Positions 1-64,000 of a DNA stretch of 64,000 nt are shown piece by piece. Position numbers and translations under genes: made by a program. This DNA is from Bacteroidia bacterium. GTDB lineage: Bacteria > Bacteroidota > Bacteroidia > Flavobacteriales > Flavobacteriaceae. Each line of letters starts with the position of its first letter. Position 1 is the first letter of the stretch. The notes beneath the pieces are model-generated. The model was not told where the DNA came from. It saw only the letters and a list, made by a program, of their open reading frames with translations, and did no database searches. The stretch spans positions 310,001 through 374,000 of the forward strand of contig JAUICK010000002.1 of NCBI GenBank assembly GCA_030427865.1, given 5' to 3'.

Positions 1-141
1 GTAAATTATATTAAACCCAAAACACCTATTTATTTTATAGACCCAAAACCCTCTGTTTCTAAAAATGATTTTAATAATTTAACTATTATTAATGATGTAG
101 CAAGTTCTGGCACTGATAAATTGATTGAATTATTGAGTTAG
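1..141 (+). CDS. C-terminal end of a SIR2-family NAD-dependent protein deacylase (partial)
   Basis: The frame is open from the first base to a TAG at 139-141 and encodes 46 residues; the start lies outside the window. The segment IYFIDPKPSV followed by a short helix ending GTDKLIELLS matches the end of bacterial sirtuins, where a strand carrying I/LDP.P binds the adenine-ribose side of NAD and is followed by a closing helix. Sirtuins remove acyl groups from lysine using NAD in the cytoplasm. The catalytic histidine and zinc cysteines would be upstream, so the call rests on the tail only. A Rossmann-fold protein of another family is possible. Confidence 0.55.
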   Translation, partial: VNYIKPKTPIYFIDPKPSVSKNDFNNLTIINDVASSGTDKLIELLS

Positions 142-216
142 TTTGTCATTCCTGAGAAAACAGTAAATAGCTTCAAAAGAAATACACCAATAAGGTTTTA
201 GAAACCTTGCAGGAAT

Positions 217-684
217 TTAAGAAATCAACTGATTAAAATATTCGAAAATTTCTCCTTTAGATATAGAACTTCCTTTTTCTATTAAATCAAAAATTTCTGT
301 ATTTCTTTCTGAATTATAAGGTTTTGAGCCTTTAAAAATTTCTACGGTATTATCCATAGGATTTTTCATCAACCATTCAAAACCCTTTTGTTCTAATAGG
401 TTAATATCCCAATTTACTTTAATAGCAATTCTATGAATTTCATCAGCACTACACTTAAAAAGATTAACAGACGTTTTAGAAAAATGCTCTACATAATTTG
501 TTTTAGTTAATACATCATCCCAAACTACATCAGAAAACACATTCATTTCTTCTTCAGCAACATTTGGTTTCTCTTTTTTTATTAAATTCCATTCGTTAAC
601 ATCTATGCTTTGCGACGCCAAAAAACGAGCAAATTCTTCGTGTAAACTCTCAAATTGTTCTTTAGTAAGTTGTCTGTATTTCAT
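217..684 (-). CDS. Conserved flavobacterial hypothetical protein, DUF6495-like
   Basis: This 155-residue protein begins MKYRQLTKEQFESLHEEF, has no signal peptide or membrane segment, and is acidic and probably helical, so it should be cytoplasmic. The opening and the later pattern NTEIFDLIEKGSSISKGEIF resemble what I recall of DUF6495 proteins, which are often encoded beside the L9 ribosomal gene in Flavobacteriia. No enzyme motif is visible and the function is unknown. It lies downstream of rplI on the same strand but is separated from it by a strong hairpin terminator, so it is probably expressed on its own or by read-through. Confidence 0.7.
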   Translation of the reverse strand: MKYRQLTKEQFESLHEEFARFLASQSIDVNEWNLIKKEKPNVAEEEMNVFSDVVWDDVLTKTNYVEHFSKTSVNLFKCSADEIHRIAIKVNWDINLLEQKGFEWLMKNPMDNTVEIFKGSKPYNSERNTEIFDLIEKGSSISKGEIFEYFNQLIS

Positions 685-719
685 ATTCTGTGTGAAGTTG
701 TAAGTGTAGAGTTTTAAGT

Positions 720-751
720 AAAAAAGCTCGTTATTTCTAACGAGCTTTTTG
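720..751 (-). terminator. Rho-independent terminator after rplI
   Basis: AAAAAGCTCGTTA and TAACGAGCTTTTT form a 13-bp stem around a TTTC loop and end in a T-run on both strands. It lies about 20 bp past the rplI stop, so it closes the rpsF-rpsR-rplI operon and could work in both directions. Confidence 0.85.
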
Positions 752-771
752 TAAGTTATTTAAGGTAATTA

Positions 772-1218
772 CTATTCAGCAACTACTTCAAAAGTAATGT
801 CTGCAACTACTTCTCTGTGTAATCTTACAGCAGCGTCGTATTTACCTAATCTTTTTACATTACCACCAGTAACTTTGATAAATTTCTTGTCTATTTCAGT
901 TCCTGCTTTTGCTAATGCAGCAGCTAAATCTATGTTGTTTACAGATCCAAATAATTTGTCTCCTGAACCAGTTTTAGATGCTATTTTAATTTCATATCCT
1001 TTAATTGTTTCAGCTAATTTATTAGCGTCTTCAATTAATTTAGCTTCTTTGTAAGCTCTTTGCTTTAAGTTCTCTGCTAAAACTTTCTTTGCAGATGAAG
1101 TAGCTAAAATTGCTTGTCCTGTAGGGATTAAAAAGTTTCTACCATATCCGTTTTTTACAGATACGATATCGTCTTTAAATCCTAAGTTTTCTACGTCTTG
1201 TTTTAATATCAATTCCAT
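772..1218 (-). CDS. rplI: 50S ribosomal protein L9
   Basis: The protein is 148 residues, the usual length for bacterial L9. It begins MELILKQDVENLGFKDD and continues with the family signature around GYGRNFLIPTGQAI, the N-terminal domain that binds 23S rRNA. A long connecting helix (about residues 45-75) and a C-terminal domain ending VADITFEVVAE follow. L9 binds 23S rRNA near the base of the L1 stalk and helps maintain reading frame. It is last in the rpsF-rpsR-rplI operon, 14 bp after rpsR, and is followed by a strong terminator. Confidence 0.98.
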   Translation of the reverse strand: MELILKQDVENLGFKDDIVSVKNGYGRNFLIPTGQAILATSSAKKVLAENLKQRAYKEAKLIEDANKLAETIKGYEIKIASKTGSGDKLFGSVNNIDLAAALAKAGTEIDKKFIKVTGGNVKRLGKYDAAVRLHREVVADITFEVVAE

Positions 1219-1232
1219 GTTCTACTTCTTTA

Positions 1233-1529
1233 TTATTTTAACATATCACCAACGTAAGGCATTAACGCTAAATGACGCGCTCTTTTAATTGCTTGCGCAA
1301 CTTTACGTTGGTATTTTAATGATGTTCCTGTTAAACGTCTTGGCAAAATTTTACCTTGTTCGTTTACTAAATACATTAAGAAGTCTGCATCTTTATAATC
1401 GATGTATTTAAAACCTTTCTTTTTAAATCTACAGTATTTTGCTTCTTTTTTAGTGTCTATATCTAATGGCGTTAAATATCTAACGTCAGCAGATTTACCA
1501 CCTTTTGCTTGTTGTTCTATTGATGCCAT
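1233..1529 (-). CDS. rpsR: 30S ribosomal protein S18
   Basis: The protein is 98 residues, with an N-terminal extension of about 20 residues that is common in Bacteroidota. The S18 core is clear: [20 protein letters not shown], then the basic helix with [32 protein letters not shown]18 pairs with S6 on the platform of the small subunit. The gene lies 3 bp after rpsF and 14 bp before rplI, so the three are co-transcribed. Its start ATG follows the S6 stop so closely that translational coupling is likely. Confidence 0.98.
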
Positions 1530-1532
1530 TTC

Positions 1533-1871
1533 TTATTTTTTTGCAGTTTTACTTTGTCTTCTTTTTTCTGCCCAAGCTGCTGCGTGTTTGTCTAATTTAA
1601 CAGTTAAATAACGCATAATGCTATCATCTCTTCTAAATTCTAACTCAAATGCAGAGATTTCTTCTCCTGCAACTTTGTACTCAAATAAGTGGTAAAATCC
1701 ACTTTTTTTCTTTTGAATTGGGTAAGCTAATTTTTTTAAGCCCCAATCTTCTTTAGAAATCATTTCGGCACCTTTAGAAACCAAATAGTCCTCAAACTTT
1801 TGTACTGTTTCCTTTATCTGAGTATCAGATAAAACGGGATTCAAAATGAAAACAGTTTCGTAATGATTCAT
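1533..1871 (-). CDS. rpsF: 30S ribosomal protein S6
   Basis: The protein is 112 residues and starts MNHYETVFILNPVLSD, the beta-strand that opens the ferredoxin-like fold of S6. The middle carries the family pattern WGLKKLAYPIQKKKSGFYHLFEY, and the end is a lysine-rich tail. S6 forms a heterodimer with S18 on 16S rRNA. It is the first gene of the operon and has a Bacteroidota-type promoter box about 33 bp upstream. No recoding or truncation is seen. Confidence 0.98.
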   Translation of the reverse strand: MNHYETVFILNPVLSDTQIKETVQKFEDYLVSKGAEMISKEDWGLKKLAYPIQKKKSGFYHLFEYKVAGEEISAFELEFRRDDSIMRYLTVKLDKHAAAWAEKRRQSKTAKK

Positions 1872-1903
1872 AATTAAATATTTATTATTTATTTTTAAGG
1901 CTG

Positions 1904-1911
1904 CAAATATA
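1904..1911 (-). promoter_or_regulatory. -7 promoter box of the rpsF operon
   Basis: Read on the minus strand this is TATATTTG, an exact match to the Bacteroidota TAnnTTTG -7 element, about 33 bp upstream of the rpsF start. I do not see a clear -33 TTG element at the usual spacing. Confidence 0.6.
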
Positions 1912-1995
1912 CATACTTTTTGCTATTAAATGCATCTTTTTATTATTAAAATTGTCATATTTGTAAAGTTGTTTTTTTGTTCATAATTCATTGAT

Positions 1996-2892
1996 ATGCA
2001 AATACCTGAAATACCTAATCTAATTCATTATGCAATTCCTTTTTTTGCGCTAACAGTTATTGTTGAAGTTATTTTAACAGTAAAAGTAAAATTGGAAGAT
2101 TATGAGTTTAAAGATGCTATAACTTCTATTGCTATGGGGTTAGGAAATGTAGCTATTGGTTTAGTTACAAAAGGAATAGTGTTAACATTTTTTTTATTTG
2201 TTTATCAATACCGATTTTTTACAATACCTTTTGTATGGTGGTCTTGGGTTTTAGTGTTTTTTGCTGAAGATTTAGCTTATTATTGGGCACATAGAGTTGG
2301 GCATGTGAGTAGATTATTTTGGGCAAGCCATGTTGTACATCATTCTTCTCAAAAATACAACTTGAGTACTGCATTACGACAAACTTGGACAGGTGGTTTT
2401 TATACTTTTATTTTTTGGATTCCTTTGGTTTTAATAGGTTTTCATCCTGTTATGGTGTTGGTGCAAATGTCTATAAGTTTAATTTATCAATATTGGATTC
2501 ATACAGAATTAATTGATAAAATGCCCAAATGGTTTGAAGCTATTTTTAACACACCAAGTCATCATAGAGTGCATCATGCAACTAATGCGCAATATTTAGA
2601 TAGAAATTTTGCAGGTATTCTTATTATTTGGGATAAACTTTTTGGTAGTTTTGAACCAGAATTAGAGAAGCCAAAATATGGTTTAATAAAAAATATTGAA
2701 ACGTATAATCCTATAAAAGTAGCTTTTAAAGAATGGTTTTCTATGTTTAAAGATTTTTTTACTTCTAAAACATCTATAAAGAATAAATTGAGTTATTTGG
2801 TAAAACCTCCTGGTTGGAAACATGATAATACTGGAGTTTTATCTAAAGATTTACGCCAAAAATGGGAAGAAAATAAAAAAGCCAATACTTAA
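1996..2892 (+). CDS. Sterol desaturase / fatty acid hydroxylase family membrane protein
   Basis: This 298-residue protein has several hydrophobic segments in the first 180 residues and the three histidine clusters of the di-iron fatty-acid hydroxylase superfamily: HRVGH (about residue 99), HVVHH (about 112) and HHRVHH (about 196). Family members use a di-iron centre in the membrane to hydroxylate or desaturate lipids such as sterols, carotenoids or sphingolipids; the substrate here cannot be read from sequence. A CATATTTG promoter-like box lies at 1956-1963. The stop codon sits inside the terminator hairpin, so the gene is monocistronic. It is divergent from the ribosomal operon. Confidence 0.9.
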   Translation: MQIPEIPNLIHYAIPFFALTVIVEVILTVKVKLEDYEFKDAITSIAMGLGNVAIGLVTKGIVLTFFLFVYQYRFFTIPFVWWSWVLVFFAEDLAYYWAHRVGHVSRLFWASHVVHHSSQKYNLSTALRQTWTGGFYTFIFWIPLVLIGFHPVMVLVQMSISLIYQYWIHTELIDKMPKWFEAIFNTPSHHRVHHATNAQYLDRNFAGILIIWDKLFGSFEPELEKPKYGLIKNIETYNPIKVAFKEWFSMFKDFFTSKTSIKNKLSYLVKPPGWKHDNTGVLSKDLRQKWEENKKANT

Positions 2893-2907
2893 AGTATTGA
2901 CTTTTTT
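2876..2907 (+). terminator. Terminator overlapping the hydroxylase stop codon
   Basis: The arms 2876-2890 and 2892-2906 pair with one mismatch (AAAAAG.CAATACTT with AAGTATTGACTTTTT) and are followed by T residues. The TAA stop at 2890-2892 is in the loop. The hairpin is convergent with the next gene, so it may stop transcription from both sides. Confidence 0.75.
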
Positions 2908-2927
2908 AATGGAATCAAAAAAAGTGA

Positions 2928-4034
2928 TTAATTCAAATCTAAACGGATTCCCATTGAAATATTTCTAATCTCGGTATTTTGAAACAACGGATTTAAATCA
3001 TATTTTACATAAAAACTTGTTGATCTATATCCTAAATATGCGCTTAATCCGTAATTTACGGTATTCATATTAAAATTATCTTTTTGTACTTCTTTAACGT
3101 CTGTACCATTATTATCTTTATATTCTAAGTATTGTCTTGTACCTAATTTAAAGCCTACAAAACCTCCTACTCCAATACGAACAGATTTGTTAGTTCTATC
3201 TCTAACAAAGCCATCGTCATAGGTTTTACTTCGAGAAAAATCCCATTCTAAATGCACAGGAAAATTCATTTGTACATGACGCAATCTACTTTCTGTTAAA
3301 ACTTCATCTATTCTTGTTGCCAACATCGTTGTGTTGCCATTAATAACGTGTTGTTGATTGTTTTTTGGTCTTAAATTGTTCCAAAGAAAAGAAGCTCCAT
3401 ATTTAAGATATAAACTTGAAGGTTTTCTACTAAAACGTGTTTTCCAGGTCCATCCTAATTCGTAAAATCGAGATCTCCAAAGCTCGTATTCTGAATTGTT
3501 TAACGAATTTAAGTCATCATCAGCTAAAACATTATTAATCCCCATAGCAAAGACAAATTGAGTGGTTGTACTTCTTTGTCTTTTATTTTTATGTTTCCAT
3601 CTTTCTTTTCTTCTTTTGTCTCGTTTTTTTTGGTCTCCTTCTCTAATGTTTAAGCGAAAAACCTTGTTGCCAATAGTAAAAGTATTATCATCTTCTGCTG
3701 TAATAACATCTTTAGAACTTGCAATTTTTCCATTGGTTTTATCTTGAACTAACTGTTGCAATAAACGTTCTTGTTCTCCTACTAATTTTTCGATTCTTCT
3801 TGCATGGTATGCTGCCACTTCTTTTTTTAAAGTATTTGCCGTAGACTTTGAAATTTCGCCATTTTCGAATTGCTTATCGATAGCAATAACTTTTGCTTTA
3901 AGCGAATCTTTTTGGGTTTTAGTAATGTGTTCTATTTTTTTTGAAATTTTGCTTACTTCTTTCTCGAAAATTTTTTGCTGAGATAAGGTAATAGTTGTAC
4001 TTAACAACACTAATATGAGTATTATTTTCTTCAT
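2928..4034 (-). CDS. Secreted or outer-membrane hypothetical protein with a coiled-coil N-terminus
   Basis: This 368-residue protein begins with a Sec signal peptide (MKKIILILVLLSTTITLS) cut near residue 18. Residues 20-95 are charged and predicted coiled coil. A very basic stretch follows near 135-150 (KKRDKRRKERWKHKNKRQR). The C-terminal half has alternating aromatic and polar strands ending in ISMGIRLDLN, the look of a small outer-membrane beta-barrel with an aromatic/aliphatic end strand. Function is unknown. It is the last gene of a three-gene set with an ECF sigma factor and a membrane regulator, so it may be a target or sensor of that system. Confidence 0.7.
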   Translation of the reverse strand: MKKIILILVLLSTTITLSQQKIFEKEVSKISKKIEHITKTQKDSLKAKVIAIDKQFENGEISKSTANTLKKEVAAYHARRIEKLVGEQERLLQQLVQDKTNGKIASSKDVITAEDDNTFTIGNKVFRLNIREGDQKKRDKRRKERWKHKNKRQRSTTTQFVFAMGINNVLADDDLNSLNNSEYELWRSRFYELGWTWKTRFSRKPSSLYLKYGASFLWNNLRPKNNQQHVINGNTTMLATRIDEVLTESRLRHVQMNFPVHLEWDFSRSKTYDDGFVRDRTNKSVRIGVGGFVGFKLGTRQYLEYKDNNGTDVKEVQKDNFNMNTVNYGLSAYLGYRSTSFYVKYDLNPLFQNTEIRNISMGIRLDLN

Positions 4035-4066
4035 TTTTAAAAAATTTAATGGTCTGTATTTAACTA

Positions 4067-4900
4067 CTAATCGTTTCTGCTTGCTATAACTGTAGCTATG
4101 TCTGATATTTTTCTTTTTAAAGATTTCATAAAATTATTCTGAAAATCTTCTTCGCCAATATTGCGTTCTACTTCTGCTAAAATAGTGTTTGGATTTACTT
4201 TAATATTCGATTTTTTGAGTTCACTTTTAATCGTTTTAATAACGTCTTCTCTATTTACATTGTATTTAGCATAGTATTTTTTTACTTCTTGCGCAGAGTG
4301 TGTTACTGCGTACAACAAATCATCGCTATTAATTTTTATTCTACTATTTGGGTCTTGCTTTAATAGTTTATTTGTTGGTGATGTTGTAATAATAAATTTT
4401 TCTTTTTTAATTAATTTTGTAGTTGTCTTTTTATCATGAACTACTTGTGCTATAACGGTTTTATTATTGTTTAAAGAACTATTTTGGGTTTCTTTTATCT
4501 TTTGATGCTGTTGTTTTACAGAAATAATTCTATTGTTTTTTGTTAAACTTTCTTTTTGCTTCTCTTTTGTTCTACTATTTTTAACAATCGCTTTTTCAAC
4601 AGGAATTTCATCAATAAACTGATTTATTTTTTTATTTACGGAATTGGTATCTAAAGGATTTTCAACTATAATTTCTTTAATAGGTTTTTCTGGATTTGTT
4701 TTAAATATATATGTGTAACTTATACTCAATAACAAAACAATACTTGCAGCTATACTTATATAAAAAAACCACCCTTTTTTCTTTTTTTTAGGTTGTTCAT
4801 CTAATTGAACAGACAAACGTTCCCAGGCAGAAGCTGAAGGTTTAAAAGTTCTTTTTTCGAACTTTATTCTAATGTTTTTGTCTATATTATTTGTTTCCAT
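4067..4900 (-). CDS. Probable anti-sigma-like single-pass membrane protein
   Basis: The 277-residue protein has a cytosolic N-terminus of about 43 residues with the pattern FKPSASAWERLSVQLDE, one transmembrane segment (about residues 44-65), and a long basic, low-complexity periplasmic part. The gene overlaps the end of the ECF sigma gene by 14 bp. In Bacteroidota a protein of this shape directly after an ECF sigma gene is commonly a regulator that holds the sigma factor at the membrane. No zinc-binding anti-sigma motif is visible, so the role is inferred from position and topology. Confidence 0.6.
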   Translation of the reverse strand: METNNIDKNIRIKFEKRTFKPSASAWERLSVQLDEQPKKKKKGWFFYISIAASIVLLLSISYTYIFKTNPEKPIKEIIVENPLDTNSVNKKINQFIDEIPVEKAIVKNSRTKEKQKESLTKNNRIISVKQQHQKIKETQNSSLNNNKTVIAQVVHDKKTTTKLIKKEKFIITTSPTNKLLKQDPNSRIKINSDDLLYAVTHSAQEVKKYYAKYNVNREDVIKTIKSELKKSNIKVNPNTILAEVERNIGEEDFQNNFMKSLKRKISDIATVIASRND

Positions 4901-5447
4901 TTACGGTTTTATTCATTTTGTAATAATTTTGTTGCAATATTTTACGAGCCTTAAATAATTGCGATTTTGATGTACTTTCAGAAATGTTTAATTTTTCTGC
5001 AATTTCTGAATGCTTATACCCTTCTATGGCGAATAAATTAAACACCATTTTGTAACCATCTGGTAATTGATCTATTAATTTCTGAAGATCTTCTACGGCA
5101 GTATTTTCTAAGCTATCTGTAGCTGCATCGTTAAACACATAATCTTCGTCAGATAAATCTACCAAACTTTTTTTACGGAGATAAGAAATGCAGGTGTTTA
5201 CCATTATTCTACGAATCCAACCTTCAAAACTACCTTCGTGTTTAAACTTGTGTAAGTTGGTAAAAACCTTTAAGAAACCTTGTAACAATAAATCTTCTGC
5301 ATGATGTAAATCTTTAACATATTGCCTACACACTCCTAACATTTTAGGAGAATGCTGCTCGAACAATTGTTGTTGCGCTTCTCTATTGTTATCAATCGCT
5401 TTTTTAATGAGCGATTTCTCTTGATTATGCAATTTGATAATTTTCAA
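4887..5447 (-). CDS. RNA polymerase ECF sigma factor, sigma-70 family
   Basis: The 186-residue protein has sigma region 2 at about residues 25-95 (HAEDLLLQGFLKVFTNLHKF then FEGWIRRIMVNTCISYLRKK) and region 4 at about 120-175 (LPDGYKMVFNLFAIEGYKHSEIAEKL, then ISESTSKSQLFKARKIL), the helix-turn-helix that reads the -35 region. Length and domain order fit an extracytoplasmic-function sigma factor. It is followed by an overlapping membrane regulator gene and an outer-membrane-type gene. A TATATTTG box lies upstream. The inducing signal is unknown. Confidence 0.93.
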   Translation of the reverse strand: MKIIKLHNQEKSLIKKAIDNNREAQQQLFEQHSPKMLGVCRQYVKDLHHAEDLLLQGFLKVFTNLHKFKHEGSFEGWIRRIMVNTCISYLRKKSLVDLSDEDYVFNDAATDSLENTAVEDLQKLIDQLPDGYKMVFNLFAIEGYKHSEIAEKLNISESTSKSQLFKARKILQQNYYKMNKTVNGNK

Positions 5448-5474
5448 GCCTCTTAATTGGTTTTTATTGCCTTA

Positions 5475-5482
5475 CAAATATA
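5475..5482 (-). promoter_or_regulatory. -7 promoter box of the ECF sigma gene
   Basis: On the minus strand this is TATATTTG, matching the Bacteroidota -7 consensus, 27 bp before the sigma factor start codon. Confidence 0.55.
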
Positions 5483-5562
5483 TAGACTACTCAAGTTTTA
5501 AAAAGGTTGCCTAAAAAGATTTTTTTATCTATCGTAATTACAACAACTTATTTCTCATAAAA

Positions 5563-5595
5563 AAAAGGACTCATTTTTTTTGAGTCCTTTTATAA
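5563..5595 (-). terminator. Terminator of the ABC exporter operon
   Basis: AAAAGGACTCA (5563-5573) and TGAGTCCTTTT (5581-5591) form an 11-bp stem around a T7 loop, with T/A runs on both sides. It lies just past the stop of the periplasmic adaptor gene. Confidence 0.85.
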
Positions 5596-5615
5596 AATAA
5601 TACTAATGGTAATTC

Positions 5616-6725
5616 TTAGTTCTTTTTCTTATCGTCTTTAGAAGTTTTGTTCCAAATTTTAATTTCATCTTCTGCGGTAACACCTTCTAAAATCTCAACA
5701 TTTATTCCGTCTGAAGTTCCTAACTTTAAAGTTTTTTTATCAAACTTACCTTCAGCATTTTTAACTTCTACATAAGGTTCTTCTGTTTTTTTATCAAATT
5801 TTAACAATGCTTCTTTAATAGATAAAACACTATCTTTTTTTTCTAATACAATATCTGCATTGGCACTATACCCCGCTCTAATAAAGTATTTATCGTCTAA
5901 AGTAACATCTGCTTTTATGGTAAATTGTACAGCACCATTATCTTCTGTACCTTTTGGTGCAATAAAGTTTAATTTGGCAGGAAATTTTTTGTTTTCTATG
6001 GCTCCGATAGATACATCTATATCACTACCATTTACTAATTTACCCACTTCAGATTCATCTACTTTACCTTCAAAAATCATTTTATTCATATCTGCAATAG
6101 ATGCAATTGTTGTTCCTGCATTAAAGTTGTTAGATTGTATTACCTGATCTCCTTCTTTAACAGGAATTTCTAAAATAGTTCCAGAAATTTGAGCTATAAT
6201 ATTTGTATTCGCAGCTCCTCCATAACCTGCAGAACCTTTTTTAATGATTAAATAATCGTTTTCAGCATTTTTTAAATCTTGTTTTGCTTGATTGTAAGTT
6301 AATTCTATTTGCTCAAATTCTTGTCTAGATATAACTCCTTTGTCGTATAATTTCTTATTTCTATCGAACTGAACTTTTGCGTTATTTAATCTAATTTTTG
6401 TATTGTCTACTCTACCTTTTGCGCTGATTAAAGATTGCTCATTAGGAACAACTCTAACAGTAGCTATTAAATCTCCTTTTTTAACTTTAGAACCTTCTAA
6501 AAGAAAAATTTTATCGATAATACCTGTAATTTGAGGTTTAATTTCTATTTCTTCTAATGGTGTAACTTTACCTGTAGCAACGGTTTTCTTTACTATTGTT
6601 GTTTTAAAAGGTTTTTCAGTTTCGTATTCTACAATACTTTTTTGATTTTTCTTACCGAACCAAATTAGTGCCGCTATAAATAATACTGCGATAACAATTA
6701 AAATAATTTTTGCTCTTTTACTCAT
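5616..6725 (-). CDS. Periplasmic adaptor (MacA/HlyD family) of an ABC exporter
   Basis: This 369-residue protein has an N-terminal membrane anchor (residues 5-22). A biotinyl-lipoyl half-domain follows at about 48-90 (IKPQITGIIDKIFLLEGSKV), then an alpha-helical hairpin at about 95-160, the second lipoyl half (AQISGTILEIPVKEGDQVI) and beta-barrel and membrane-proximal domains. This is the layout of MacA-type membrane fusion proteins, which link an inner-membrane ABC permease to a TolC-like channel. It is the last of four co-directional genes (ATPase, two permeases, adaptor). No outer-membrane channel gene is nearby, so a TolC-like protein would be supplied from elsewhere. The substrate is unknown. 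Confidence 0.9.
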   Translation of the reverse strand: MSKRAKIILIVIAVLFIAALIWFGKKNQKSIVEYETEKPFKTTIVKKTVATGKVTPLEEIEIKPQITGIIDKIFLLEGSKVKKGDLIATVRVVPNEQSLISAKGRVDNTKIRLNNAKVQFDRNKKLYDKGVISRQEFEQIELTYNQAKQDLKNAENDYLIIKKGSAGYGGAANTNIIAQISGTILEIPVKEGDQVIQSNNFNAGTTIASIADMNKMIFEGKVDESEVGKLVNGSDIDVSIGAIENKKFPAKLNFIAPKGTEDNGAVQFTIKADVTLDDKYFIRAGYSANADIVLEKKDSVLSIKEALLKFDKKTEEPYVEVKNAEGKFDKKTLKLGTSDGINVEILEGVTAEDEIKIWNKTSKDDKKKN

Positions 6726-6740
6726 GATTTGTTGATTGGT

Positions 6741-7985
6741 TTATTCTTCTCTTAATGCTTCTATTGGTTTAACTATGGTTGCCATATGTGCAGGAATTAA
6801 TCCTATTAAAGTGCCTAATACGATTAATGTTACAAAGGCTATAAATATTATTGGAATATTAACTGTTGGGTTTACTAATGCTGCGTCTTCTCCTTGCCCT
6901 ATTGTAGTATCGATAATGTATAAAACGAATCCTCCAAAAACAATACCTAACATACCTGCTACTGTGGTAAGAAATACAGATTCTAAAATAATTTGTTGTC
7001 TAATACTTTTAGGCGTTGCTCCTAAAGCTCTTCTTATACCAATTTCTTTGGTACGTTCTTTAACTGTAATTAATAGTATGTTACCAATTGCAAAAACTCC
7101 TGCAATTAGTGTAGCTATTCCAACAAACCATGTTAAGAATTGCATTCCTGTTAAAAATCCTGTAAATTTATCTATTTGTGTTCCAAGGTTAAAAGACCCA
7201 AAAGCTCTTTTATCTTCTGGATGTACTTTATGCAAACTTTTTAATGTTAACTTAATATCGCTTTCCATCTGAACAATATCTATCTTAGGGTTTGCGGTTA
7301 TTACCATCCAGTCTACCTTATTTGCTGTGTTATATACTTTTCTAAATGTAGAAAATGGAATGTAAACTGTATCTCCATCTAAATCTATTCCTTTAGAAGG
7401 ACCATAGACACCAACCACTTTGTAGTTTATGTTATTAATTTTAATATATTGGCCAATAGGCATTTCATCTTTATCAAATAATTGCTTATAAATATCTTCA
7501 GAAATTACGGTTACTTTCGCTAAAGAATTGATATCATTTTCGTTGATAAATCTTCCGTAGATTAAATTTTTCTTCTGAATTTTATCTAAAACTGGGTAAT
7601 CTCCACTTACTTGAAAACTCCCAGATTTAAAATCATGCACTAACAAATTATTGGTTTGATTTCTTGACGCTAAAAATTTTATTTTATCAGAATATTCAGA
7701 TTTTAAGGCGTCAATATCATTCATATTCAACCTAAATCTTCTTCCTTTTTGAAATCCTTTAAAAGGAATGTCTGTTCTTTGTGTCCAAACAAAAACGCTA
7801 TTGGTTGCAAAATCTCCAAATATTTTTTTAAACCCATTATCCATTCCTCTTGCAGCTCCTAATAAAACAACCAACAAGAAAATACCCCATAAAACACCAA
7901 TAATAGTAATTACTGTTCTAATTTTGTTTTTACGAATACTGCCGTAAATTTCTTGCCATGTATCTGAATCGAATAAAAACTTCAT
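6741..7985 (-). CDS. MacB/FtsX-type ABC transporter permease (second copy)
   Basis: The 414-residue protein has one N-terminal membrane helix (about 20-42), a periplasmic MacB core domain (about 45-280) and three C-terminal helices of the FtsX fold. The coupling motif RTKEIGIRRALGATPKSIRQQ lies between the first two of these helices. MacB-type permeases drive mechanotransmission across the envelope rather than classical transport through the membrane. It is a paralogue of the next upstream permease, so the pair probably forms a heterodimer with the shared ATPase. The gene starts 2 bp after the upstream permease stop. Confidence 0.92.
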   Translation of the reverse strand: MKFLFDSDTWQEIYGSIRKNKIRTVITIIGVLWGIFLLVVLLGAARGMDNGFKKIFGDFATNSVFVWTQRTDIPFKGFQKGRRFRLNMNDIDALKSEYSDKIKFLASRNQTNNLLVHDFKSGSFQVSGDYPVLDKIQKKNLIYGRFINENDINSLAKVTVISEDIYKQLFDKDEMPIGQYIKINNINYKVVGVYGPSKGIDLDGDTVYIPFSTFRKVYNTANKVDWMVITANPKIDIVQMESDIKLTLKSLHKVHPEDKRAFGSFNLGTQIDKFTGFLTGMQFLTWFVGIATLIAGVFAIGNILLITVKERTKEIGIRRALGATPKSIRQQIILESVFLTTVAGMLGIVFGGFVLYIIDTTIGQGEDAALVNPTVNIPIIFIAFVTLIVLGTLIGLIPAHMATIVKPIEALREE

Positions 7986-7987
7986 AT

Positions 7988-9217
7988 TTAATCTGCTCTA
8001 AGTGCTACAATGGGTTTAATATTTGCTGCTTTTTTGGCGGGTACGTATCCTGCAATTAGTCCTGCAAGAATTAATGTAATTGTTGCTCCAATAACTATAC
8101 CTGGACTAACACTTGGGTCTTTAATAAAATAATCTTCTAAAGCATCACCAATTTGTGCTAAAATAAAAGTTCCTAAACTTAAACCAATATAACCCGCTAT
8201 TGTGGTTATTAATACAGATTCTTGCACTACCATACCTACAATAGATGCAGGTTTAGCTCCAAGGGCTTTACGAATTCCAAATTCTTTTGTTCTTTCTTTT
8301 ATTACAAAAATCATAATGTTACTAATTCCTATAATTCCAGCTACTAAAGTACCCGAACCAACAAAAATAACAATGAGGTAAAGTACAAACATAAACTGCC
8401 CAACACCTTTATTTGCTTCTGCCATGTTTCTAACAGAAAGAGCACTTTGATCATCTGGATGAATGTTCATTTTACTTCGTAAATCACGTTCCATTTTGTT
8501 TCCAAATGCTATAGCAGCATCTAAGCTTAAATTTGGATTATATCCTAAGTTTATTTGACTAATGTAATCGTTATTTCCATACATCATTTGGGCAGTTGTT
8601 ACGGGCATATAAACTTGTCTTTCTTCATTATCTCCACCATCATCAGAAAAAATACCAATAACTAAAAAAGAACTCCCATTTAAGTTTACCCGTTTATTTA
8701 ATGCTGGTTTTTCGCCAAATAAATCTTGTTTAACTAATCTGCCTATTACTAAAACTTTAGATTTATCTCTTAAATCTTTTTCATTAAGATATCTACCTTC
8801 ATCTATTATTGTTTTTTCTAAAAATTGATGATCTGGATGAACGGCTCTTAATCTGTAATTATCTGCTTTATTTTTATATTTTATACTTACACTTTTGTAA
8901 ATTCTTGCTGTCTGATATTGGATTTTACTTTCGTATTCTTCTTTTACATAATCATAATCAGCATTTCTTAATTGAATTCTTCTACCTGTTTGCAGGCCTT
9001 TAAATGGTTTAGATGTTTTCCAAACACGAACAACCATCATGTTTTGTGCATCATCTGCAAATGCATCTTTAAAAGAATTACTTAAGCCACTTACAATACC
9101 AAATAGTAGTGTAAATAATAAAATTGCAAAAGCTACTGTAAAACCAGAAAGAATAGAACGTAATCTATTTTTGTTAATACTTTGAAATATTTCTCTCCAA
9201 CGATCTAAATCAAACAT
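7988..9217 (-). CDS. MacB/FtsX-type ABC transporter permease (first copy)
   Basis: The 409-residue protein has the same topology as the downstream permease: a first membrane helix near 20-45, a large periplasmic domain, and three C-terminal helices with the FtsX motif RTKEFGIRKALGAKPASI. The coupling to the ATPase gene is tight, with a gap of only 2 bp. The two permeases are clearly related but differ through the periplasmic domain, as expected for subunits of a heterodimeric exporter. Confidence 0.92.
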   Translation of the reverse strand: MFDLDRWREIFQSINKNRLRSILSGFTVAFAILLFTLLFGIVSGLSNSFKDAFADDAQNMMVVRVWKTSKPFKGLQTGRRIQLRNADYDYVKEEYESKIQYQTARIYKSVSIKYKNKADNYRLRAVHPDHQFLEKTIIDEGRYLNEKDLRDKSKVLVIGRLVKQDLFGEKPALNKRVNLNGSSFLVIGIFSDDGGDNEERQVYMPVTTAQMMYGNNDYISQINLGYNPNLSLDAAIAFGNKMERDLRSKMNIHPDDQSALSVRNMAEANKGVGQFMFVLYLIVIFVGSGTLVAGIIGISNIMIFVIKERTKEFGIRKALGAKPASIVGMVVQESVLITTIAGYIGLSLGTFILAQIGDALEDYFIKDPSVSPGIVIGATITLILAGLIAGYVPAKKAANIKPIVALRAD

Positions 9218-9219
9218 AA

Positions 9220-9912
9220 TTAAACGGCTTTAGCTGCTTTGGTTAGTTCATCACTTGTAATTACTCCATCTTTAAGACGCACAATTCTTTTGGTTTGTTC
9301 TGCAACTTCTTCTTCGTGGGTAATTACAAAAACCGTCATTCCTTGATCGTTAATATCTTTTAACAAATCCATTACAGAATCTGTTGTTGTAGAGTCTAAA
9401 GCACCTGTAGGCTCATCTGCCAAAACAACTTTTGGTTTTGTTACTAAGGCTCTTGCTATGGCTACACGTTGTTTTTGCCCTCCAGAAAGTTCGTTTGGTA
9501 AATGATTTGCCCAATCTTTTAAGCCCACTTGGTCTAAATATTCTAAGGCTACTTTTAATCGTTCTTTTCTATTCATTCCTTTATAATACAAAGGCAAAGC
9601 AACATTTTCTAAAGCGGTTTTGTAAGATATTAAATTAAATGACTGAAAAACAAATCCTAAAAATTTATTTCTTAAAATTGCCGCTTTTTTTTCGTTTAAA
9701 TCTTTAATGAGTTGTCCATTTAAGTAATAATTACCTTCATCATGGACATCTAATAGACCAACAATATTAAGTAATGTAGATTTTCCAGAACCAGAAGACC
9801 CCATAATAGATACAAATTCTCCTTCTTTTATATGTAAATCGATTCCTTTTAAAACATGAAGCGAATCTTTACCAATTGGGTAAGACTTGTGTAGTTTTTC
9901 TATTCTAATCAT
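9220..9912 (-). CDS. ABC transporter ATP-binding protein, MacB/LolD type
   Basis: The 230-residue protein is a complete nucleotide-binding domain: Walker A GSSGSGKST near residue 38, Q-loop in GFVFQSFNLI, signature LSGGQKQRVAIARAL near 142, Walker B VVLADEPTGALD and switch histidine in ITHEEE. The MacB/LolD/FtsE subfamily signature is clear in the short linker and in EPTGALDS. It is the first gene of the four-gene exporter operon, which reads left from about 9.9 kb. Role: powers the two FtsX-type permeases. Confidence 0.95.
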   Translation of the reverse strand: MIRIEKLHKSYPIGKDSLHVLKGIDLHIKEGEFVSIMGSSGSGKSTLLNIVGLLDVHDEGNYYLNGQLIKDLNEKKAAILRNKFLGFVFQSFNLISYKTALENVALPLYYKGMNRKERLKVALEYLDQVGLKDWANHLPNELSGGQKQRVAIARALVTKPKVVLADEPTGALDSTTTDSVMDLLKDINDQGMTVFVITHEEEVAEQTKRIVRLKDGVITSDELTKAAKAV

Positions 9913-10057
9913 TCGTTGGTTAATTTTATACTAAAGTACCTAAAGCCTTTGACTGATGTTGCTAATTTTTTGTTAAATCAAACAACTACTTTAAGGATTA
10001 CTACCATAAGACGTACAAATAAAAAAAATGTTACAATAATTATAAAAAAAGATAAAT

Positions 10058-10065
10058 TATCTTTG
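10058..10065 (+). promoter_or_regulatory. -7 promoter box upstream of the DCC gene
   Basis: TATCTTTG matches the Bacteroidota TAnnTTTG -7 element and lies 26 bp before the start codon of the DCC protein gene. Confidence 0.5.
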
Positions 10066-10091
10066 CAAGGTTATTATTTCTAATACTAAAA

Positions 10092-10508
10092 ATGATAGAA
10101 TTACCAAAAGACAAAAAAATTATTTTATTTGATGGAATTTGCAATTTGTGTAATGATTCTGTTTTAAAAGTAATTAAAAATGATAAAAAAAATACTTTTC
10201 TTTTTACAGCTTTGCAATCTAATTCGGGTAAAGAAATCATCAATCAATTAAAAATAGATATTTCTAAAATTGATTCGATAATTTTATATGAACCTAATAT
10301 TTCTTACGATATTAAATCTACTGCAGCTCTTAAAATAATGAATGATTTTGGTGGTTTATGGCAGCTTACTCGTTTATTTTGGATTTTTCCAGAAAGTTTT
10401 AGAAACTTGGTATACGATTATATTGCCAGAAACCGTTACAAATGGTTTGGGAAAAAAGACAGTTGTATGATACCAACTTTAGAGTTAAAAGCTAAATTTT
10501 TAGATTAA
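10092..10508 (+). CDS. Thiol-disulfide oxidoreductase DCC family protein
   Basis: The 138-residue protein carries the family-defining start LFDGICNLCNDSV (about residues 13-25), in which D and two cysteines spaced C-x-x-C give the DCC family its name. The rest follows the family: IDSIILYE, STAALKIMNDFGGLW and a C-terminal IARNRYKWFGKKDSC. Members are thioredoxin-fold proteins without a well-defined substrate. The gene is one base from the next one, so the two form an operon. Confidence 0.92.
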   Translation: MIELPKDKKIILFDGICNLCNDSVLKVIKNDKKNTFLFTALQSNSGKEIINQLKIDISKIDSIILYEPNISYDIKSTAALKIMNDFGGLWQLTRLFWIFPESFRNLVYDYIARNRYKWFGKKDSCMIPTLELKAKFLD

Positions 10509-10509
10509 A

Positions 10510-11166
10510 ATGCACTTACCCGAAAATATAAAATGTGTCATTTTTGATATGGATGGTGTTATCATCGACTCAGAAGAAATTCATAAAAAAGCATATTACG
10601 AAACCTTTAAATCTATTGGAGTTCATGTTTCTGATAATTTATACAAAACGCTTACTGGCTCATCTACCATTAATGCTTTTCAGAAATTAGTAGCACATTT
10701 TAAGCTTAATATATGTCCAGAAAAATTAGTTATTAGTAAAAGAAAACGTTATGTAGAACTCTTTGAAAACGACCCAACTTTGCATTTGGTAAAAGGTGTA
10801 GAAGATTTTATTCAACTTTGCTACAAAAAAGGGTTTACCCTAATTTTAGCCTCTTCTTCTGCTATGGTTAATATTAACAGAGTTTTTAATAGATTTGATT
10901 TAAATAAATATTTTACGGCTAAAATTAGTGGCGCAGATTTAACTGCTTCTAAACCACATCCAGAAATATTTGAGAAAGCTGCCATTTTAGGAAATACACC
11001 AAAAGAAAATTGTATTATTATAGAAGATTCTGACAATGGCGTACAAGCCGCTAACGATGCTAATATTTTTGTTGTAGGCTACCAAAACCCAATGGCAGAA
11101 GACCAAACCTTAGAAAATGCTGACGCAATTATCAATGATTTTAATACTTTAAAATCGTTTCTTTAA
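10510..11166 (+). CDS. HAD-superfamily hydrolase, beta-phosphoglucomutase-like subgroup
   Basis: The 218-residue protein has HAD motif I in FDMDGVIIDSE (residues 11-21; nucleophile and acid/base aspartates), an alpha-helical cap inserted after it, motif II serine in LASSSA, motif III lysine in SKPHPEIF and motif IV in IIIEDSDNGVQAA. This arrangement is that of small-molecule phosphatases and phosphomutases such as beta-phosphoglucomutase and sugar-phosphate phosphatases. The substrate cannot be read. It is cotranscribed with the DCC gene. Confidence 0.92.
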   Translation: MHLPENIKCVIFDMDGVIIDSEEIHKKAYYETFKSIGVHVSDNLYKTLTGSSTINAFQKLVAHFKLNICPEKLVISKRKRYVELFENDPTLHLVKGVEDFIQLCYKKGFTLILASSSAMVNINRVFNRFDLNKYFTAKISGADLTASKPHPEIFEKAAILGNTPKENCIIIEDSDNGVQAANDANIFVVGYQNPMAEDQTLENADAIINDFNTLKSFL

Positions 11167-11260
11167 AACAAATGTTTTTACCTATTGATTTTCTAAAAAA
11201 AAAAATTAACTCCGCTAATTACGTCTCTATTACATTAAGACGTTACAGAAACGTAGTCAC

Positions 11261-11269
11261 GTTGGCAAC
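11261..11269. repeat. GTTGGCAAC motif, left flank of a three-gene cassette
   Basis: GTTGGCAAC here is the exact reverse complement of GTTGCCAAC at 12728-12736. The pair brackets the HxlR, small exported protein and lipoprotein genes. The context resembles recurring inverted motifs I associate with mobile gene cassettes in Bacteroidota, but nine bases alone are weak evidence. Confidence 0.4.
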
Positions 11270-11276
11270 AAAATCA

Positions 11277-11615
11277 CTAACCAGCCAAATTCAGTTCACC
11301 CCAAGAACGCATAGCATCTATAATTGGAAAAAGTGACTTGCCTTTTTCGGAAATTGAATATTCTACTCGTGGCGGAATTTCAGCGAAAATTTTTCTATCT
11401 AAAATTCCATCATCTTCCATTTCTCGAAGTTGTTTAGTCAACATTTGTTTACTAATTCCATCAATTCCTCTTTGTAAAATTCCAAATCGATTTGCACCTT
11501 TTGAGATTAAATACAAAATTATTGGTTTCCATTTTCCACCTATCATACTCATCGTATATGTAACTGGGCACTCAAAAACTTCAATCGATTTTTTTTTAAA
11601 ATTATTTTCATCCAT
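11277..11615 (-). CDS. HxlR-family winged-helix transcriptional regulator
   Basis: The 112-residue protein shows the HxlR signature: a cysteine near residue 16 in FECPVTYTMSMIGGKWKPIILYLI, then the winged helix with GISKQMLTKQLREMEDDGIL and the wing RVEYSISEKGKSL. Members bind DNA as dimers and often sense oxidants or electrophiles through that cysteine. It is transcribed away from a small exported protein and a lipoprotein gene, which may be its targets. A TATATTTG promoter box lies at 11679-11686. Confidence 0.92.
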   Translation of the reverse strand: MDENNFKKKSIEVFECPVTYTMSMIGGKWKPIILYLISKGANRFGILQRGIDGISKQMLTKQLREMEDDGILDRKIFAEIPPRVEYSISEKGKSLFPIIDAMRSWGELNLAG

Positions 11616-11678
11616 AACTATTTGATTTTCAACAATAGTCTATTTTTATTTACTATATCAATAATTCATAACTACTTG

Positions 11679-11686
11679 CAAATATA
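11679..11686 (-). promoter_or_regulatory. -7 promoter box of the HxlR regulator
   Basis: The minus strand reads TATATTTG here, 63 bp before the HxlR start. The region 11616-11733 is the divergent control region for the regulator and the exported protein genes. Confidence 0.5.
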
Positions 11687-11733
11687 AGACTTAATGTAGA
11701 CATTTGTACTATAATTTTAAAACAAATAAAAAA

Positions 11734-12048
11734 ATGGAAATCAAAAAAATCATAGTTGGAGGCTTAATTCTTGCTGTTTCTGCAATTGGTATTAAAGCAT
11801 ACGCTCAATCGAAATTAACTCAAGAAGAAAAAGTTGAGAAGATAACCGAAAAAATGGCTCGAAAGTTAAACTTGGCTAATGAACAGAAAGCAAAGGTATA
11901 TGACATAAATCTTGAACGCTCAAAGGGACATCAAAAAGCCTACGATTCTGGACGAAAAAAAGAAATTATCGTTGAAGCTGTACAGAAATGGGAAACTGAT
12001 TTAAAAGAGGTTTTGACACCTGAACAACAGAAAAAATTAAAAATTTAG
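11734..12048 (+). CDS. Small exported helical protein, Spy/DUF4890-like
   Basis: I start this gene at the ATG at 11734 rather than the upstream TTG at 11704, because it begins a clean signal peptide (MEIKKIIVGGLILAVSAIGI, cut after AYA). The 104-residue product is charged and helical, with KITEKMARKLNLANEQKAKVYDINLER and a closing KEVLTPEQQKKLKI. That pattern, a helix ending in LT.EQ...., is found in periplasmic Spy-like and DUF4890 proteins. Function unknown. It lies 4 bp from the lipoprotein gene, so they are an operon. Confidence 0.7.
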   Translation: MEIKKIIVGGLILAVSAIGIKAYAQSKLTQEEKVEKITEKMARKLNLANEQKAKVYDINLERSKGHQKAYDSGRKKEIIVEAVQKWETDLKEVLTPEQQKKLKI

Positions 12049-12052
12049 AAGT

Positions 12053-12721
12053 ATGAGCGTATTTATCAAAATGTCATTTAGTGCAATTTTTTTAACATTT
12101 ATCACTTCGTGTAACTCAACAAAAAATATAAATAAAACAATGGAAAATCCAACAACATTAGAGCAAGTAAAAAAATACGCTTTGGGCGAATGGCAAAGTA
12201 TATCAGTAGAATTAAGACCAACTGAAGACAGAACAGGTAGTGGGAAAATTGAACCAACATATTTGAAAAGAAATTTCAAATATTTACCAAATGACAAATT
12301 TGTCGGAACAATTACTTTGTTTGGCGATAATTATGGACAATTGCCTCTAATGGAATTTGAGTTTAAGGGTAACTTGATTTGGCACGATGAACATCCAATT
12401 GCAAAAGGAGCTTGGAAAATAGATTATATGCTCGATGAAGGCTTTGGAGTAACACCATTAAATCCGCAAGCAGCCGAAATGCTGAATATGGCTTTACCAG
12501 AAGGTATGACACCTTTTGAAAACCAAATAAAGAAAGATATTCTCGGAAAAACATTTCCAATGTTCCATATTGTAGAAGGACAAATAGTCGGAGATTATGA
12601 CTTAATTTATTTTAAACACGGATTGTTATTTATGGGAGCAAAACACGTTGACGGAACACCATTTGACAAACCTGAAAACAGACCACACCAATTACAAATT
12701 CCGTTAGAAAGAGTGAAATAA
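12053..12721 (+). CDS. Predicted lipoprotein of unknown function
   Basis: The 222-residue protein begins with a lipoprotein signal peptide whose cleavage site is ITSC (Cys about residue 20). An in-frame ATG at 12071 gives a shorter signal peptide and may be the true start. The mature part has no membrane segment and looks like a beta-rich domain (KFVGTITLFGDNYGQ, GNLIWHDEHPIAKGAWKIDY, GDYDLIYFKHGLLFMGAKHVDGT). I do not recognise the family. It is cotranscribed with the exported protein upstream. Confidence 0.7.
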   Translation: MSVFIKMSFSAIFLTFITSCNSTKNINKTMENPTTLEQVKKYALGEWQSISVELRPTEDRTGSGKIEPTYLKRNFKYLPNDKFVGTITLFGDNYGQLPLMEFEFKGNLIWHDEHPIAKGAWKIDYMLDEGFGVTPLNPQAAEMLNMALPEGMTPFENQIKKDILGKTFPMFHIVEGQIVGDYDLIYFKHGLLFMGAKHVDGTPFDKPENRPHQLQIPLERVK

Positions 12722-12727
12722 AATACT

Positions 12728-12736
12728 GTTGCCAAC
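12728..12736. repeat. GTTGCCAAC motif, right flank of the three-gene cassette
   Basis: This is the inverted partner of 11261-11269. It stands 14 bp outside the left end of the large element. Confidence 0.4.
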
Positions 12737-12750
12737 AAGGTGTATACTCA

Positions 12751-12768
12751 ATGAGTACCATTTGCAGT
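12751..12768 (+). repeat. Left terminal inverted repeat of the 48-kb element (candidate attachment half-site)
   Basis: ATGAGTACCATTTGCAGT reads inward here. The identical 18 bases read inward on the other strand at 60818-60835, where the large serine recombinase gene ends. A six-base direct repeat TACTCA lies at 12745-12750 and 60829-60834. Joined ends would make a near-perfect palindrome, as expected for a serine-integrase attP site. Confidence 0.7.
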
Positions 12769-13200
12769 TTTAAGCTGAAGCCCAAGTTACGCAAAATACC
12801 TAAAGCAAAAACCTTTACCCACTCACTTGGTGAGTACATTCGTCACGAGCGACAGAAAAAACAAATTTCACAAGAATCATTAGCTAAAGATTTTGGCGTT
12901 AATGGTGTTGCACTATCTATGTGGGAACTAAAACGTAAACCAGTCCATCCAAAACGTTTTCAATCCGTAATTGATTTTCTTGGCTTTGTTCCAAAGAAAT
13001 CATCCAGGTTTGATAAGCTAGGTACACGTACTCAGTTATGGAGATTGCAAAATGATATTGACATTCAAGAATTTTCTGAATTGACAAACATTCCTGTAAA
13101 AGAGATTACACGAATAGAAACTGCTCGATATTGCAAGATAGATAACAAGGTCTCTAAGTCCGTTGAAAAGTTAATTAAAAACTCTTTTGTTATATCTTAA
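12751..13200 (+). CDS. XRE-family helix-turn-helix regulator at the element's left end
   Basis: The 149-residue protein has a Cro/C1-type HTH at about residues 27-70 (SLGEYIRHERQKKQISQESLAK, then GVNGVALSMWELKRK) and a second, HTH-like segment after 90. The annotated start ATG is the first base of the terminal repeat, so the first six codons coincide with the recombination site and any promoter would lie in the chromosomal flank. A later start is possible. Such a gene at an element border could control excision or its neighbours; that is inferred. Confidence 0.8.
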   Translation: MSTICSFKLKPKLRKIPKAKTFTHSLGEYIRHERQKKQISQESLAKDFGVNGVALSMWELKRKPVHPKRFQSVIDFLGFVPKKSSRFDKLGTRTQLWRLQNDIDIQEFSELTNIPVKEITRIETARYCKIDNKVSKSVEKLIKNSFVIS

Positions 13201-13268
13201 ACATAATCTATCTTGAGTTTAGCAGTTTAAAAACATAATTAGTTAAGAAATTTAATACCTTTAAAATA

Positions 13269-13415
13269 ATGAAAATTAAACAACCTTTTTCTACTGCCAT
13301 TTCTAATAAAGAACACCTCGTTAAAGCACAGGAAGTGTTTGAAAATGAAGTTCAGCCTAAGCTTGCTAAAAATGAAGAGGCATACCAAAAGTATATCCAA
13401 AATAAAGATTCTTAA
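13269..13415 (+). CDS. Small 48-residue protein, paralogue of the gene at 14114
   Basis: An ATG follows a purine-rich stretch and runs 48 codons to TAA. The product is charged and helical and ends VFENEVQPKLAKNEEAYQKY. The same spacing of EV.P.L..N..AY occurs in the 48-residue product at 14114-14260, so both are probably real. It fills part of the 360-bp space between the XRE gene and the toxin-antitoxin pair; the rest (13416-13560) shows no further gene. Function unknown. Confidence 0.5.
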   Translation: MKIKQPFSTAISNKEHLVKAQEVFENEVQPKLAKNEEAYQKYIQNKDS

Positions 13416-13560
13416 AACGATTTATCCTGCACATTTCCTCGATATGTAGTTACTTTTTCTGTGATTTAAAATTTCACTTTTCAAAAAGAGATATATGTAT
13501 TATAATTAGGAAAATCATTATTATCAAAAATATTTTACAAATTTTAATTAACTTAGACGT

Positions 13561-13812
13561 ATGGGAATAAAAGAAAAAATAATTAGCAGAGTCAATACCA
13601 TTGACAACCCTAAAATTCTTAGCAGTATTTTAAATTTGATTTCTTCTGAAACAGAAACCGATGAAGTCTATCAGTTCACAGATGATGAACGAGCACATGT
13701 GTCTCAAGGTATTGAAGATGCTGAAAATGGAAATGTTTACAGTCAAGAAGAATCAGATAACATCATTTCAAAATGGCTAGACGAGAAGTCAAGTGGACTC
13801 TTAGGGCAATAA
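13561..13812 (+). CDS. Antitoxin of a ParE/RelE-type toxin-antitoxin pair
   Basis: The 83-residue acidic protein ends with an overlap of 40 bp into the toxin gene. The pattern FTDDERAHVSQGIEDAENGNVYSQEESDNIISKWL is typical of the C-terminal neutralising segment of Bacteroidota ParD-like and PHD-like antitoxins. The N-terminus is helical and should bind DNA and autoregulate the pair. Specific subfamily is not certain. Confidence 0.8.
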   Translation: MGIKEKIISRVNTIDNPKILSSILNLISSETETDEVYQFTDDERAHVSQGIEDAENGNVYSQEESDNIISKWLDEKSSGLLGQ

Positions 13813-14069
13813 AAGACAAAATGGCGATTTATGAGTATTGGATTAACAAAAATAAATCTGTTGCCTACCCTCAAAAATTGGAAAGCCTTTTTAATGATAT
13901 TATGACACTAACAGTTTCTTTTCCTTTTTCTGGTCAATTAACTGATATTCCTGATGTTCGGATACGAATTGTAAAACATTACAAATTAATCTATCGTATT
14001 ACAGATACTGCTATAGAAGTATTAACGGTATGGGATACTCGACAAGATCCGAAGAACTTAAAATTTTAA
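13773..14069 (+). CDS. ParE/RelE-family toxin
   Basis: The 98-residue protein has the RelE/ParE fold pattern: an opening basic strand (REVKWTLRAIKDKMAIYEYW), helices around PQKLESLFNDIMTLT, FPFSGQLTD, then the strand core IRIVKHYKLIYRITDTAIEVLTVWDTRQDPKNL. The motif VWDTRQDP is common in Bacteroidota members. It acts either on gyrase (ParE) or as a ribosome-dependent RNase (RelE); which cannot be told. It overlaps the antitoxin gene and is closed by a terminator. Confidence 0.88.
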   Translation: MARREVKWTLRAIKDKMAIYEYWINKNKSVAYPQKLESLFNDIMTLTVSFPFSGQLTDIPDVRIRIVKHYKLIYRITDTAIEVLTVWDTRQDPKNLKF

Positions 14070-14073
14070 ACAT

Positions 14074-14099
14074 AACTGCCTTATTTTGGGCAGTTTTTT
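14074..14099 (+). terminator. Terminator of the toxin-antitoxin operon
   Basis: AACTGCC (14074-14080) pairs with GGCAGTT (14089-14095), followed by a T-run. It lies just past the toxin stop. Confidence 0.75.
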
Positions 14100-14113
14100 G
14101 TTACAAGTTAGAT

Positions 14114-14260
14114 ATGAAAAAGAACAAATTTACTGAACGGATTTCTGGTAAAAAATTAAGAAATGAGATACACCAAACCTATATCAAAGAAGTAGAACCA
14201 TTTCTTGAGGCAAACAGAAAAGCTTATAAAGAGCACCTTAAAAAAGGAGAAAATTATTAA
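14114..14260 (+). CDS. Small 48-residue protein, paralogue of the gene at 13269
   Basis: I start at the ATG at 14114; the earlier in-frame ATG at 14030 overlaps the toxin gene and would put the terminator hairpin in the coding region. The 48-residue product ends EVEPFLEANRKAYKEHLKKG, parallel to EVQPKLAKNEEAYQKYIQNK in the gene at 13269. Both are basic-acidic helical proteins flanking the toxin-antitoxin pair. Function is unknown. Confidence 0.6.
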   Translation: MKKNKFTERISGKKLRNEIHQTYIKEVEPFLEANRKAYKEHLKKGENY

Positions 14261-14268
14261 GCTTTCCA

Positions 14269-17200
14269 TTACTTCTTCCCACGCAATGCTTTCATAATAA
14301 TATCGGTAATAGATGATTGCTTACTGGTATCATTATCCGTTTTATAATCCACTTTTACACGATAGCCACGAACACGTTTTACCTTTTGTTTCGGTTGTGT
14401 CAAAGCATCAAGATATAACTGAAGTTCTTCAGATTTAAAAAAGTGAATTTTTGAGTGTTGTTTTTTCGATATAGTTTTCAAGGCTTGATCCTTTATGTTT
14501 TTAAGATGCTTTTCATTTTCTGAAATCATATATACCAATGAATAGTCATCATCCAAACACTTTTGAATATTTTGAACTTCATAATCAACGCGATTAGTTA
14601 CTGAAATTTCAATGGCAATACGGACTTCATCTTTTAATAGCGAGACATCAACTTTACCACCATTTAAAGTAGAATCTTCAAGAGTTGCTTTAAATCCTCG
14701 TTGTAATGCCATAGACCGAACGTAATTTTGAATTGAACGATGCTGACGGACAATCTCCTGTTCTTCGGCTTGTTGTAAGTATTTTTCTTTGCGAGCCTCT
14801 AAGTCATCATTTATTTCTGAATTTTCAGTCGTTGGTGATGGTATTGTTTTAGTAACAATAGTTTTTTCTACTTCACTTTTCTTGTCCTCGGTAATTATAG
14901 GCTCAATAGTTTTTTCAACTTTGTGTGCTGGTTTTTCTACCTTGGCTTTAGCCTTTTTGGGTGTTTGCTTAGGAAGCAAAGAAGCTAACAACTCATCAAG
15001 TTCTGCTTTAGGTTTTGAATAGTTATTTCGTGTATTTGCTACAATACTATCCCTATTTACTTCGGCATTAGTCTCAGCTTCAGGTAATGGGAAGGTTGAA
15101 ATATTAAAATCTTCATGTGAAGAACCAACTCTCATAATAGCTTGTCCGATACCGAGATTCTGTAAATCATCTTGCTCAAAGTATGAGAAACCAGATTCTA
15201 AGCGTTTAGCATCGACATCACCTAATCTGAAGCAAATGCGGATGTATGGGTTTGAAATAACTGAATTTAAGGTCTTGGTATCATCAATTTGCGCGAGTTC
15301 TTGATGTGCTAACACTAAGCCAAGTCCATATTTTCTCGCCCCACTCAATATCCGTGTGATACTTGGCGTTATGAAATTCTGAAACTCATCAAGATAGATG
15401 TAATATGGATGACGCTCTTGTTTTGGTAATGACTGTCGCCCTTGTGCTACTTGGTTGAATTTTGACAGGAAAATAGAGCCTAAAAGGAAACTATTCTCCT
15501 CACCAATTAATCCTTGTGAAAGTTTGATAAGTACAATCTTTTTCTCTTCAATACAGGCGCTAAAATCAACGCCTTTATTTTGCGCCAACATATACCTAAG
15601 TATCTTCGGGCGTAGGAAGGTATCAATCCTTGTCAGAAGTGGTGCTATACCCCTTCGCACCATTGCGTACTCGTTATTCCAATAATAATGAATCGATGGG
15701 TCTTCAACCGAAGTTAAAAACTCTTTTCTAAAATTCTCTTCAAGTAAAAAGCGTTTGAGTTCAATGAGTGTTCCATCTCTGCTACTTTCCAAAAAGGTAT
15801 TAATAGCATTAGATAGAACAGCCGACATATTATCACCCCATGCAGTTGCGTGGCGTTTGAATGAGGATACTAAGTCTGAACTTAAAACTATCTTTTCTGC
15901 ATCGGTAGTTGCTCCAAGTAAATTAAATCCAATAGCATAATCGCTATCAGATGGGTCAATGAAAATAACATCATCTTTTCGATGTTCGGGAACACGAGCC
16001 AAAACATCTTCTACGATATCACCGTGAGGGTCGAATATAGCACAGCCATTGCCTTGCTTCATATCCTCAATGAGCATATTGGCAATCAAGGTCGATTTAC
16101 CGACACCAGTGGCACCAATGATGTGGGTATGACGTAAACGCATTTCATCATTCAGCATCACTTCAGTTTCAATTCCGTTATGTGAATTGATACCAAGTAG
16201 ATACTTTTGTCTTGTTACCGAAGAAGGTGCTTGTTTGGTCTTACCATCATTCAAACCAAGTTTGGCACTGACAACCGTTTTATTTGGATAATGAACAAAG
16301 GTGTTTAGCTCACTTGAGTTAAGGATAAATCCAAGGCGATTACTCAAACGATTAAGGAGGTTGTAGTAGTGAAAATCGTAACTGTAACCTTCATTGGTTA
16401 AGGGAATAAGTTTGTTGTATTCAGAGCTTGATACGGTCGTAATGCTTCGCGCTAGTTCTTGAGCTAAGTACTGACTGCGATAGTTATCATTCCCTTGGGT
16501 TGCAATACGCATTACTACTGAGAATAGTGGATTTGATATTTTATTCTTAGCGCATTGTGGCATCTCTGGTGCATCGGAAAAGAATGAACCACCAGCACCA
16601 TCGCTGACGGCATAGGTGATGTCTTTGGCAAGTGGAGATGTTATGCCCTTAAATATTGTTTGAAATACCAAAACGTCATTTGTTAGTAGGTATTCCATCG
16701 TTGCAATCATTGATGTTAAAGGATCTATGCTGAAATTGTCACTGGTGGCAATGGGTCTGACAAACTCATCATTCACGCCAAAATCTGCAATAGCAACATC
16801 TCTACTACTGTCAAAAACAAAATCAGTGCTATCGATATCCTTTATAATTACAGTCGGAAAATAAGCTCTTATATGTGATTCAATGCGACCTCTATCACCT
16901 TGATGGCACACAAATTGGATAGTGATACGTTCTGAAGTTCCAACGATTTCAAATGATATTGGGTGTTCTGAATATGCCAGCATATTCAAGAACTCTGTAT
17001 TTACTCTTGGAAGAATGTCTTGTCCTTTCGGAAATGTGATTGAAAACCCAACATATATTGGTGCATTTTCAGGAGCAAGAAAACGTGGTTCAAGCTCTTC
17101 AATCTCTTGTGATTCTTCTTTTTGTGGCGGACTCAACAGCTTACCGATGGATTGAAACAATGATGGTACTCGACCATCATCTATCTTTTTAAGTGATTGT

Positions 17201-17331
17201 TGTACAGGAAACTGAAACGAACGATATGGTGGTTCAATATCAATAGGCGACTCAAAATGATAGTACCCTCGATAGCGATAGTCCCACTCATAGAAATTAA
17301 GCGTTGCTTGTTCACTGTACGTTAATGACAT
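14269..17331 (-). CDS. HerA/VirD4-like conjugation-type ATPase with a C-terminal nuclease-like domain
   Basis: This 1020-residue protein is a HerA/VirD4-class DNA pump. The N-terminal ~340 residues form a DUF-like region seen in Bacteroidota transfer proteins. Walker A IIGATGVGKSTLIANML and its companion CAIFDPHGDIVEDVL lie near 400-440, and Walker B YYIYLDEFQNF near 645. A proline/lysine-rich linker follows, and the last ~150 residues (GGKVDVSLLKDEVRIAIEIS) resemble a PD-(D/E)xK core in which the lysine is replaced by serine. It pairs with a small membrane protein whose stop is only 4 bp upstream of its start. A role in DNA transfer is likely; no relaxase is near. Confidence 0.85.
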   Translation of the reverse strand: MSLTYSEQATLNFYEWDYRYRGYYHFESPIDIEPPYRSFQFPVQQSLKKIDDGRVPSLFQSIGKLLSPPQKEESQEIEELEPRFLAPENAPIYVGFSITFPKGQDILPRVNTEFLNMLAYSEHPISFEIVGTSERITIQFVCHQGDRGRIESHIRAYFPTVIIKDIDSTDFVFDSSRDVAIADFGVNDEFVRPIATSDNFSIDPLTSMIATMEYLLTNDVLVFQTIFKGITSPLAKDITYAVSDGAGGSFFSDAPEMPQCAKNKISNPLFSVVMRIATQGNDNYRSQYLAQELARSITTVSSSEYNKLIPLTNEGYSYDFHYYNLLNRLSNRLGFILNSSELNTFVHYPNKTVVSAKLGLNDGKTKQAPSSVTRQKYLLGINSHNGIETEVMLNDEMRLRHTHIIGATGVGKSTLIANMLIEDMKQGNGCAIFDPHGDIVEDVLARVPEHRKDDVIFIDPSDSDYAIGFNLLGATTDAEKIVLSSDLVSSFKRHATAWGDNMSAVLSNAINTFLESSRDGTLIELKRFLLEENFRKEFLTSVEDPSIHYYWNNEYAMVRRGIAPLLTRIDTFLRPKILRYMLAQNKGVDFSACIEEKKIVLIKLSQGLIGEENSFLLGSIFLSKFNQVAQGRQSLPKQERHPYYIYLDEFQNFITPSITRILSGARKYGLGLVLAHQELAQIDDTKTLNSVISNPYIRICFRLGDVDAKRLESGFSYFEQDDLQNLGIGQAIMRVGSSHEDFNISTFPLPEAETNAEVNRDSIVANTRNNYSKPKAELDELLASLLPKQTPKKAKAKVEKPAHKVEKTIEPIITEDKKSEVEKTIVTKTIPSPTTENSEINDDLEARKEKYLQQAEEQEIVRQHRSIQNYVRSMALQRGFKATLEDSTLNGGKVDVSLLKDEVRIAIEISVTNRVDYEVQNIQKCLDDDYSLVYMISENEKHLKNIKDQALKTISKKQHSKIHFFKSEELQLYLDALTQPKQKVKRVRGYRVKVDYKTDNDTSKQSSITDIIMKALRGKK

Positions 17332-17335
17332 CTAT

Positions 17336-17977
17336 TTAGCGTTTAAAGATATTATTCAATACAGGTTTGCTTTCCAATTCGGTTAAGGCTCGTTTTCCTT
17401 TGTCTTTGGTAATGCGCTCTATGATAGTCAACACTGATTGATGCGCATAGGTCATAAACATAGAAGCAGTATCAATCTTGTAAAAAGTTACAGGGTATAA
17501 TTTTCGCGCCAACCATCCTCCAATAAAAGGGAGTTTTGAAATGATAATCTTAAGAATAGGATTTCGATAAAAGAGCCACCAACTGACAAAAAATCCATTT
17601 CCAAACGGTGCTCCGCAGATGAAGTATTGATAATCTCTCCATTTAACTTTTAGATATAAACGCTTTCCTGACAACATAGCTCCTTCAGAAAATCGTTTCG
17701 TTTCAATCGTAATATCAGTAACTCCATGACTTTTTAATTCTTCTCTAAGCATAGTGTAAAACTCTTGAGAAGAGAATTCAAATTCATTGATAAGTGTATT
17801 CCATCTTGAATGATATTCTTTTAACGTTTTCTTAAATAGTGAAATGATAAAAGCAAGAAGTAATACAGCAACAACTATGGATATAACATTTCCATTGATG
17901 ATGTCATAAAATATTTCTTCGTACCAAGGTTGACGGTAACGACGTTGGAACAATAAGGTAGTCAGTGTTAATTGCAT
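17336..17977 (-). CDS. Membrane protein partner of the transfer ATPase
   Basis: This 213-residue protein has one strong transmembrane segment at about residues 31-47 (ISIVVAVLLLAFIISLF). The rest is soluble, with FSEGAMLSGKRLYLKVKW, YFICGAPFGNGFFVSWW and SMFMTYAHQSVLTIIERITKDKG. It sits directly before the large ATPase gene with a 4-bp gap, so the two are co-translated. It may tether the ATPase to the membrane. I do not recognise a named family. Confidence 0.75.
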   Translation of the reverse strand: MQLTLTTLLFQRRYRQPWYEEIFYDIINGNVISIVVAVLLLAFIISLFKKTLKEYHSRWNTLINEFEFSSQEFYTMLREELKSHGVTDITIETKRFSEGAMLSGKRLYLKVKWRDYQYFICGAPFGNGFFVSWWLFYRNPILKIIISKLPFIGGWLARKLYPVTFYKIDTASMFMTYAHQSVLTIIERITKDKGKRALTELESKPVLNNIFKR

Positions 17978-18062
17978 AATAGATATTTTGATGATTATTG
18001 TAAAAATATCTTAAAATATGAATTATTACTTAACATTTTTCAAATAATTAATTCATATGTAA

Positions 18063-18083
18063 TTAAAAGCGTAAGCTTTTAAC
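18063..18083 (-). terminator. Small hairpin terminator after the winged-helix gene
   Basis: TTAAAAGC and GCTTTTAA pair around a four-base loop, 20 bp past the stop of the gene ending at 18102, with an AT-rich tail. Confidence 0.55.
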
Positions 18084-18101
18084 AGATAAATAAAAAAATA
18101 G

Positions 18102-18614
18102 CTATAACCAGCTATCTCTTTGTAATTGCTTTCGTTCTTGTTCCTGCTTTATTTGTTCAATGCGTATATGGTCCGGAATACGCTCATTTGCTTTGTACTT
18201 TGGTAAAGAAATTTCTTTTGTAGAACGCATTTTTTGCGTGTGGTTTTCTTTGGTTTTTTCGTTGTATAACGCAAAATTTTCAGGCTTATCCAGTATCAAT
18301 GAATAGTAAACACGTTTGGCTTGTTTTCGTTGTTGTGGATTGCTTAAAATGTTTCCTATATGGTCTGAGGTTTGGATAAGATTTAAGTCGAGTAATTCCT
18401 GGATACCATTGGTAACACTTCGGTTTGATAATCCTGTTTTTTCGAATTGCGAATGTGATATCCAATCCCGTTGCTTAACCTTACCAAACTCGTCTCGCCA
18501 CCCCAAAAGATTCCTCACAATCTTAAGATACACGCGCACCGCAGAGCCACTCATATTCCCTATATGCTTATCAAAAAAAGCGTTAGGCACTGGTGTCGTA
18601 TTATTCAGTCTCAT
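18102..18614 (-). CDS. Winged-helix replication-type protein
   Basis: I start at ATG 18614, inside the end of the upstream gene, rather than the TTG at 18629. The 170-residue product opens NTTPVPNAFFDKHIGNMSGSAVRVYLKIVRNLLGW and continues with WISHSQFEKTGLSNRSVTNGIQELLDLNLI, the pattern of a winged helix that reads DNA, found in phage replication protein O and plasmid replication initiators. A basic, glutamine-rich tail follows. It could open an origin or control copy number. The 14-bp overlap with the upstream gene shows translational coupling. Confidence 0.7.
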   Translation of the reverse strand: MRLNNTTPVPNAFFDKHIGNMSGSAVRVYLKIVRNLLGWRDEFGKVKQRDWISHSQFEKTGLSNRSVTNGIQELLDLNLIQTSDHIGNILSNPQQRKQAKRVYYSLILDKPENFALYNEKTKENHTQKMRSTKEISLPKYKANERIPDHIRIEQIKQEQERKQLQRDSWL

Positions 18615-18813
18615 GTACCTCAAAATCAATCACGGGTAAATTATCATTATGATTAGGGAAAATCATAAAATTAGTATCAGGCTGATGATATAGCTGTAAA
18701 AACCAACCACCATTATTGGTCACTTTTACGACACCTACTTTATGATAAATATGCTTGTCATTATCACCTTTGTTTACGGTTTTACGAGTAACGACATTAT
18801 AAAACTTAGTCAT
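18601..18813 (-). CDS. Small hypothetical protein coupled to the winged-helix gene
   Basis: The ATG at 18813 gives a 70-residue protein (MTKFYNVVTRKTVNKGDND) rich in beta strands, with KVGVVKVTNNGGWFLQLYHQP. It overlaps the following gene by 14 bp, a normal operon arrangement. Similar small proteins occur on Bacteroidota mobile elements, but I cannot name a function. An upstream TTG at 18825 in the same frame is a less likely start. Confidence 0.6.
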   Translation of the reverse strand: MTKFYNVVTRKTVNKGDNDKHIYHKVGVVKVTNNGGWFLQLYHQPDTNFMIFPNHNDNLPVIDFEVHETE

Positions 18814-19142
18814 ACTAAAATTCAATTTTTATGCACACTAGTAACCTTAGGTAAATTACCAATACCAACTTTTATTAACTGTTATTGCTGTCGTAAAACC
18901 CTTATTAGGTTATACGACATACCTGTCGTGTACCATATATTTTACGACGTTATTATGGTCAATTTTTATACCCTGCTAGGGGTATTTGGTACAAAACAGT
19001 ATTTGATAGTCATTCAAATACAAGCTTAACTTGTAAAGTAATAATAGTATCAAAACGTTGGTATTCATAGCTAAAGGTGCTGACGTCATTATATATCAGT
19101 TTCTAAATAAAAACAATCCTAATTAAGGATTGCTTTTTTAGT
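18814..19142. other. 329-bp noncoding region holding clustered ACGACA/TGTCGT half-sites
   Basis: No gene is visible. TGTCGT at 18889-18894, ACGACA at 18914-18919, TGTCGT at 18924-18929 and ACGAC at 18944-18948 form two nested inverted repeats. The inner one is ACGACA-tacc-TGTCGT; the outer one pairs TGTCGTAAAA with TTTTACGAC. A further ACGACA lies at 18791-18796 in the small gene next door. The region lies between a replication-type gene and a tyrosine recombinase gene, so an origin, operator or recombinase site is possible. Confidence 0.6.
19112..19137 (-). terminator. Terminator of the tyrosine recombinase gene
   Basis: CAATCCT (19114-19120) and AGGATTG (19126-19132) pair, with T-rich flanks on both strands, just past the recombinase stop at 19143. 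Confidence 0.75.
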
Positions 19143-20042
19143 TTAAGCGGTTTTTAAAAAACGACTTGCAGTACTTTTATATCTAGATTCTGAGAGTTGT
19201 AAATAATGGAAACTTGATTCAGGTGCAACGTGCCTAAGCAATGCAGATACATCTCTAACATTTCCACCTTTTTCCAGAATATTATTCGCCTTTCCATGTC
19301 GAAAACTATGCGGAGTGATATTCTTATTAACTAGAGTCATTCCAGTAATTTGCTTCATCCAACGTTGTACACTTCTTGGTGTGTATTTCTTCTGAGTTTT
19401 AGGATTGATAAATAGATAATTATTTTCCGACGTTGTATCCATACATAATCGCAGTCCTAAATAATTATTTAGTAGTCGATTAGTATCTGCGCCCCAAACC
19501 ACTAAATTATAGCGCATACTTTTTCGTGTGCGTACTTTGGCAGTTCGTAAACCATCCTTCCCTTGTGCGCTAATATCTGAAAGTTTTAAATCAAGCAATT
19601 CGCTGATACGCATTCCAGTATCCCATAGCATATGAAGAATGAGTTTTTTCATAAGGTCTGTAGAAAAGCGTTCATCTAGTACCATAGTCAATTGCTCGAA
19701 ATCGTCCTCATCCACAATATCCTTTTCTGCATTAACAAATTTGATAGCTTTAATTTCTTTAGGGTTTACAGAGGTTTGTTTTCTTCCTTTCCAAAACCAA
19801 AAATAATTTCTAATAATTCTTGCTGAGTAAGCTATGGTGGCATCACTATATTGTTGCTCTTCCATAAACTCATGGTAATCGATGATATCATCATTGGTAA
19901 TTGATTTTAATACTGTAATGTCTTTTTTGGATTCTAAATAGTTTGCTAGTAAATCCAATTGCCGTTTATACGGCACGTAAGTATGTTTAGTGTGTCGTAG
20001 TTTCCATTTAAGATAAGTCTTTATAGATTTTTGAATGTTCAT
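19143..20042 (-). CDS. Tyrosine recombinase (XerC/D-like)
   Basis: I choose the ATG at 20042 (MNIQKSIKTYLKWKLRH) because a terminator-like hairpin lies between it and the earlier ATG at 20087. The ~300-residue product has an N-terminal SAM-like DNA-binding domain and a catalytic domain with the first arginine in WDTGMRISELL, the H-x-x-R box in PHSFRHGKAN, the second R-H in ALLRHVAPES and the nucleophilic tyrosine in the last ~30 residues (LSESRYKST). It could integrate the element, resolve dimers or excise a part. The serine recombinase at the right end is the better candidate for integration. Confidence 0.92.
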   Translation of the reverse strand: MNIQKSIKTYLKWKLRHTKHTYVPYKRQLDLLANYLESKKDITVLKSITNDDIIDYHEFMEEQQYSDATIAYSARIIRNYFWFWKGRKQTSVNPKEIKAIKFVNAEKDIVDEDDFEQLTMVLDERFSTDLMKKLILHMLWDTGMRISELLDLKLSDISAQGKDGLRTAKVRTRKSMRYNLVVWGADTNRLLNNYLGLRLCMDTTSENNYLFINPKTQKKYTPRSVQRWMKQITGMTLVNKNITPHSFRHGKANNILEKGGNVRDVSALLRHVAPESSFHYLQLSESRYKSTASRFLKTA

Positions 20043-20051
20043 AATAACATA

Positions 20052-20084
20052 AAAGACCCGCCAAAAAGGATCTAGCGGGTCTTT
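20052..20084 (-). terminator. Terminator-like hairpin in the recombinase leader
   Basis: AAAGACCCGC (20052-20061) pairs perfectly with GCGGGTCTTT (20075-20084). On the minus strand it is followed by TTTT and, 10 bp later, by the recombinase start. It looks like an attenuator or the end of an upstream transcript. Confidence 0.6.
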
Positions 20085-20087
20085 CAT

Positions 20088-20436
20088 ATTTCCAATACCG
20101 AAAAAGCATTCGAAAAAATGAAGATTCCGCCGTTGTCCTTTTAGTTGGCATATAAAATACCAACGAGGCTTTCGCCCAACGGGGTTCTTGTATTTAAATG
20201 ACTGATAAAATTATAATTCATAAAATAAAAAATCGCAAGGCTTAAATGCCTTGAGTTTTTCTCAACGGTTTCTTTTTTGAAAATATGGTATAATAGTAAT
20301 AAGTTGAACGTAAAAAAGACCTTATTAAGAAGTTTAAACCATACCATAAATTGTAAATAAAGCAAGAGTTCTTTCGTCGATAATCTCGACAGCAGTACAA
20401 TTACATAGTTATTTCATTTAACACCCTTCCCTTCTT
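20088..20436. other. 349-bp noncoding region with several stem-loops
   Basis: No credible gene is present. CCGTTG (20130-20135) pairs with CAACGG (20177-20182) around an inner GTTGG (20144-20148) / CCAAC (20160-20164) hairpin, giving a two-tier structure. A second hairpin, CAAGGC-ttaaat-GCCTTG (20236-20253), is followed by GAGTTTTT. Near 20378-20392 GTCGA and TCGAC form a short palindrome. This region separates the divergent recombinase and ATPase genes and could encode an RNA or be a transfer or recombination site. Confidence 0.5.
20234..20260 (+). terminator. Bidirectional terminator-like hairpin
   Basis: GCAAGGC and GCCTTG flank a six-base loop; the plus strand continues with TTTTT and the minus strand with a T-run. 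Confidence 0.5.
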
Positions 20437-21609
20437 ATGTATTGGCATCATTCCCTGTTGTATGACGTCAGTTACTTTGCACGTACTAATTTTCGAACTG
20501 ACAGAAAGGTTTTTGGCATTAAACAAGCCGATAGACTATTTCATTTTTATTGTTTTGGAAAGTCTGGTACTGGTAAAACGTCACTATTAAAAACCCTAAT
20601 GCTACAAGATGCTGATGCACATCGTGGATTCGCCTTTGTAGATGTTCATGGTGACGCTTCTCGCGAGATTTACGAAAAGCTCAAAGGCCGCTTCATACAG
20701 AGAGACATTATTTACTTTGATGTGACCAATCCAGAATTACATTTTGGATACAATCCATTAAAACGTGTCTCGCCTTCAAAACGGTCACTAGTAGCTTCTA
20801 ATATTTTGGAAATCTTTCAGCGCAATTGGAAGAGTGCTTGGGGAATGAAAATGGAACATATTCTTAGAATGATTTTGCTAACATTATTGGATCAGCCGAA
20901 AGCCAAGCTTTCGGACGTCCTAAAACTTTTACATGAGAAATCATATCGAGATGCCTGTTTAAACCATATTCAAAACCAAGATATCAAAACCTTTTGGCTA
21001 AAGGAATTTCCAAAGTATAAACCGAATGATTTGTTACCCATTATGAACAAGCTCGGTGGCTTCTTAAGTCATACTATTGTTCGAAAGGTACTTATTGAAA
21101 ATCAAGAACAATTGTCCTTAAGGTCTATTATTGATAAGAAGCAGATTTTAATTATTAATGTTTCTAAAGGACATGTTGGAGCAGACGTTGCTAATATCCT
21201 TGGTGGCTTACTACTCACTTCCCTTGCCTCGGCATCCTTTTCACGAATTGATATTCGTGAGGAAGACCGAACCCCATTTTTCCTTTACATAGACGAATTC
21301 CAAACTTTAACAGGAACTGAACTCATTGCAGAACTTTTGGCACAAGTAAGGAAGTTTAAAATTGGTTTGGTATTAGCGAATCAATTTCTCTATCAGCTTG
21401 ACCCTCAAGTTCGAGCCAGTGTACTTGGAAACGTAGGCACCATAGTCGCCTTTAGGCTTGGAATTACTGATGCCAAACTTATGGCTAAAGAGTTCTATCC
21501 TGTCTTCAAAACCGAGGACTTTATTTCGCTTGCTAACTATTCAATTTATTTGAAATTAATGATAGATGGTAAGCCATCAATTCCTTTCAGTGCAGATACC
21601 ATTTTATAA
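20437..21609 (+). CDS. Second HerA/VirD4-like DNA-transfer ATPase
   Basis: The 390-residue protein is a compact P-loop ATPase: Walker A YCFGKSGTGKTSLLKTLM near residue 41, the following FAFVDVHGDASREIYEKL, Walker B FFLYIDEFQTL near 285 and a sensor-like VLANQFLYQLDPQVRASVLGN. It shares the FxDxHGD pattern with the 1020-residue ATPase at 14269, so the two are homologous, but it lacks the long N- and C-terminal regions. It starts MYWHHSLLYDVSYFARTNF. It heads a plus-strand operon with RadC and a methylase. It may pump DNA in transfer or in element maintenance. Confidence 0.85.
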   Translation: MYWHHSLLYDVSYFARTNFRTDRKVFGIKQADRLFHFYCFGKSGTGKTSLLKTLMLQDADAHRGFAFVDVHGDASREIYEKLKGRFIQRDIIYFDVTNPELHFGYNPLKRVSPSKRSLVASNILEIFQRNWKSAWGMKMEHILRMILLTLLDQPKAKLSDVLKLLHEKSYRDACLNHIQNQDIKTFWLKEFPKYKPNDLLPIMNKLGGFLSHTIVRKVLIENQEQLSLRSIIDKKQILIINVSKGHVGADVANILGGLLLTSLASASFSRIDIREEDRTPFFLYIDEFQTLTGTELIAELLAQVRKFKIGLVLANQFLYQLDPQVRASVLGNVGTIVAFRLGITDAKLMAKEFYPVFKTEDFISLANYSIYLKLMIDGKPSIPFSADTIL

Positions 21610-21660
21610 TGGTTAAGCACCTATTCAAAACAATAAATTCACTTTTAAAACTTAATACGA

Positions 21661-22119
21661 ATGACAAATTCTCTTTCAGAATTACAGCTTCACGAAGTTG
21701 AAATTCATTACAAACGACCTGTCTTAAATGACAAATTGAAAATAAAATCCTCTGAAGATTCAGTACGATTGCTTCGGCAGTTTATCGATACTAAGCGTAT
21801 TGATTATAAGGAATTCTTCTGGGTGCTATTACTCAATAATAACAACCAATTATTAGGCATAAGCGAAATCGCTATGGGTACGACCAATGGCGTTACCGTA
21901 AACATTAAAGAAGTATTTCAATTGGCTTTATTAACCAATGCAACCTGTATCATCGTGGCGCATAATCATCCGTCAGGGAAATTAACAGCCTCTGAATCTG
22001 ATAAACGCATAACACAAAAGCTGATGAAAGCTTCAAAATTACTCGACTTAACCTTGCTCGACCATCTTATTATCACCAGTGAAGATTTTATGTCTTACAG
22101 CGATAGTAGATGGGAGTGA
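21661..22119 (+). CDS. RadC-family JAB/MPN domain protein
   Basis: The 152-residue protein has the JAMM metal-binding pattern: an upstream E in GISEIAMGT, then VAHNHPSGKLTASESDK (H-x-H-P-S-G plus D). RadC-type proteins are common on mobile elements. Their enzymatic role is not established; the old claim of a repair function is doubtful. The N-terminal helix-hairpin-helix of chromosomal RadC is missing, as usual for the element-borne form. Its leader has the same TTAATACGA directly before ATG as the gene at 22952. Confidence 0.92.
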   Translation: MTNSLSELQLHEVEIHYKRPVLNDKLKIKSSEDSVRLLRQFIDTKRIDYKEFFWVLLLNNNNQLLGISEIAMGTTNGVTVNIKEVFQLALLTNATCIIVAHNHPSGKLTASESDKRITQKLMKASKLLDLTLLDHLIITSEDFMSYSDSRWE

Positions 22120-22131
22120 TGCCATCCTTGT

Positions 22132-22920
22132 ATGATAAAAACCCCAATCACGTATTACGGCGGAAAACAAAATTTAGCTAAACGCATTGTTGATTTGATG
22201 CCTGAGCATTCAGTCTATACTGAAGCCTTTGCAGGTGGCGGTGCGGTCTTCTTTTTGAAACCAAAAGTGACCAATGAAATCATTAACGATTCTGATGCAT
22301 TTGTTACCGTATTTTACAAAGTCCTTCAAGAAGATTTTGAAGCTTTAAAATCAAAGATTAAGGTCACTGCGTATTCTCGTGTGGTATATAACGTCGCATT
22401 GAGCATGTACAAGCAACCGACTTTTTTTACTGATTTACAACGTGCTTGGGCGTTCTTTGTGCTGACGAATATGGGATTTTCTGGACGTATTGGTTCCTTT
22501 GGTTGTTATACCAAAGGAACCAAAGCGATGGGCTGGGAACGTAAAAAAGAACTGTTCACACCAGAGCTTAAGGAACGCCTTATTGGTACACAAATTGAAT
22601 GTACTGATGCTCTCAAAATCATAGAGCTCAGAGATAGTCCTGAAACACTGCATTACATAGATCCACCATATTTTAATAGTTGTATGGGACATTATGATAA
22701 TTACACTCGTGAGGACTTCATTGCCCTTCTGAAAGTGTTATCAAATATCAAAGGTAAGTTCATATTAAGTTCTTACCCTTCTGATGAACTATCCCTTTAC
22801 ACCAAAGAGTTTGGTTGGCATACAAAAACCATTGACCAATTGGTTACAGCTAATCAAACCAAATCCAAGAAAAACAGAACCAAAACGGAAGTTATTACTA
22901 CCAACTTCCCTGTGGATTAA
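22132..22920 (+). CDS. D12-class N6-adenine DNA methyltransferase
   Basis: The 262-residue protein opens ITYYGGKQNLAKRIVDLMPEH, with the AdoMet-binding motif AFAGGGAVFFLKP and the catalytic motif LHYIDPPYF (DPPY). This is the Dam/D12 family. The specificity (for example GATC) cannot be read. No matching endonuclease gene is adjacent, so it is an orphan methylase that may protect the element or overlap with BREX methylation. It lies 12 bp after the RadC gene. Confidence 0.93.
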   Translation: MIKTPITYYGGKQNLAKRIVDLMPEHSVYTEAFAGGGAVFFLKPKVTNEIINDSDAFVTVFYKVLQEDFEALKSKIKVTAYSRVVYNVALSMYKQPTFFTDLQRAWAFFVLTNMGFSGRIGSFGCYTKGTKAMGWERKKELFTPELKERLIGTQIECTDALKIIELRDSPETLHYIDPPYFNSCMGHYDNYTREDFIALLKVLSNIKGKFILSSYPSDELSLYTKEFGWHTKTIDQLVTANQTKSKKNRTKTEVITTNFPVD

Positions 22921-22951
22921 CACACATTTTTAACCTTAAAATTTAATACGA

Positions 22952-23173
22952 ATGAAAAAAGTAATTGACAAAACCGTCAATCTCAATTTGATTGGCGTAA
23001 ACGGTAATGCCTTTATGATTATGGGTGTGTTTCAACGACAAGCCAAACGTGAAGGCTGGACGCAAGCGGAAATTGATGCTGTCCTCAAAGAAGCTAAAAG
23101 TGGTGATTACAATCATCTCTTGGCTACGATTGAAAACCATTGTGAACCTATAGACGAAGACGATGACTATTAG
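22952..23173 (+). CDS. Small conserved mobile-element protein of unknown function
   Basis: The 73-residue acidic protein starts MKKVIDKTVNLNLIGVNGNAF and carries FMIMGVFQRQAKREGWTQAEIDAVL. This pattern recurs in small proteins of Bacteroidota and proteobacterial elements that I have seen, without an assigned function. The leader TTAATACGA is shared with the RadC gene. It overlaps the next gene by 11 bp. Confidence 0.65.
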   Translation: MKKVIDKTVNLNLIGVNGNAFMIMGVFQRQAKREGWTQAEIDAVLKEAKSGDYNHLLATIENHCEPIDEDDDY

Positions 23174-23768
23174 AGCACACAAACGGATTTTACTATTCCT
23201 CAAAGACCTTCAAGGTTTTTTGATGGATCATCAAGGCGACTTGAAACTCCCTGAACTTCTAAAACATTATACTGACAGCGAATTGCGTGAGATGATTCAT
23301 TTCATTTATCAAGATAGCTGGAGTAAAAATGCTTTAGGGTTTATGGAGCGTAAGGCTCTTGAAGAATTGATATTGACGGACTACCAAGTACTACTTTGGA
23401 CGATTCACAAGTTTGAAGAACAAATGACGGCTTCGCCTGAATATTCTCAAGATGAGATTGATAGTTTCTTCAATCGCACACAAAATGAAATGCATTATTT
23501 GGCGTCAAAGCCAGTTATCGAATGGGATTCCTATGACTATTCAAACTATCGCAGTTTGATGGTTAAAACAGGAACCACCAAAAAGGTTTATGCCATTTTC
23601 ACCTCAGATGTACTCAAAGAAGATGTTTATGCGGTTACAACAAAGCCTTCGTATTTCTTTGATACCAAAGCCGAAGCGGAAGCAGAACACAACAACATCA
23701 TTGCAAGTGACGAATTTAAGTTCACAGCTGATGATTTGGTGATTCATAGCCTTTGGTTACTCACTTAA
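23163..23768 (+). CDS. Hypothetical protein
   Basis: The 201-residue protein has no signal peptide or membrane segment. The first half is helical (LPELLKHYTDSELREMIHFIYQ), the second has strands around KTGTTKKVYAIFTSDVLKEDVYAVTTKPSYFFDTK. I do not recognise it. It overlaps the upstream gene by 11 bp and is 10 bp from the next, so it is part of the accessory operon. Confidence 0.6.
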   Translation: MTIRAHKRILLFLKDLQGFLMDHQGDLKLPELLKHYTDSELREMIHFIYQDSWSKNALGFMERKALEELILTDYQVLLWTIHKFEEQMTASPEYSQDEIDSFFNRTQNEMHYLASKPVIEWDSYDYSNYRSLMVKTGTTKKVYAIFTSDVLKEDVYAVTTKPSYFFDTKAEAEAEHNNIIASDEFKFTADDLVIHSLWLLT

Positions 23769-23778
23769 AACTTCGGTT

Positions 23779-24075
23779 ATGGAATTAATCACTTCAGAAT
23801 TAAAAGAACGGTTTGAAATGATAGGACAACAGTCGGAAGATTTAAATCCTATCATTATTGCCAAATTCTTTGACCCTATGGGTTCGGGAACGTGGTATGT
23901 GAGCGAATATGAGCCAGAGACTAATATTTGTTTTGGATACGTCACTGGTTTAGGGCATAACGAATGGGGCTACTTTTCATTATCTGAATTAGAAGCTATT
24001 GAAAGACCACTCGGAATGAAAATAGAACGTGACATCTATTTTAGAGAATCACGATTTAAAGACTTAAAAATTTAA
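23779..24075 (+). CDS. Small protein resembling the DUF2958 family
   Basis: The 98-residue protein has LITSELKERFEMIGQQSEDLNPIIIAKFFDPMGSGTWYVSEY and ends with ERPLGMKIERDIYFRESRFKDL. The layout, including DPMGSGTWY, a glycine-rich turn and G.G....WGYFSL, is close to what I recall of DUF2958, a mobile-element family. Function is unknown. Confidence 0.7.
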   Translation: MELITSELKERFEMIGQQSEDLNPIIIAKFFDPMGSGTWYVSEYEPETNICFGYVTGLGHNEWGYFSLSELEAIERPLGMKIERDIYFRESRFKDLKI

Positions 24076-24095
24076 TAACAATTAAAACAAAAATT

Positions 24096-24602
24096 ATGAA
24101 TGCAACTATTGTCGATGTTCTTATTGAGAACATCAAAACAGACCAAGGTTTACTTGAAGATATTGAAGTAAAAATTGAAGAAGAAAAGGAAGCTAAACGT
24201 GAAATTACTGACCGTTTAAAAGGCTATCGCAAAGATTTATCGGTATTACTAAAATATGCTGATGAAACCCAACGCCAAAAGATTGAGGACTTAGGCTTTG
24301 AACTTTCTGAACAAAGTAACGGACTCAATCCTGTAGCTCAATTAGCTTTTGATATCATTTTAAAGGCTAAGAATAATGAACTAAGTAATGGCGCATTATT
24401 CTCAGCTTATGAAAAAGCCTGTATTGATAAGAAACAAATTCCTGTTAATTACACCGAGTTTAATATAAAGTGTCGTTCCCTCTTTAATACCCAACGTTTA
24501 TTGCGTAAAAAAGGAAAAGATCCTAAAAACTCTCGTGAGGATATTATTTCTTTAAATGGGCGTGTTATTCAGCCTGAAACAGACGCTACAGTAAAAAAGT
24601 AA
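24096..24602 (+). CDS. Coiled-coil hypothetical protein
   Basis: The 168-residue protein begins with a charged coiled coil (DIEVKIEEEKEAKREITDRLKGYRKDL split over residues 20-50) and then a helical domain with AFDIILKAKNNELSNGALFSAYEKACID and a basic C-terminus. It is cytoplasmic and has no recognised family. It follows the small gene at 23779 by 20 bp and precedes the gene at 24607 by 4 bp. Confidence 0.55.
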   Translation: MNATIVDVLIENIKTDQGLLEDIEVKIEEEKEAKREITDRLKGYRKDLSVLLKYADETQRQKIEDLGFELSEQSNGLNPVAQLAFDIILKAKNNELSNGALFSAYEKACIDKKQIPVNYTEFNIKCRSLFNTQRLLRKKGKDPKNSREDIISLNGRVIQPETDATVKK

Positions 24603-24606
24603 CACT

Positions 24607-25041
24607 ATGAATCCGTATAATTATTTAGATGAGTTTGATAGTGAACAGAAAGCTATTGACCATGCTGTCTATCTCAATTTTAAATATCGAATTGCAAACA
24701 TCACTTTTGGAGTTATACACGGGCCTGAAGATAACTGGGCAGTATGTGAAGAAGCTACTGCTCAAGAGATGGAAATGCCATTTTTGAATAATCTTCCGAA
24801 GGACTATTCTGAAATAACGTATAGACATCTCGATAGTATCCGTCAGGATGAAGACCCACTTCCGCATTGGGAGAGTATCACTGGTATGTTGGCGGTAATG
24901 GATGGTGAAATTTTACGGTTTATTCTTGATAACCGAGTTCCATTAGACCGACTTATTCGTCATGAATTGGCACTACGTGGCTTCGATGAAAACCATCGCT
25001 GGTGTGGATTTGATAAGGCTCGAAAAATATGGCTAAAATGA
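24607..25041 (+). CDS. Hypothetical protein
   Basis: The 144-residue acidic protein has tryptophan-rich stretches (GPEDNWAVCEEATAQE, PLPHWESITGMLAVMDGE) and an end resembling IRHELALRGFDENHRW. No family is recognised. It overlaps the next gene by 13 bp. Its place in the run of small genes suggests accessory element functions such as anti-restriction or regulation, but nothing shows that directly. Confidence 0.55.
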   Translation: MNPYNYLDEFDSEQKAIDHAVYLNFKYRIANITFGVIHGPEDNWAVCEEATAQEMEMPFLNNLPKDYSEITYRHLDSIRQDEDPLPHWESITGMLAVMDGEILRFILDNRVPLDRLIRHELALRGFDENHRWCGFDKARKIWLK

Positions 25042-25238
25042 AATTCTTAACACAAGTTCGTATTATTACGCAGGAAGACTTTGAATATTATTTGCAAGAC
25101 TTTCCTGAAGAAGCGAACAATTTTCAAGATTACATCAATCTTAAACTAGGACTTTTATTTGATAAAAAACATCCTGTTATTTCTGTAAGTTTTTTAACAG
25201 AAACAACAGTTGTTATTATTTATAACAAAATAATTTAA
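25029..25238 (+). CDS. Small hypothetical protein, end of the plus-strand operon
   Basis: The 69-residue product (MAKMKFLTQVRIITQEDFE) has alternating strands and ends VSVSFLTETTVVIIYNKII-like. It overlaps the previous gene by 13 bp, and a shared terminator follows. Function unknown. Confidence 0.5.
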   Translation: MAKMKFLTQVRIITQEDFEYYLQDFPEEANNFQDYINLKLGLLFDKKHPVISVSFLTETTVVIIYNKII

Positions 25239-25245
25239 TACTGCT

Positions 25246-25275
25246 AAACACTTCGTTATTCGGAGTGTTTTTTTA
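25246..25275. terminator. Terminator between convergent operons
   Basis: AAACACT-t-CG and CG-g-AGTGTTT pair around TTATT and are followed by a T-run. It separates the plus-strand element genes from the minus-strand BREX operon and is convergent, so it probably serves both. Confidence 0.75.
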
Positions 25276-25704
25276 ATTGAATCGCTTTATGAAAGCTGTT
25301 TTTTCTCCTTTTGAGAAACCACTATTTTCATAAAATTTATGTTTCCAAGGTTGCTGGGAACTTGTTTCTAAAATAATTTTGTAGCAATTCCATGAATGCG
25401 CTTGTTGTATTGCAAAATGAATTAATGATTTTGCTATTCCCTTATTTCTGAACTCTTTAAGCACATATAGGCTTTCAATAACGACAAATGGTCTTTGGTT
25501 ATATGTTAAGCTTTCTATCTTTGCAATCGTGCATATAGCAACAATTCTTGAGTTTTCTTGATAACCAAAAAAATAAGTGTTTTCATTAGTTTGTATGGTG
25601 CCTAGATGAGCTTCAAGATTTAATATATTATGACCCTGTTCTCCTAATTCTTGAAGTAGACCTATCAAGTCTTGAGCATCTTTTGAAGTTAATTCTCTAA
25701 TCAT
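25273..25704 (-). CDS. GNAT-family N-acetyltransferase at the end of the BREX operon
   Basis: The 143-residue protein has the GNAT acetyl-CoA motif A, LKEFRNKGIAKSLIHFA (R-x-x-G-x-A), and the closing strands with WKHKFYENSGFSKGEKTAFIKRF. It begins only 2 bp after the brxL stop, so it is co-transcribed. A GNAT gene is not part of the standard BREX set; it could be cargo or an accessory modifying enzyme. The substrate is unknown. Confidence 0.85.
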   Translation of the reverse strand: MIRELTSKDAQDLIGLLQELGEQGHNILNLEAHLGTIQTNENTYFFGYQENSRIVAICTIAKIESLTYNQRPFVVIESLYVLKEFRNKGIAKSLIHFAIQQAHSWNCYKIILETSSQQPWKHKFYENSGFSKGEKTAFIKRFN

Positions 25705-25706
25705 TT

Positions 25707-27731
25707 TTAAGCTTTTACAAAAGTAACCTCACATGCCTTGCATAATCTTTTTTCCTGCATGTATTCGTTAATGTCATACCAACCACCAGTTTTTTGCCAA
25801 ATATCGAGACCTCTTCCCAAGACTATTTTCCAGCCATTATCTAAAATTATTGATCTATCATGAATAAAATCATCAAATTCATAACTAAAAATAATACCAA
25901 TACCTTCTAGTGAATATTGCATTTGCTCAAATGCTTCTTTTGCATCTTCTATGTACTCTTCATTATTAGCTGTTACTAAGTGTAACTTTAGCTCCGCTTC
26001 TAAAGCCTTTTTTTCAGACAATAGCTTAGCGAATTCCATAAAGTTTCGTAATTGGTAAGGCAGTCTTACATAAGGATCAATAATCTTAACGTTAGTCGCA
26101 TCAATAAGGTAGGCTCCAAATAATAGGTCGTAGGAAATGCCTGTTTGATTATCTCTAATAATCTTTTGACCACCAGACAACTCAAGGGATACTTTGTTAG
26201 GTTTATTAATAGCACTTTCATTATCTGCTTCTTTATCAACAAAACCTTCAGGCTTCGTTATGGTGTCTGTATCATTCTCAATAACTTCTAAAGTTTCAAT
26301 TGTTACAACTTCCCCAGAGCTCTTTATTGTGTAACTAAAATCTACGGGTTCCTCTAAAAACGTTTCGTCCATTTTTTCGAGTTGTTGCTTTACCCGTTTT
26401 CTATTTTCAATAGCGAAATCCAATAGTTCTCTTGCTTCAGTTTCATCAAAATTCCCTTGAGGATAAATGACTTTAATAAGACCAGCAAACGTCTTTTCGA
26501 TTGCTGTTTTATCTCTTGTAGTAATGGAATTAGATAGTTCAAAAAACTGTACATACTCATTTGTTCTATCTTCTTTTCTTAAGTATCGTAATATTTCAGC
26601 CAAATAATCAACAATAAACCCGTAGTCTGAGCTAAACATTTCATTACGTAATTTAAGCACTTCCCAACCAGGTAGATAAGCATGCATTCTATCTAAGAAG
26701 GCTGTGTCATAATAATCTCTCGGTAATGCTTCAAACAAATCACTATGCTTAAGCATGTAAGGTACCGAGTGGTCAGTATTTCCTACAAACACCATAGATG
26801 CCGAAGCACCATATTGTTGCGTACCTCTTGAAAAGAATTTATTTGCCATGTAATTCTTTAAAATATCAACCAATCCTCGATCTGATTTTTTTGTTTTACC
26901 AGCAAATTCGTCATAAGCAACAACGTCCCAATACCCAACTAATCCTATTTCTCCTGTGCTATTATTGACAAATAACTTTGCCTTTGAGACTTCGCCTCCC
27001 GAAATAAGCATTCCATGAGGTGATAATTCAGAAAAAATATGAGACTTCCCTGTTCCTTTTGGGCCTAACTCTATTAGATTATAATTATTCTCAACAAAAG
27101 GTACTAGTCTTGTTAACTGAAGTAATTTTGAACGTTTTGTAAACTCATCAGGGTTTAATCCTATGGACTGCATTAGGACATCTATCCATTCTTCTGTGGT
27201 GAATTGTTCTCTAGCGTTTTTATACTCATCAATATCAACATTTGAAATTTGTATGGGCTTTATGTTTTCAATAATCCAAGGCACTGTGCCTTTCTCATCC
27301 GATGAAAAATAGGCTAAGGTCAAAATACACCAAACGCCGCTAGCAAGAAGTTTTTGGTGAGTTTTGATAACATCGGCAGAGATTGGTATGCGACTTAAGC
27401 CTAAATTTGCAAATGAGGCTTCATATTGATCTTTGACATCATTAAGTTTTACTGAAACCTTGTCAATAATTCTGTGAGAGCCTTTTTCTCTCACTGTTGA
27501 TTTAATAATGTTAGCTTCGTCTCTATGAACAAAATGCTTAGAAATAATACTCTTTACTGTTTCTACGCCTTGATTAATAGTTTCTTCATCATCGGTAGCG
27601 CAGTATTGGCCAAGCAGGTATTCTAAAACATAAGTAGGTACAATGGCGTTACCTTTAACGAGTTTGGTTAAATCTTTTCTAACCACCTTTCCTTCAAAAT
27701 GGTCGTTTAATTTTCTATCTAATGCCTTCAT
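25707..27731 (-). CDS. brxL: BrxL-like AAA+ ATPase with a C-terminal MITD1-like domain
   Basis: I choose the ATG at 27731, 4 bp after the pglZ stop, over the TTG at 27749. The 674-residue protein has a BrxL-type N-terminal domain, Walker A LGPKGTGKSHIFSEL near 223-236, Walker B VVAYDEFAGK and sensor VFVGNTD, typical of the AAA+ BrxL. The last ~145 residues do not look like Lon protease: they carry IIDPYVRLPYQLRNFMEFAKLL and IHDRSIILDNGWKIVLGRGL, the hallmarks of the MITD1 C-terminal phospholipase D-like domain. BrxL is a DNA-binding ring needed for BREX activity. This version may use the C-terminal module for binding or membrane contact. Confidence 0.88.
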   Translation of the reverse strand: MKALDRKLNDHFEGKVVRKDLTKLVKGNAIVPTYVLEYLLGQYCATDDEETINQGVETVKSIISKHFVHRDEANIIKSTVREKGSHRIIDKVSVKLNDVKDQYEASFANLGLSRIPISADVIKTHQKLLASGVWCILTLAYFSSDEKGTVPWIIENIKPIQISNVDIDEYKNAREQFTTEEWIDVLMQSIGLNPDEFTKRSKLLQLTRLVPFVENNYNLIELGPKGTGKSHIFSELSPHGMLISGGEVSKAKLFVNNSTGEIGLVGYWDVVAYDEFAGKTKKSDRGLVDILKNYMANKFFSRGTQQYGASASMVFVGNTDHSVPYMLKHSDLFEALPRDYYDTAFLDRMHAYLPGWEVLKLRNEMFSSDYGFIVDYLAEILRYLRKEDRTNEYVQFFELSNSITTRDKTAIEKTFAGLIKVIYPQGNFDETEARELLDFAIENRKRVKQQLEKMDETFLEEPVDFSYTIKSSGEVVTIETLEVIENDTDTITKPEGFVDKEADNESAINKPNKVSLELSGGQKIIRDNQTGISYDLLFGAYLIDATNVKIIDPYVRLPYQLRNFMEFAKLLSEKKALEAELKLHLVTANNEEYIEDAKEAFEQMQYSLEGIGIIFSYEFDDFIHDRSIILDNGWKIVLGRGLDIWQKTGGWYDINEYMQEKRLCKACEVTFVKA

Positions 27732-27735
27732 ATTT

Positions 27736-30231
27736 TTAGAAATCGTCAAAATCGTTTGTGAATGAAATGTTTAGTGTATAGAAGTAGTTTTTATAAACCT
27801 TCCATTTTGTAGTACCTTCTACGGGTTCTTCTAAAACCAGTTGCACCCGTTGATTTTTATATTTACCACTAGCTTTGGACATTAGCTGAAAACGATGTTT
27901 TACTTCTCGCTGTCGTTCACTGCCCATTTTAATGTCAAAATTATAAGTAAACACATCACTTAAAAGCTCTTTGTTTTCAGTATAAATACCCGCACGTATG
28001 GTTCTAGGTAACACCTGTGATTCTACGAGATTAGATTGAATAAATGACACTGCTAATATATTAGTGGTGATTCTATCCGTAGATTTAATAATGTCTATGT
28101 CTACTTGAGTAGTGGTATCTTGTCGTTTTTTACTCACTTTGATTAGTGGAATTACAATTTCTTGCATTGTAGCACCACCATGAACAAAACGTGAACCTGC
28201 ACCGCTTATTCTTAATCTATTTACAGATTTAGGTATCAATACATTCACATTAGAATCAATATTTAATTCTGAACCTTTAAATGCTTTTGTGGTGTCATCG
28301 CCTTTTAGGTCTTCACCTATTACAAAGCGTCGATTTTCTTTCCAAATATCCCCTGAATGTCTTGTTGTTAAAAAATCGCTTTCATCCAAATCACTATATT
28401 GATAAACATAACCATGGTCTGATGTTATTAACATATTATTACCGTTCATGTTTGCAATTTTCTTAATTACATCCATAAGAAAACTAAGTTCTTGTTCAAC
28501 CGCATCAAATAATCGCTCCTCTGTTGCTTTATCGTCACCAGTTTTATCAATTCGATTGTGATATATGTAAATGAGATCGTATTCTTTTACAAAAGCTCGC
28601 CCTTCTTTATTTGCATTCATATTCATAAAATCCTCAGCTTGAATTGCAGTGGCTCTTACTCCAGAATTAGTTGCTAGAATTTTTGAACGCCCTTTAGTAC
28701 CTAAACTTGACATACCATCTATAATTACCGTATCTGTAGGTTCTTTAAGGGATATCTTTTTATGTGGCAATAAGGAAGCCATACCAAGCTGTGTGTAGCA
28801 AGGCAAGCTACTTACCATAAAATTATGAGAAGACTCATATCTGTTTTCTGATTGTAATTTTTTGCTCAATTCTACGCCATTTTCATAGCGTAAAGCATCG
28901 GATATTATGACAAAAAGGCGTTGGTTTTTCTGTATAAAAGGATTAACGTGTTGCGTAAAAAATTGCTGCTGGCTGTACATTTCTTTCGTAGGCCATTCTT
29001 TTAAATCATCGATAACATTTTGCCAGTTATTATTGAATTTTAAAAGCCAGTCGTTGGCATAGACTTTTTCTATTTTATCGATTAATTTTGAAAGTATTCT
29101 GTTTTGTTTGGCTTGCCTAAAACTGGATACAAATTTTCTGTAAGCTAGGTCTACTCGGTATAGATTAGTTGCATAATTTTCTACACCATCATTAAAATTA
29201 GAATATTTAGCTTTATTATACTTACGAATTAAGCTTATAGTTTCAGCACCATATTCTATGCTATTGTATAAAGCCTCAGATTGTTTATACCAAAACTTGT
29301 TTTCTCGTTGCTTTTTAAACTGTAAAACCTTTTCATACGATATTGTGTCATTTACAATATCATCTACAAGTGCGTGGATGATTTTTTTATCTACTAAACG
29401 AAATAGATCATCGTTAATAATTTGCTCTATTTCTGTATGTTGTAGTTTAGATTCAACATCAATATCCTCAGAAATTTTATCAGATACAGCACCAAAACTA
29501 TCTCGGTATTGAATGGTATCTTTCCATAAGGCAATTACTAAACGTGATTCTTTAGTAAGTTGAGATGTATGTCCTAAAGCAAAACTATGATTAAAAATCT
29601 CTAACAAGAAATCATAAATAGTTGGTGTCTCAGCGTCATAGTTGAACTTATACTTTATTTTTCCCCAATAATAAGATTTTAGTTTAAAGCGTTCTAAATC
29701 TCTATCGCATTTGGTATTGTCGTCTATATAAGCAGTGCTATGGGCGTGAATAAATGTATTGAGCCCTACATATTCCGTATTAAATACAACAGCAAGCATT
29801 TTGCTTCGAATATCTTCGTGTTTGTCATCAACGCCAATAAGCTCTTTTAGTTTTAGTCTACGTTCCTTAGATTTAAAGAATTCAATATGTTCTGTAACCA
29901 GTTCTTTGAGATGATATCCCAAGCCAATATCCTGCAAAAACAGGGCTTCTTGGTCGGTATGGAATAGGTGATACGCCAACTCCAAATCTAACAACCAATT
30001 GGTCTCGTTACTTGGTTTCTTTATAGAAAAATACAAGAGGAATTTTCGTGTTGGATGCGCTTTAATTATTTTATATTTTACTCTGAACTCATTGTTAGCG
30101 ACGTGGATTTTTTCTACACCGTCAATATTCAGCTCAGTAAATTGTTCAAACAACTCCTTCTTTTCATCGTACCAAAAAATAACGCGATATTCTTGAAATT
30201 TCTTTATTAATGCGTCTTCTACCTTACTCAT
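27736..30231 (-). CDS. pglZ: BREX phosphatase-like protein PglZ
   Basis: The 831-residue protein has the PglZ alkaline-phosphatase-superfamily core from about residue 420: VIISDALRYENGVELSKKL holds the first metal-binding aspartate, MLITSDHGYVYQ the later D-H pair, and a further histidine follows in FVHGGATMQEIVIPLI. The N-terminal 400 residues are helical and the last 100 form a beta domain. PglZ is a core BREX component, required for host methylation and phage defence. It overlaps the upstream TPR-S1 gene by 4 bp. Confidence 0.95.
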   Translation of the reverse strand: MSKVEDALIKKFQEYRVIFWYDEKKELFEQFTELNIDGVEKIHVANNEFRVKYKIIKAHPTRKFLLYFSIKKPSNETNWLLDLELAYHLFHTDQEALFLQDIGLGYHLKELVTEHIEFFKSKERRLKLKELIGVDDKHEDIRSKMLAVVFNTEYVGLNTFIHAHSTAYIDDNTKCDRDLERFKLKSYYWGKIKYKFNYDAETPTIYDFLLEIFNHSFALGHTSQLTKESRLVIALWKDTIQYRDSFGAVSDKISEDIDVESKLQHTEIEQIINDDLFRLVDKKIIHALVDDIVNDTISYEKVLQFKKQRENKFWYKQSEALYNSIEYGAETISLIRKYNKAKYSNFNDGVENYATNLYRVDLAYRKFVSSFRQAKQNRILSKLIDKIEKVYANDWLLKFNNNWQNVIDDLKEWPTKEMYSQQQFFTQHVNPFIQKNQRLFVIISDALRYENGVELSKKLQSENRYESSHNFMVSSLPCYTQLGMASLLPHKKISLKEPTDTVIIDGMSSLGTKGRSKILATNSGVRATAIQAEDFMNMNANKEGRAFVKEYDLIYIYHNRIDKTGDDKATEERLFDAVEQELSFLMDVIKKIANMNGNNMLITSDHGYVYQYSDLDESDFLTTRHSGDIWKENRRFVIGEDLKGDDTTKAFKGSELNIDSNVNVLIPKSVNRLRISGAGSRFVHGGATMQEIVIPLIKVSKKRQDTTTQVDIDIIKSTDRITTNILAVSFIQSNLVESQVLPRTIRAGIYTENKELLSDVFTYNFDIKMGSERQREVKHRFQLMSKASGKYKNQRVQLVLEEPVEGTTKWKVYKNYFYTLNISFTNDFDDF

Positions 30232-31793
30232 TGAACTAGTTTTAATTGTAATCCTTTATCAGTTACCTTGGTTACTTTAACTTTAATTTTGTCTCCATAT
30301 TTAAAATGCTCATTAAGATTATCTTGCATTGATTTTGGTAATGCATTTTTATGTAACAATCCATCTTTGTTTTCTTTTAATCTTATAAAAACGCCAAAAT
30401 CAACAACATTCTTCACAGAGCCAATAAACTCCTTATTTTCAATAACATTGTTTTCTACTACGGTGTTATTCTTTTCAATTACCTTTATATTTTCTGCAAT
30501 TTCCTCCCCATCAAAAGAGTGCATTATAACGAACGAAACTTTAGAATGAGTTAATTCTTTGAAATTACGTTGCCTCTCATAGAAATCTCTTTTATGAAAA
30601 TTATATGCTTTGCTATCTATTGTTTTTATCTTGCCAACTTTGCCGTTTGGATGAATAAAAACAATTTCCCCCGTGACTTCCTCCATACCTCTATATCTCT
30701 CATTTATCCAAAAGGTTTTAGCCATATTAAATACCTCTTTAACCTTCTCTACATCTTGCGATTGAACTTTATAATAGTCCAATATTTTGTTGTATTTATC
30801 TTTTTTAGCCCAACCTTCTTCTTTTAAAATCGCTGCAATTAAATGAGCTAAAACTTTACCTTCTTGAGAACGACCTAGCTTTACCAATATTCTAGCCTGT
30901 AAAACATAAAGATTGATCATAAAATGAGGTTCATTACCGTAAAAAGCAGCATCAACTGAAAACCTCCAAGCATTTTCATACTTTTTTCGCTCAAAATATA
31001 ATTCAGCAATATCTCTGTACAAAAACCATTTGTCGCTACCCGCTCGGGAAGACAATAATTCTTGAAATAAACGCTCGCTTTTGTCAAATTCTCCAATATG
31101 TTCTTGACTTATCGCAATACGCATTTTAAACCATAAATCATTGTTGTAATGAGGCGCTTTAATTTCTTTTAATGCTTTGTTACAGAGCTCAATGCATTCA
31201 TCATAAGAATTAAGTTTTAGTAATGCTTTTGTTCTAAGCGCATAATATATCTCAAAATCGGAAGGTTGCTTAACTTCTTTTCCTTCTGAATTTCTGTAAG
31301 AGTTATTTTCTTTTGATAGAAAATCAACATTTAATTTCCTCAATAAATTATCAATTTTGATTGCGTTGAAAAGATTTTTGGAATGTGCTTTAGCTAATCC
31401 AATACATCCTATTGTGAACGGACAAATATTTTTTCGGCCTCTTATGTTTTGCTGAGATACGATACTTAGCATTTTAATTATTATACTTTCCCTATTTCCA
31501 AAATCTGCTGTCGAAGCTCCTTTCAAAAAGTTATTGAAAACAAACCATCCGAAATCTGTTTTTATTTTTTCATTTTCTGTGAACTGTTTTACAACTTCGT
31601 AAATAAAGTTAAAGTCAATATCGTTATTATCTCTTGTCGCTTTTAAGGTTAGTTGTGCATCATATAAATTAAACTCATCTTCACTGCCATTTGGGAATTT
31701 CGACCACATCTCTTTAATGACATACATTGCTTCTGATGGCAATCTATCATCTATAAGTTGTTTAGCCTTAATTTGTAATTCCCTTTTAGTCAT
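30228..31793 (-). CDS. TPR / cold-shock-like / S1 RNA-binding protein inside the BREX operon
   Basis: The 521-residue protein has tetratricopeptide-like helices from about 1-355 (for example YDECIELCNKALKEI, EFDKSERLFQELLSS, KYENAWRFSVDAAFYG). A cold-shock-like OB fold follows at about 383-440 (TGEIVFIHPNGKVGKI with VSFVIMHSFDGEEIAENI) and an S1 OB domain at about 450-520 (FIGSVKNVVDFGVFIRLKENKDG, DKIKVKVTKVTDKGL). This suggests RNA or ssDNA binding. It overlaps both neighbours by 4 bp, so it is fully integrated in the operon. It is not a standard BREX gene. Confidence 0.8.
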   Translation of the reverse strand: MTKRELQIKAKQLIDDRLPSEAMYVIKEMWSKFPNGSEDEFNLYDAQLTLKATRDNNDIDFNFIYEVVKQFTENEKIKTDFGWFVFNNFLKGASTADFGNRESIIIKMLSIVSQQNIRGRKNICPFTIGCIGLAKAHSKNLFNAIKIDNLLRKLNVDFLSKENNSYRNSEGKEVKQPSDFEIYYALRTKALLKLNSYDECIELCNKALKEIKAPHYNNDLWFKMRIAISQEHIGEFDKSERLFQELLSSRAGSDKWFLYRDIAELYFERKKYENAWRFSVDAAFYGNEPHFMINLYVLQARILVKLGRSQEGKVLAHLIAAILKEEGWAKKDKYNKILDYYKVQSQDVEKVKEVFNMAKTFWINERYRGMEEVTGEIVFIHPNGKVGKIKTIDSKAYNFHKRDFYERQRNFKELTHSKVSFVIMHSFDGEEIAENIKVIEKNNTVVENNVIENKEFIGSVKNVVDFGVFIRLKENKDGLLHKNALPKSMQDNLNEHFKYGDKIKVKVTKVTDKGLQLKLVQ

Positions 31794-34750
31794 TTTTTAA
31801 TTAAACTTTTAATGATATCTACAATTTCATCAGAAGATTTTTCTTTGATTGTTAAGCTAGAAAAAAAACCGTAATTGCGCTCGCCAACAGTGTACCTGAG
31901 ATTAAAATTAACAATATGATTATCTCTTGTCACAGTGAATCTGTCTTCATTTTGATGTGATTGTTGTAGAAATAAATTACATTTTTGGTTTTGCAATTTA
32001 TACTCCCAGTTCTTGTAAATTTCCCTTCTAAAGTCTTTAGGGTAATTAATTTCCTTAGCTCTTTTAAATAATCTTCTTATGGCTTTATTAATGTTTTCGG
32101 AATTATTCTCGGTAGAACGCTCAACTCTAATTGATGAAACTTCTTGATTTCCTTTATTGTTGATTGCTAAAATTGACTCTTGATTGTTTGATGAGCATAA
32201 AGTAACTTTTATTAAATATGCTGTTATTTTTTGTATGCTCATAAGTGTATAGCCTTCCAATTCATTCAACAAATACTTTACTGCTAGCAGACTATTATGA
32301 TTTAGTTCTTCAAAAACCAACTTTTCAATGAATGTTGGTACATCCTCATGTTCAAAACTTAGGTTAGGATAAAGCTCAATAAATTCAAGATTTTCGTTAA
32401 CTGTAGCTTCATCAATAAAAGTGCAATTATCAAAAGGCGTAATGGTCACTGGATTAAGAATGTGTAATTGAGAACTAGCAGCAGTTAAACCGCTATAAAA
32501 CCATCTAAAATAACTGGCATTTGAAATGCCTGAACCCTCTTGTTGAGTGGCTTTAAATAACACATTTTCAAAATTTGAACCAACAGATTTGTGTACTGTA
32601 ATCGCCCAGCCATAATTTACAAGAGCGGCGTTAATAAAAGCGTCATTTTTTCTTAAGGTCATTAAAAGATTATTACTGTACAATTTTTTATAGGCACGTT
32701 CTATTTTATTGCGTTTTACCTCATACTTTTTTAAATCTTTCTTCAGCACTTTTTCCCCACCTTCATCCTGTTTTTTCCACGTTCTGATTTTTCTTAAAGC
32801 TTCATTAAAATCTTTATCGTAATGTAGATTTTTATATTCTTGGCTATCCTCAAATGGATATCTTTTTTTAGCCTCCGATAACCTTTTATTGATAAAAATC
32901 TTAAAAGCCACAAGTTCTTTTTGAGACAATTCTTCAATCTTATCAAGATAATTTTCCAGTACTATAATTTCGGCATCAGTAGAGGCTGTATTACCCAATA
33001 GCTGAACCCTTAATCGCCTAAAAATCAAATCAGCTACAAGCTCATTATTCCTTTTAGTAATTGTTTCTGGAATTTGTTCTTTAACTTCTTTAACAAGTAA
33101 ATAAGTGCCATTCACTGCTTTTGTGGGTACACCAAGTCCTGTGTTATCGGGTATATTGATATTATTGTTTAATAGTAATAAATCATTTACAGCTAATGCC
33201 TTTCCTGATTTTATGATGTTTTTTTTGATGTATAAATTTGTAGTCCGTGCATCTTTTTTTGAAAAAAATAAAACAGCTTGTTTTGGTTCATCTTCTAATG
33301 GTTGCGAAAACCAACTATTGATACAATTTAATCCATCGTCATGCTTGGCAAAATGTAAAGAAGCGTCAAACTGATAAGATAAGTTGTTAAAATAATTTTG
33401 GTCTATAGCGTTTCCTAGTGCTTTTCTAGTTTTTAATAATTCAACATCTGTAACTTGTTTTTCAGGTGTGTGCCTATAATTAAAAATATTTCCCTCAGGA
33501 TATAGCTCATTAAGTGCGTCTACATTTAGAGCACAATCTTCAACTCTACCATAAGAAAGCATATATGGATCTCCGATAAATATAATTTTTCGGTTGGTCT
33601 GTTTCAGTCGCAGAAATTGAATTAAATCTTCAAGTAGCCTTCCAGTACCAAATTTCATTAAATCGGTTTGATGCAGACTTCTGGAGACTAAATGTGCCTC
33701 TGGAATAATAATTGTTGCATTGTCATCAATATCTGTATCACTTTTTAACCCTATTATTTCTTGTTCGAGTTCAGATTCTTCCTGCCCTTTTTCTGGGTCA
33801 GCTTCTAAGGTTTCATCTTCTTTTTTTACATTATAGTATTTCCCTCCGTAAATAACCGAGTACAAACTAACAACATCAAAATGTGTTCTTAAATTAACTT
33901 TACGAGCTATTCTAGATGAGTGGCACCAGATATCTGTTTCGGGTGTGCCGTTTTCCAGCGCATACGAATTTACCATCACCATCCACTTATCACGAAGTTT
34001 TTGACTCATTGACTCTAATAACAATATCCCAGACTCGTCATTTGCGTAAAACTCTTGTAGAGCTGGTACAATATTTTTATCTATGACTTGGTGTTGAGTT
34101 TTTGGTTTGGCATAATAATCATCAGCCTCTATTCTTAAATCTCCGCTCCATTCTTTTGCAGGAAATAATAACTTAAACTTATCTGCTACAGGTATCTCAA
34201 ATTTATTAGGACTTGCATATTGATTTAAAAAAGTATGTAAATCTAATTCACTTTTTAGTTGGTAATATGGTACAGTTCTCGAGGTTTCTCTATTCTGCGT
34301 AATAGGACCTGAAAATACATTGAGTGCACAGATTTTTTTGGTATCCAAGACATAACGTAATAAACCATCATCTTGAACTACACCTTTTAAAACACCTCTA
34401 TATCTATCTAACTGCTTGTAGGGATTGGTATGGTTATTTCCTGCTTCAATTTTAATACAATTGCCATCTGAAGTGTTAATAAACCAAGGTTTAGTTCTAA
34501 ACTCATCATCGTTTACAGGCATAATTATTTCGCCTTTATAATCCTTAAAATCGATGATTATTAAACCATTTGTATATAATAAAATGGCATCGGCTCTAAA
34601 CCGTGGATAGTCTTCGTTAAATGGATTTCCAATTAATAGACCATCCCATTCTTGCGCTTTAAAAAATGATATTAAGTGTTTTGCAACACGGTCAAATTGT
34701 ACATTTTCGTGTAGATTTTCTGTTTTATTGAATAATACCTCCAGGCTCAT
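31790..34750 (-). CDS. NERD nuclease domain fused to a degenerate superfamily 1 helicase
   Basis: I start at ATG 34750, 5 bp after the pglX stop; the ATG-like start at 34783 would overlap it. The ~986-residue protein opens with a NERD-type nuclease domain (RADAILLYTNGLIIIDFKDYKGE, with catalytic D and D-x-K). Helicase-like parts follow but each motif is altered: Walker A is replaced by GILLLESMSQKLRDKW, Walker B is IIIPEAH instead of DEAH/Q, motif III is IFIGDPYML, the UvrD-like C-terminal motif TVHKSVGSNF is present, and the arginine of motif VI is missing (GLTAAS). It probably binds DNA or RNA but does not unwind with ATP. Confidence 0.8.
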   Translation of the reverse strand: MSLEVLFNKTENLHENVQFDRVAKHLISFFKAQEWDGLLIGNPFNEDYPRFRADAILLYTNGLIIIDFKDYKGEIIMPVNDDEFRTKPWFINTSDGNCIKIEAGNNHTNPYKQLDRYRGVLKGVVQDDGLLRYVLDTKKICALNVFSGPITQNRETSRTVPYYQLKSELDLHTFLNQYASPNKFEIPVADKFKLLFPAKEWSGDLRIEADDYYAKPKTQHQVIDKNIVPALQEFYANDESGILLLESMSQKLRDKWMVMVNSYALENGTPETDIWCHSSRIARKVNLRTHFDVVSLYSVIYGGKYYNVKKEDETLEADPEKGQEESELEQEIIGLKSDTDIDDNATIIIPEAHLVSRSLHQTDLMKFGTGRLLEDLIQFLRLKQTNRKIIFIGDPYMLSYGRVEDCALNVDALNELYPEGNIFNYRHTPEKQVTDVELLKTRKALGNAIDQNYFNNLSYQFDASLHFAKHDDGLNCINSWFSQPLEDEPKQAVLFFSKKDARTTNLYIKKNIIKSGKALAVNDLLLLNNNINIPDNTGLGVPTKAVNGTYLLVKEVKEQIPETITKRNNELVADLIFRRLRVQLLGNTASTDAEIIVLENYLDKIEELSQKELVAFKIFINKRLSEAKKRYPFEDSQEYKNLHYDKDFNEALRKIRTWKKQDEGGEKVLKKDLKKYEVKRNKIERAYKKLYSNNLLMTLRKNDAFINAALVNYGWAITVHKSVGSNFENVLFKATQQEGSGISNASYFRWFYSGLTAASSQLHILNPVTITPFDNCTFIDEATVNENLEFIELYPNLSFEHEDVPTFIEKLVFEELNHNSLLAVKYLLNELEGYTLMSIQKITAYLIKVTLCSSNNQESILAINNKGNQEVSSIRVERSTENNSENINKAIRRLFKRAKEINYPKDFRREIYKNWEYKLQNQKCNLFLQQSHQNEDRFTVTRDNHIVNFNLRYTVGERNYGFFSSLTIKEKSSDEIVDIIKSLIKK

Positions 34751-34755
34751 AATCT

Positions 34756-37700
34756 TTACTTTATCGTTGTTGTATCTATCCAATCAAACTTTAGCACTTT
34801 GTCTTTTGCTTTTTTATCGTTTAAGCCTTTTATTTCTTTTATAGCTTTACCAAACTTGTTGTAATTAACTAACACACCATCATCTAAGTCTATGCTGATG
34901 CGCTCTGTAGCTAGAGGATACAATACCTCACGTTCGTATTCTTGTAATTCTAACAAGACCGCTTTTAGTTTGTCCTTTTCTTTCGCTGCTTTGGTTTGCT
35001 CACTTGAGGTGCCTGACTCTATCAAATGGTTAAGATGCTCCATACGGGTATTGAGTTTTTCTCGGTACTCCACCAAATAACCGTTTAAAATTTGGTTGAG
35101 TGTGTCTGGTGTATAGCGGTGCATATAAATCAACACATTAAACGTACCTTTGGTTGAAGAGAACATCCAGTAGATAGGTCGTTTTTTGTAACGTTTTATA
35201 TGGTCGTTGTAAAAGTCTTTTACAAAGAACTTTCGAATATCTTTGCCAATACAGTCTTCTACAAAAGCCAAGTTTTTTTCAAAGTTTGTTGAGCCGAAGG
35301 TGATTTTTAAAAACTCGTAAAAACGCCCTACAATATCATCTTCAAACCACTCATCGTCTAAGATTGGGATAATGTCGTCGTCGTCGGGTAAAAAAGACAC
35401 TTCGACTGCGCTCAGTGAGACAGCTTTAAGGTAATCTTCTAAGATTTCGCCTTGGTTGGCGAGGATTAAGCCTTCTTTGTCTAAACTGTAACGCCCAAAC
35501 ATACAGCCCACAGCATAACTTATAAATTGAATGAGGACTTCTTTAGCATTAAATACCAACTCGCCATTAACAATATCCGTTTCTTCTTTTAAAATGGTGA
35601 TGTCTTGTAGCGGAATGTCTGGTGTAAGCTCGTCTTGTAAACCATAAATGTCTATAAATTGTTTGTTGAGCTCTTCTTCATTTTTATGTAGTTGGAAGAA
35701 TTTGTTTGTCCAGTACTGCTGGTATAAGTCGTAGGACTCTTCTAAGGTGTCGGCTTGGTGTTTGATGAGTTCGTTCTGTTGAAAATCCCAAGAACATTCT
35801 CTTGAATCCCAATCATTTTTACTGATTTGTATTGAAGATTCAGTTAAATAATTGATATTTTCCTTACTGCTTTCATCTAATCTGAAACTTGGAAAATACG
35901 GGAGAGAATTTATGTTGTTTGCTTGAACATTAAAAGTGGGATTCAAAATTTTAAGCAAATAGTTAGAAATATTTCCACAAAGGAAGGCTGTAACGATATT
36001 TAAATCCTCTACATCAGGAAAGGCAGAACTTCCACCAATATCAAAAATAAATCCATTTGATTTTTGTCGAACTCCAAAGTTTCTTGAACTTATGAATGAC
36101 CAGGTTATGCCCTTCTGGAAATAGTAATTTTTCCCTCTAAAACTAGTCATTCCATTTCTAATAATTTCCTCTCCACCGTTTTGCCAATTCACAACCAATT
36201 CATTATTCCCATACCATTTTCTATAATCCCCTCCTTTGTTATATGGAAACCATTTTTTTCTGCTTTCAATTGATTCTTCTTTTGATTTGATTTCAAAACC
36301 TATTTTAGATAAGGATTGTTCATTCCAATATCTTGTAAACCTCACATTATCTGTAGTCATCATTCCTATTCTTGCCTTAGAAAAGTTTTCTAAAGAATCC
36401 GCATACTTAAATGCTTTATAAATATTCGGTGATACCCAATACCCAATAGGACTTCCTGGTATTTGTGAAAAGTCTATTTGGTTTGCTTTATATGAAATTT
36501 GCAATCCATCTGAATCTATTAATTCATTAATAGTTGCCAAATCGCCAGTCTCTCTATATCTATCAAAGTTAATTTTAGTTTCTGAATTATTTTTTGCTTT
36601 CAAGAATATATCTCTGATATCTTCAGGATATATATGTTGAAAATTTCGCTTATGAAGCTTAAAATAGCTACCCTTGCTATTGGATAAAGAGTTTTTTATA
36701 ACGAATGCAGTAGAACCCCAATCTACACCGAAAACACCACGTCCCATATGCAAAAGAGATTCTATGTGTGAATCTTTTATTAACATATCTCTCAAATTAT
36801 CGAATGAAGAAAGAAATAACCAAGATGGTAAGTTTATCATACCTACAAACCCTTTTTTCATAGTAACTTTTAGACCAGCTTCCATAAAACAAGTCATTAA
36901 ATCTGCCTTACTTACTGGATAATTGGTTTTTACGAAATCTGCAAGAGTTTTATTCATTTTTCCACTGCCCATATACGGTGGGTTGTCTACTACGCAATGG
37001 TATTTTTTGCTTAAGGCTACCAGCTGTTGGCAACTAGTTATAAGTTGTTGCAGTTGGTCTTGTAGAAAAAAATCGGCATTGTTTTGCTTTTCTAAAAGCG
37101 TCTCTAAAGTTTCAGCTAATACCGTATTACTTGTATGCGGCACAATGAGCGATCCAAGGTTAGTGGCTTGTTGTATGTTGTTAAGATCGTGAGCTAGTGC
37201 GTCAGTAAGTTTTAGGTTTACGGTTTTAAAAACGGTTTTAACTTCATCTGTAGTCAATTTTAAATCTTGGTAGCAGAGTATATTGGGTACTATTTGTTTT
37301 CTAAATACCCTGCGTTGGTACTGGCGGGCTTTCATCATTAAGGCAAAACCTGCTAGCTGTGCCGCGCGCTCGTCTATTTCAAAACCATACAGGTTTTTTT
37401 CTATAATTAATTGTGGTATTTCGCTTGGGTTGTAGCCTTCTTCTTCGTAAATTTTACATAATAACTCAAACCCATATACCAATATGTGTCCAGAGCCACA
37501 GGCTTGGTCTAATAGCGTAATATCCTCAACAGAATTAATTTTCAAATAGTCATCACTTTCTGTCGCTGGCGATTCAATATAATAGGGCATTAGGTCTCGC
37601 AATGCAGATTGTGGTCTGTTTTGTAGCCATAACTTCCCTACACTATTTTGTACCATATATTCTACAATCCAGCGTGGTGTAAACAATTGTGTAGCCGCTG

Positions 37701-38373
37701 GAATATCTTCTTTTTTTACTTTGCCTTTTGCCGCAAAAACTTCGTCTTTGCGTTGTGATATGTAGAACTGATATATCCAACCAATAATTTCTACCTCTGT
37801 ACAATCTTCGGCAGATATTCCGTTTCTTATATCTTGTACTATAGAGAATTCCGAGGTTAAATCGTCTGGTAATAAGAGCTCCGCATAGTCATTAATTTTT
37901 TCAAACAAAAATGGGAATACCGTATTTAAGTGATTACAGGCACCAATTAATAAGGCGGCATAGGCTTCGTTTTGGGCATTGGTACTGCGTATGGTGCCAT
38001 CAAGTAATTCAAAAATATGTTTGGTGTCCACTGGCAGCTCATCAGAAATATTACCTTGTTTGGCTTCATCTAACACTTCAGGAAGTGTGTAGTTATCTTT
38101 TGGTGTAACGACCATTAATTTTATGGGCTGATAACCATTAACATCCATAAAGCGTAAGGCTACAAGACGGTTAAACCACGTATAAGCCACTTTATCTATC
38201 AGTTGCGCTTTGGTGATTTTTTGCAATTCAGCTTTAAGCGTTTTGACTTGCGCTTCCTTTTCACGTAAAAATGCAGAATCTGTATGTAGCACATAGTCTA
38301 GTTTGGCGGTTACCAACGACACCATTTTAAGACGTGCCTCTTGTGCAAAGCGTTTGAGTTGATTGGTGTTCAT
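34756..38373 (-). CDS. pglX: BREX adenine-specific DNA methyltransferase PglX
   Basis: The 1205-residue protein has the AdoMet-binding motif LLDQACGSGHILVYGF (residues 287-302) and the catalytic VVDNPPYMGSGKM near residue 466, the N6-adenine NPPY motif. The surrounding regions match PglX: helical N-terminus, FTPRWIVEYMVQNSVG, and a long target-recognition region. It methylates the host's BREX sites and is required for defence. Residues about 984-992 are translated from a dispersed flavobacterial repeat embedded in frame. It is 7 bp after the DUF262 gene. Confidence 0.96.
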   Translation of the reverse strand: MNTNQLKRFAQEARLKMVSLVTAKLDYVLHTDSAFLREKEAQVKTLKAELQKITKAQLIDKVAYTWFNRLVALRFMDVNGYQPIKLMVVTPKDNYTLPEVLDEAKQGNISDELPVDTKHIFELLDGTIRSTNAQNEAYAALLIGACNHLNTVFPFLFEKINDYAELLLPDDLTSEFSIVQDIRNGISAEDCTEVEIIGWIYQFYISQRKDEVFAAKGKVKKEDIPAATQLFTPRWIVEYMVQNSVGKLWLQNRPQSALRDLMPYYIESPATESDDYLKINSVEDITLLDQACGSGHILVYGFELLCKIYEEEGYNPSEIPQLIIEKNLYGFEIDERAAQLAGFALMMKARQYQRRVFRKQIVPNILCYQDLKLTTDEVKTVFKTVNLKLTDALAHDLNNIQQATNLGSLIVPHTSNTVLAETLETLLEKQNNADFFLQDQLQQLITSCQQLVALSKKYHCVVDNPPYMGSGKMNKTLADFVKTNYPVSKADLMTCFMEAGLKVTMKKGFVGMINLPSWLFLSSFDNLRDMLIKDSHIESLLHMGRGVFGVDWGSTAFVIKNSLSNSKGSYFKLHKRNFQHIYPEDIRDIFLKAKNNSETKINFDRYRETGDLATINELIDSDGLQISYKANQIDFSQIPGSPIGYWVSPNIYKAFKYADSLENFSKARIGMMTTDNVRFTRYWNEQSLSKIGFEIKSKEESIESRKKWFPYNKGGDYRKWYGNNELVVNWQNGGEEIIRNGMTSFRGKNYYFQKGITWSFISSRNFGVRQKSNGFIFDIGGSSAFPDVEDLNIVTAFLCGNISNYLLKILNPTFNVQANNINSLPYFPSFRLDESSKENINYLTESSIQISKNDWDSRECSWDFQQNELIKHQADTLEESYDLYQQYWTNKFFQLHKNEEELNKQFIDIYGLQDELTPDIPLQDITILKEETDIVNGELVFNAKEVLIQFISYAVGCMFGRYSLDKEGLILANQGEILEDYLKAVSLSAVEVSFLPDDDDIIPILDDEWFEDDIVGRFYEFLKITFGSTNFEKNLAFVEDCIGKDIRKFFVKDFYNDHIKRYKKRPIYWMFSSTKGTFNVLIYMHRYTPDTLNQILNGYLVEYREKLNTRMEHLNHLIESGTSSEQTKAAKEKDKLKAVLLELQEYEREVLYPLATERISIDLDDGVLVNYNKFGKAIKEIKGLNDKKAKDKVLKFDWIDTTTIK
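35396..35423. repeat. Dispersed flavobacterial repeat element inside pglX
   Basis: The stretch CACTTCGACTGCGCTCAGTG with its flank GAGACAG matches the repeat that recurs in Flavobacteriaceae genomes as GTCTCACTGAGCG.AGTCGAAGTG (from memory). It is partly self-complementary (CACT...AGTG) and is read in frame as KAVSLSAVEVSF in PglX. Confidence 0.6.
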
Positions 38374-38380
38374 TTATTTT

Positions 38381-40231
38381 TTAATCAATATTTAATTCAA
38401 GGTCTTCTTCCTCTTCTTCAATTTCTTCAGGGATTTGATAGTGCTTATCCATTCCCCATCTATCAACAATCCAAGTAACGATATCCTGTTTTCGCTCTTT
38501 ACAACTTTCGACTGTCCATTCATTATAATCTGCAATTTTGCGTTCCTGTCTAATATCTGAGTTGGCGTAACAATGACCAGAACCGGCACTTCCTTTTTTT
38601 CTAACGAAGTCAAAATTCAAATAATGAGAGTTGTCTCTAGTTAATGTAATATTTGATATATCGTGTAGGTATTTGTCCATATCCTCTTGACTCCAAGTAT
38701 GTTTCCATTTTGAATTTTCTGGTGGATTTTGAGGTAAAATGTGTTCTAGAGTAGTATCTGATATTTTAGACCAACTTAATGTTGGTTCGCTATTTTTTCC
38801 TTCACTTTTAAGTAAGTGAAGTTCATACTCATAGAGCGTATAACGTAGTAATCTTCTCCATTGGTACCAGCTGAAGAAATCTTCATTGAGTTCTTTTCTA
38901 AAACTATTTTCATTTGAATACCAGTTTATTAATCCTTTAATCCATTCATTTACTACCTCTATACTATGCTTATTTTTAAATACATCGTCTGCCCATCTGT
39001 AAAATCTTGAAAGTCCAGTATTACTTCGTTTTCCTTGCCACAGAAAAACACGATACGTAAAAAGCTCTAATGATTTTAATAGATTAATGTAGTGATGATG
39101 AAGATGGCTTTCATTATAAATTCTGATACGAGCAGCTACCAATAAAGGTAAAAAATTAGCAATGTTACCTGCATTCTTTAGTTTTGTTAGCCATTTAAAC
39201 TCATTTGAAATGGCTGATTGTACTGATGGGTTTATAATATCTGCATAATGAGAGGAAATTTCTGCAAGACCAGATGTAAATGTTTTAATAAATTCTTTGG
39301 TTTCAAATTTTGATTTAACTTCAAAATTACGAAGTGGTATTACCTCATCTTCTTTAAATCCTTTGTATCCTTTCCAGTTCTTAGGTGTATAAGAATGATA
39401 TAATGTCCAAGCTATTCGTAAACATTGGTTTTCACTACCATTACATTTAGCAATGTTGGTATATACATTTTTCCAAGCACTATTAATTGTATTAGTGACA
39501 TTTTCTTTTTCGTACTCTTCACCAATATTGCGATACACCCAATGCATTAGATAATTTTTAAGCAACTCTAGGGCAGATAGATCTTTACCTCTTGAATTCA
39601 TTAGCTCGAAAGTCATCCCAATTTCACTTTCTACTTCAATAGGATAAAAAGAAAAATTGAGCTTTCGAATTACAGCATCAAATACATTTTTGAGATATTC
39701 AATTCCCTCGGTAGTAGATTTTGCTTTAAGTTGTTTTTGAATATGTTTGTTAAGGAATTTATATGCTTCCGATAGCCTTTTTTGATGCACTGTTACTGCC
39801 TCAACATTAGATTTTCCTTTAGAGATAAGGTCGTGAAAATAATCTTCCGTATCGTTATTTAACCTTAACTTACTTTTAGCACCATTGTATAAGTAAATGG
39901 GTGTTTCAGATTGAAAATCCATTTCTCCTTTTTTCACCAATTCGTTTAAAATAATGGCTAGGTATAAACTACAGGTCGTTAGCCTTTGTTGGCCATCCAC
40001 GACATCTACAAGTTCCAATCTTTTTGTTCCGTAAAACTCCGTAGGCTTATCATTAGGCTGATAAATAACTATTGTACCTGTGTAATGATTAATTATTTTT
40101 TCATCAATTAAGGCATCAATATCTTGAGTAAAATCTTTCCACTGTGTTTCTTCCCAGGCATAACCTCTTTGGTAGTCAGGAATTCTGAATAATTTACCCT
40201 CCAAGATATTAGACAATGTTTTCTTTTCCAT
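38381..40231 (-). CDS. GmrSD-like DUF262/DUF1524 restriction protein inside BREX
   Basis: The 616-residue protein has the DUF262 N-terminal domain with the DGQQR motif (residues 79-83 in VDVVDGQQRLTTC) and IPDYQRGYAW, and the C-terminal DUF1524 HNH-like motif LEHILPQNPPE near residue 497. The same domain pair makes GmrSD and BrxU, type IV enzymes that cut modified phage DNA using nucleotide hydrolysis. It sits between brxC and pglX with gaps of 11 and 7 bp. It likely complements BREX against phages that evade methylation-based recognition. Confidence 0.9.
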   Translation of the reverse strand: MEKKTLSNILEGKLFRIPDYQRGYAWEETQWKDFTQDIDALIDEKIINHYTGTIVIYQPNDKPTEFYGTKRLELVDVVDGQQRLTTCSLYLAIILNELVKKGEMDFQSETPIYLYNGAKSKLRLNNDTEDYFHDLISKGKSNVEAVTVHQKRLSEAYKFLNKHIQKQLKAKSTTEGIEYLKNVFDAVIRKLNFSFYPIEVESEIGMTFELMNSRGKDLSALELLKNYLMHWVYRNIGEEYEKENVTNTINSAWKNVYTNIAKCNGSENQCLRIAWTLYHSYTPKNWKGYKGFKEDEVIPLRNFEVKSKFETKEFIKTFTSGLAEISSHYADIINPSVQSAISNEFKWLTKLKNAGNIANFLPLLVAARIRIYNESHLHHHYINLLKSLELFTYRVFLWQGKRSNTGLSRFYRWADDVFKNKHSIEVVNEWIKGLINWYSNENSFRKELNEDFFSWYQWRRLLRYTLYEYELHLLKSEGKNSEPTLSWSKISDTTLEHILPQNPPENSKWKHTWSQEDMDKYLHDISNITLTRDNSHYLNFDFVRKKGSAGSGHCYANSDIRQERKIADYNEWTVESCKERKQDIVTWIVDRWGMDKHYQIPEEIEEEEEDLELNID

Positions 40232-40242
40232 ATCTCAATATT

Positions 40243-43200
40243 CTAAAGTGTGATTTTAAGATTTTGATGAATTCGTTCTAAGTAAGCTTCTTTTAAGGCT
40301 TCGGTATAAGCAATAACGTCGTCCTCGGAAATTAACTCACGCTTAGGATATGCAACTCGGATGGAAGTCTTCTTGATGTATTTAGCTTTAGGTTCGGCAG
40401 CTTGCCCCGTTTCATCTTTTGGTGCTAATAACTTTGCCATACGGTTGAGCTGGTCGTTATAGAAGTTATCTTCTATATTTCGCATTTCGGTACGAATATT
40501 ACCAATAAAGCGTTCGGTTTTTATTTTTGCTTTTAATGCTGAGACCAAACTATTAATTTCATCTTGCTGTATAGTGCTAAGTTTCTTAAAAGCATCGGTT
40601 TTTTCTATATCAGCATATATGGCATCTAATTTTTTATTGAAGTGTTGCTTTTCATTTTCGATGCCCTCAATAACTTTTTTGGTTAAACTATCCTTTGCAG
40701 CTTTTGCAATTTGAACCGCATTACCCTTGTATGGTGTTTTACTGTTGATGAGTGTGGTGAGTGTATCAAAATCATCGCCTTCTATGTAATCGATATTAGC
40801 GGTATTACTATTTATTAATGCTTTAATACCAAGATAAATTTGAGCTTGCTCACCATTAATAAAGCTTTTTATTGGGTCTAACAGATCTTCTTTGGTATTT
40901 AGTAACTCGTCTTCAAAGTCATTAATATTCGTTAAAAAATACTTGTAATCCTTATCGGCTAATCTTTGTAAACGGTCATTAAAAGTCTCCAGTTCTGATA
41001 GGAATGGAAAGTCACTTTTTTGATAGTATAACTGCTTAACTTCGCCAGATAATTCTTTGATTTTTTCTTTAAAAGCTACTGCAATATCTCTAGCTTCTTT
41101 TAAACCAGAGGTTTCATCAAAGGCATCAGCATATACCTCTTTTAATCTATTGACTTGTTTTGGGTCTACTTCAGTTTGAGGTTCTAAAAGTGTTGATCCG
41201 TGATTAGTGCTATTTATTAGTGCCGTTAGAACAGCTTCATCCTCTAAAAGACTGGCGTTTTGTTTAAATTCTACCTTACCACGTTTATATAATTTTGCCG
41301 TAACTGTCCATATAGCGTTTGGATACCAACCATAAGGTTTTTTTGTAAAATGCGATTTAATATCATTGAGAGACGTTCGGTCTGATTGTTTTTTGCGTCT
41401 TTTAATGAGGTTTAAAATTTCCGATTCAGCCTCAGAAATGGTTTTATCATCAGTTCCGAATAAATCATCTTGCTTGCTACGTATGGTATTACGTATGGCT
41501 TCTTCGGTAATTAATGTGGTTCCTAACATTTTTAAGTTAGGATACACTTGCTTAATTAAATCCTGAAAGGCATTAACGACTTTTGTTTTACCGTCTTTCG
41601 TTTGGCTAGACTCGTGCTTGCTACCGTTCATAAAAACCGTCGCTTCTGACAACGTGCTGTTTGCCATAAAGATAAGATTGCGCCTGCGCTCTGCATTTTG
41701 CTGTGCTTTATCTTGTAAAATACGTTTTACCTCAACACGATTGGTAGTAGATTGGTTTTGTTTTACGTATTTATTGGTACGTAAATACATTTTTAAATCC
41801 TTCATAAATAAGGCGTTAGAGGCTAATTTTAGCTTCATTCCAGTAGCACCCATCGTTTGAGACTGGTGAAATGTATCATTGTCATAATCCGAAAAATTCT
41901 CGGTAATTATTTCAACAAAAAGTTCCTTTTCCCTTCCTAATAAACTACCGTCTATTTTACTGGTAAAATCATAATCTTGCTTATTTTCTATGAACTTTAT
42001 TCTGTTGTCTCGTATAATTTCATCGAAGAATAACTCTTTAAGTAAATTTGTTGTGGCTTGGTCATCTATGTCTGTGTTTTTAATTTCTTCTTCAATATCC
42101 TTTTCATCATCAGTTAAAAATTCATAAACATCTGCATTACGTTGTACATAACTTTGATTTTCAAGTACATTAAGAGCTTCATCAATATTTTTGTTATGGG
42201 CGTTTAAATCCACTTGAATATCATCGATAAGTAGAACAGAAATATTTCTTTTAGTGGTTTTGAAATTTGCAAAATACTTTACCAAGAATAGTGCTTTAAG
42301 TACTTTTATTGCAAAAGGGTTATCAAGGTTTCGCTCAGCCATAATAACAGAACTTTGTATTTCGCCACGCAATTCATTTCTAATGCCCTCGTACATTAAA
42401 TCAAAACTCACTAAAGCCTGTATGTCCTTTTTTTCAATTGCTTGCGTTACCTGTTGAAACACGCCCAACATTGATCGTTCACCCACAGATGCGTGCTTGC
42501 CTTGAAAGGCATTGTGCAATGAAAGTGCTCTACGACATTGCTGAAATAAATCGAATTGGTAAGGCACAAAAGGAAATTTATTTCCAAAATCCAATGCATC
42601 GCTGTAGCCTTTAAATTGAACACCCGCCTCTGAGAATGACAATAAAGACTCCAAGTGCGCACTGTTTTTTTTATGAGCTTTTAGAAGATGTTCTTGAGCG
42701 GTTTCATTTTTTTTAAGTAACCTTTTTTCAATAACCTCATCTACATTTGCAGAAGTTAAAGGTACTTTAATCGCAAATCTTGCCTGAATGCGAGAAAAAT
42801 CATTTTGCTGGTTTTTATTCATATCTCCAACTACTTTCTCCATATCCTCTTGAGACGTTACGAGAATCCAAGAATTTCCTTTTGTTCTGGTCGCAAGCGT
42901 TTCAGCAACAGTCTGAAGGTTCAACATTAGTTTGGTATTGTCACTAATGTATTGACCAACCTCATCTACGAAGAAGTTTAAACGAAACCCTTTTGGTTTG
43001 GTGAGAATATACTCCTGTACACGTTCACAGAAATCTTCGATAGAAGTGGTGCTGTCTTTGCGCATCGTATCAATGATATTCTGATAGTTAGAAGCATCAT
43101 CATCAAACAAATCTCCCAAAACTTCTCCAAGCTTTTGTTTCACTTTTGGTGCAAAATATTTTCTTCTATCATCTGTCCATTTGTTACCACTTTTTTTAAG

Positions 43201-43740
43201 GTATAATTCCTTAAAAGCCTCCCATTTACTTTCAGCATTGAGCCACATTTCAAATTCAGCTACGGGTGTCTTTGAGCCATAAAACCCTAAGTGGTCATAA
43301 AAGACTTTATAAAACACGGATAAAATGGCATTAGGGTCTTCCTTACTGGTTATCTGTGCCTGCTGGTCAATATTAAATAAAATAGATTCTGAAGAAATTC
43401 TTATAGATGCTAAAACATCACCTTTAAGCATTTCATCGTTGGTAATTTTTTCAGCAAATACTTTTCCGCTTTCTATGCCATCAAATTTTTTATTCTCAAA
43501 AACGTAGGATAATATTTTAAGCAAATGTGACTTACCGCTTCCAAAAAAACCAGAAATCCAAACACCATTTATGCCACTGTAATTATTGTAGGCCTGAAAA
43601 AGGTCTCTTATCTTTTTACCAATTTCGTTGGTTATAACATATTCCTCAACCTCATTAGAAATTTGATCTCGGTCATCTGCTTTTATAACTGTTTCAATAT
43701 TTCTATTGATATCCTTCTTAAAAAAATCTTTTATTATCAT
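40243..43740 (-). CDS. brxC: BREX P-loop ATPase BrxC
   Basis: The 1165-residue protein has Walker A WISGFFGSGKSHLLKILSYVF near residues 61-81 and a Walker-B-like LNFFVDEVGQYI near 253-265, characteristic of BrxC (DUF499-like). The remaining ~800 residues are helical with coiled coils. BrxC binds nucleotide and is essential in BREX. It overlaps brxB by 4 bp. Confidence 0.96.
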   Translation of the reverse strand: MIIKDFFKKDINRNIETVIKADDRDQISNEVEEYVITNEIGKKIRDLFQAYNNYSGINGVWISGFFGSGKSHLLKILSYVFENKKFDGIESGKVFAEKITNDEMLKGDVLASIRISSESILFNIDQQAQITSKEDPNAILSVFYKVFYDHLGFYGSKTPVAEFEMWLNAESKWEAFKELYLKKSGNKWTDDRRKYFAPKVKQKLGEVLGDLFDDDASNYQNIIDTMRKDSTTSIEDFCERVQEYILTKPKGFRLNFFVDEVGQYISDNTKLMLNLQTVAETLATRTKGNSWILVTSQEDMEKVVGDMNKNQQNDFSRIQARFAIKVPLTSANVDEVIEKRLLKKNETAQEHLLKAHKKNSAHLESLLSFSEAGVQFKGYSDALDFGNKFPFVPYQFDLFQQCRRALSLHNAFQGKHASVGERSMLGVFQQVTQAIEKKDIQALVSFDLMYEGIRNELRGEIQSSVIMAERNLDNPFAIKVLKALFLVKYFANFKTTKRNISVLLIDDIQVDLNAHNKNIDEALNVLENQSYVQRNADVYEFLTDDEKDIEEEIKNTDIDDQATTNLLKELFFDEIIRDNRIKFIENKQDYDFTSKIDGSLLGREKELFVEIITENFSDYDNDTFHQSQTMGATGMKLKLASNALFMKDLKMYLRTNKYVKQNQSTTNRVEVKRILQDKAQQNAERRRNLIFMANSTLSEATVFMNGSKHESSQTKDGKTKVVNAFQDLIKQVYPNLKMLGTTLITEEAIRNTIRSKQDDLFGTDDKTISEAESEILNLIKRRKKQSDRTSLNDIKSHFTKKPYGWYPNAIWTVTAKLYKRGKVEFKQNASLLEDEAVLTALINSTNHGSTLLEPQTEVDPKQVNRLKEVYADAFDETSGLKEARDIAVAFKEKIKELSGEVKQLYYQKSDFPFLSELETFNDRLQRLADKDYKYFLTNINDFEDELLNTKEDLLDPIKSFINGEQAQIYLGIKALINSNTANIDYIEGDDFDTLTTLINSKTPYKGNAVQIAKAAKDSLTKKVIEGIENEKQHFNKKLDAIYADIEKTDAFKKLSTIQQDEINSLVSALKAKIKTERFIGNIRTEMRNIEDNFYNDQLNRMAKLLAPKDETGQAAEPKAKYIKKTSIRVAYPKRELISEDDVIAYTEALKEAYLERIHQNLKITL

Positions 43741-44321
43741 TGTTTTACTTCTATTTTATCAATGTTAAATGCTCTGTAATAGTTGTCGTCTTTAAGTAAG
43801 CTAAATAGGTTTAAAGAATGCCCATTGTATTCCCCAGGAAAAAAAGCAACTGTAGGACAGTCTTTAGCGATGCTCTGTAAATTATTTAAAATGTTGTGTG
43901 AGCGGATGTAAGGAAATACTAATCCAATACCAGTTAAAAAATATACCTTGGCATTAGTATTTTGGATTAAGCTATTTATTTTCGGCATTAAAACTTGATG
44001 AATTTCTAGTACAGATTGTATGGCATCTAAAAACTCTTCTTTATCCATATCTTCTTCAATACTAAAGAATTCTTCAAGACCTATCTCATCATCCAAAATG
44101 TCGCAAACTACATCGTATAAATTTATTTCTAAAACAGGTACGCCTGAAGATTCTAACTTCTTTACCAAGCGTTTTATCCCATCGGCAACAGCTAACTCAT
44201 GTTGGGCATTGTATGCCGCTATAAAAAAAGGAATTTCACCACCTAAAGCTTCTTTACTTAGAAACCTAGCTGATGATATGACTTGATATAAGTGTTTAAA
44301 TTTGTTTGTAAGCTTTTCCAT
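43737..44321 (-). CDS. brxB: BREX protein BrxB (DUF1788)
   Basis: The 194-residue protein fits DUF1788: LTNKFKHLYQVISSARFLSKEALGGEIPFFIAAY at the N-terminus and FFPGEYNGHSLNLFSLLKDDNYYRAFNI near the end. BrxB is a small core protein of type I BREX that probably links BrxC and PglZ. It starts immediately after the brxA stop and ends overlapping brxC by 4 bp. Confidence 0.93.
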   Translation of the reverse strand: MEKLTNKFKHLYQVISSARFLSKEALGGEIPFFIAAYNAQHELAVADGIKRLVKKLESSGVPVLEINLYDVVCDILDDEIGLEEFFSIEEDMDKEEFLDAIQSVLEIHQVLMPKINSLIQNTNAKVYFLTGIGLVFPYIRSHNILNNLQSIAKDCPTVAFFPGEYNGHSLNLFSLLKDDNYYRAFNIDKIEVKQ

Positions 44322-44918
44322 CTAATCTATTCTTTCTATATCCATATCACTTAAAAAGAACAGTTTTAGCCACTCTTTATCATCTTTATGAATTGCCTGA
44401 ATTACTTTGCTGTCCAGTATTTGAGGCTGTATTTGTTTTTCTTTAATGTTGTTTATAATTCCAGCTTCTTCCAAGGTCTTAAAAAGGACTTGCCGAATTT
44501 TTTTTAATGTTAATTCAGTATAATCATTCATTCTTGAATTTGATTCTAATTTGCGTCTTAAAAAGGATACATATTCACCTTCAGTTAAATAATAATCAAA
44601 TACCAAAACTTTTTCTCTACAGACCTCAAGAATAAAATCTCTTATAAAACCATAAACCTTGCACATAGATAGAAATGCAATTTGTCTTTGCGCATATAAA
44701 TCACCATGAATTAAAATATCCTTTTCCGCTTCTGTTAAACTTTCGAGTCTTTTTTTAATTTCAATTAAAAATCTTTTCCCAGAACTTGTTTTACCCCGTG
44801 CAATCTCTTGAATAATATCAGTATCATCATCCTTTTGATGTGCTCCAGCAACTTTTACTAATTCTTTTACTCGCAGAGATAGTGCAGTAAAACCAAAATC
44901 ATATGTATTCGCCACCAT
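44322..44918 (-). CDS. brxA: BREX protein BrxA (DUF1819)
   Basis: The ATG at 44918 is preferred over the TTG at 44921; its A is shared with the TGA stop of the small HTH gene upstream, so translation is coupled. The ~198-residue protein matches DUF1819: FTALSLRVKELVKVAGAHQK, then VCREKVLVFDYYLTEGEYVSFLRRKLE and LKKIRQVLFKTLEEAGII. BrxA is a helical DNA-binding BREX component. Confidence 0.93.
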   Translation of the reverse strand: MVANTYDFGFTALSLRVKELVKVAGAHQKDDDTDIIQEIARGKTSSGKRFLIEIKKRLESLTEAEKDILIHGDLYAQRQIAFLSMCKVYGFIRDFILEVCREKVLVFDYYLTEGEYVSFLRRKLESNSRMNDYTELTLKKIRQVLFKTLEEAGIINNIKEKQIQPQILDSKVIQAIHKDDKEWLKLFFLSDMDIERID

Positions 44919-45094
44919 CAATGCACAAGTTCATTTACAGGAACTTGTAAAAGCTCGCTTAGTTTTTCTAAATTCTTCTTACTTGGGGTTGATTTTGCTT
45001 TAACCCAATTTGACATGGTAACTTCACTGACACCAATGCGCTTTGCGAGATAAGCCTGTTTAAGCCCTTTTGATTTAATAATATCTTTCAGCAT
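44918..45094 (-). CDS. Short XRE-type helix-turn-helix regulator, first gene of the core BREX run
   Basis: This 58-residue gene is easily missed. It reads MLKDIIKSKGLKQAYLAKRI then GVSEVTMSNWVKAKSTPSKK, a complete Cro/C1 HTH, and ends NELVH. Its TGA overlaps the ATG of brxA (TGATG). It follows an 18-bp palindrome in the presumed promoter region, which is a natural operator. It probably represses or controls the BREX genes. The isolated HTH with no further domain is typical of such autoregulators. Confidence 0.85.
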   Translation of the reverse strand: MLKDIIKSKGLKQAYLAKRIGVSEVTMSNWVKAKSTPSKKNLEKLSELLQVPVNELVH

Positions 45095-45125
45095 CTATTT
45101 AAAAAAAATTAAAGTTTAGCTTCGA

Positions 45126-45143
45126 TAAATATAATTATATTTA
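45126..45143. promoter_or_regulatory. Perfect 18-bp palindrome, candidate operator of the BREX operon
   Basis: TAAATATAATTATATTTA is perfectly self-complementary and lies 31-49 bp upstream of the HTH start, within the 78-bp gap 45095-45172 after the DUF2130 gene. Its location fits an operator for the HTH protein or the WYL regulator. The AT composition makes chance palindromes more likely. Confidence 0.6.
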
Positions 45144-45172
45144 GGGCTTATATGACGATATATTGAAATTAA

Positions 45173-46381
45173 TTATTCCCCTAATTCCAATAATTTTATA
45201 TCTTGAATGGCAGTACCAGCAATGCCCTTAATTGCACCGTGCATATTAATGGTGTTATTAATGACCTTTTCAATTTGCTTTTCGCGTTTTTTCCATAGAC
45301 GACCCATGGCTTTTTTTTCTGCTTCTAAATCTGTTTGCATTTGCGTAAACCCTTCAACAATACCTTCAACTTGTAATTTGAATTCGTTACTGGTTAAGAA
45401 GTCATAAAGCATAACCATTTTATCTCCTTTATTTTCTTGAGAAACTAAAGCCATACTTAAATCAATTATTGATGTTCGTAAGACTTCACTTAATCCTTTA
45501 AACTCTTCATAAGTGCAAATCCAAATACCATTTTTCAACCCCATACGATCCATATCATTGGGAAGCACCTCAGTAACTAAAACACCTATAGAAGCATTTT
45601 TATCACGTATGTCGTTTTTAAATTTCTCAATCCATGTATTACTAAAGCTTTTGGTGCGCTTGCTCTCGTAATATATTGTTCCACAGTTTTGTATTGTTCG
45701 CGTGTTCACAGTTTGAAGGCAATCTGCACCGCTAGCTCCTTTTTTAATTTCGATAATACTATCCAATGGATATTTATCTTGAAGCCATTCCTCAATTGCT
45801 AATTCCTGCACTTCACCCTGTAATTGCATTGAGCCTTGTTCGTGTTTACGCTTCATTTCATCCATTAGCTTTTTCTGGTCTGCTAATTGCTTTTCATATT
45901 GCTTGAATTTTAACTCATTCGCATCATTTGCTTCTCTTTTAGCTTTTTCCCGTTCTGTTTTGAGTAAAGTATCTACCTCTTTTTGTGCATCTAATTTTGC
46001 TTTTGATGCGACCTCTTCAATATCTCTTTTTAATTTTAGAATTTGCCCTTCCTTTACATGAAGCTCTTTAACCTTATCCGACTTTTCTTTTAACTCTTTT
46101 TGCATGCTAGCTATTAAGTCGCCTTGCTCTTGCGCAATTTCAGATTTTAATTTTTGCCTGAGACTTTCCTCTATGTCTTTTTTGGCAGAATTTAATTTCT
46201 TTTCAAAATCTTCTTTTTGCTTTTCAAATTCAACCTGTTCATCTTTCAGTGCTTGTTTTTGCTCAAGAAACTTGGCTTGATATTCTTTTTTAATAGCATC
46301 TTCTATTTGATGTTTTAAAATGTCATTAACATCAATATGAGTTCCACACTCAGGGCAATTAATATGTGTTTCATTTTGCAT
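45173..46381 (-). CDS. DUF2130 protein, RmuC-like nuclease fold with coiled coil
   Basis: The start MQNETHINCPECG at 46381 is preferred over the in-frame upstream ATG, which precedes an unlikely hydrophobic leader. The ~402-residue protein has a zinc ribbon (CPECGTHID), a long coiled coil (about 25-200) and a C-terminal DUF2130 domain with KGASGADCLQTVNTRTIQNC and IYYESKRTKSFSNTWIEKFK, the D...E-x-K pattern of PD-(D/E)xK nucleases. DUF2130 proteins are found near defence genes. It lies between the WYL regulator and the BREX promoter. Confidence 0.85.
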   Translation of the reverse strand: MQNETHINCPECGTHIDVNDILKHQIEDAIKKEYQAKFLEQKQALKDEQVEFEKQKEDFEKKLNSAKKDIEESLRQKLKSEIAQEQGDLIASMQKELKEKSDKVKELHVKEGQILKLKRDIEEVASKAKLDAQKEVDTLLKTEREKAKREANDANELKFKQYEKQLADQKKLMDEMKRKHEQGSMQLQGEVQELAIEEWLQDKYPLDSIIEIKKGASGADCLQTVNTRTIQNCGTIYYESKRTKSFSNTWIEKFKNDIRDKNASIGVLVTEVLPNDMDRMGLKNGIWICTYEEFKGLSEVLRTSIIDLSMALVSQENKGDKMVMLYDFLTSNEFKLQVEGIVEGFTQMQTDLEAEKKAMGRLWKKREKQIEKVINNTINMHGAIKGIAGTAIQDIKLLELGE

Positions 46382-46445
46382 AACTCTTATTTTTAAAGTT
46401 TGATACAAAACTAAACCAAATGTATGCAGCATAACTGCATAATTA

Positions 46446-47441
46446 TCAAATATAGTAGGATTTCATTTGCGCTACATGTTCTTGAAGCATTTTTTTTAAG
46501 GATTCTGGCGCGAGTACTTCAACATCTTTACCATAAGATAAAATTTGCTGAATGAGTTCTCTGTTTACAATAGTCTCAAACCAGACTTGGTCTTTTTTAT
46601 CATCTTCAAAAAACTCATCAAAATCTGGATGAAATGGTTTGGTTTTAAAGTATTGTTCCCTGCCATTATAAAATTTGAGAACAATCTTTTGTAAACCAGC
46701 ATTTTGAGGTCTTACAACACCAACCATCTCTCTAAAATGTAAGTCCCAGTTTGTTTTGTTCTCCTTAAAAGAAACATCCTCATCTACATCGAAGGCAATT
46801 AACCTTTCATCTAAAGGAATACTCCACTTTGGGTTATTGGTATTTGCATTGTAACCAAATACAAACCAGCGTCTGTTATATTGTTTTAAAACGTATGGAT
46901 GAAATTCAAAGGTATATGAAGCTTCATCATGAAAGCCTTGATATGTAATTTTGAGAACTTGTTGCTTTTGAATAGCTAGGTATAAAGGTTTTAAGTACCT
47001 AATGCCTTTGTATTCATCATTGTGGTCGTAAAATAGAATTTGATTGGTACTGCCTTGTTGCTCCTCATCTTGAAATTTGATTAAAGCTTCTGCGAGCTTA
47101 TCGTATTTAGGATGGTTTTCAAAACGCTGTAATAATTGTTGCGCTCCCTCAATTAAATACCTTTCATAGTCTAACAAAGGACATTTAGCGATTGAGAAAT
47201 TTGGGTCGTCATATTTTAAAATTCTTGCTTTCTCGGGTAGTGGTGCAGCAAAGCCATTTTCTTTATCCCTAAACACTTTTAAATCGTCACGAAGCGTCCT
47301 AACAGAAACCGCTTCATTTTCATAATAGTAGGACAACTGTTCGTTTACATACTCATGTAATTGGCTAAAGGTAAACGATCGTTTTCTGAAGCAATAGTCT
47401 AAAATATTATAACGCAGATGGGCATGTTTGCTGTAGGACAT
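46446..47441 (-). CDS. WYL-domain transcriptional regulator, candidate BrxR
   Basis: The 331-residue protein has an N-terminal winged helix (residues ~10-60), a WYL domain around 145-230 (VLKITYQGFHDEASYTFEF, HPYVLKQYNRRWFVFGYNAN, WSIPLDERLIAF) and a C-terminal extension ending VLAPESLKKMLQEHVAQMKS. WYL proteins with this layout regulate BREX and other defence islands (BrxR). It is the first gene of the leftward defence block, 64 bp before DUF2130. The ligand is unknown; oligonucleotide binding has been proposed for the fold. Confidence 0.88.
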   Translation of the reverse strand: MSYSKHAHLRYNILDYCFRKRSFTFSQLHEYVNEQLSYYYENEAVSVRTLRDDLKVFRDKENGFAAPLPEKARILKYDDPNFSIAKCPLLDYERYLIEGAQQLLQRFENHPKYDKLAEALIKFQDEEQQGSTNQILFYDHNDEYKGIRYLKPLYLAIQKQQVLKITYQGFHDEASYTFEFHPYVLKQYNRRWFVFGYNANTNNPKWSIPLDERLIAFDVDEDVSFKENKTNWDLHFREMVGVVRPQNAGLQKIVLKFYNGREQYFKTKPFHPDFDEFFEDDKKDQVWFETIVNRELIQQILSYGKDVEVLAPESLKKMLQEHVAQMKSYYI

Positions 47442-47547
47442 AAATCAATGCTTAAGGTTTTATAGCCATAAAATTAGGGAATTGAATTTATTAAAATGAC
47501 TGTCCCATAATTTTCAATTAAATAAAACCCCAACAAATGTAAGGGCT

Positions 47548-48477
47548 TTAATATCCATATTTTTTGAGCTCAGGTAATAGCTCACCTTGACAGTTCAAAT
47601 TATCAGAGCCATTAGGTTGATAAATTAAACCTGCTGCCTCTGTAATAGATAATGAATTATCCAATTCACAAGTTATTGATTTGCCTTCCCAATCAGGGAA
47701 GAATGAAATTTCAAAGGTGGTTTTAACCTTACATCCGTTTTGCCCCATACCAATTATCTCGTATTGGGTTTTTTGTGAGTAAGGTTTTAATATTTCGTCA
47801 ATTCCAATTGTTGGGGTACAGTTTCTAAATGAAGTCTCAAAGCATCCTTTTAAGCCACAATTATAGCTTTTTTGAGCTATGGTTGCTTCAGTTTCTATGA
47901 GTTCTGTAATAAACTCTGAGTCTTTTTTTTGAGAAGCATCTTCATCTGAAGGTTGAAAAGTATAACTTGTGTTTTCAGTATTAGATTCTTGAACAGGATT
48001 TGCTATTTCATTTGCATAGGCATCACCTAATGAGGCTTTTTCGGTTTGAAGAAGGTATTTACCGTTATTTTGAGAGATGCTGGTTACTTTTCTTAAAAAC
48101 CCTAGTGGTGCATTATCTAAAACTCCTGCGACAATGATATCATTTGCTTTTATATTATGCTTATTATTTGATAGCGTTACTTCTGTATCGGTAACAAATA
48201 AAACATCATCATTTTCAAGGGTTATAGTTTTTGATTTGTATTCTGAATTATTTGTAGTTATTTCTTCTTCCTGTGGATTCTCCTCATTTTGCTCATTTTT
48301 GGTAGATACTTGCCCTTGGGGTAATTCCGATGTTTGTGGTATTACATTGATTTCTTTTTTAGAATTTGAACTGTTTAGCATATTTAGTAAAACATTATCG
48401 TTCATTTCATTGTAAACAATAAGTCCACCAGCAATAACAACTGGAATTAAAAAAGGTAAAATAGCGTTTAGTTTCAT
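47548..48477 (-). CDS. Membrane-anchored envelope protein sharing an N-terminal module with its neighbour
   Basis: The ATG at 48477 is preferred over the GTG at 48483. The ~309-residue protein begins with a hydrophobic anchor (LNAILPFLIPVVIAGGLIVY). A low-complexity linker rich in N, E and Q follows, then a module (about 85-155): TVTLSNNKHNIKANDIIVAG, NAPLGFLRKVTSI, KYLLQTEKASL and later SYTFQPSDED. The same module is in the 880-residue protein at 48519. The C-terminal part has six cysteines (CGLKGCFETSFRNC, GCKVKT, ITCELD, NLNCQGE), probably disulfide-bonded outside the cytoplasm. Function unknown. Confidence 0.7.
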   Translation of the reverse strand: MKLNAILPFLIPVVIAGGLIVYNEMNDNVLLNMLNSSNSKKEINVIPQTSELPQGQVSTKNEQNEENPQEEEITTNNSEYKSKTITLENDDVLFVTDTEVTLSNNKHNIKANDIIVAGVLDNAPLGFLRKVTSISQNNGKYLLQTEKASLGDAYANEIANPVQESNTENTSYTFQPSDEDASQKKDSEFITELIETEATIAQKSYNCGLKGCFETSFRNCTPTIGIDEILKPYSQKTQYEIIGMGQNGCKVKTTFEISFFPDWEGKSITCELDNSLSITEAAGLIYQPNGSDNLNCQGELLPELKKYGY

Positions 48478-48518
48478 AAACACTATTTTACCAGATAGTT
48501 TGTTTTTATGGAAATTAT

Positions 48519-51161
48519 TTATTGGCTACAGTTGCCATCAATAATGTCTTGTTGGGTAGGGTTATATGCATTTCCTGATGTTGAGAAATTTCCATTAAGT
48601 CCATTATTGTTAATCAAATTACTGAATCCACAAAAATTATTTAAAATTTGATTATTTGTTACTATTATTTGACTATCTACATCATTTAATCCAGAAAAAC
48701 CATCTAGATTAGTAATTAAATCGCAGTCCTTGATCCTAATACTAAAACTACTTGTATTTAAAACACCAACATTTGTCAAATTCTGAAACCCATTCAAATT
48801 CTGAATATTTTCGCTTAATTGAATGTGAAGGTATCTACCTACTGTGTTAAGGTTAATTAGCCCATCTACATTGGTTAAAGCATCGGCACTCCATATATCT
48901 AAATCAAATTCAATATTAGTTAATGATTCTAGACCATCAAGATTGGTAATTGAATCACCTGCAATTAAAAGACCTTGTACACTTGTAATGGTATTCAAAG
49001 GTGTTAAATCAGTAACTGAATTCCCATTTGAAAAATTTAAATACCCATTAATTGATGAATAATTATTTGCTCCAAAATCATTCACCTCTTGTTGTGTCAT
49101 GAGTGTAATATCTCCTTCGTAAACCCCGCCACTAGAATTATTTTCTGTGGTAAAACTCCAAGTTGTTGAAGTCGCTAAAACATCACCAGAATTACTTAAA
49201 GTTTCTACAAACCAATAATAAGTAGTATTCTCTTGCAAGCTTGAGTAATTGTAAGATGTTTGATTCCCTAAATCGTATTGTGTTGTTGGGGTTGTGTTTG
49301 TGTCAAAATATAATCTGTAGGTTGCATCTGTTGGTGTATTTACACCTTCTGTGAAGGATAAACTCCCATTAATGGATACATCAGAAACACCATCGTTTGG
49401 TGTTGGATTAAATACTGGCTCTGTATTCCCAGTGCTAGTGAGTGTCGTAAAACTCCAAATAGGTGAAGTGGCTAATACATTACCTGTATTACTAACCGTC
49501 TCAACTTTCCAATAATATGCCGTTCCCTCTTGTAGGTTACTGTAATTTAAGGTGTTCGTATCTGCATCTAAATTAAACTCCGTAGTCGGGTCTGTATTAG
49601 AATCAAAATACACCTTAAACGTGGCGTCTGTTGGTGTATTTGCACCCTCTGTAAAGGAAATACTGCCGTTTACTTCGATATCCGTCGCTCCATTTGTTGG
49701 GTTGGGTGTATTGACTGCATCTACGGTTGAATTTTCATTTAGTATAAAGCTGAAGATTAAACTTTCGGTAATAATATCATTATTAGTATCTCTTGCAATC
49801 ACCTTCCAATAATAGGTGTCATTACTTAAGGAACTTGTATATTCAAAGCTAGTATTTGTTGTGTTTCCTATACTATTTAGAGCGTTTGAATCTGTCCCCA
49901 ATAAAATTTCATAATTAGGTGTTTCAGTAAAATCATTTGGTTGCCAAGAAAATGTTATTGGCTGATTTGTAACTGTAGCATTATCCGTAGGTACAGGATT
50001 TGTAATTGTTGCAATGTCATAACCTCCAGAAGCTATTTCCCATTCTGGGATATTAATTAAGTTATTCCATTCTTCATCAACCAAGCTAAAACCAAAAGCT
50101 TGTGCATTAAAAAATGCTCCTGTATCAATACCACCATTAATTAACCAATTATATTGCGTGCTAGTAATTGAACCTTCGAACCTAGCGTAAGGCTCTACAC
50201 TTATCCCAGACGACACAAAATCATCATCATAAAGCGACAAACTAAACTCTGGTTTAATATAGGCTTTTGCATTTCCGCTTACAGAAGCAGTAGCTGTAGC
50301 ATCTTGACTATTTACTGAAAAACCATTTTCTGGAAGAAATTGCCATCCATTGTCATAAGTTACACCTGAAATTGCAGTAGAATTATTTGAATAGGTATAA
50401 ACAATACTTGCATTTAAATCTCCATTAGCACCTATGTATAAAGTAAATTTTGGTATTATCACTATTGGAATTCCAACAGTTATAGTGATAGGTGCACCTG
50501 TAAAAGATCCTAATTCAATATCGCCTGTATTAAAAGACACATCAACTTGAGTTGTGATAATTACATTAAAATCATTTTCTGTACTTATAGAAAATAGAAA
50601 CTCCTCAATATTAGGTGAGAGGTTATTATTGCTTATTGATATATCAAAATCTATGCTTGGTGTAATTGTTAAATCGCCAGAAAGATTGATTTCAATAGGT
50701 ACTCCTCCTTGAGTTGTGGTTATAGTTTCATCAATTGGAATTGTTATTGGAACCGAACTATTTTGATTTGAATTTCTACCAGACAAATCATTTGGTTGAA
50801 AAGTGTAGCTTGTGCTTCCTTCAAATTCTTCATCTTCTTGGTAATAATGCTTAACAGCTTCACTTAAAGCGACCCTTTGTGTTTGTAAAACTGTATTACC
50901 ACTTGAATTATCTATATTGGTAACTCTTCTTAAAAAACCTAAAGGCGCATTATTATTAGCTCCAGAAACAATAATATCATTTGTTTCAATATCGTTTTGA
51001 TTTCCTGTAAGTGTAATTGTGTTGGTGCCTACAGAAAGAATTTCTGATTCTTGTTTAACAAAAGTTTGCGGATCATTTTGTTCCGCGGCAACCTCATCAT
51101 CTTTATTACAACTTGCAATAATTAGACATATAGAAAATAAAAGTAGGACAAGTTTTTTCAT
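48519..51161 (-). CDS. Lipoprotein with FN3-like repeats and a receptor-L-like domain
   Basis: The 880-residue protein has a lipoprotein signal (MKKLVLLLFSICLIIASC, Cys 18). The module shared with the previous gene follows (residues ~40-125: ITLTGNQNDIETNDIIVSG, NAPLGFLRRVTNI, SYTFQPNDLS). A beta-rich region comes next, then three fibronectin-like domains near 390-700, each with a Y.W.V signature such as LQEGTAYYWKVE and WSFTT. The end (~705-880) has leucine-rich L-domain-like repeats (LTPLNTITSVQGLLI, NLDGLESLTNI, NLNGFQNLTN). This is an adhesion-type surface protein. Confidence 0.8.
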   Translation of the reverse strand: MKKLVLLLFSICLIIASCNKDDEVAAEQNDPQTFVKQESEILSVGTNTITLTGNQNDIETNDIIVSGANNNAPLGFLRRVTNIDNSSGNTVLQTQRVALSEAVKHYYQEDEEFEGSTSYTFQPNDLSGRNSNQNSSVPITIPIDETITTTQGGVPIEINLSGDLTITPSIDFDISISNNNLSPNIEEFLFSISTENDFNVIITTQVDVSFNTGDIELGSFTGAPITITVGIPIVIIPKFTLYIGANGDLNASIVYTYSNNSTAISGVTYDNGWQFLPENGFSVNSQDATATASVSGNAKAYIKPEFSLSLYDDDFVSSGISVEPYARFEGSITSTQYNWLINGGIDTGAFFNAQAFGFSLVDEEWNNLINIPEWEIASGGYDIATITNPVPTDNATVTNQPITFSWQPNDFTETPNYEILLGTDSNALNSIGNTTNTSFEYTSSLSNDTYYWKVIARDTNNDIITESLIFSFILNENSTVDAVNTPNPTNGATDIEVNGSISFTEGANTPTDATFKVYFDSNTDPTTEFNLDADTNTLNYSNLQEGTAYYWKVETVSNTGNVLATSPIWSFTTLTSTGNTEPVFNPTPNDGVSDVSINGSLSFTEGVNTPTDATYRLYFDTNTTPTTQYDLGNQTSYNYSSLQENTTYYWFVETLSNSGDVLATSTTWSFTTENNSSGGVYEGDITLMTQQEVNDFGANNYSSINGYLNFSNGNSVTDLTPLNTITSVQGLLIAGDSITNLDGLESLTNIEFDLDIWSADALTNVDGLINLNTVGRYLHIQLSENIQNLNGFQNLTNVGVLNTSSFSIRIKDCDLITNLDGFSGLNDVDSQIIVTNNQILNNFCGFSNLINNNGLNGNFSTSGNAYNPTQQDIIDGNCSQ

Positions 51162-51181
51162 CGATTATATTTAATTTTTGA

Positions 51182-54100
51182 TTACTCTTTAATGATTTTA
51201 AATTCTTTCGATTTATCATCATCGATTTTTATTTTAAAGAAATAGATACCGTTAGATAATGTATTAGTATCTATAGTTAAGATTTGCTTTTGCTTAAAGC
51301 TAAATGTGTTAATTCTTTGTCCGATAACATTAAATATATCAACACTTATATCTGAATATGTTTCACCAAGGTTAACAGTTAATATATCTTCAACAGGATT
51401 TGGATATACCTTAATCTTATTAGTTAACTCGTTATCATCAATTCCTAATGTTTCAGAAATGGTGATTGGAACACATGCTGTATTATTGCCCTCGTTATTT
51501 TCTGCAATTATATTCTCGGTGTCCGCCACAAATAGAACATAATAATCACCTGAACTAATGGTTGTTGGAATGGTTAATGTTGCAAATTCAAATTGAGATG
51601 GGTCATCGTAACCTAAACTTGAAACATCAGTTGTAAAGTAATAATCATCTGCACTCAACGTACAATCTGTAGAGAGGTAATACTCCATTCTAATACTAGC
51701 GATATCTGCATCAGCTTGATACCCTGTGTAATTTTGATGTATTGAAGCATATACTTGGTCTCCGAAAGTTGCTTCTGTTACTGCGACATAAGGACTATTA
51801 AATGTAACATCTTGGTAATTTGAATCTGCTGGAAGCAAATTGAATTGAGCACAAGCAGTATTATTATTCTCATCGGTTTCAAAAACAACATTTTCTGCGT
51901 CAGCCTGGAATATAATATAGTATATACCTGGACTCAGATTATTCGGTAGTTCTATGGCATCACTAGCATCGTTAACTGGTAAATCTGAACCTAAAGAAAT
52001 ACTATCATCACTGACTAAAATATCGTCTGTACTTAATGTGCAATCATTAGAAAGATAGTAATAAACAGCTACACTTGGTAAGTCTGCATTAGTCAAAGTT
52101 CCTGTATAGTGAACATTTATAAACGGCTCTATTTCACTACCTATAATAACATCTGTAGGATTGCATACTTCATCGGTAATATATACGTCTCCATTAGCAC
52201 CATTGGAATTGGTTACTGATATTTCAATACAAACAACATTATTATTTTCCAGTGCACCTTCATTTACTTCATTATTCATGTCAGCAACAAATAGTATGTA
52301 GTAGGTTCCAGTTGGTGTTGCTGGTGGAATAGTGAGTATTTGGTCTTCAAACTTTATAGGGTCATCATTTCCTATACCAGACGAATCATCATCTAGAAAA
52401 ACATCATCCGAACTCAGCGCACAATCGGTTGACAAATAATAACCTAAGTCTAATGTCGGAACATTAGAATCTGACTGACTCCCTAAATAGATATGATTTG
52501 ATGTCACAAACACATCACTACCTGCATTAACATTTGTTATATCAATTGTTTCATTAATCACACGAACATCGTCGTTAACCCCATCATAGACATACCCTAT
52601 GGTTATATTGTCATCTTTGTCGTTATTGCCTTCATCTGTTTCATTAATATCGTTGTTACTGTCTGCTACTGCAAATAACTCATAAACACCTGATGACGAA
52701 ATATTCACTGGTAAATCAAAATCTACGAACATGGTGTCGTTTTCTCCAGCATCTAATGAGTTAAAAGTAAATTCACCCATAAATTCATTACTATCATACT
52801 CATTATCTCCATCAATATCTAGATAAACAAGAACATCAAAACTGTTAGAGTCTTCATTTCCTTCGTTTTCGATTCTGATTTCTATCTCTACTTCTTGCCC
52901 AGCTACTAAACCAGTATCTGGTACTGTTCGTACTCGTGTAACATCTAAATCAGGTCCATTTTGAACAACGTCTCCGATTTGAATAGCATAGGCATCGGTA
53001 TTATTCGTTTCATTACTCTCAGATATTAAATCTATTGAGTCTGCATACGAAATAATATAATATTGCCCATCACTTACACTTGGAATTGTAACCGTGGGCG
53101 ACAAACTAATACTTTGGCTTGGTGTTAAATTTGTTGTAATTGCCTGTACACTTCCATCTATTAAAATATCAGAACTATCATAACCTTGGTTAAAGGATAG
53201 ATATAGTGCAGATGTGGTATTAGCAACCATTGTTACATCTCCATTATTAGTAACCGTATAATTGATTGTGATTTGACTGCCAGCATCTGGATTATCATTA
53301 CTCACTGATGTTATGTCACTTACTAAATCAATACCATCTGTATTATTACTTTGATGGGTTACACAAATATCAAAAGTGTCTGAATTTGGTGGTGTGCCTT
53401 GATAATTCCACTCAAATACTCGGATGTAATAGGTTTGTCCAATAGTTAAATTATTCCATGTTTCACTTACCGATGTCGGTGCACCTGATGGATCGTAGCA
53501 ACTGATATAATTACTCGAACCTGAAGAACACGCAGTACGAAGTTCTATAACTGCATCAAAATTACTGGCATAGTTGGAAACTGTAACGGTGTGACTCGTT
53601 TCTACTGCGGTAAATTTGTAATATACATCGTAATCATCTGGTGAAGTACAACTACACCCCAAACAATTATTTGCACCAAAAGAACCTGTAGCATCTGCAA
53701 CGGTTCCTGTGGTGTAATTACAACTTGTACTACTGGTTAAAGTAATGGCATCACTACAATCATCATTTGCTGGTGGATTACCTCCACTAGATCCATCAAC
53801 CGTTACGGTAACCGTATCGGTATCTGTACAACCATTTTCTGTTACAGTGAGCGTATAAGTAGTGGTTTGTGTTGGTGATGCTGAGGTTGAACAACTATTA
53901 GGATTACTTAATCCTGTTGTTGGCGACCACGAACAACTACTACCACCTGAACCTTGCAAGGTGGTTGAATCACCGTTTTGAATGGTAACGTTTGAGCCTG
54001 CGTTGGCGGTAACACTACATCCTGATGAATTGAGTTTATGAGAGCGGTCTTCCATTAACGTATTGTTAGAACTAGCTTGTCGTCCTGAACTATTTGATAT

Positions 54101-55705
54101 AGGATGTTCGCTTAATATTTCAATTTGATTAGTACCCAAAATACTATTGCCGTTAATATCTTCGCCTTGGAATATCAAATCTGTTTCATTTATTGTACCC
54201 GTGTAAAACATAGATAAACCCCAACTTTTTCCATCAGGCGAGCCAACCATGTTTGTAAAACCAGTGGATGGGTCGTCAACTTTTACCCTAACAAATAGCA
54301 TTGGCTCACTTGCAGTTACAACTAAATCAAATTGGTCACCTGGATTAATTTGATATTGAGCTTCAACACCAGTTAACTCTAACCCATTACTTTGAGAATT
54401 TAATTCCCAACCCTTGTTATAAACTTCTTGTGCACTAAAAGTAACCTCAACATTTTTGATATGTGGATTAAAATTATCAATAATTATAGGAGTTTCTTCT
54501 GAAAAATGTTCTTGGTCTTGCACATCTGTTAAGACTGCTCTTAAATAATAATTTCCGTCAGGATATCTTGCTAGACTACTTAATTGAGCGTCTTGTCCGT
54601 TGTTTGTTACTCTTGGGATGAACTGTGTAAAATAGTAATCATCATAGCTATCTGAACCGTATGCTTTTGGTTCAACCCCTGTATTAGTCCAATTACCAAG
54701 ATTTGAACTTCCTGTTCCGCCAACATTACTAGGTATTGGAGTACCTCCATTACCACCAAACGATATTTCTGCCCAATTATTAATACCCTGTATTATTGAA
54801 AAGTTACCATCACTTGGTTTTAATTCCAATTCAATTAATTCTGGGTCAAAAACACAATATTGATATCTCTGCTGACTATAGCTGTTTACTATAGTGCCAG
54901 GATTTGAAAATGTAACCCTTGCTTTAATTGGATAACTACTATTTCCTCTGACATTAGAAAAAGCAGAACCGTTTTCACTCTCTAAATTTATGCTGTAACC
55001 TCCGTTAAAAAAAGGATTATTTTGATAATTAAACTCTGCTAATATATTATCAGAATTTATATCACTCCATAAACTACCGTTTGTAGGTGCAAAGCTTTGT
55101 ATTTTTTGAATATGTAAGTGTGTATGATAACTAACTTCTTGACCACTACTGTTCATATAAGACCCCGAATTACCTATTGGTGCTATGATATCATCTGGTA
55201 TTACTGAGTTTGTAGTTGTATAAACATTCCCCAGAAAGTTAAAATTATCTCCATCAATTTCAGCAAAAGCTTTTCCATAAGGTGTGATGATTGCATACTT
55301 CGGGTCTGTCGAACTATTATAATTAATAAAATAAAAGCCATTTACACCGAATGTTGAGTCATTTATATTATTAGGACAATCACCTGAATTACCAAAGAAA
55401 ATATGCCTGTAACCAATACCATTTGAAAAGATTATACTTTTTAAGCCAGTTGAACCACACTCAATTTTTTCAACATTACTAGTGAAATCTACAACAAATG
55501 GAATTCCATAGCTATTGTCATTTACATCAAGTCCCCCATGGAAATTATGATTACTTGCTCTTGGGCCATAGTCAGATGTAATATCTTGAAATCGAAAATA
55601 TTTGTACTGTGATTCCGAATAATAGCGTTGACTTATTTCATTTGCTGATTGCCCTAAAACAAAAAGCTGTAAGAAAAAAAAGCCTAATGTTATTAGCTTT
55701 TTCAT
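51182..55705 (-). CDS. Secreted T9SS protein with M23-like domain and CARDB repeats
   Basis: The 1507-residue protein has a signal peptide (MKKLITLGFFFLQLFVLGQ). Residues ~45-220 resemble an M23/LasA metallopeptidase: DYGPRASNHNFHGGLDV gives the H...D metal motif, YHTHLHI the H-x-H. A PKD-like Ig domain (VTANAGSNVTIQNGDSTTL), a pre-peptidase-type region (NDDCSDAITL) and five CARDB-like repeats (patterns such as LSTDCTLSADD, YYILFVAD) follow. The last ~75 residues are a type A sorting signal (KVYPNPVEDILTVNL). It should be exported by T9SS and surface-attached. Confidence 0.88.
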   Translation of the reverse strand: MKKLITLGFFFLQLFVLGQSANEISQRYYSESQYKYFRFQDITSDYGPRASNHNFHGGLDVNDNSYGIPFVVDFTSNVEKIECGSTGLKSIIFSNGIGYRHIFFGNSGDCPNNINDSTFGVNGFYFINYNSSTDPKYAIITPYGKAFAEIDGDNFNFLGNVYTTTNSVIPDDIIAPIGNSGSYMNSSGQEVSYHTHLHIQKIQSFAPTNGSLWSDINSDNILAEFNYQNNPFFNGGYSINLESENGSAFSNVRGNSSYPIKARVTFSNPGTIVNSYSQQRYQYCVFDPELIELELKPSDGNFSIIQGINNWAEISFGGNGGTPIPSNVGGTGSSNLGNWTNTGVEPKAYGSDSYDDYYFTQFIPRVTNNGQDAQLSSLARYPDGNYYLRAVLTDVQDQEHFSEETPIIIDNFNPHIKNVEVTFSAQEVYNKGWELNSQSNGLELTGVEAQYQINPGDQFDLVVTASEPMLFVRVKVDDPSTGFTNMVGSPDGKSWGLSMFYTGTINETDLIFQGEDINGNSILGTNQIEILSEHPISNSSGRQASSNNTLMEDRSHKLNSSGCSVTANAGSNVTIQNGDSTTLQGSGGSSCSWSPTTGLSNPNSCSTSASPTQTTTYTLTVTENGCTDTDTVTVTVDGSSGGNPPANDDCSDAITLTSSTSCNYTTGTVADATGSFGANNCLGCSCTSPDDYDVYYKFTAVETSHTVTVSNYASNFDAVIELRTACSSGSSNYISCYDPSGAPTSVSETWNNLTIGQTYYIRVFEWNYQGTPPNSDTFDICVTHQSNNTDGIDLVSDITSVSNDNPDAGSQITINYTVTNNGDVTMVANTTSALYLSFNQGYDSSDILIDGSVQAITTNLTPSQSISLSPTVTIPSVSDGQYYIISYADSIDLISESNETNNTDAYAIQIGDVVQNGPDLDVTRVRTVPDTGLVAGQEVEIEIRIENEGNEDSNSFDVLVYLDIDGDNEYDSNEFMGEFTFNSLDAGENDTMFVDFDLPVNISSSGVYELFAVADSNNDINETDEGNNDKDDNITIGYVYDGVNDDVRVINETIDITNVNAGSDVFVTSNHIYLGSQSDSNVPTLDLGYYLSTDCALSSDDVFLDDDSSGIGNDDPIKFEDQILTIPPATPTGTYYILFVADMNNEVNEGALENNNVVCIEISVTNSNGANGDVYITDEVCNPTDVIIGSEIEPFINVHYTGTLTNADLPSVAVYYYLSNDCTLSTDDILVSDDSISLGSDLPVNDASDAIELPNNLSPGIYYIIFQADAENVVFETDENNNTACAQFNLLPADSNYQDVTFNSPYVAVTEATFGDQVYASIHQNYTGYQADADIASIRMEYYLSTDCTLSADDYYFTTDVSSLGYDDPSQFEFATLTIPTTISSGDYYVLFVADTENIIAENNEGNNTACVPITISETLGIDDNELTNKIKVYPNPVEDILTVNLGETYSDISVDIFNVIGQRINTFSFKQKQILTIDTNTLSNGIYFFKIKIDDDKSKEFKIIKE

Positions 55706-56571
55706 TTGTTAATTTTTTTTGTAGATATAACATTTTGACTGTCATTATCTAGTATATTTATTGTTCCATTATTTATCTTTATCGTGACTTTATTTAAATC
55801 AACTTTTTCAGTCCAAATAATTTTCTTTTGCTTTAAATCAATCAGCTTAATGTTTTCTATATGTTTATTGTCAATAACTAATAACAAATAATCTTTAGTT
55901 GGAAAAATTCCATAAACATTTTCAGAATATTTAAAGCTTTCCAGATCTTTAAAATCACTAATTAAATTTATTTTTGTACTTAAATCCAACAGAGCAGGTT
56001 TATATTCATTGTAATCATCATTCAAATCAGCTTTCGTAAGCTGAATTCCATATAAATGTTTTAAGTCATCAGAAATTGATTTTGCAATGAACCTAGTTTT
56101 ACTTAATTCTATAGTTGAGACTTCAAGCCCATGTAAGTTTAAAATTTTTATTGTTGTTAAAAAATCAAAATCATCCACCTTTTTTTCAGTTGCATGGTAA
56201 CTTATGAGAATATAATTGGGTCTATAATCAAATTTATTTGGGGTATTAATATTTGTGATGCTTTTTAAAACATTATACTTAGAGTCACTTTCATAAGGAT
56301 TATTCTTTTTCAAATTATAAACACTAATAAGCTCGTCATTTTCATAAAACATTATCTCGTTTTTTTGAAAATCATATTCCTGTTTATTCGTGATTTCATG
56401 GTCTTTAATTGATGATTCATTGATTTCTGAATTAATATCACTATTTTCAATAATCGTTTCTTTTTTATTATCAATTTTATTTTGACTATGTGTAAATTTC
56501 TGCACACCAAAATACCCACCAACAATCAGCAGTATTAGTATTCCAACAATTAAAAAATAGTTTTTCTTCAT
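55702..56571 (-). CDS. Membrane-anchored protein with beta-propeller-like repeats, unknown
   Basis: The 289-residue protein has an N-terminal anchor (YFLIVGILILLIVGGYFGV) and an extracytoplasmic domain with repeated strand patterns (NYILISYHATEKK, LYGIQLTKADL, DYLLLVIDNKH, KIIWTEKVDL) that suggest a beta-propeller. Function is unknown. It overlaps the 1507-residue protein gene by 4 bp, so the two are coupled. Confidence 0.65.
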   Translation of the reverse strand: MKKNYFLIVGILILLIVGGYFGVQKFTHSQNKIDNKKETIIENSDINSEINESSIKDHEITNKQEYDFQKNEIMFYENDELISVYNLKKNNPYESDSKYNVLKSITNINTPNKFDYRPNYILISYHATEKKVDDFDFLTTIKILNLHGLEVSTIELSKTRFIAKSISDDLKHLYGIQLTKADLNDDYNEYKPALLDLSTKINLISDFKDLESFKYSENVYGIFPTKDYLLLVIDNKHIENIKLIDLKQKKIIWTEKVDLNKVTIKINNGTINILDNDSQNVISTKKINK

Positions 56572-56726
56572 AATATTTATAATACGTTAGTGTATTAAAA
56601 TAGCAACTAAAATATTGAGCTATTTTATGAAAGCATAATAAGAATGAAAATCCGTCTCTTTTTGATGAAAATCCATAAACTTAGTTGTCATTCTTATCGC
56701 CAAATATGAATTTTAGTCATTCCTTT

Positions 56727-57278
56727 TTATTCTACTACTGTAAAAAAATTACCATCGTAGGTTTCTTCAGCACCAACAAAAAAAGCATATTCACCAGCAG
56801 GTAAATTTGATACTTTTATTAAATACGAACTCTCTCCGTATTTTGTAGCCTTAAATTTTATCAAATCGAGTACTCCTGTATCCGTTTGCCCTGAAACGTT
56901 ACTTGAACTAGAAACTAAATACTCTCGGTGTTTTTTACGTTGTTTAAACTCTAATAATTGGATAATCTTTGTCGGTAATACTTTATTTGAGCCATGATTA
57001 TAAATAAAATAAAGTGTATCACTTTGCTTTATTTGTGTTGTAGAGGTTTTGCCTTTGGCAATGACCCTTGCTTTGACTTTACCAACTCCTGTGACCATGC
57101 GCCCAACAGACTGCCCTGATTTAACCGAGGTGGTTACCATTTCTAATTCTTGGTGCTCATTGTCTGCTGTTACCGCAACGATTTCTCCTTCAAAATCAGG
57201 TTCTGGCGCTGTAATTGTTTGCGAAAAACAGATTGTGGAAAATAAAAATAACGTAATAGAAAGTAGTTTAAGATTCAT
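56727..57278 (-). CDS. Exported protein of unknown function
   Basis: The 183-residue protein has a signal peptide (MNLKLLSITLFLFSTICFSQ). The mature part is beta-rich with TTSVKSGQSVGRMVTGVGKVKARVIAKGKTS split over two strands and a closing KVSNLPAGEYAFFVGAEETYDG, the kind of strand pattern seen in Bacteroidota periplasmic or surface beta-sandwiches. It is 155 bp from the gene downstream on the same strand. Confidence 0.65.
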   Translation of the reverse strand: MNLKLLSITLFLFSTICFSQTITAPEPDFEGEIVAVTADNEHQELEMVTTSVKSGQSVGRMVTGVGKVKARVIAKGKTSTTQIKQSDTLYFIYNHGSNKVLPTKIIQLLEFKQRKKHREYLVSSSSNVSGQTDTGVLDLIKFKATKYGESSYLIKVSNLPAGEYAFFVGAEETYDGNFFTVVE

Positions 57279-57324
57279 GTGTTTTTGTTTTTAACAAACA
57301 TCTTAAATCTTTAACAAAAAAAAT

Positions 57325-57341
57325 ACACCGCTTAGCGGTGC
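57325..57341 (-). terminator. Terminator of the TPR-regulator gene
   Basis: CACCGC (57326-57331) pairs with GCGGTG (57335-57340), followed on the minus strand by an eight-base T-run. It lies 10 bp past the stop at 57351. Confidence 0.8.
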
Positions 57342-57350
57342 ATTTTAATC

Positions 57351-59171
57351 TTATTTATGGAATTTCTTCCACTCTTCTTTGTATATCCGTAACATTTCCT
57401 CTTTACCCAAGCTTATTTTAGAATCAATTCCTTTTTTCAATTTAATTTTACTTCTTAATCTTTTACCCTTAGATTCAATAGTACTTTTCGCTACCGAATA
57501 TTTTGAAGACATCTGTTCCTCAGTTAACCCTTTGGACTGGTCAATCCAATATTCTAAATCGCCTTTAGTGAGGTTGTAGTTTGTTTTTAATACATCATTA
57601 TGAAAACTATTTTCCTTTTCCGAGAGTTGTAAAGAAATAAATTCTTGTTTTTCGGCAACTGTCTTTTCTAAGTTATTAATCGTCGTATCTTGATTAGCTA
57701 TTAAATCACGATAATCGGCCTTTTCTTGTTTTAGCTCGTCTAGTTCTTTCTGATATTTATATTCTGTTTCTTTTGTTTTCTTTCGTCTGTAGTAAACGAA
57801 TATGACTAGTACCGTTACGATAATTAAACTCAGAAATAATGAAAAGAACAATCTTGTATTTTGTGCATCTTTTTCAGCATTATCTGCCCTAAGATTTGCA
57901 ATCTCCTTTTCATTTTCTTCATTTCTATAACGTGTTTCTAACTCAGCAAACTTTGATTCTCGAACCTCTTTTTCTATAGAATCATTTAATACTTTAAACT
58001 TTTTGTGAAATTTAAGACTCTTCTTGTATTTATTTTGTCCTTCATAAACTTCTGATAAATTAGAATATAACGAAGCCTTACCCTGATTATCAAAAATTAA
58101 AGAATTAAGAGTGTCTTTTGCTATATCGGTTAGAATTTGTTCTGCTTCAGAATACCGTGAAAGATTTATGTAGGCATTTGCTAAGGTGTTTTTTGCGCCA
58201 CGTATGGCTTGTTTATGATTAATTTCTTCCGCAATCTTTAACGCTAAATTCCCATATTTAACAACGCTGTCTGGAATATTCATTCTTTGATATACAACAG
58301 CTGTATTGTTCAGTACATCAAATTCGTATAATTTATTACCTTGTTTTTTATAGAAGTCTAGAGCCACTTTATTATGATATAAGGCTTTATCATATTTTCC
58401 CCAACGCGAATAATTTATTCCTAAGCCATGGTGATTCATATTTATAAATGTGTGAAGTGAAACACTATCTGAGAAGGTTAGTGATTTTAAAAAATATTCT
58501 TCAGCCTTTTTATAGTTTTTCAAGCCCATGTATTTGTATCCTAGGATGTATAATCCATAACTCTTTTGGTCGTTAGAATTTGTTTTCTCTGCAATCTCAA
58601 CGCCCTTTAGTACAGCTTCGATACTCTCATCAGTTCTGCCTAGCTTATCATATGATGATGACGAATTTGAATATATCCTTGCGAGTGAAACTAAGCACGA
58701 TTCATCTTTATTTTTATTATACTTGCTTATCCCAAGGTTATAAGTTTCAATTGCTTTCTCATATAACTGAAAATGATGATATACTCTCCCTAGTTGATTA
58801 ATATCTATTAAGTATAGATTTAAATTCTGGTTTTTTTCACTAATTGAAAGTGCTTGTTTAGCATAAGAGATGGCTTTTACAGAGTCCATCTCTTTCATAA
58901 AAACTTCTGAGCTATATTTATATGCTCTTGATTCTAACTCATCGTTTCCCAATTCATTTGCAATTTCTGACATCTCGATAAAGTAAGGCAGTGCATTTTT
59001 TAAGGAAGACTTGCTGATGAGAATTTTATTTAAATTTTCTAATGTAGATAATTTTAATTCTTGCGAAGATGTTGAACTTAAAACACCTTTTAAGCTATCA
59101 ATCTTACTTTCTTGACTCTGAGCATATAGGAAAATAAATAAAGAAAAACAGATGAGTATAATGTGCCGCAT
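57351..59171 (-). CDS. TPR-containing sensor-like membrane protein with C-terminal HTH
   Basis: The 606-residue protein has a signal peptide (MRHIILICFSLFIFLYAQSQ), tetratricopeptide repeats over about 40-420 (AIETYNLGISKYNK, AEEYFLKSLTFSDS, LYHNKVALDFYKKQGN), one membrane helix near 440 (LFFSLFLSLIIVTVLVIFVY), a coiled coil and a C-terminal domain near 530-606 with LTEEQMSSKYSVAKSTIESKGKRLRSKI, a helix-turn-helix of the LuxR/GerE type. This architecture, periplasmic TPR and cytosolic HTH, is common in Bacteroidota one-component regulators. It may control the surface-protein genes next to it. Confidence 0.85.
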   Translation of the reverse strand: MRHIILICFSLFIFLYAQSQESKIDSLKGVLSSTSSQELKLSTLENLNKILISKSSLKNALPYFIEMSEIANELGNDELESRAYKYSSEVFMKEMDSVKAISYAKQALSISEKNQNLNLYLIDINQLGRVYHHFQLYEKAIETYNLGISKYNKNKDESCLVSLARIYSNSSSSYDKLGRTDESIEAVLKGVEIAEKTNSNDQKSYGLYILGYKYMGLKNYKKAEEYFLKSLTFSDSVSLHTFINMNHHGLGINYSRWGKYDKALYHNKVALDFYKKQGNKLYEFDVLNNTAVVYQRMNIPDSVVKYGNLALKIAEEINHKQAIRGAKNTLANAYINLSRYSEAEQILTDIAKDTLNSLIFDNQGKASLYSNLSEVYEGQNKYKKSLKFHKKFKVLNDSIEKEVRESKFAELETRYRNEENEKEIANLRADNAEKDAQNTRLFFSLFLSLIIVTVLVIFVYYRRKKTKETEYKYQKELDELKQEKADYRDLIANQDTTINNLEKTVAEKQEFISLQLSEKENSFHNDVLKTNYNLTKGDLEYWIDQSKGLTEEQMSSKYSVAKSTIESKGKRLRSKIKLKKGIDSKISLGKEEMLRIYKEEWKKFHK

Positions 59172-59224
59172 AATATAGTTTAGGGTTAATGGCTAAATAT
59201 AAATGTTAAAATTTTAGCATTCAA

Positions 59225-59232
59225 TACATTTG
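59225..59232 (+). promoter_or_regulatory. -7 promoter box upstream of the serine recombinase
   Basis: TACATTTG matches TAnnTTTG. It lies 134 bp before the recombinase start, leaving a long leader. The 194-bp gap 59172-59365 shows no gene. Confidence 0.45.
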
Positions 59233-59365
59233 CAATATTTACAGAAAAAAATATCTACATCATTGTTTTAATATAAATTTTACAGTGAATTATTGATTCC
59301 AGCATTTCCTTGCATTCACGAAACAGTTGTTTTAGCTTAGCGTTTATCCAAAAAACAGAGAATAC

Positions 59366-60844
59366 ATGAAAAAGCGAGTTGGCGTGTGGATACGAGTTTC
59401 CACCAAGAATCAACAACAATCCGACAGCCCAGAACATCATCTACAAAAAGCAAAGATGTACGCTGAGTTGAAAGACTGGGAAATTGTAGAGGAATACCAC
59501 TTAGAAGCTGTCAGTGGCAAAAGTGTTATCGAACACCACGAAGCCCAACGTATGATGCGAGATATCCAAAGTGGTCATGTAGAAGGCTTAATCTTCTCGA
59601 AGATTGCACGGTTTGCTCGTAATGTAAAAGAACTCTTGGAATTCTCAGAGCACTTTCAGAAGTATAAGGCAGACATGATATCCCTAAGTGAGTCGATTGA
59701 TACGAGTACGCCTTCAGGTCGCTTCTTTTTTACCATGATTTCAGCTATGGGTCAATGGGAACGTGAGAACATTGTAGAGCGTATTAAATCATCGGTCGAA
59801 GTGAGAGCCAAAATGGGAAAGGTTATGGGTGGTATTCCTTTTGGGTATAAGAAGGTTGGGAAAGATGATATGGCATTAGATGAACACGAAGCACCAATTC
59901 GTAAGATGATGTTTGATTTATTCTTGGAACATAAACGTCATGCCACCGTAGCAAACATACTTAACGAGAAAGGATATCGCACCAAACGGAAAAGTAAGTT
60001 CACAGGTACTACCGTAAAACGACTATTACAAGACCCAACTGCCAAAGGCATCAGACGTTCACACTGCACCAAAATAGATGAGAATGGTAGAACGGTGATG
60101 CGTGATAAATCAGAATGGTTTATCCATGAAGCACCACGAATTGTATCAGATGAAGTATGGGACGAAGTAAACGATATCATCCGTAAACAAGAAAAAGAAA
60201 AAGTACAACCGCTTAATAAGAAATTAAATCTCTTTACTAGCTATCTCTATTGTGCTAATTGTGATGAAAAAATGTATGTCCCTTCATCCAATCCAAAATA
60301 TACCTGTAAAAGCTGTAAGCAAAAAATACATGTAGATGATATCGAAGCTATTTTTAAAGAACAATTAACTGAGTTCATTATTTCAGAAGAAGAAGTGAAT
60401 CGTTACTTCGATGGTACGCATGCGGTCATCAGAGAAAAAGAACAAGAGATTGAAAATGTGAATTCAGAAATACAAAAACTTGAAACCAAGATTGAAAAGC
60501 TTTTTGAACTTCATGAACAAGGACAAATAGATACCAATAGGTTCAAAGATTTCTATGATAAACCAAATAACCAAGTACAACAATTAAAGCTTAGAATCCC
60601 ACGAATTGAAGGTGAGATATATGCCTTGAAAGACCAATTCAAATCAAGCGGATATATTATTGAAGAAGCTCGTTCGTTATATGAAAACTGGGACAAACTT
60701 ACGAAACAACAGAAACGTAACATCATAGAAATCATAACCGAAAAAATAGTAGTATCAGAACAGGAAGTGAACATCACGCTTAACTACATTCTTCCAAAGA
60801 CACCGTCTTTGAAAACGACTGCAAATGGTACTCATGGACTATAA
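59366..60844 (+). CDS. Large serine recombinase, likely integrase of the 48-kb element
   Basis: The 492-residue protein has the resolvase domain (VGVWIRVSTKNQQ, nucleophile Ser12), a recombinase domain (about 165-290: GGIPFGYKKVGKDDMALDE, SHCTKIDENGRTV), a zinc ribbon (CANCDEKM, CKSCKQK near 296-316) and a coiled coil (about 350-400). This is the large serine integrase layout. Its last codons lie inside the right 18-bp inverted repeat, and the sequence past CTCAT, including the stop, may come from the chromosome. The element would be excised and integrated by this enzyme. Confidence 0.93.
   Translation: MKKRVGVWIRVSTKNQQQSDSPEHHLQKAKMYAELKDWEIVEEYHLEAVSGKSVIEHHEAQRMMRDIQSGHVEGLIFSKIARFARNVKELLEFSEHFQKYKADMISLSESIDTSTPSGRFFFTMISAMGQWERENIVERIKSSVEVRAKMGKVMGGIPFGYKKVGKDDMALDEHEAPIRKMMFDLFLEHKRHATVANILNEKGYRTKRKSKFTGTTVKRLLQDPTAKGIRRSHCTKIDENGRTVMRDKSEWFIHEAPRIVSDEVWDEVNDIIRKQEKEKVQPLNKKLNLFTSYLYCANCDEKMYVPSSNPKYTCKSCKQKIHVDDIEAIFKEQLTEFIISEEEVNRYFDGTHAVIREKEQEIENVNSEIQKLETKIEKLFELHEQGQIDTNRFKDFYDKPNNQVQQLKLRIPRIEGEIYALKDQFKSSGYIIEEARSLYENWDKLTKQQKRNIIEIITEKIVVSEQEVNITLNYILPKTPSLKTTANGTHGL
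60818..60835 (-). repeat. Right terminal inverted repeat of the 48-kb element (candidate attachment half-site)
   Basis: ACTGCAAATGGTACTCAT is the exact reverse complement of the left repeat at 12751-12768, 48 kb away. It overlaps the 3' end of the serine recombinase gene. The TACTCA at 60829-60834 is a direct match to 12745-12750 and could hold the crossover. Confidence 0.7.
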
Positions 60845-60886
60845 GCAATAGCAGTTTAGGTGCTAACTTAAACCACTATTGCTTTT
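60844..60886 (+). terminator. Terminator after the serine recombinase
   Basis: AGCAATAG..GTTTA (60844-60858) pairs with TAAAC..CTATTGCT, with one two-base internal mismatch, followed by TTTATTTT. Confidence 0.7.
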
Positions 60887-60899
60887 ATTTTAGTACATT

Positions 60900-60962
60900 G
60901 TTTGCCGAAAAGTAGTTGCGTAAAACCTGCTACTGCTCATACACGAGACCGTTCGAGGCAAT
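60900..60962 (-). repeat. Cassette-like conserved intergenic sequence
   Basis: On the minus strand this reads GGCAAT-like, then TCGAACGGTCTCGTGTATGA and further GCAGTAGC. The piece AACGGTCTCGTGTATG is one I associate, from memory, with flanks of mobile cassettes in Bacteroidota. The stretch GTGTAT also occurs at the left border (12741-12746), so both borders seem to lie in similar repeats. Confidence 0.35.
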
Positions 60963-60963
60963 A

Positions 60964-62124
60964 CTACTTTAGATTTTGTAAAATAAAATCAACCGTTTTG
61001 TTGGTGTTTTTATTTTCTGCATAAGAATCTGTGATATGTTTTGCATTAATAGCATGTTTATTATCTATCATGTATTGAATATCATTTACAAATTCTAAAG
61101 ACACTTTTCCTGTAAGTAATAAACTTAAATCTTTACCATTTAGATGGTAATCATAAATCTTTTTTAACCCAGTTAAATAGAGGTAATCTTTGGTAAAGCC
61201 TCCTCCTCTGTGTGCTCGAACTGCAATATAAAAAGCTTCTTCTCTATCTAAATCATACCCATTGTGTAGCATTCTAAATGTTCTTGAAAACGAGTATCCT
61301 TTAGCTAAACTATCTACTGCTAAAACCCTGTATGCCAATTCTTTTAAACGTTTTATGGTTAAGTTACCAGACATGTATTCGCTAAAAACTGCTAAACCTT
61401 CTTGTGTTTCTTCGTTGTTTGGAAAACCGTGAGAAAATATTTTTAAAGGGTGTAACATTCCGTTCATGGTGGTTACCATATGTACTCCAATTTCATGATT
61501 GGTTAATATGTTAATTTGGTTCTCTGAAAACAAATGATTTTCATTTAACACCAATGCCTGTATACTATTAGAAACCATAGCAATAGCACCCATTGCAGAA
61601 GAGTTTTTTATACTGTAACTAAAATCATACTTTTTAGAATATTCTCTAAAAAAATGATGTGATTCTGTAGCTGTGTATTTGGGTTTAAATATTTCTGAGT
61701 TGGCATCTTCGCTCTCAAAATGTAATATAAATTTTGCATTTTCTACATCTTGTTCTGTTGGTGTGCCAAAAGAGCGCAAACTGTTGTAATAAAAACGTTT
61801 ACCCTTACCAATGGTTTCTATACATTGTATTAATCCTGAATAAAAATAGATAATATCTTCATAAAAATCGCGTAAACGCTCATCTTCTATATCATCTATT
61901 TTTAATGCAAAAAACTCTTTGTGCAAAGAAAATTTATCGAAATCTCTTTTTGGATAGGTAAATTTTGGGTCGGTTAAGTATTTTGAATTAAAAAACTTTT
62001 CTTTTTCTGATTCAATATTATTAGGATTAACATAATTGAGCATTTCTATTTTTTTAACTAGTGCATCAATTTTATGATCAATCTCAAATAATTTTTGGTG
62101 TTTTACAGAAACGGCATCCTTCAT
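60964..62124 (-). CDS. DUF1704 / QEGLA-motif protein, tyrosine-carboxypeptidase-like
   Basis: The 386-residue protein has the motif NEETQEGLAVFSEYMSG that gives this family its name (flavohemoglobin expression-modulating QEGLA protein). Just before it is NHEIGVHMVTTMNG, an HExxxH metalloprotease-like motif. The eukaryotic relatives (MATCAP/KIAA0895 family) use HExxxH as tyrosine carboxypeptidases, so a zinc peptidase fold is likely; the bacterial substrate is unknown. It is the last of a leftward core operon with the amidohydrolase and two smaller genes. Confidence 0.85.
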   Translation of the reverse strand: MKDAVSVKHQKLFEIDHKIDALVKKIEMLNYVNPNNIESEKEKFFNSKYLTDPKFTYPKRDFDKFSLHKEFFALKIDDIEDERLRDFYEDIIYFYSGLIQCIETIGKGKRFYYNSLRSFGTPTEQDVENAKFILHFESEDANSEIFKPKYTATESHHFFREYSKKYDFSYSIKNSSAMGAIAMVSNSIQALVLNENHLFSENQINILTNHEIGVHMVTTMNGMLHPLKIFSHGFPNNEETQEGLAVFSEYMSGNLTIKRLKELAYRVLAVDSLAKGYSFSRTFRMLHNGYDLDREEAFYIAVRAHRGGGFTKDYLYLTGLKKIYDYHLNGKDLSLLLTGKVSLEFVNDIQYMIDNKHAINAKHITDSYAENKNTNKTVDFILQNLK

Positions 62125-62154
62125 AATACATCAATCTAAAAGCGAGTTGCAAAA

Positions 62155-62985
62155 TTACAATTTATGTACCTTATAAAAAGCATCTGCGTGTTTTTTTAAT
62201 TCGGTTTTTAAATATTTTTCTACAGCTGCTACAACTTCTGGGTAGATAACTTGAGACAACTCATCACAATATACTTTAGCTATTTCTGTTGCTAACACCA
62301 ATGTGTTTTTAAAATTATGGGTGATATATTTTAAGAAATATCCATTTCCTTGAAAAGTATCATTAATTTTAGATGTTGATTTAATTTGTTTTGGTAAATT
62401 CATTTTTGCTAAAGAAGCTCTCCAAGATTCAATTTCACTACCAAAACGTTTGTTGTCTACATTAGTAGTTCCTAAATTCCAAGTTGGTACTTCTCTTGTC
62501 CAACGTCTCCAATTGTAAGAATGCATATCATAAACAATACAAACCCCAAATTTATCTTCTAATTTAGAAATTAAAGCATGAACTACTTTGTAAAAATTTG
62601 CATGTTTTTCTAAACTTTTTGCATGCATTTCTTTTGGAAGTGGATTTTTCCAGAGTTGTTTACCCCAAGCATCTTCATAAATGGCTGTTTCAGGCGCCCT
62701 ATTTAAATCGTACTCAAAACGAGAATCGCATCCTGCAATTACAATAGGATGACTTTTTATCATTTCTTTGGTTTCTGGATCTTCTTCGAACCAACGTTCG
62801 TATTCTGTATGCAAACAATTTTCCCATAATTCTTTTCTAAATTGATGTCCATCATGTACAGCTCCACAAGCATAATGTACATATTCATCAATCTTGATGG
62901 TAAAAGAATAATCTTTAGAAACCGCATGAAACGTTTCTTCGTTTTCTATTTTCTGTATGATTTTTTCGATGGAAAGTCGTTGCAT
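62155..62985 (-). CDS. N-formylglutamate amidohydrolase family protein
   Basis: The 276-residue protein shows the family layout: PIVIAGCDSRFEYDLNRAPE (metal and substrate residues), VCIVYDMHSYNWRR (the conserved D-M-H-S) and NLGTTNVDNKRFG, then a domain near NGYFLKYITHNFKNTLVLATE. Canonical members hydrolyse N-formyl-L-glutamate in histidine breakdown; this gene is not in a histidine operon, so the substrate may differ. It ends 30 bp before the DUF1704 gene. Confidence 0.88.
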   Translation of the reverse strand: MQRLSIEKIIQKIENEETFHAVSKDYSFTIKIDEYVHYACGAVHDGHQFRKELWENCLHTEYERWFEEDPETKEMIKSHPIVIAGCDSRFEYDLNRAPETAIYEDAWGKQLWKNPLPKEMHAKSLEKHANFYKVVHALISKLEDKFGVCIVYDMHSYNWRRWTREVPTWNLGTTNVDNKRFGSEIESWRASLAKMNLPKQIKSTSKINDTFQGNGYFLKYITHNFKNTLVLATEIAKVYCDELSQVIYPEVVAAVEKYLKTELKKHADAFYKVHKL

Positions 62986-62986
62986 T

Positions 62987-63313
62987 TTATCCTATAATTT
63001 TTTGTAAAATTTTAAATACTTTTTTCTCCATTACATCTACATAGCCATCTGCAAAGAACACCTTTTTTATTTCTCTAATTAAGCTTTCTTTATCTTCTTG
63101 ACTTAGTTTATGCTCATTAACATAATGTTGAATTTTATTGAGATTATCTTCATCTGAATCTACAACAACTTCTGTATGGATTTTATGATAAGTTTCTTTA
63201 TTTACAACAGATAAGATGTAATTTTCTTCTTCTTTTGTTTCAAAATAATTACAATGAGCTGCATATAACAAAACGTATGCTAAAAACTCTTCTCTGGTCC
63301 AATTTGTGTTCAT
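62987..63313 (-). CDS. Small TerB-like hypothetical protein
   Basis: The 108-residue acidic helical protein has an opening TREEFLAYVLLYAAHCNYFET and an ending FFADGYVDVMEKKVFKILQKIIG, the D-G-x-V/hydrophobic-E pattern of TerB-fold proteins. The TerB fold often binds divalent metal or works at the membrane; nothing more specific can be said. It ends 1 bp from the amidohydrolase gene and starts 6 bp after the sulfurtransferase. Confidence 0.6.
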   Translation of the reverse strand: MNTNWTREEFLAYVLLYAAHCNYFETKEEENYILSVVNKETYHKIHTEVVVDSDEDNLNKIQHYVNEHKLSQEDKESLIREIKKVFFADGYVDVMEKKVFKILQKIIG

Positions 63314-63319
63314 TTTAAT

Positions 63320-64000
63320 TTATTTTAATGCTATTGGTAAATTATTTGTACTACCCCACTCTGTCCAAGAACCATCGTAAACTGCATAATTTTTTATTTC
63401 TGCAATTTCTGCTGCTAAAGCTAAAACAGAGGCTGTAATTCCTGTTCCGCAAGAAAATATAATTTTCTCTTTATTTGGGGTTAATTGATTAAAAATTATT
63501 TTTAATTCTTCTTTTGATTTTAGCATTCCATCATTTAAAATTTCGGAATATGGCAAATTCATAGAATTAGGAATGTGTCCGCTTTTTACACCTTTTCTTG
63601 GTTCTGGGGCTTCTGCATAGAATCTACCTCTTGAGCGAGCATCTAAAATTGCTGTTTTTTCATTATTAATGGCAGCAAAAACATCTTTAGTGTATTTTAT
63701 TTTTTGAGGTTGATAGTTAACTCTAAAATTTCCTTTTTTAGATTTCTGATTTTGAGGTTTTTCTGTTGGATAATTGTTTTCTTTCCATTTAGGCAAACCT
63801 CCATCTAAAACTGCTATGTTATTAAACCCCATGAGTTTGAAATTCCACCAAACTCTTGGTGATGAATAAATTCCTAAATCATCATAACAAATAAGTGTAC
63901 TACTCTTATTAATACCCAATTCTTGGACTTTTTCTTCAAATTTTTTTGGTGATAAAACTGTGTTAGGAAATTCTGCATTTTTATCAGAAAAAACATTCTT
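63320..64000 (-). CDS. Thiosulfate/3-mercaptopyruvate sulfurtransferase, 5' end outside the window
   Basis: The frame stays open to the window edge, giving 226 residues without the N-terminus; the ATG-like start at 63919 is internal. Two rhodanese domains are partly visible: the end of the first (LICYDDLGIYSSPRVWWNFKLMGF split in two), then RSRGRFYAEAPEPRKG and the active-site loop FSCGTGITASVLALAAE with the catalytic cysteine. It moves sulfane sulfur from thiosulfate or mercaptopyruvate to a thiol acceptor. CGTGITA fits the class of two-domain sulfurtransferases. Confidence 0.93.
   Translation of the reverse strand, partial: KNVFSDKNAEFPNTVLSPKKFEEKVQELGINKSSTLICYDDLGIYSSPRVWWNFKLMGFNNIAVLDGGLPKWKENNYPTEKPQNQKSKKGNFRVNYQPQKIKYTKDVFAAINNEKTAILDARSRGRFYAEAPEPRKGVKSGHIPNSMNLPYSEILNDGMLKSKEELKIIFNQLTPNKEKIIFSCGTGITASVLALAAEIAEIKNYAVYDGSWTEWGSTNNLPIALK

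Follow-up and report, generated by a model that had tools for sequence, protein, structure and literature searches.

A BREX island in an integron attC site and a serine integrase gene probably split by its own integration

The closest precedents for the locus described here are phage Mx8 and SSV. The Mx8 enzyme, which we take to be a tyrosine integrase, comes from a phage, and integration of SSV partitions the integrase gene. Integron attC sites, for their part, are known targets of the IS1111 group and of group IIC introns. In Mx8 of Myxococcus, attP is reported to be part of the sequence that encodes the integrase, and on integration int acquires a different 3' end with a changed specificity (PMC6070905). 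The integrase of SSV-type archaeal viruses is described as extending across attP (PMC4383910).

The window, that is the whole 64,000-nucleotide stretch of Flavobacteriaceae DNA that was analysed, contains an arrangement of this kind (Table 1). Judging by named relatives, the host is probably a Polaribacter-like member of this family. We propose, with a probability of about 0.78, that a mobile BREX island has integrated in the window, that its serine integrase has attP inside its own reading frame, and that this frame was split on integration into an attC site. The ends of the island, the crossover core, the frame of the fusion, the split in relatives and the attC target were all read by sequence comparison.

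Table 1. Positions of features in the window and of the related elements and arrays referred to in the text.
Feature	Position	Strand	Basis
Left part of target attC (R''/L'' boxes), ends in TATA core	12728..12746	+	With island removed, continues into 60840-60960; repeat uninterrupted elsewhere
TATA crossover core, left end (attL)	12743..12746	.	Common to both flanks and L033/L035 joined site; same core in G012, G014, G062, G060
P' arm of attP, contains 18-mer	12747..12768	+	20/22 bases inverted-identical to other arm
Severed HTH (XRE) domain, 149 aa	12751..13200	+	HTH_3 above cut-off; second HTH-like stretch slightly below cut-off
TraG/VirD4-like ATPase, 1020 aa, shared backbone beside int-HTH	14269..17331	-	TrwB_AAD_bind, TraG-D_C; same place in L033, L035
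Backbone protein, 213 aa	17336..17977	-	Homologue comes after TraG-like gene in L033, L035
XerC/D-like tyrosine recombinase	19143..20087	-	PF00589
Second TraG/VirD4-like ATPase	20437..21609	+	TrwB_AAD_bind
RadC-like JAB protein	21661..22119	+	PF04002
D12 class adenine DNA methyltransferase	22132..22920	+	PF02086
brxL	25707..27749	-	Pfam, PADLOC
pglZ	27736..30231	-	Pfam, PADLOC
TPR/S1-domain protein, within BREX operon	30228..31793	-	S1; PADLOC TPR-OB
NERD / UvrD-like helicase, within BREX operon	31790..34783	-	Pfam; PADLOC PDC-M16A
pglX	34756..38373	-	Eco57I; PglX (PADLOC)
GmrSD-type nuclease, within BREX operon	38381..40231	-	Domain match
brxC	40243..43740	-	Pfam, PADLOC
brxB	43737..44321	-	Pfam, PADLOC
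brxA	44322..44921	-	Pfam, PADLOC
WYL/WCX regulator	46446..47441	-	Domain match
Large serine integrase, 492 aa, truncated form	59366..60844	+	PF00239 + PF07508; runs into HTH gene in L033, L035
P arm of attP, contains 18-mer, within integrase gene	60818..60839	+	18-mer match, arm alignment
TATA crossover core, right end (attR)	60840..60843	.	Same comparison of flanks with joined site
Right part of target attC (loop, L' and R' boxes, CATACAC..ACCGTT)	60840..60960	+	Same repeat uninterrupted elsewhere
Cassette array stretches (loci L192-L204)	G062 C3:642790-709771, G062 C4:185-52389, G012 C1:2953985-3054999	one strand each	
G002	HTH 4091254, int 4144064		Split layout
G010	HTH 85689, int 39520	minus	Split layout
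G024	HTH 49463, int 16702	minus	Split layout

A sequence-only reading of the window had suggested an integrated element carrying inverted serine-integrase half-sites at both ends, in the form of two inverted 18-bp repeats, and this has held up. ATGAGTACCATTTGCAGT is found exactly at 12751-12768 on the plus strand and at 60818-60835 on the minus strand, the right copy falls within the 3'-terminal part of the gene for the serine recombinase, as had been said, and the ends of the relatives also carry arms. A third match with up to three mismatches is absent from the window, where shuffling gives an expectation of 0.05, and the 18-mer is not scattered elsewhere, since none further was found at up to two mismatches in the rest of the 3.34-Mb genome. 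An inverted-arm score of at least 10 was reached by 9 of 12 own pairs and by 11 of 108 cross-clade pairs. The arms of G014, G062 and G647 scored 8, 8 and 9, close to the control mean of 8.1; aligned in register, those of G014 and G062 nevertheless agree in 15 of 22 positions. AAATGG-like motifs are present in the arms of G002, G010, G024 and G005.

Two relatives, L033 and L035, have naturally joined ends, in which two 18-bp arms surround GGACTATACTCA. The junction in L033 reads ACTGCAAATGGTACTCAT-GGACTATACTCA-ATGAGTACCATTTGCAGT and that in L035 differs by one arm base; the joined site is symmetrical about the middle (AT) of TATA, which is palindromic. In the window, the right flank reads GGAC-TATA-AGCAAT and the left flank CAAGGTG-TATA-CTCAATG. 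Since TATA is common to both flanks and to the joined site, the exchange is placed within it, with the integrated stretch extending from 12743 to 60843 and an island length of 48,097 bp; the free form would presumably be a circle. This comparison also revises the sequence-only reading in two details. The hexamer TACTCA, which had been put forward as a possible crossover, is indeed present at 12745-12750 and 60829-60834, but the joined relatives give TATA as the site of exchange, and the expected 35-bp palindrome centred on one A is replaced by a natural joined site of 18 + 12 + 18 bp. Since inverted repeats are carried at both ends, the 18-mers might also be taken for the terminal repeats of a transposon. 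However, a target-site duplication is absent beyond the common core, the natural joined sites have a fixed 12-bp centre, and in five elements the insertion point is one and the same base of a single type of target. Transposon ends, an extremely improbable origin in our view, were therefore ruled out by the joined sites and by the repeated use of one target base.

The enzyme encoded at the right end has the domain order of large serine integrases, a Resolvase catalytic domain (PF00239, 108.5 bits) followed by a Recombinase domain (PF07508, 69.5 bits), and it is presumably this serine integrase that carries out the recombination. Membership of the staphylococcal Ccr (SCC) group was considered and rejected, as the CcrB NCBIfam model gave 172 bits against a cut-off of 900. 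The stop codon of the integrase, TAA, is host (attC) DNA (CTA-TAA). In both L033 and L035 integrase and HTH form a single open frame of 646 aa, in which the joint reads ...GTHGL-YS-MSTICSF..., and the window integrase terminates directly after GTHGL. The HTH domain at the opposite end of the island is accordingly in frame as the C-terminal part of a fused integrase when the ends are joined. Since the joined state contains one in-frame int-HTH gene, integration would sever the HTH domain; the fused protein is thus predicted to be producible only with joined ends, and integrase newly made after integration to lack the HTH. The window HTH retains an ATG at the arm, and its separate translation is still possible. 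It is under purifying selection, with dN/dS values of 0.10, 0.13 and 0.12 for the pairwise comparisons of the window, L033 and L035; the value for the integrase of L033 versus L035 is 0.035. The sequence-only reading, sound as to the half-sites, had missed the int-HTH frame across the joined site, together with the BREX content and the attC target.

A search of genome contigs yielded six integrase relatives with 82-95% identity. The same-clade elements of G012, G014, G062 and G060 have the HTH at one end (left) and the integrase at the other (right), on the same strand and contig. In all five mapped attC elements (these four and the window) the break is at the same TATA, and joining the ends would keep the frame. 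The HTHs of the four are just 44-51% identical to that of the window, which suggests that the frame has been maintained over a long divergence. Altogether, ten elements besides that of the window have this layout, with the HTH upstream and the integrase downstream on one strand and contig, and their flanks read as attC repeats, comM-like genes or ssb-like genes. More distant integrases at 42-44% identity (G002, G010 and G024) show the same split, and in G005 (41%) the HTH match and the integrase are on separate contigs. Among 395 Bacteroidota genomes there were 9 further integrase matches in 7 genomes, none of which reaches beyond residue 494 of the fused query, the start of the HTH. A profile of the HTH remnant, searched after the prediction had been made, placed a remnant on the same contig and strand and on the expected side in G601, G647 and G867; G516 has several copies with ambiguous pairing, the HTH matches of G524 and G729 are on other contigs, and in G595 the profile search gave no HTH remnant.

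Two loci of the same clade, L037 and L038, fit this layout less neatly. In L037 the arm is followed by CTAT-TG instead of TATA, such that only the central AT would be common, and an HTH was looked for in this genome without one being found. In L038 (9695-11234) the reading frame of the integrase stays open beyond the core and runs into another HTH-like sequence, to which the HTH profile gives 23.5 bits, so that it has the look of a fusion to a different partner; this integrase is frameshifted further up. The integrase of G014 (C1:3698281-3699751; L005, L024) was matched as two overlapping pieces in different frames, and the copy therefore looks frameshifted. A comM-like (Mg chelatase family) gene is interrupted in G002, G010, G601, G867 and G647 (L006, L007, L186, L187, L210, L212, L213, L218, L219, L222) and an ssb-like gene in G024 and G005, these names being a reading of the flanks and not a database assignment; by the same reading, the ssb-like targets have a non-palindromic centre (CA).

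Fused proteins are also present in the protein database, where 31 of the best 120 of 2902 matches are fused and 89 unfused. Of these 89 listed unfused relatives, 29 end at the core residue, 6 have a tail that fits the reverse orientation (LYT[LMV]-like) and 54 fit neither. Some fused homologues are found on contigs of 98-183 kb. Stand-alone HTH proteins are numerous, with 647 matching a part-composed bait at E 1e-10, and a loose PALPFC-like pattern following a stretch of variable length occurs in 93 of the 120 listed, at least one of them accidentally. None of the annotated phage or plasmid records covers 80% of the fused protein. In viral contigs, the three best matches to the fused profile (42-43%) are unfused, among 80 of 275 relatives kept, and a single-protein scan found no relative there.

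It could be argued that the fusion is a by-product, attP having come by chance to occupy a 3' portion of the gene for the integrase, with no stop before a downstream HTH gene. An attP beside int is common in phages, and the integrated copies keep the split integrase open, implying that it may work without the HTH. However, the frame is kept in 5/5 elements despite the divergence of their HTHs from that of the window, and this, together with the proportion of fused proteins among the listed homologues and the purifying selection on the HTH, makes a chance fusion quite improbable.

The unsplit copy L033 (3442-20180, G059 C3) consists of a Bacteroidota-type backbone with an intact int-HTH gene in a chromosome-like contig, so that the fused gene is not always free. 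It is flanked by genes read as Patescibacteria housekeeping type, and could represent either a real transfer or an assembly chimera. Since the element is bounded by a 15-bp direct repeat, entry at this place was seemingly not via attP, and the element opens near a XerC-like gene rather than at attP. General carriage of such elements by Patescibacteria was considered, but only 2 of 286 genomes match at 1e-30, one of them L033's own, which speaks against it.

When the island is removed, the flanks rebuild a repeat of about 138 bp, an attC site of the kind that makes up integron-type arrays. A model of the repeat, limited to 150 scored candidates in each genome, identified 43 copies in G000, 142 in G062, 20 in G014 and at least 150 in G012. 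At least 26 of 166 genus genomes contain a match of at least 80 bp that is uninterrupted across the window break point. Among the matches listed for these 166 genomes, with three candidates scored in each, none spans cassette gene, repeat and MATCAP gene as the exact empty locus would. The gene for this MATCAP-type metallopeptidase (window 60964-62124) terminates next to the target attC, and many of the genus genomes have retained it.

Circular integron cassettes are recognised by the pairing of an R'' box with the start of its own cassette. In G062 and G012 the three one-strand stretches contain 61, 54 and 125 distinct repeats with a median spacing of 908, 850 and 498 bp. The start of the cassette pairs with its own R'' box at 5/5 bases in 49/56, 47/51 and 114/117 cassettes (210/224 overall, for G062 and G012 only), against a random-pair rate of 4.5, 4.0 and 13.5%, and the start of the next cassette does so at about chance (0/59, 1/52 and 19/124); 13 of 237 adjacent pairs were excluded because a box could not be located or the spacing was above 2.5 kb. 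In these two genomes the tandem, same-strand attC sites with R'' boxes complementary to their own cassette starts are thus of integron type. A 389-aa tyrosine recombinase is encoded close to the contig-3 stretch of G062 and next to that of G012. It scores 197 bits with TIGR02249, below the cut-off of 265 for an integron IntI, and passes NF040815 with 229 against 220; in G000, positions 181-239 of the TIGR02249 profile are unmatched. The array-side recombinase is XerA/XerC-like and lacks the IntI-specific segment, and an IntI-based finder might class the G062 and G012 arrays as CALINs. Integrons have been reported from Bacteroidota in general (PMC8618304). The G062 element sits at the end of an array stretch, and the target repeat resumes behind it.

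Within attC, the elements of the window, G012, G062 and G060 all point the same way, and that of G014 (one of the five mapped) is reversed, with ...CCATTAAT-TATA as the left and TATA-CACGGTGTG as the right flank. Since the core is palindromic, the island can apparently enter in either orientation.

As for the cargo, brxA, brxB, brxC, pglX, pglZ and brxL are all present by Pfam and PADLOC, and we therefore assign the island, from its predicted genes, to the BREX islands with a type I gene set. It also encodes a TPR protein and a protein with a type IX secretion tail. As regards a possible integrative conjugative element, the Pfam scan, which covered part of the island ORFs, showed two TraG-like ATPases.

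We propose that the free, joined form would encode one 646-aa protein, composed of the serine integrase, a hinge encoded by attP and the HTH domain. The integrase would recombine attP, which has 18-bp arms, a 12-bp centre and a TATA core, with the TATA inside the attC L'' box, and integration would split the gene, the integrase taking its stop from attC and the HTH half coming to lie 48 kb away at the other end. If the HTH domain aids attP x attB, its loss would lock the island in, which would amount to a cis-acting one-way switch. This lock is the least certain part of the model and is offered tentatively, at slightly less than even odds. We favour it on two grounds: the integrase that Mx8, with attP in int, makes once integrated reportedly differs in specificity, and the fused form is available at the stage at which the element has to integrate.

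The HTH might instead be a directionality factor joined to the integrase, whose separation on integration changes the direction of the reaction as in man-made integrase-RDF fusions. We consider this unlikely, and to our knowledge there is no RDF of this HTH kind. The man-made fusions are reported to catalyse attL x attR and to be less efficient at attP x attB (PMC5737554). An RDF role is the poorer fit because the man-made joined protein favours excision, whereas here the joined protein exists when integration is needed.

It also seems doubtful that the HTH is mainly a Cro/C2-like transcriptional repressor of element genes, which, through the fusion, would be expressed from the promoter of the integrase gene while the element is free and be off after integration. 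The HTH part of the fused profile does match P22 C2 repressor chains, and G002, G010 and G024 lack a methionine from the last stop up to the HTH (counting methionine starts only), which implies that the HTH may not be made there when integrated. A repressor, however, needs no fusion to the integrase, since a two-gene operon would suffice; furthermore, the window HTH has its own ATG and that of G005 is preceded by host-derived methionines.

Beyond this island, we find it somewhat more likely than not that a widespread class of serine integrases senses its own integration state in cis, with attP forming the hinge that links the recombinase to a C-terminal HTH, with the arm sequence encoded in the protein itself (the two inverted arms of the window being the ANG codons and the TIC codons), and with targets switched among comM-like genes, ssb-like genes and attC. 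With attP in the recombinase-HTH hinge, the product of recombination would only be able to make a different enzyme. A literature search, conducted largely without subscription journals, found no report of a serine-integrase island in attC or of a serine integrase with a detachable HTH. The proposed switch would be a natural route by which the integration reaction itself could make an integrase one-way, and it would open serine integrase directionality to testing with two natural versions of one enzyme. A large defence island is also seen here to use attC sites, of which more than 100 are possible per genome, as landing pads, thereby linking two gene-capture systems. If the lock works, the int-HTH pair would be a lead for irreversible insertion tools.

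The island has the brx and pgl genes of BREX type I islands, but differs from them in the extra GmrSD, helicase and TPR/S1 genes of its operon and in its carrier, a serine-integrase element in an attC site. Like the IS1111 group and group IIC introns it is inserted at a fixed attC position, but here the insertion is a 48-kb serine-integrase island, it is in the L'' box, and it occurs in both orientations. With the man-made serine integrase-RDF fusions (PMC5737554), the int-HTH protein would share an extra C-terminal domain changing direction; those proteins are engineered, however, their domain is an RDF, and the reaction does not remove it. As in Mx8 and SSV, the joined attachment site is inside the integrase frame, as seen in the 646-aa ORFs of L033 and L035 and in the frame at the core in 5/5 elements, but the window enzyme is a serine recombinase and not a tyrosine integrase. 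The SSV enzymes are tyrosine recombinases too, and here, in contrast to SSV, the catalytic half stays whole. Mx8 has attP within the integrase gene as this island does, but whereas Mx8 swaps in a new tail, the HTH domain would here be cut off and left at the far end of the island.
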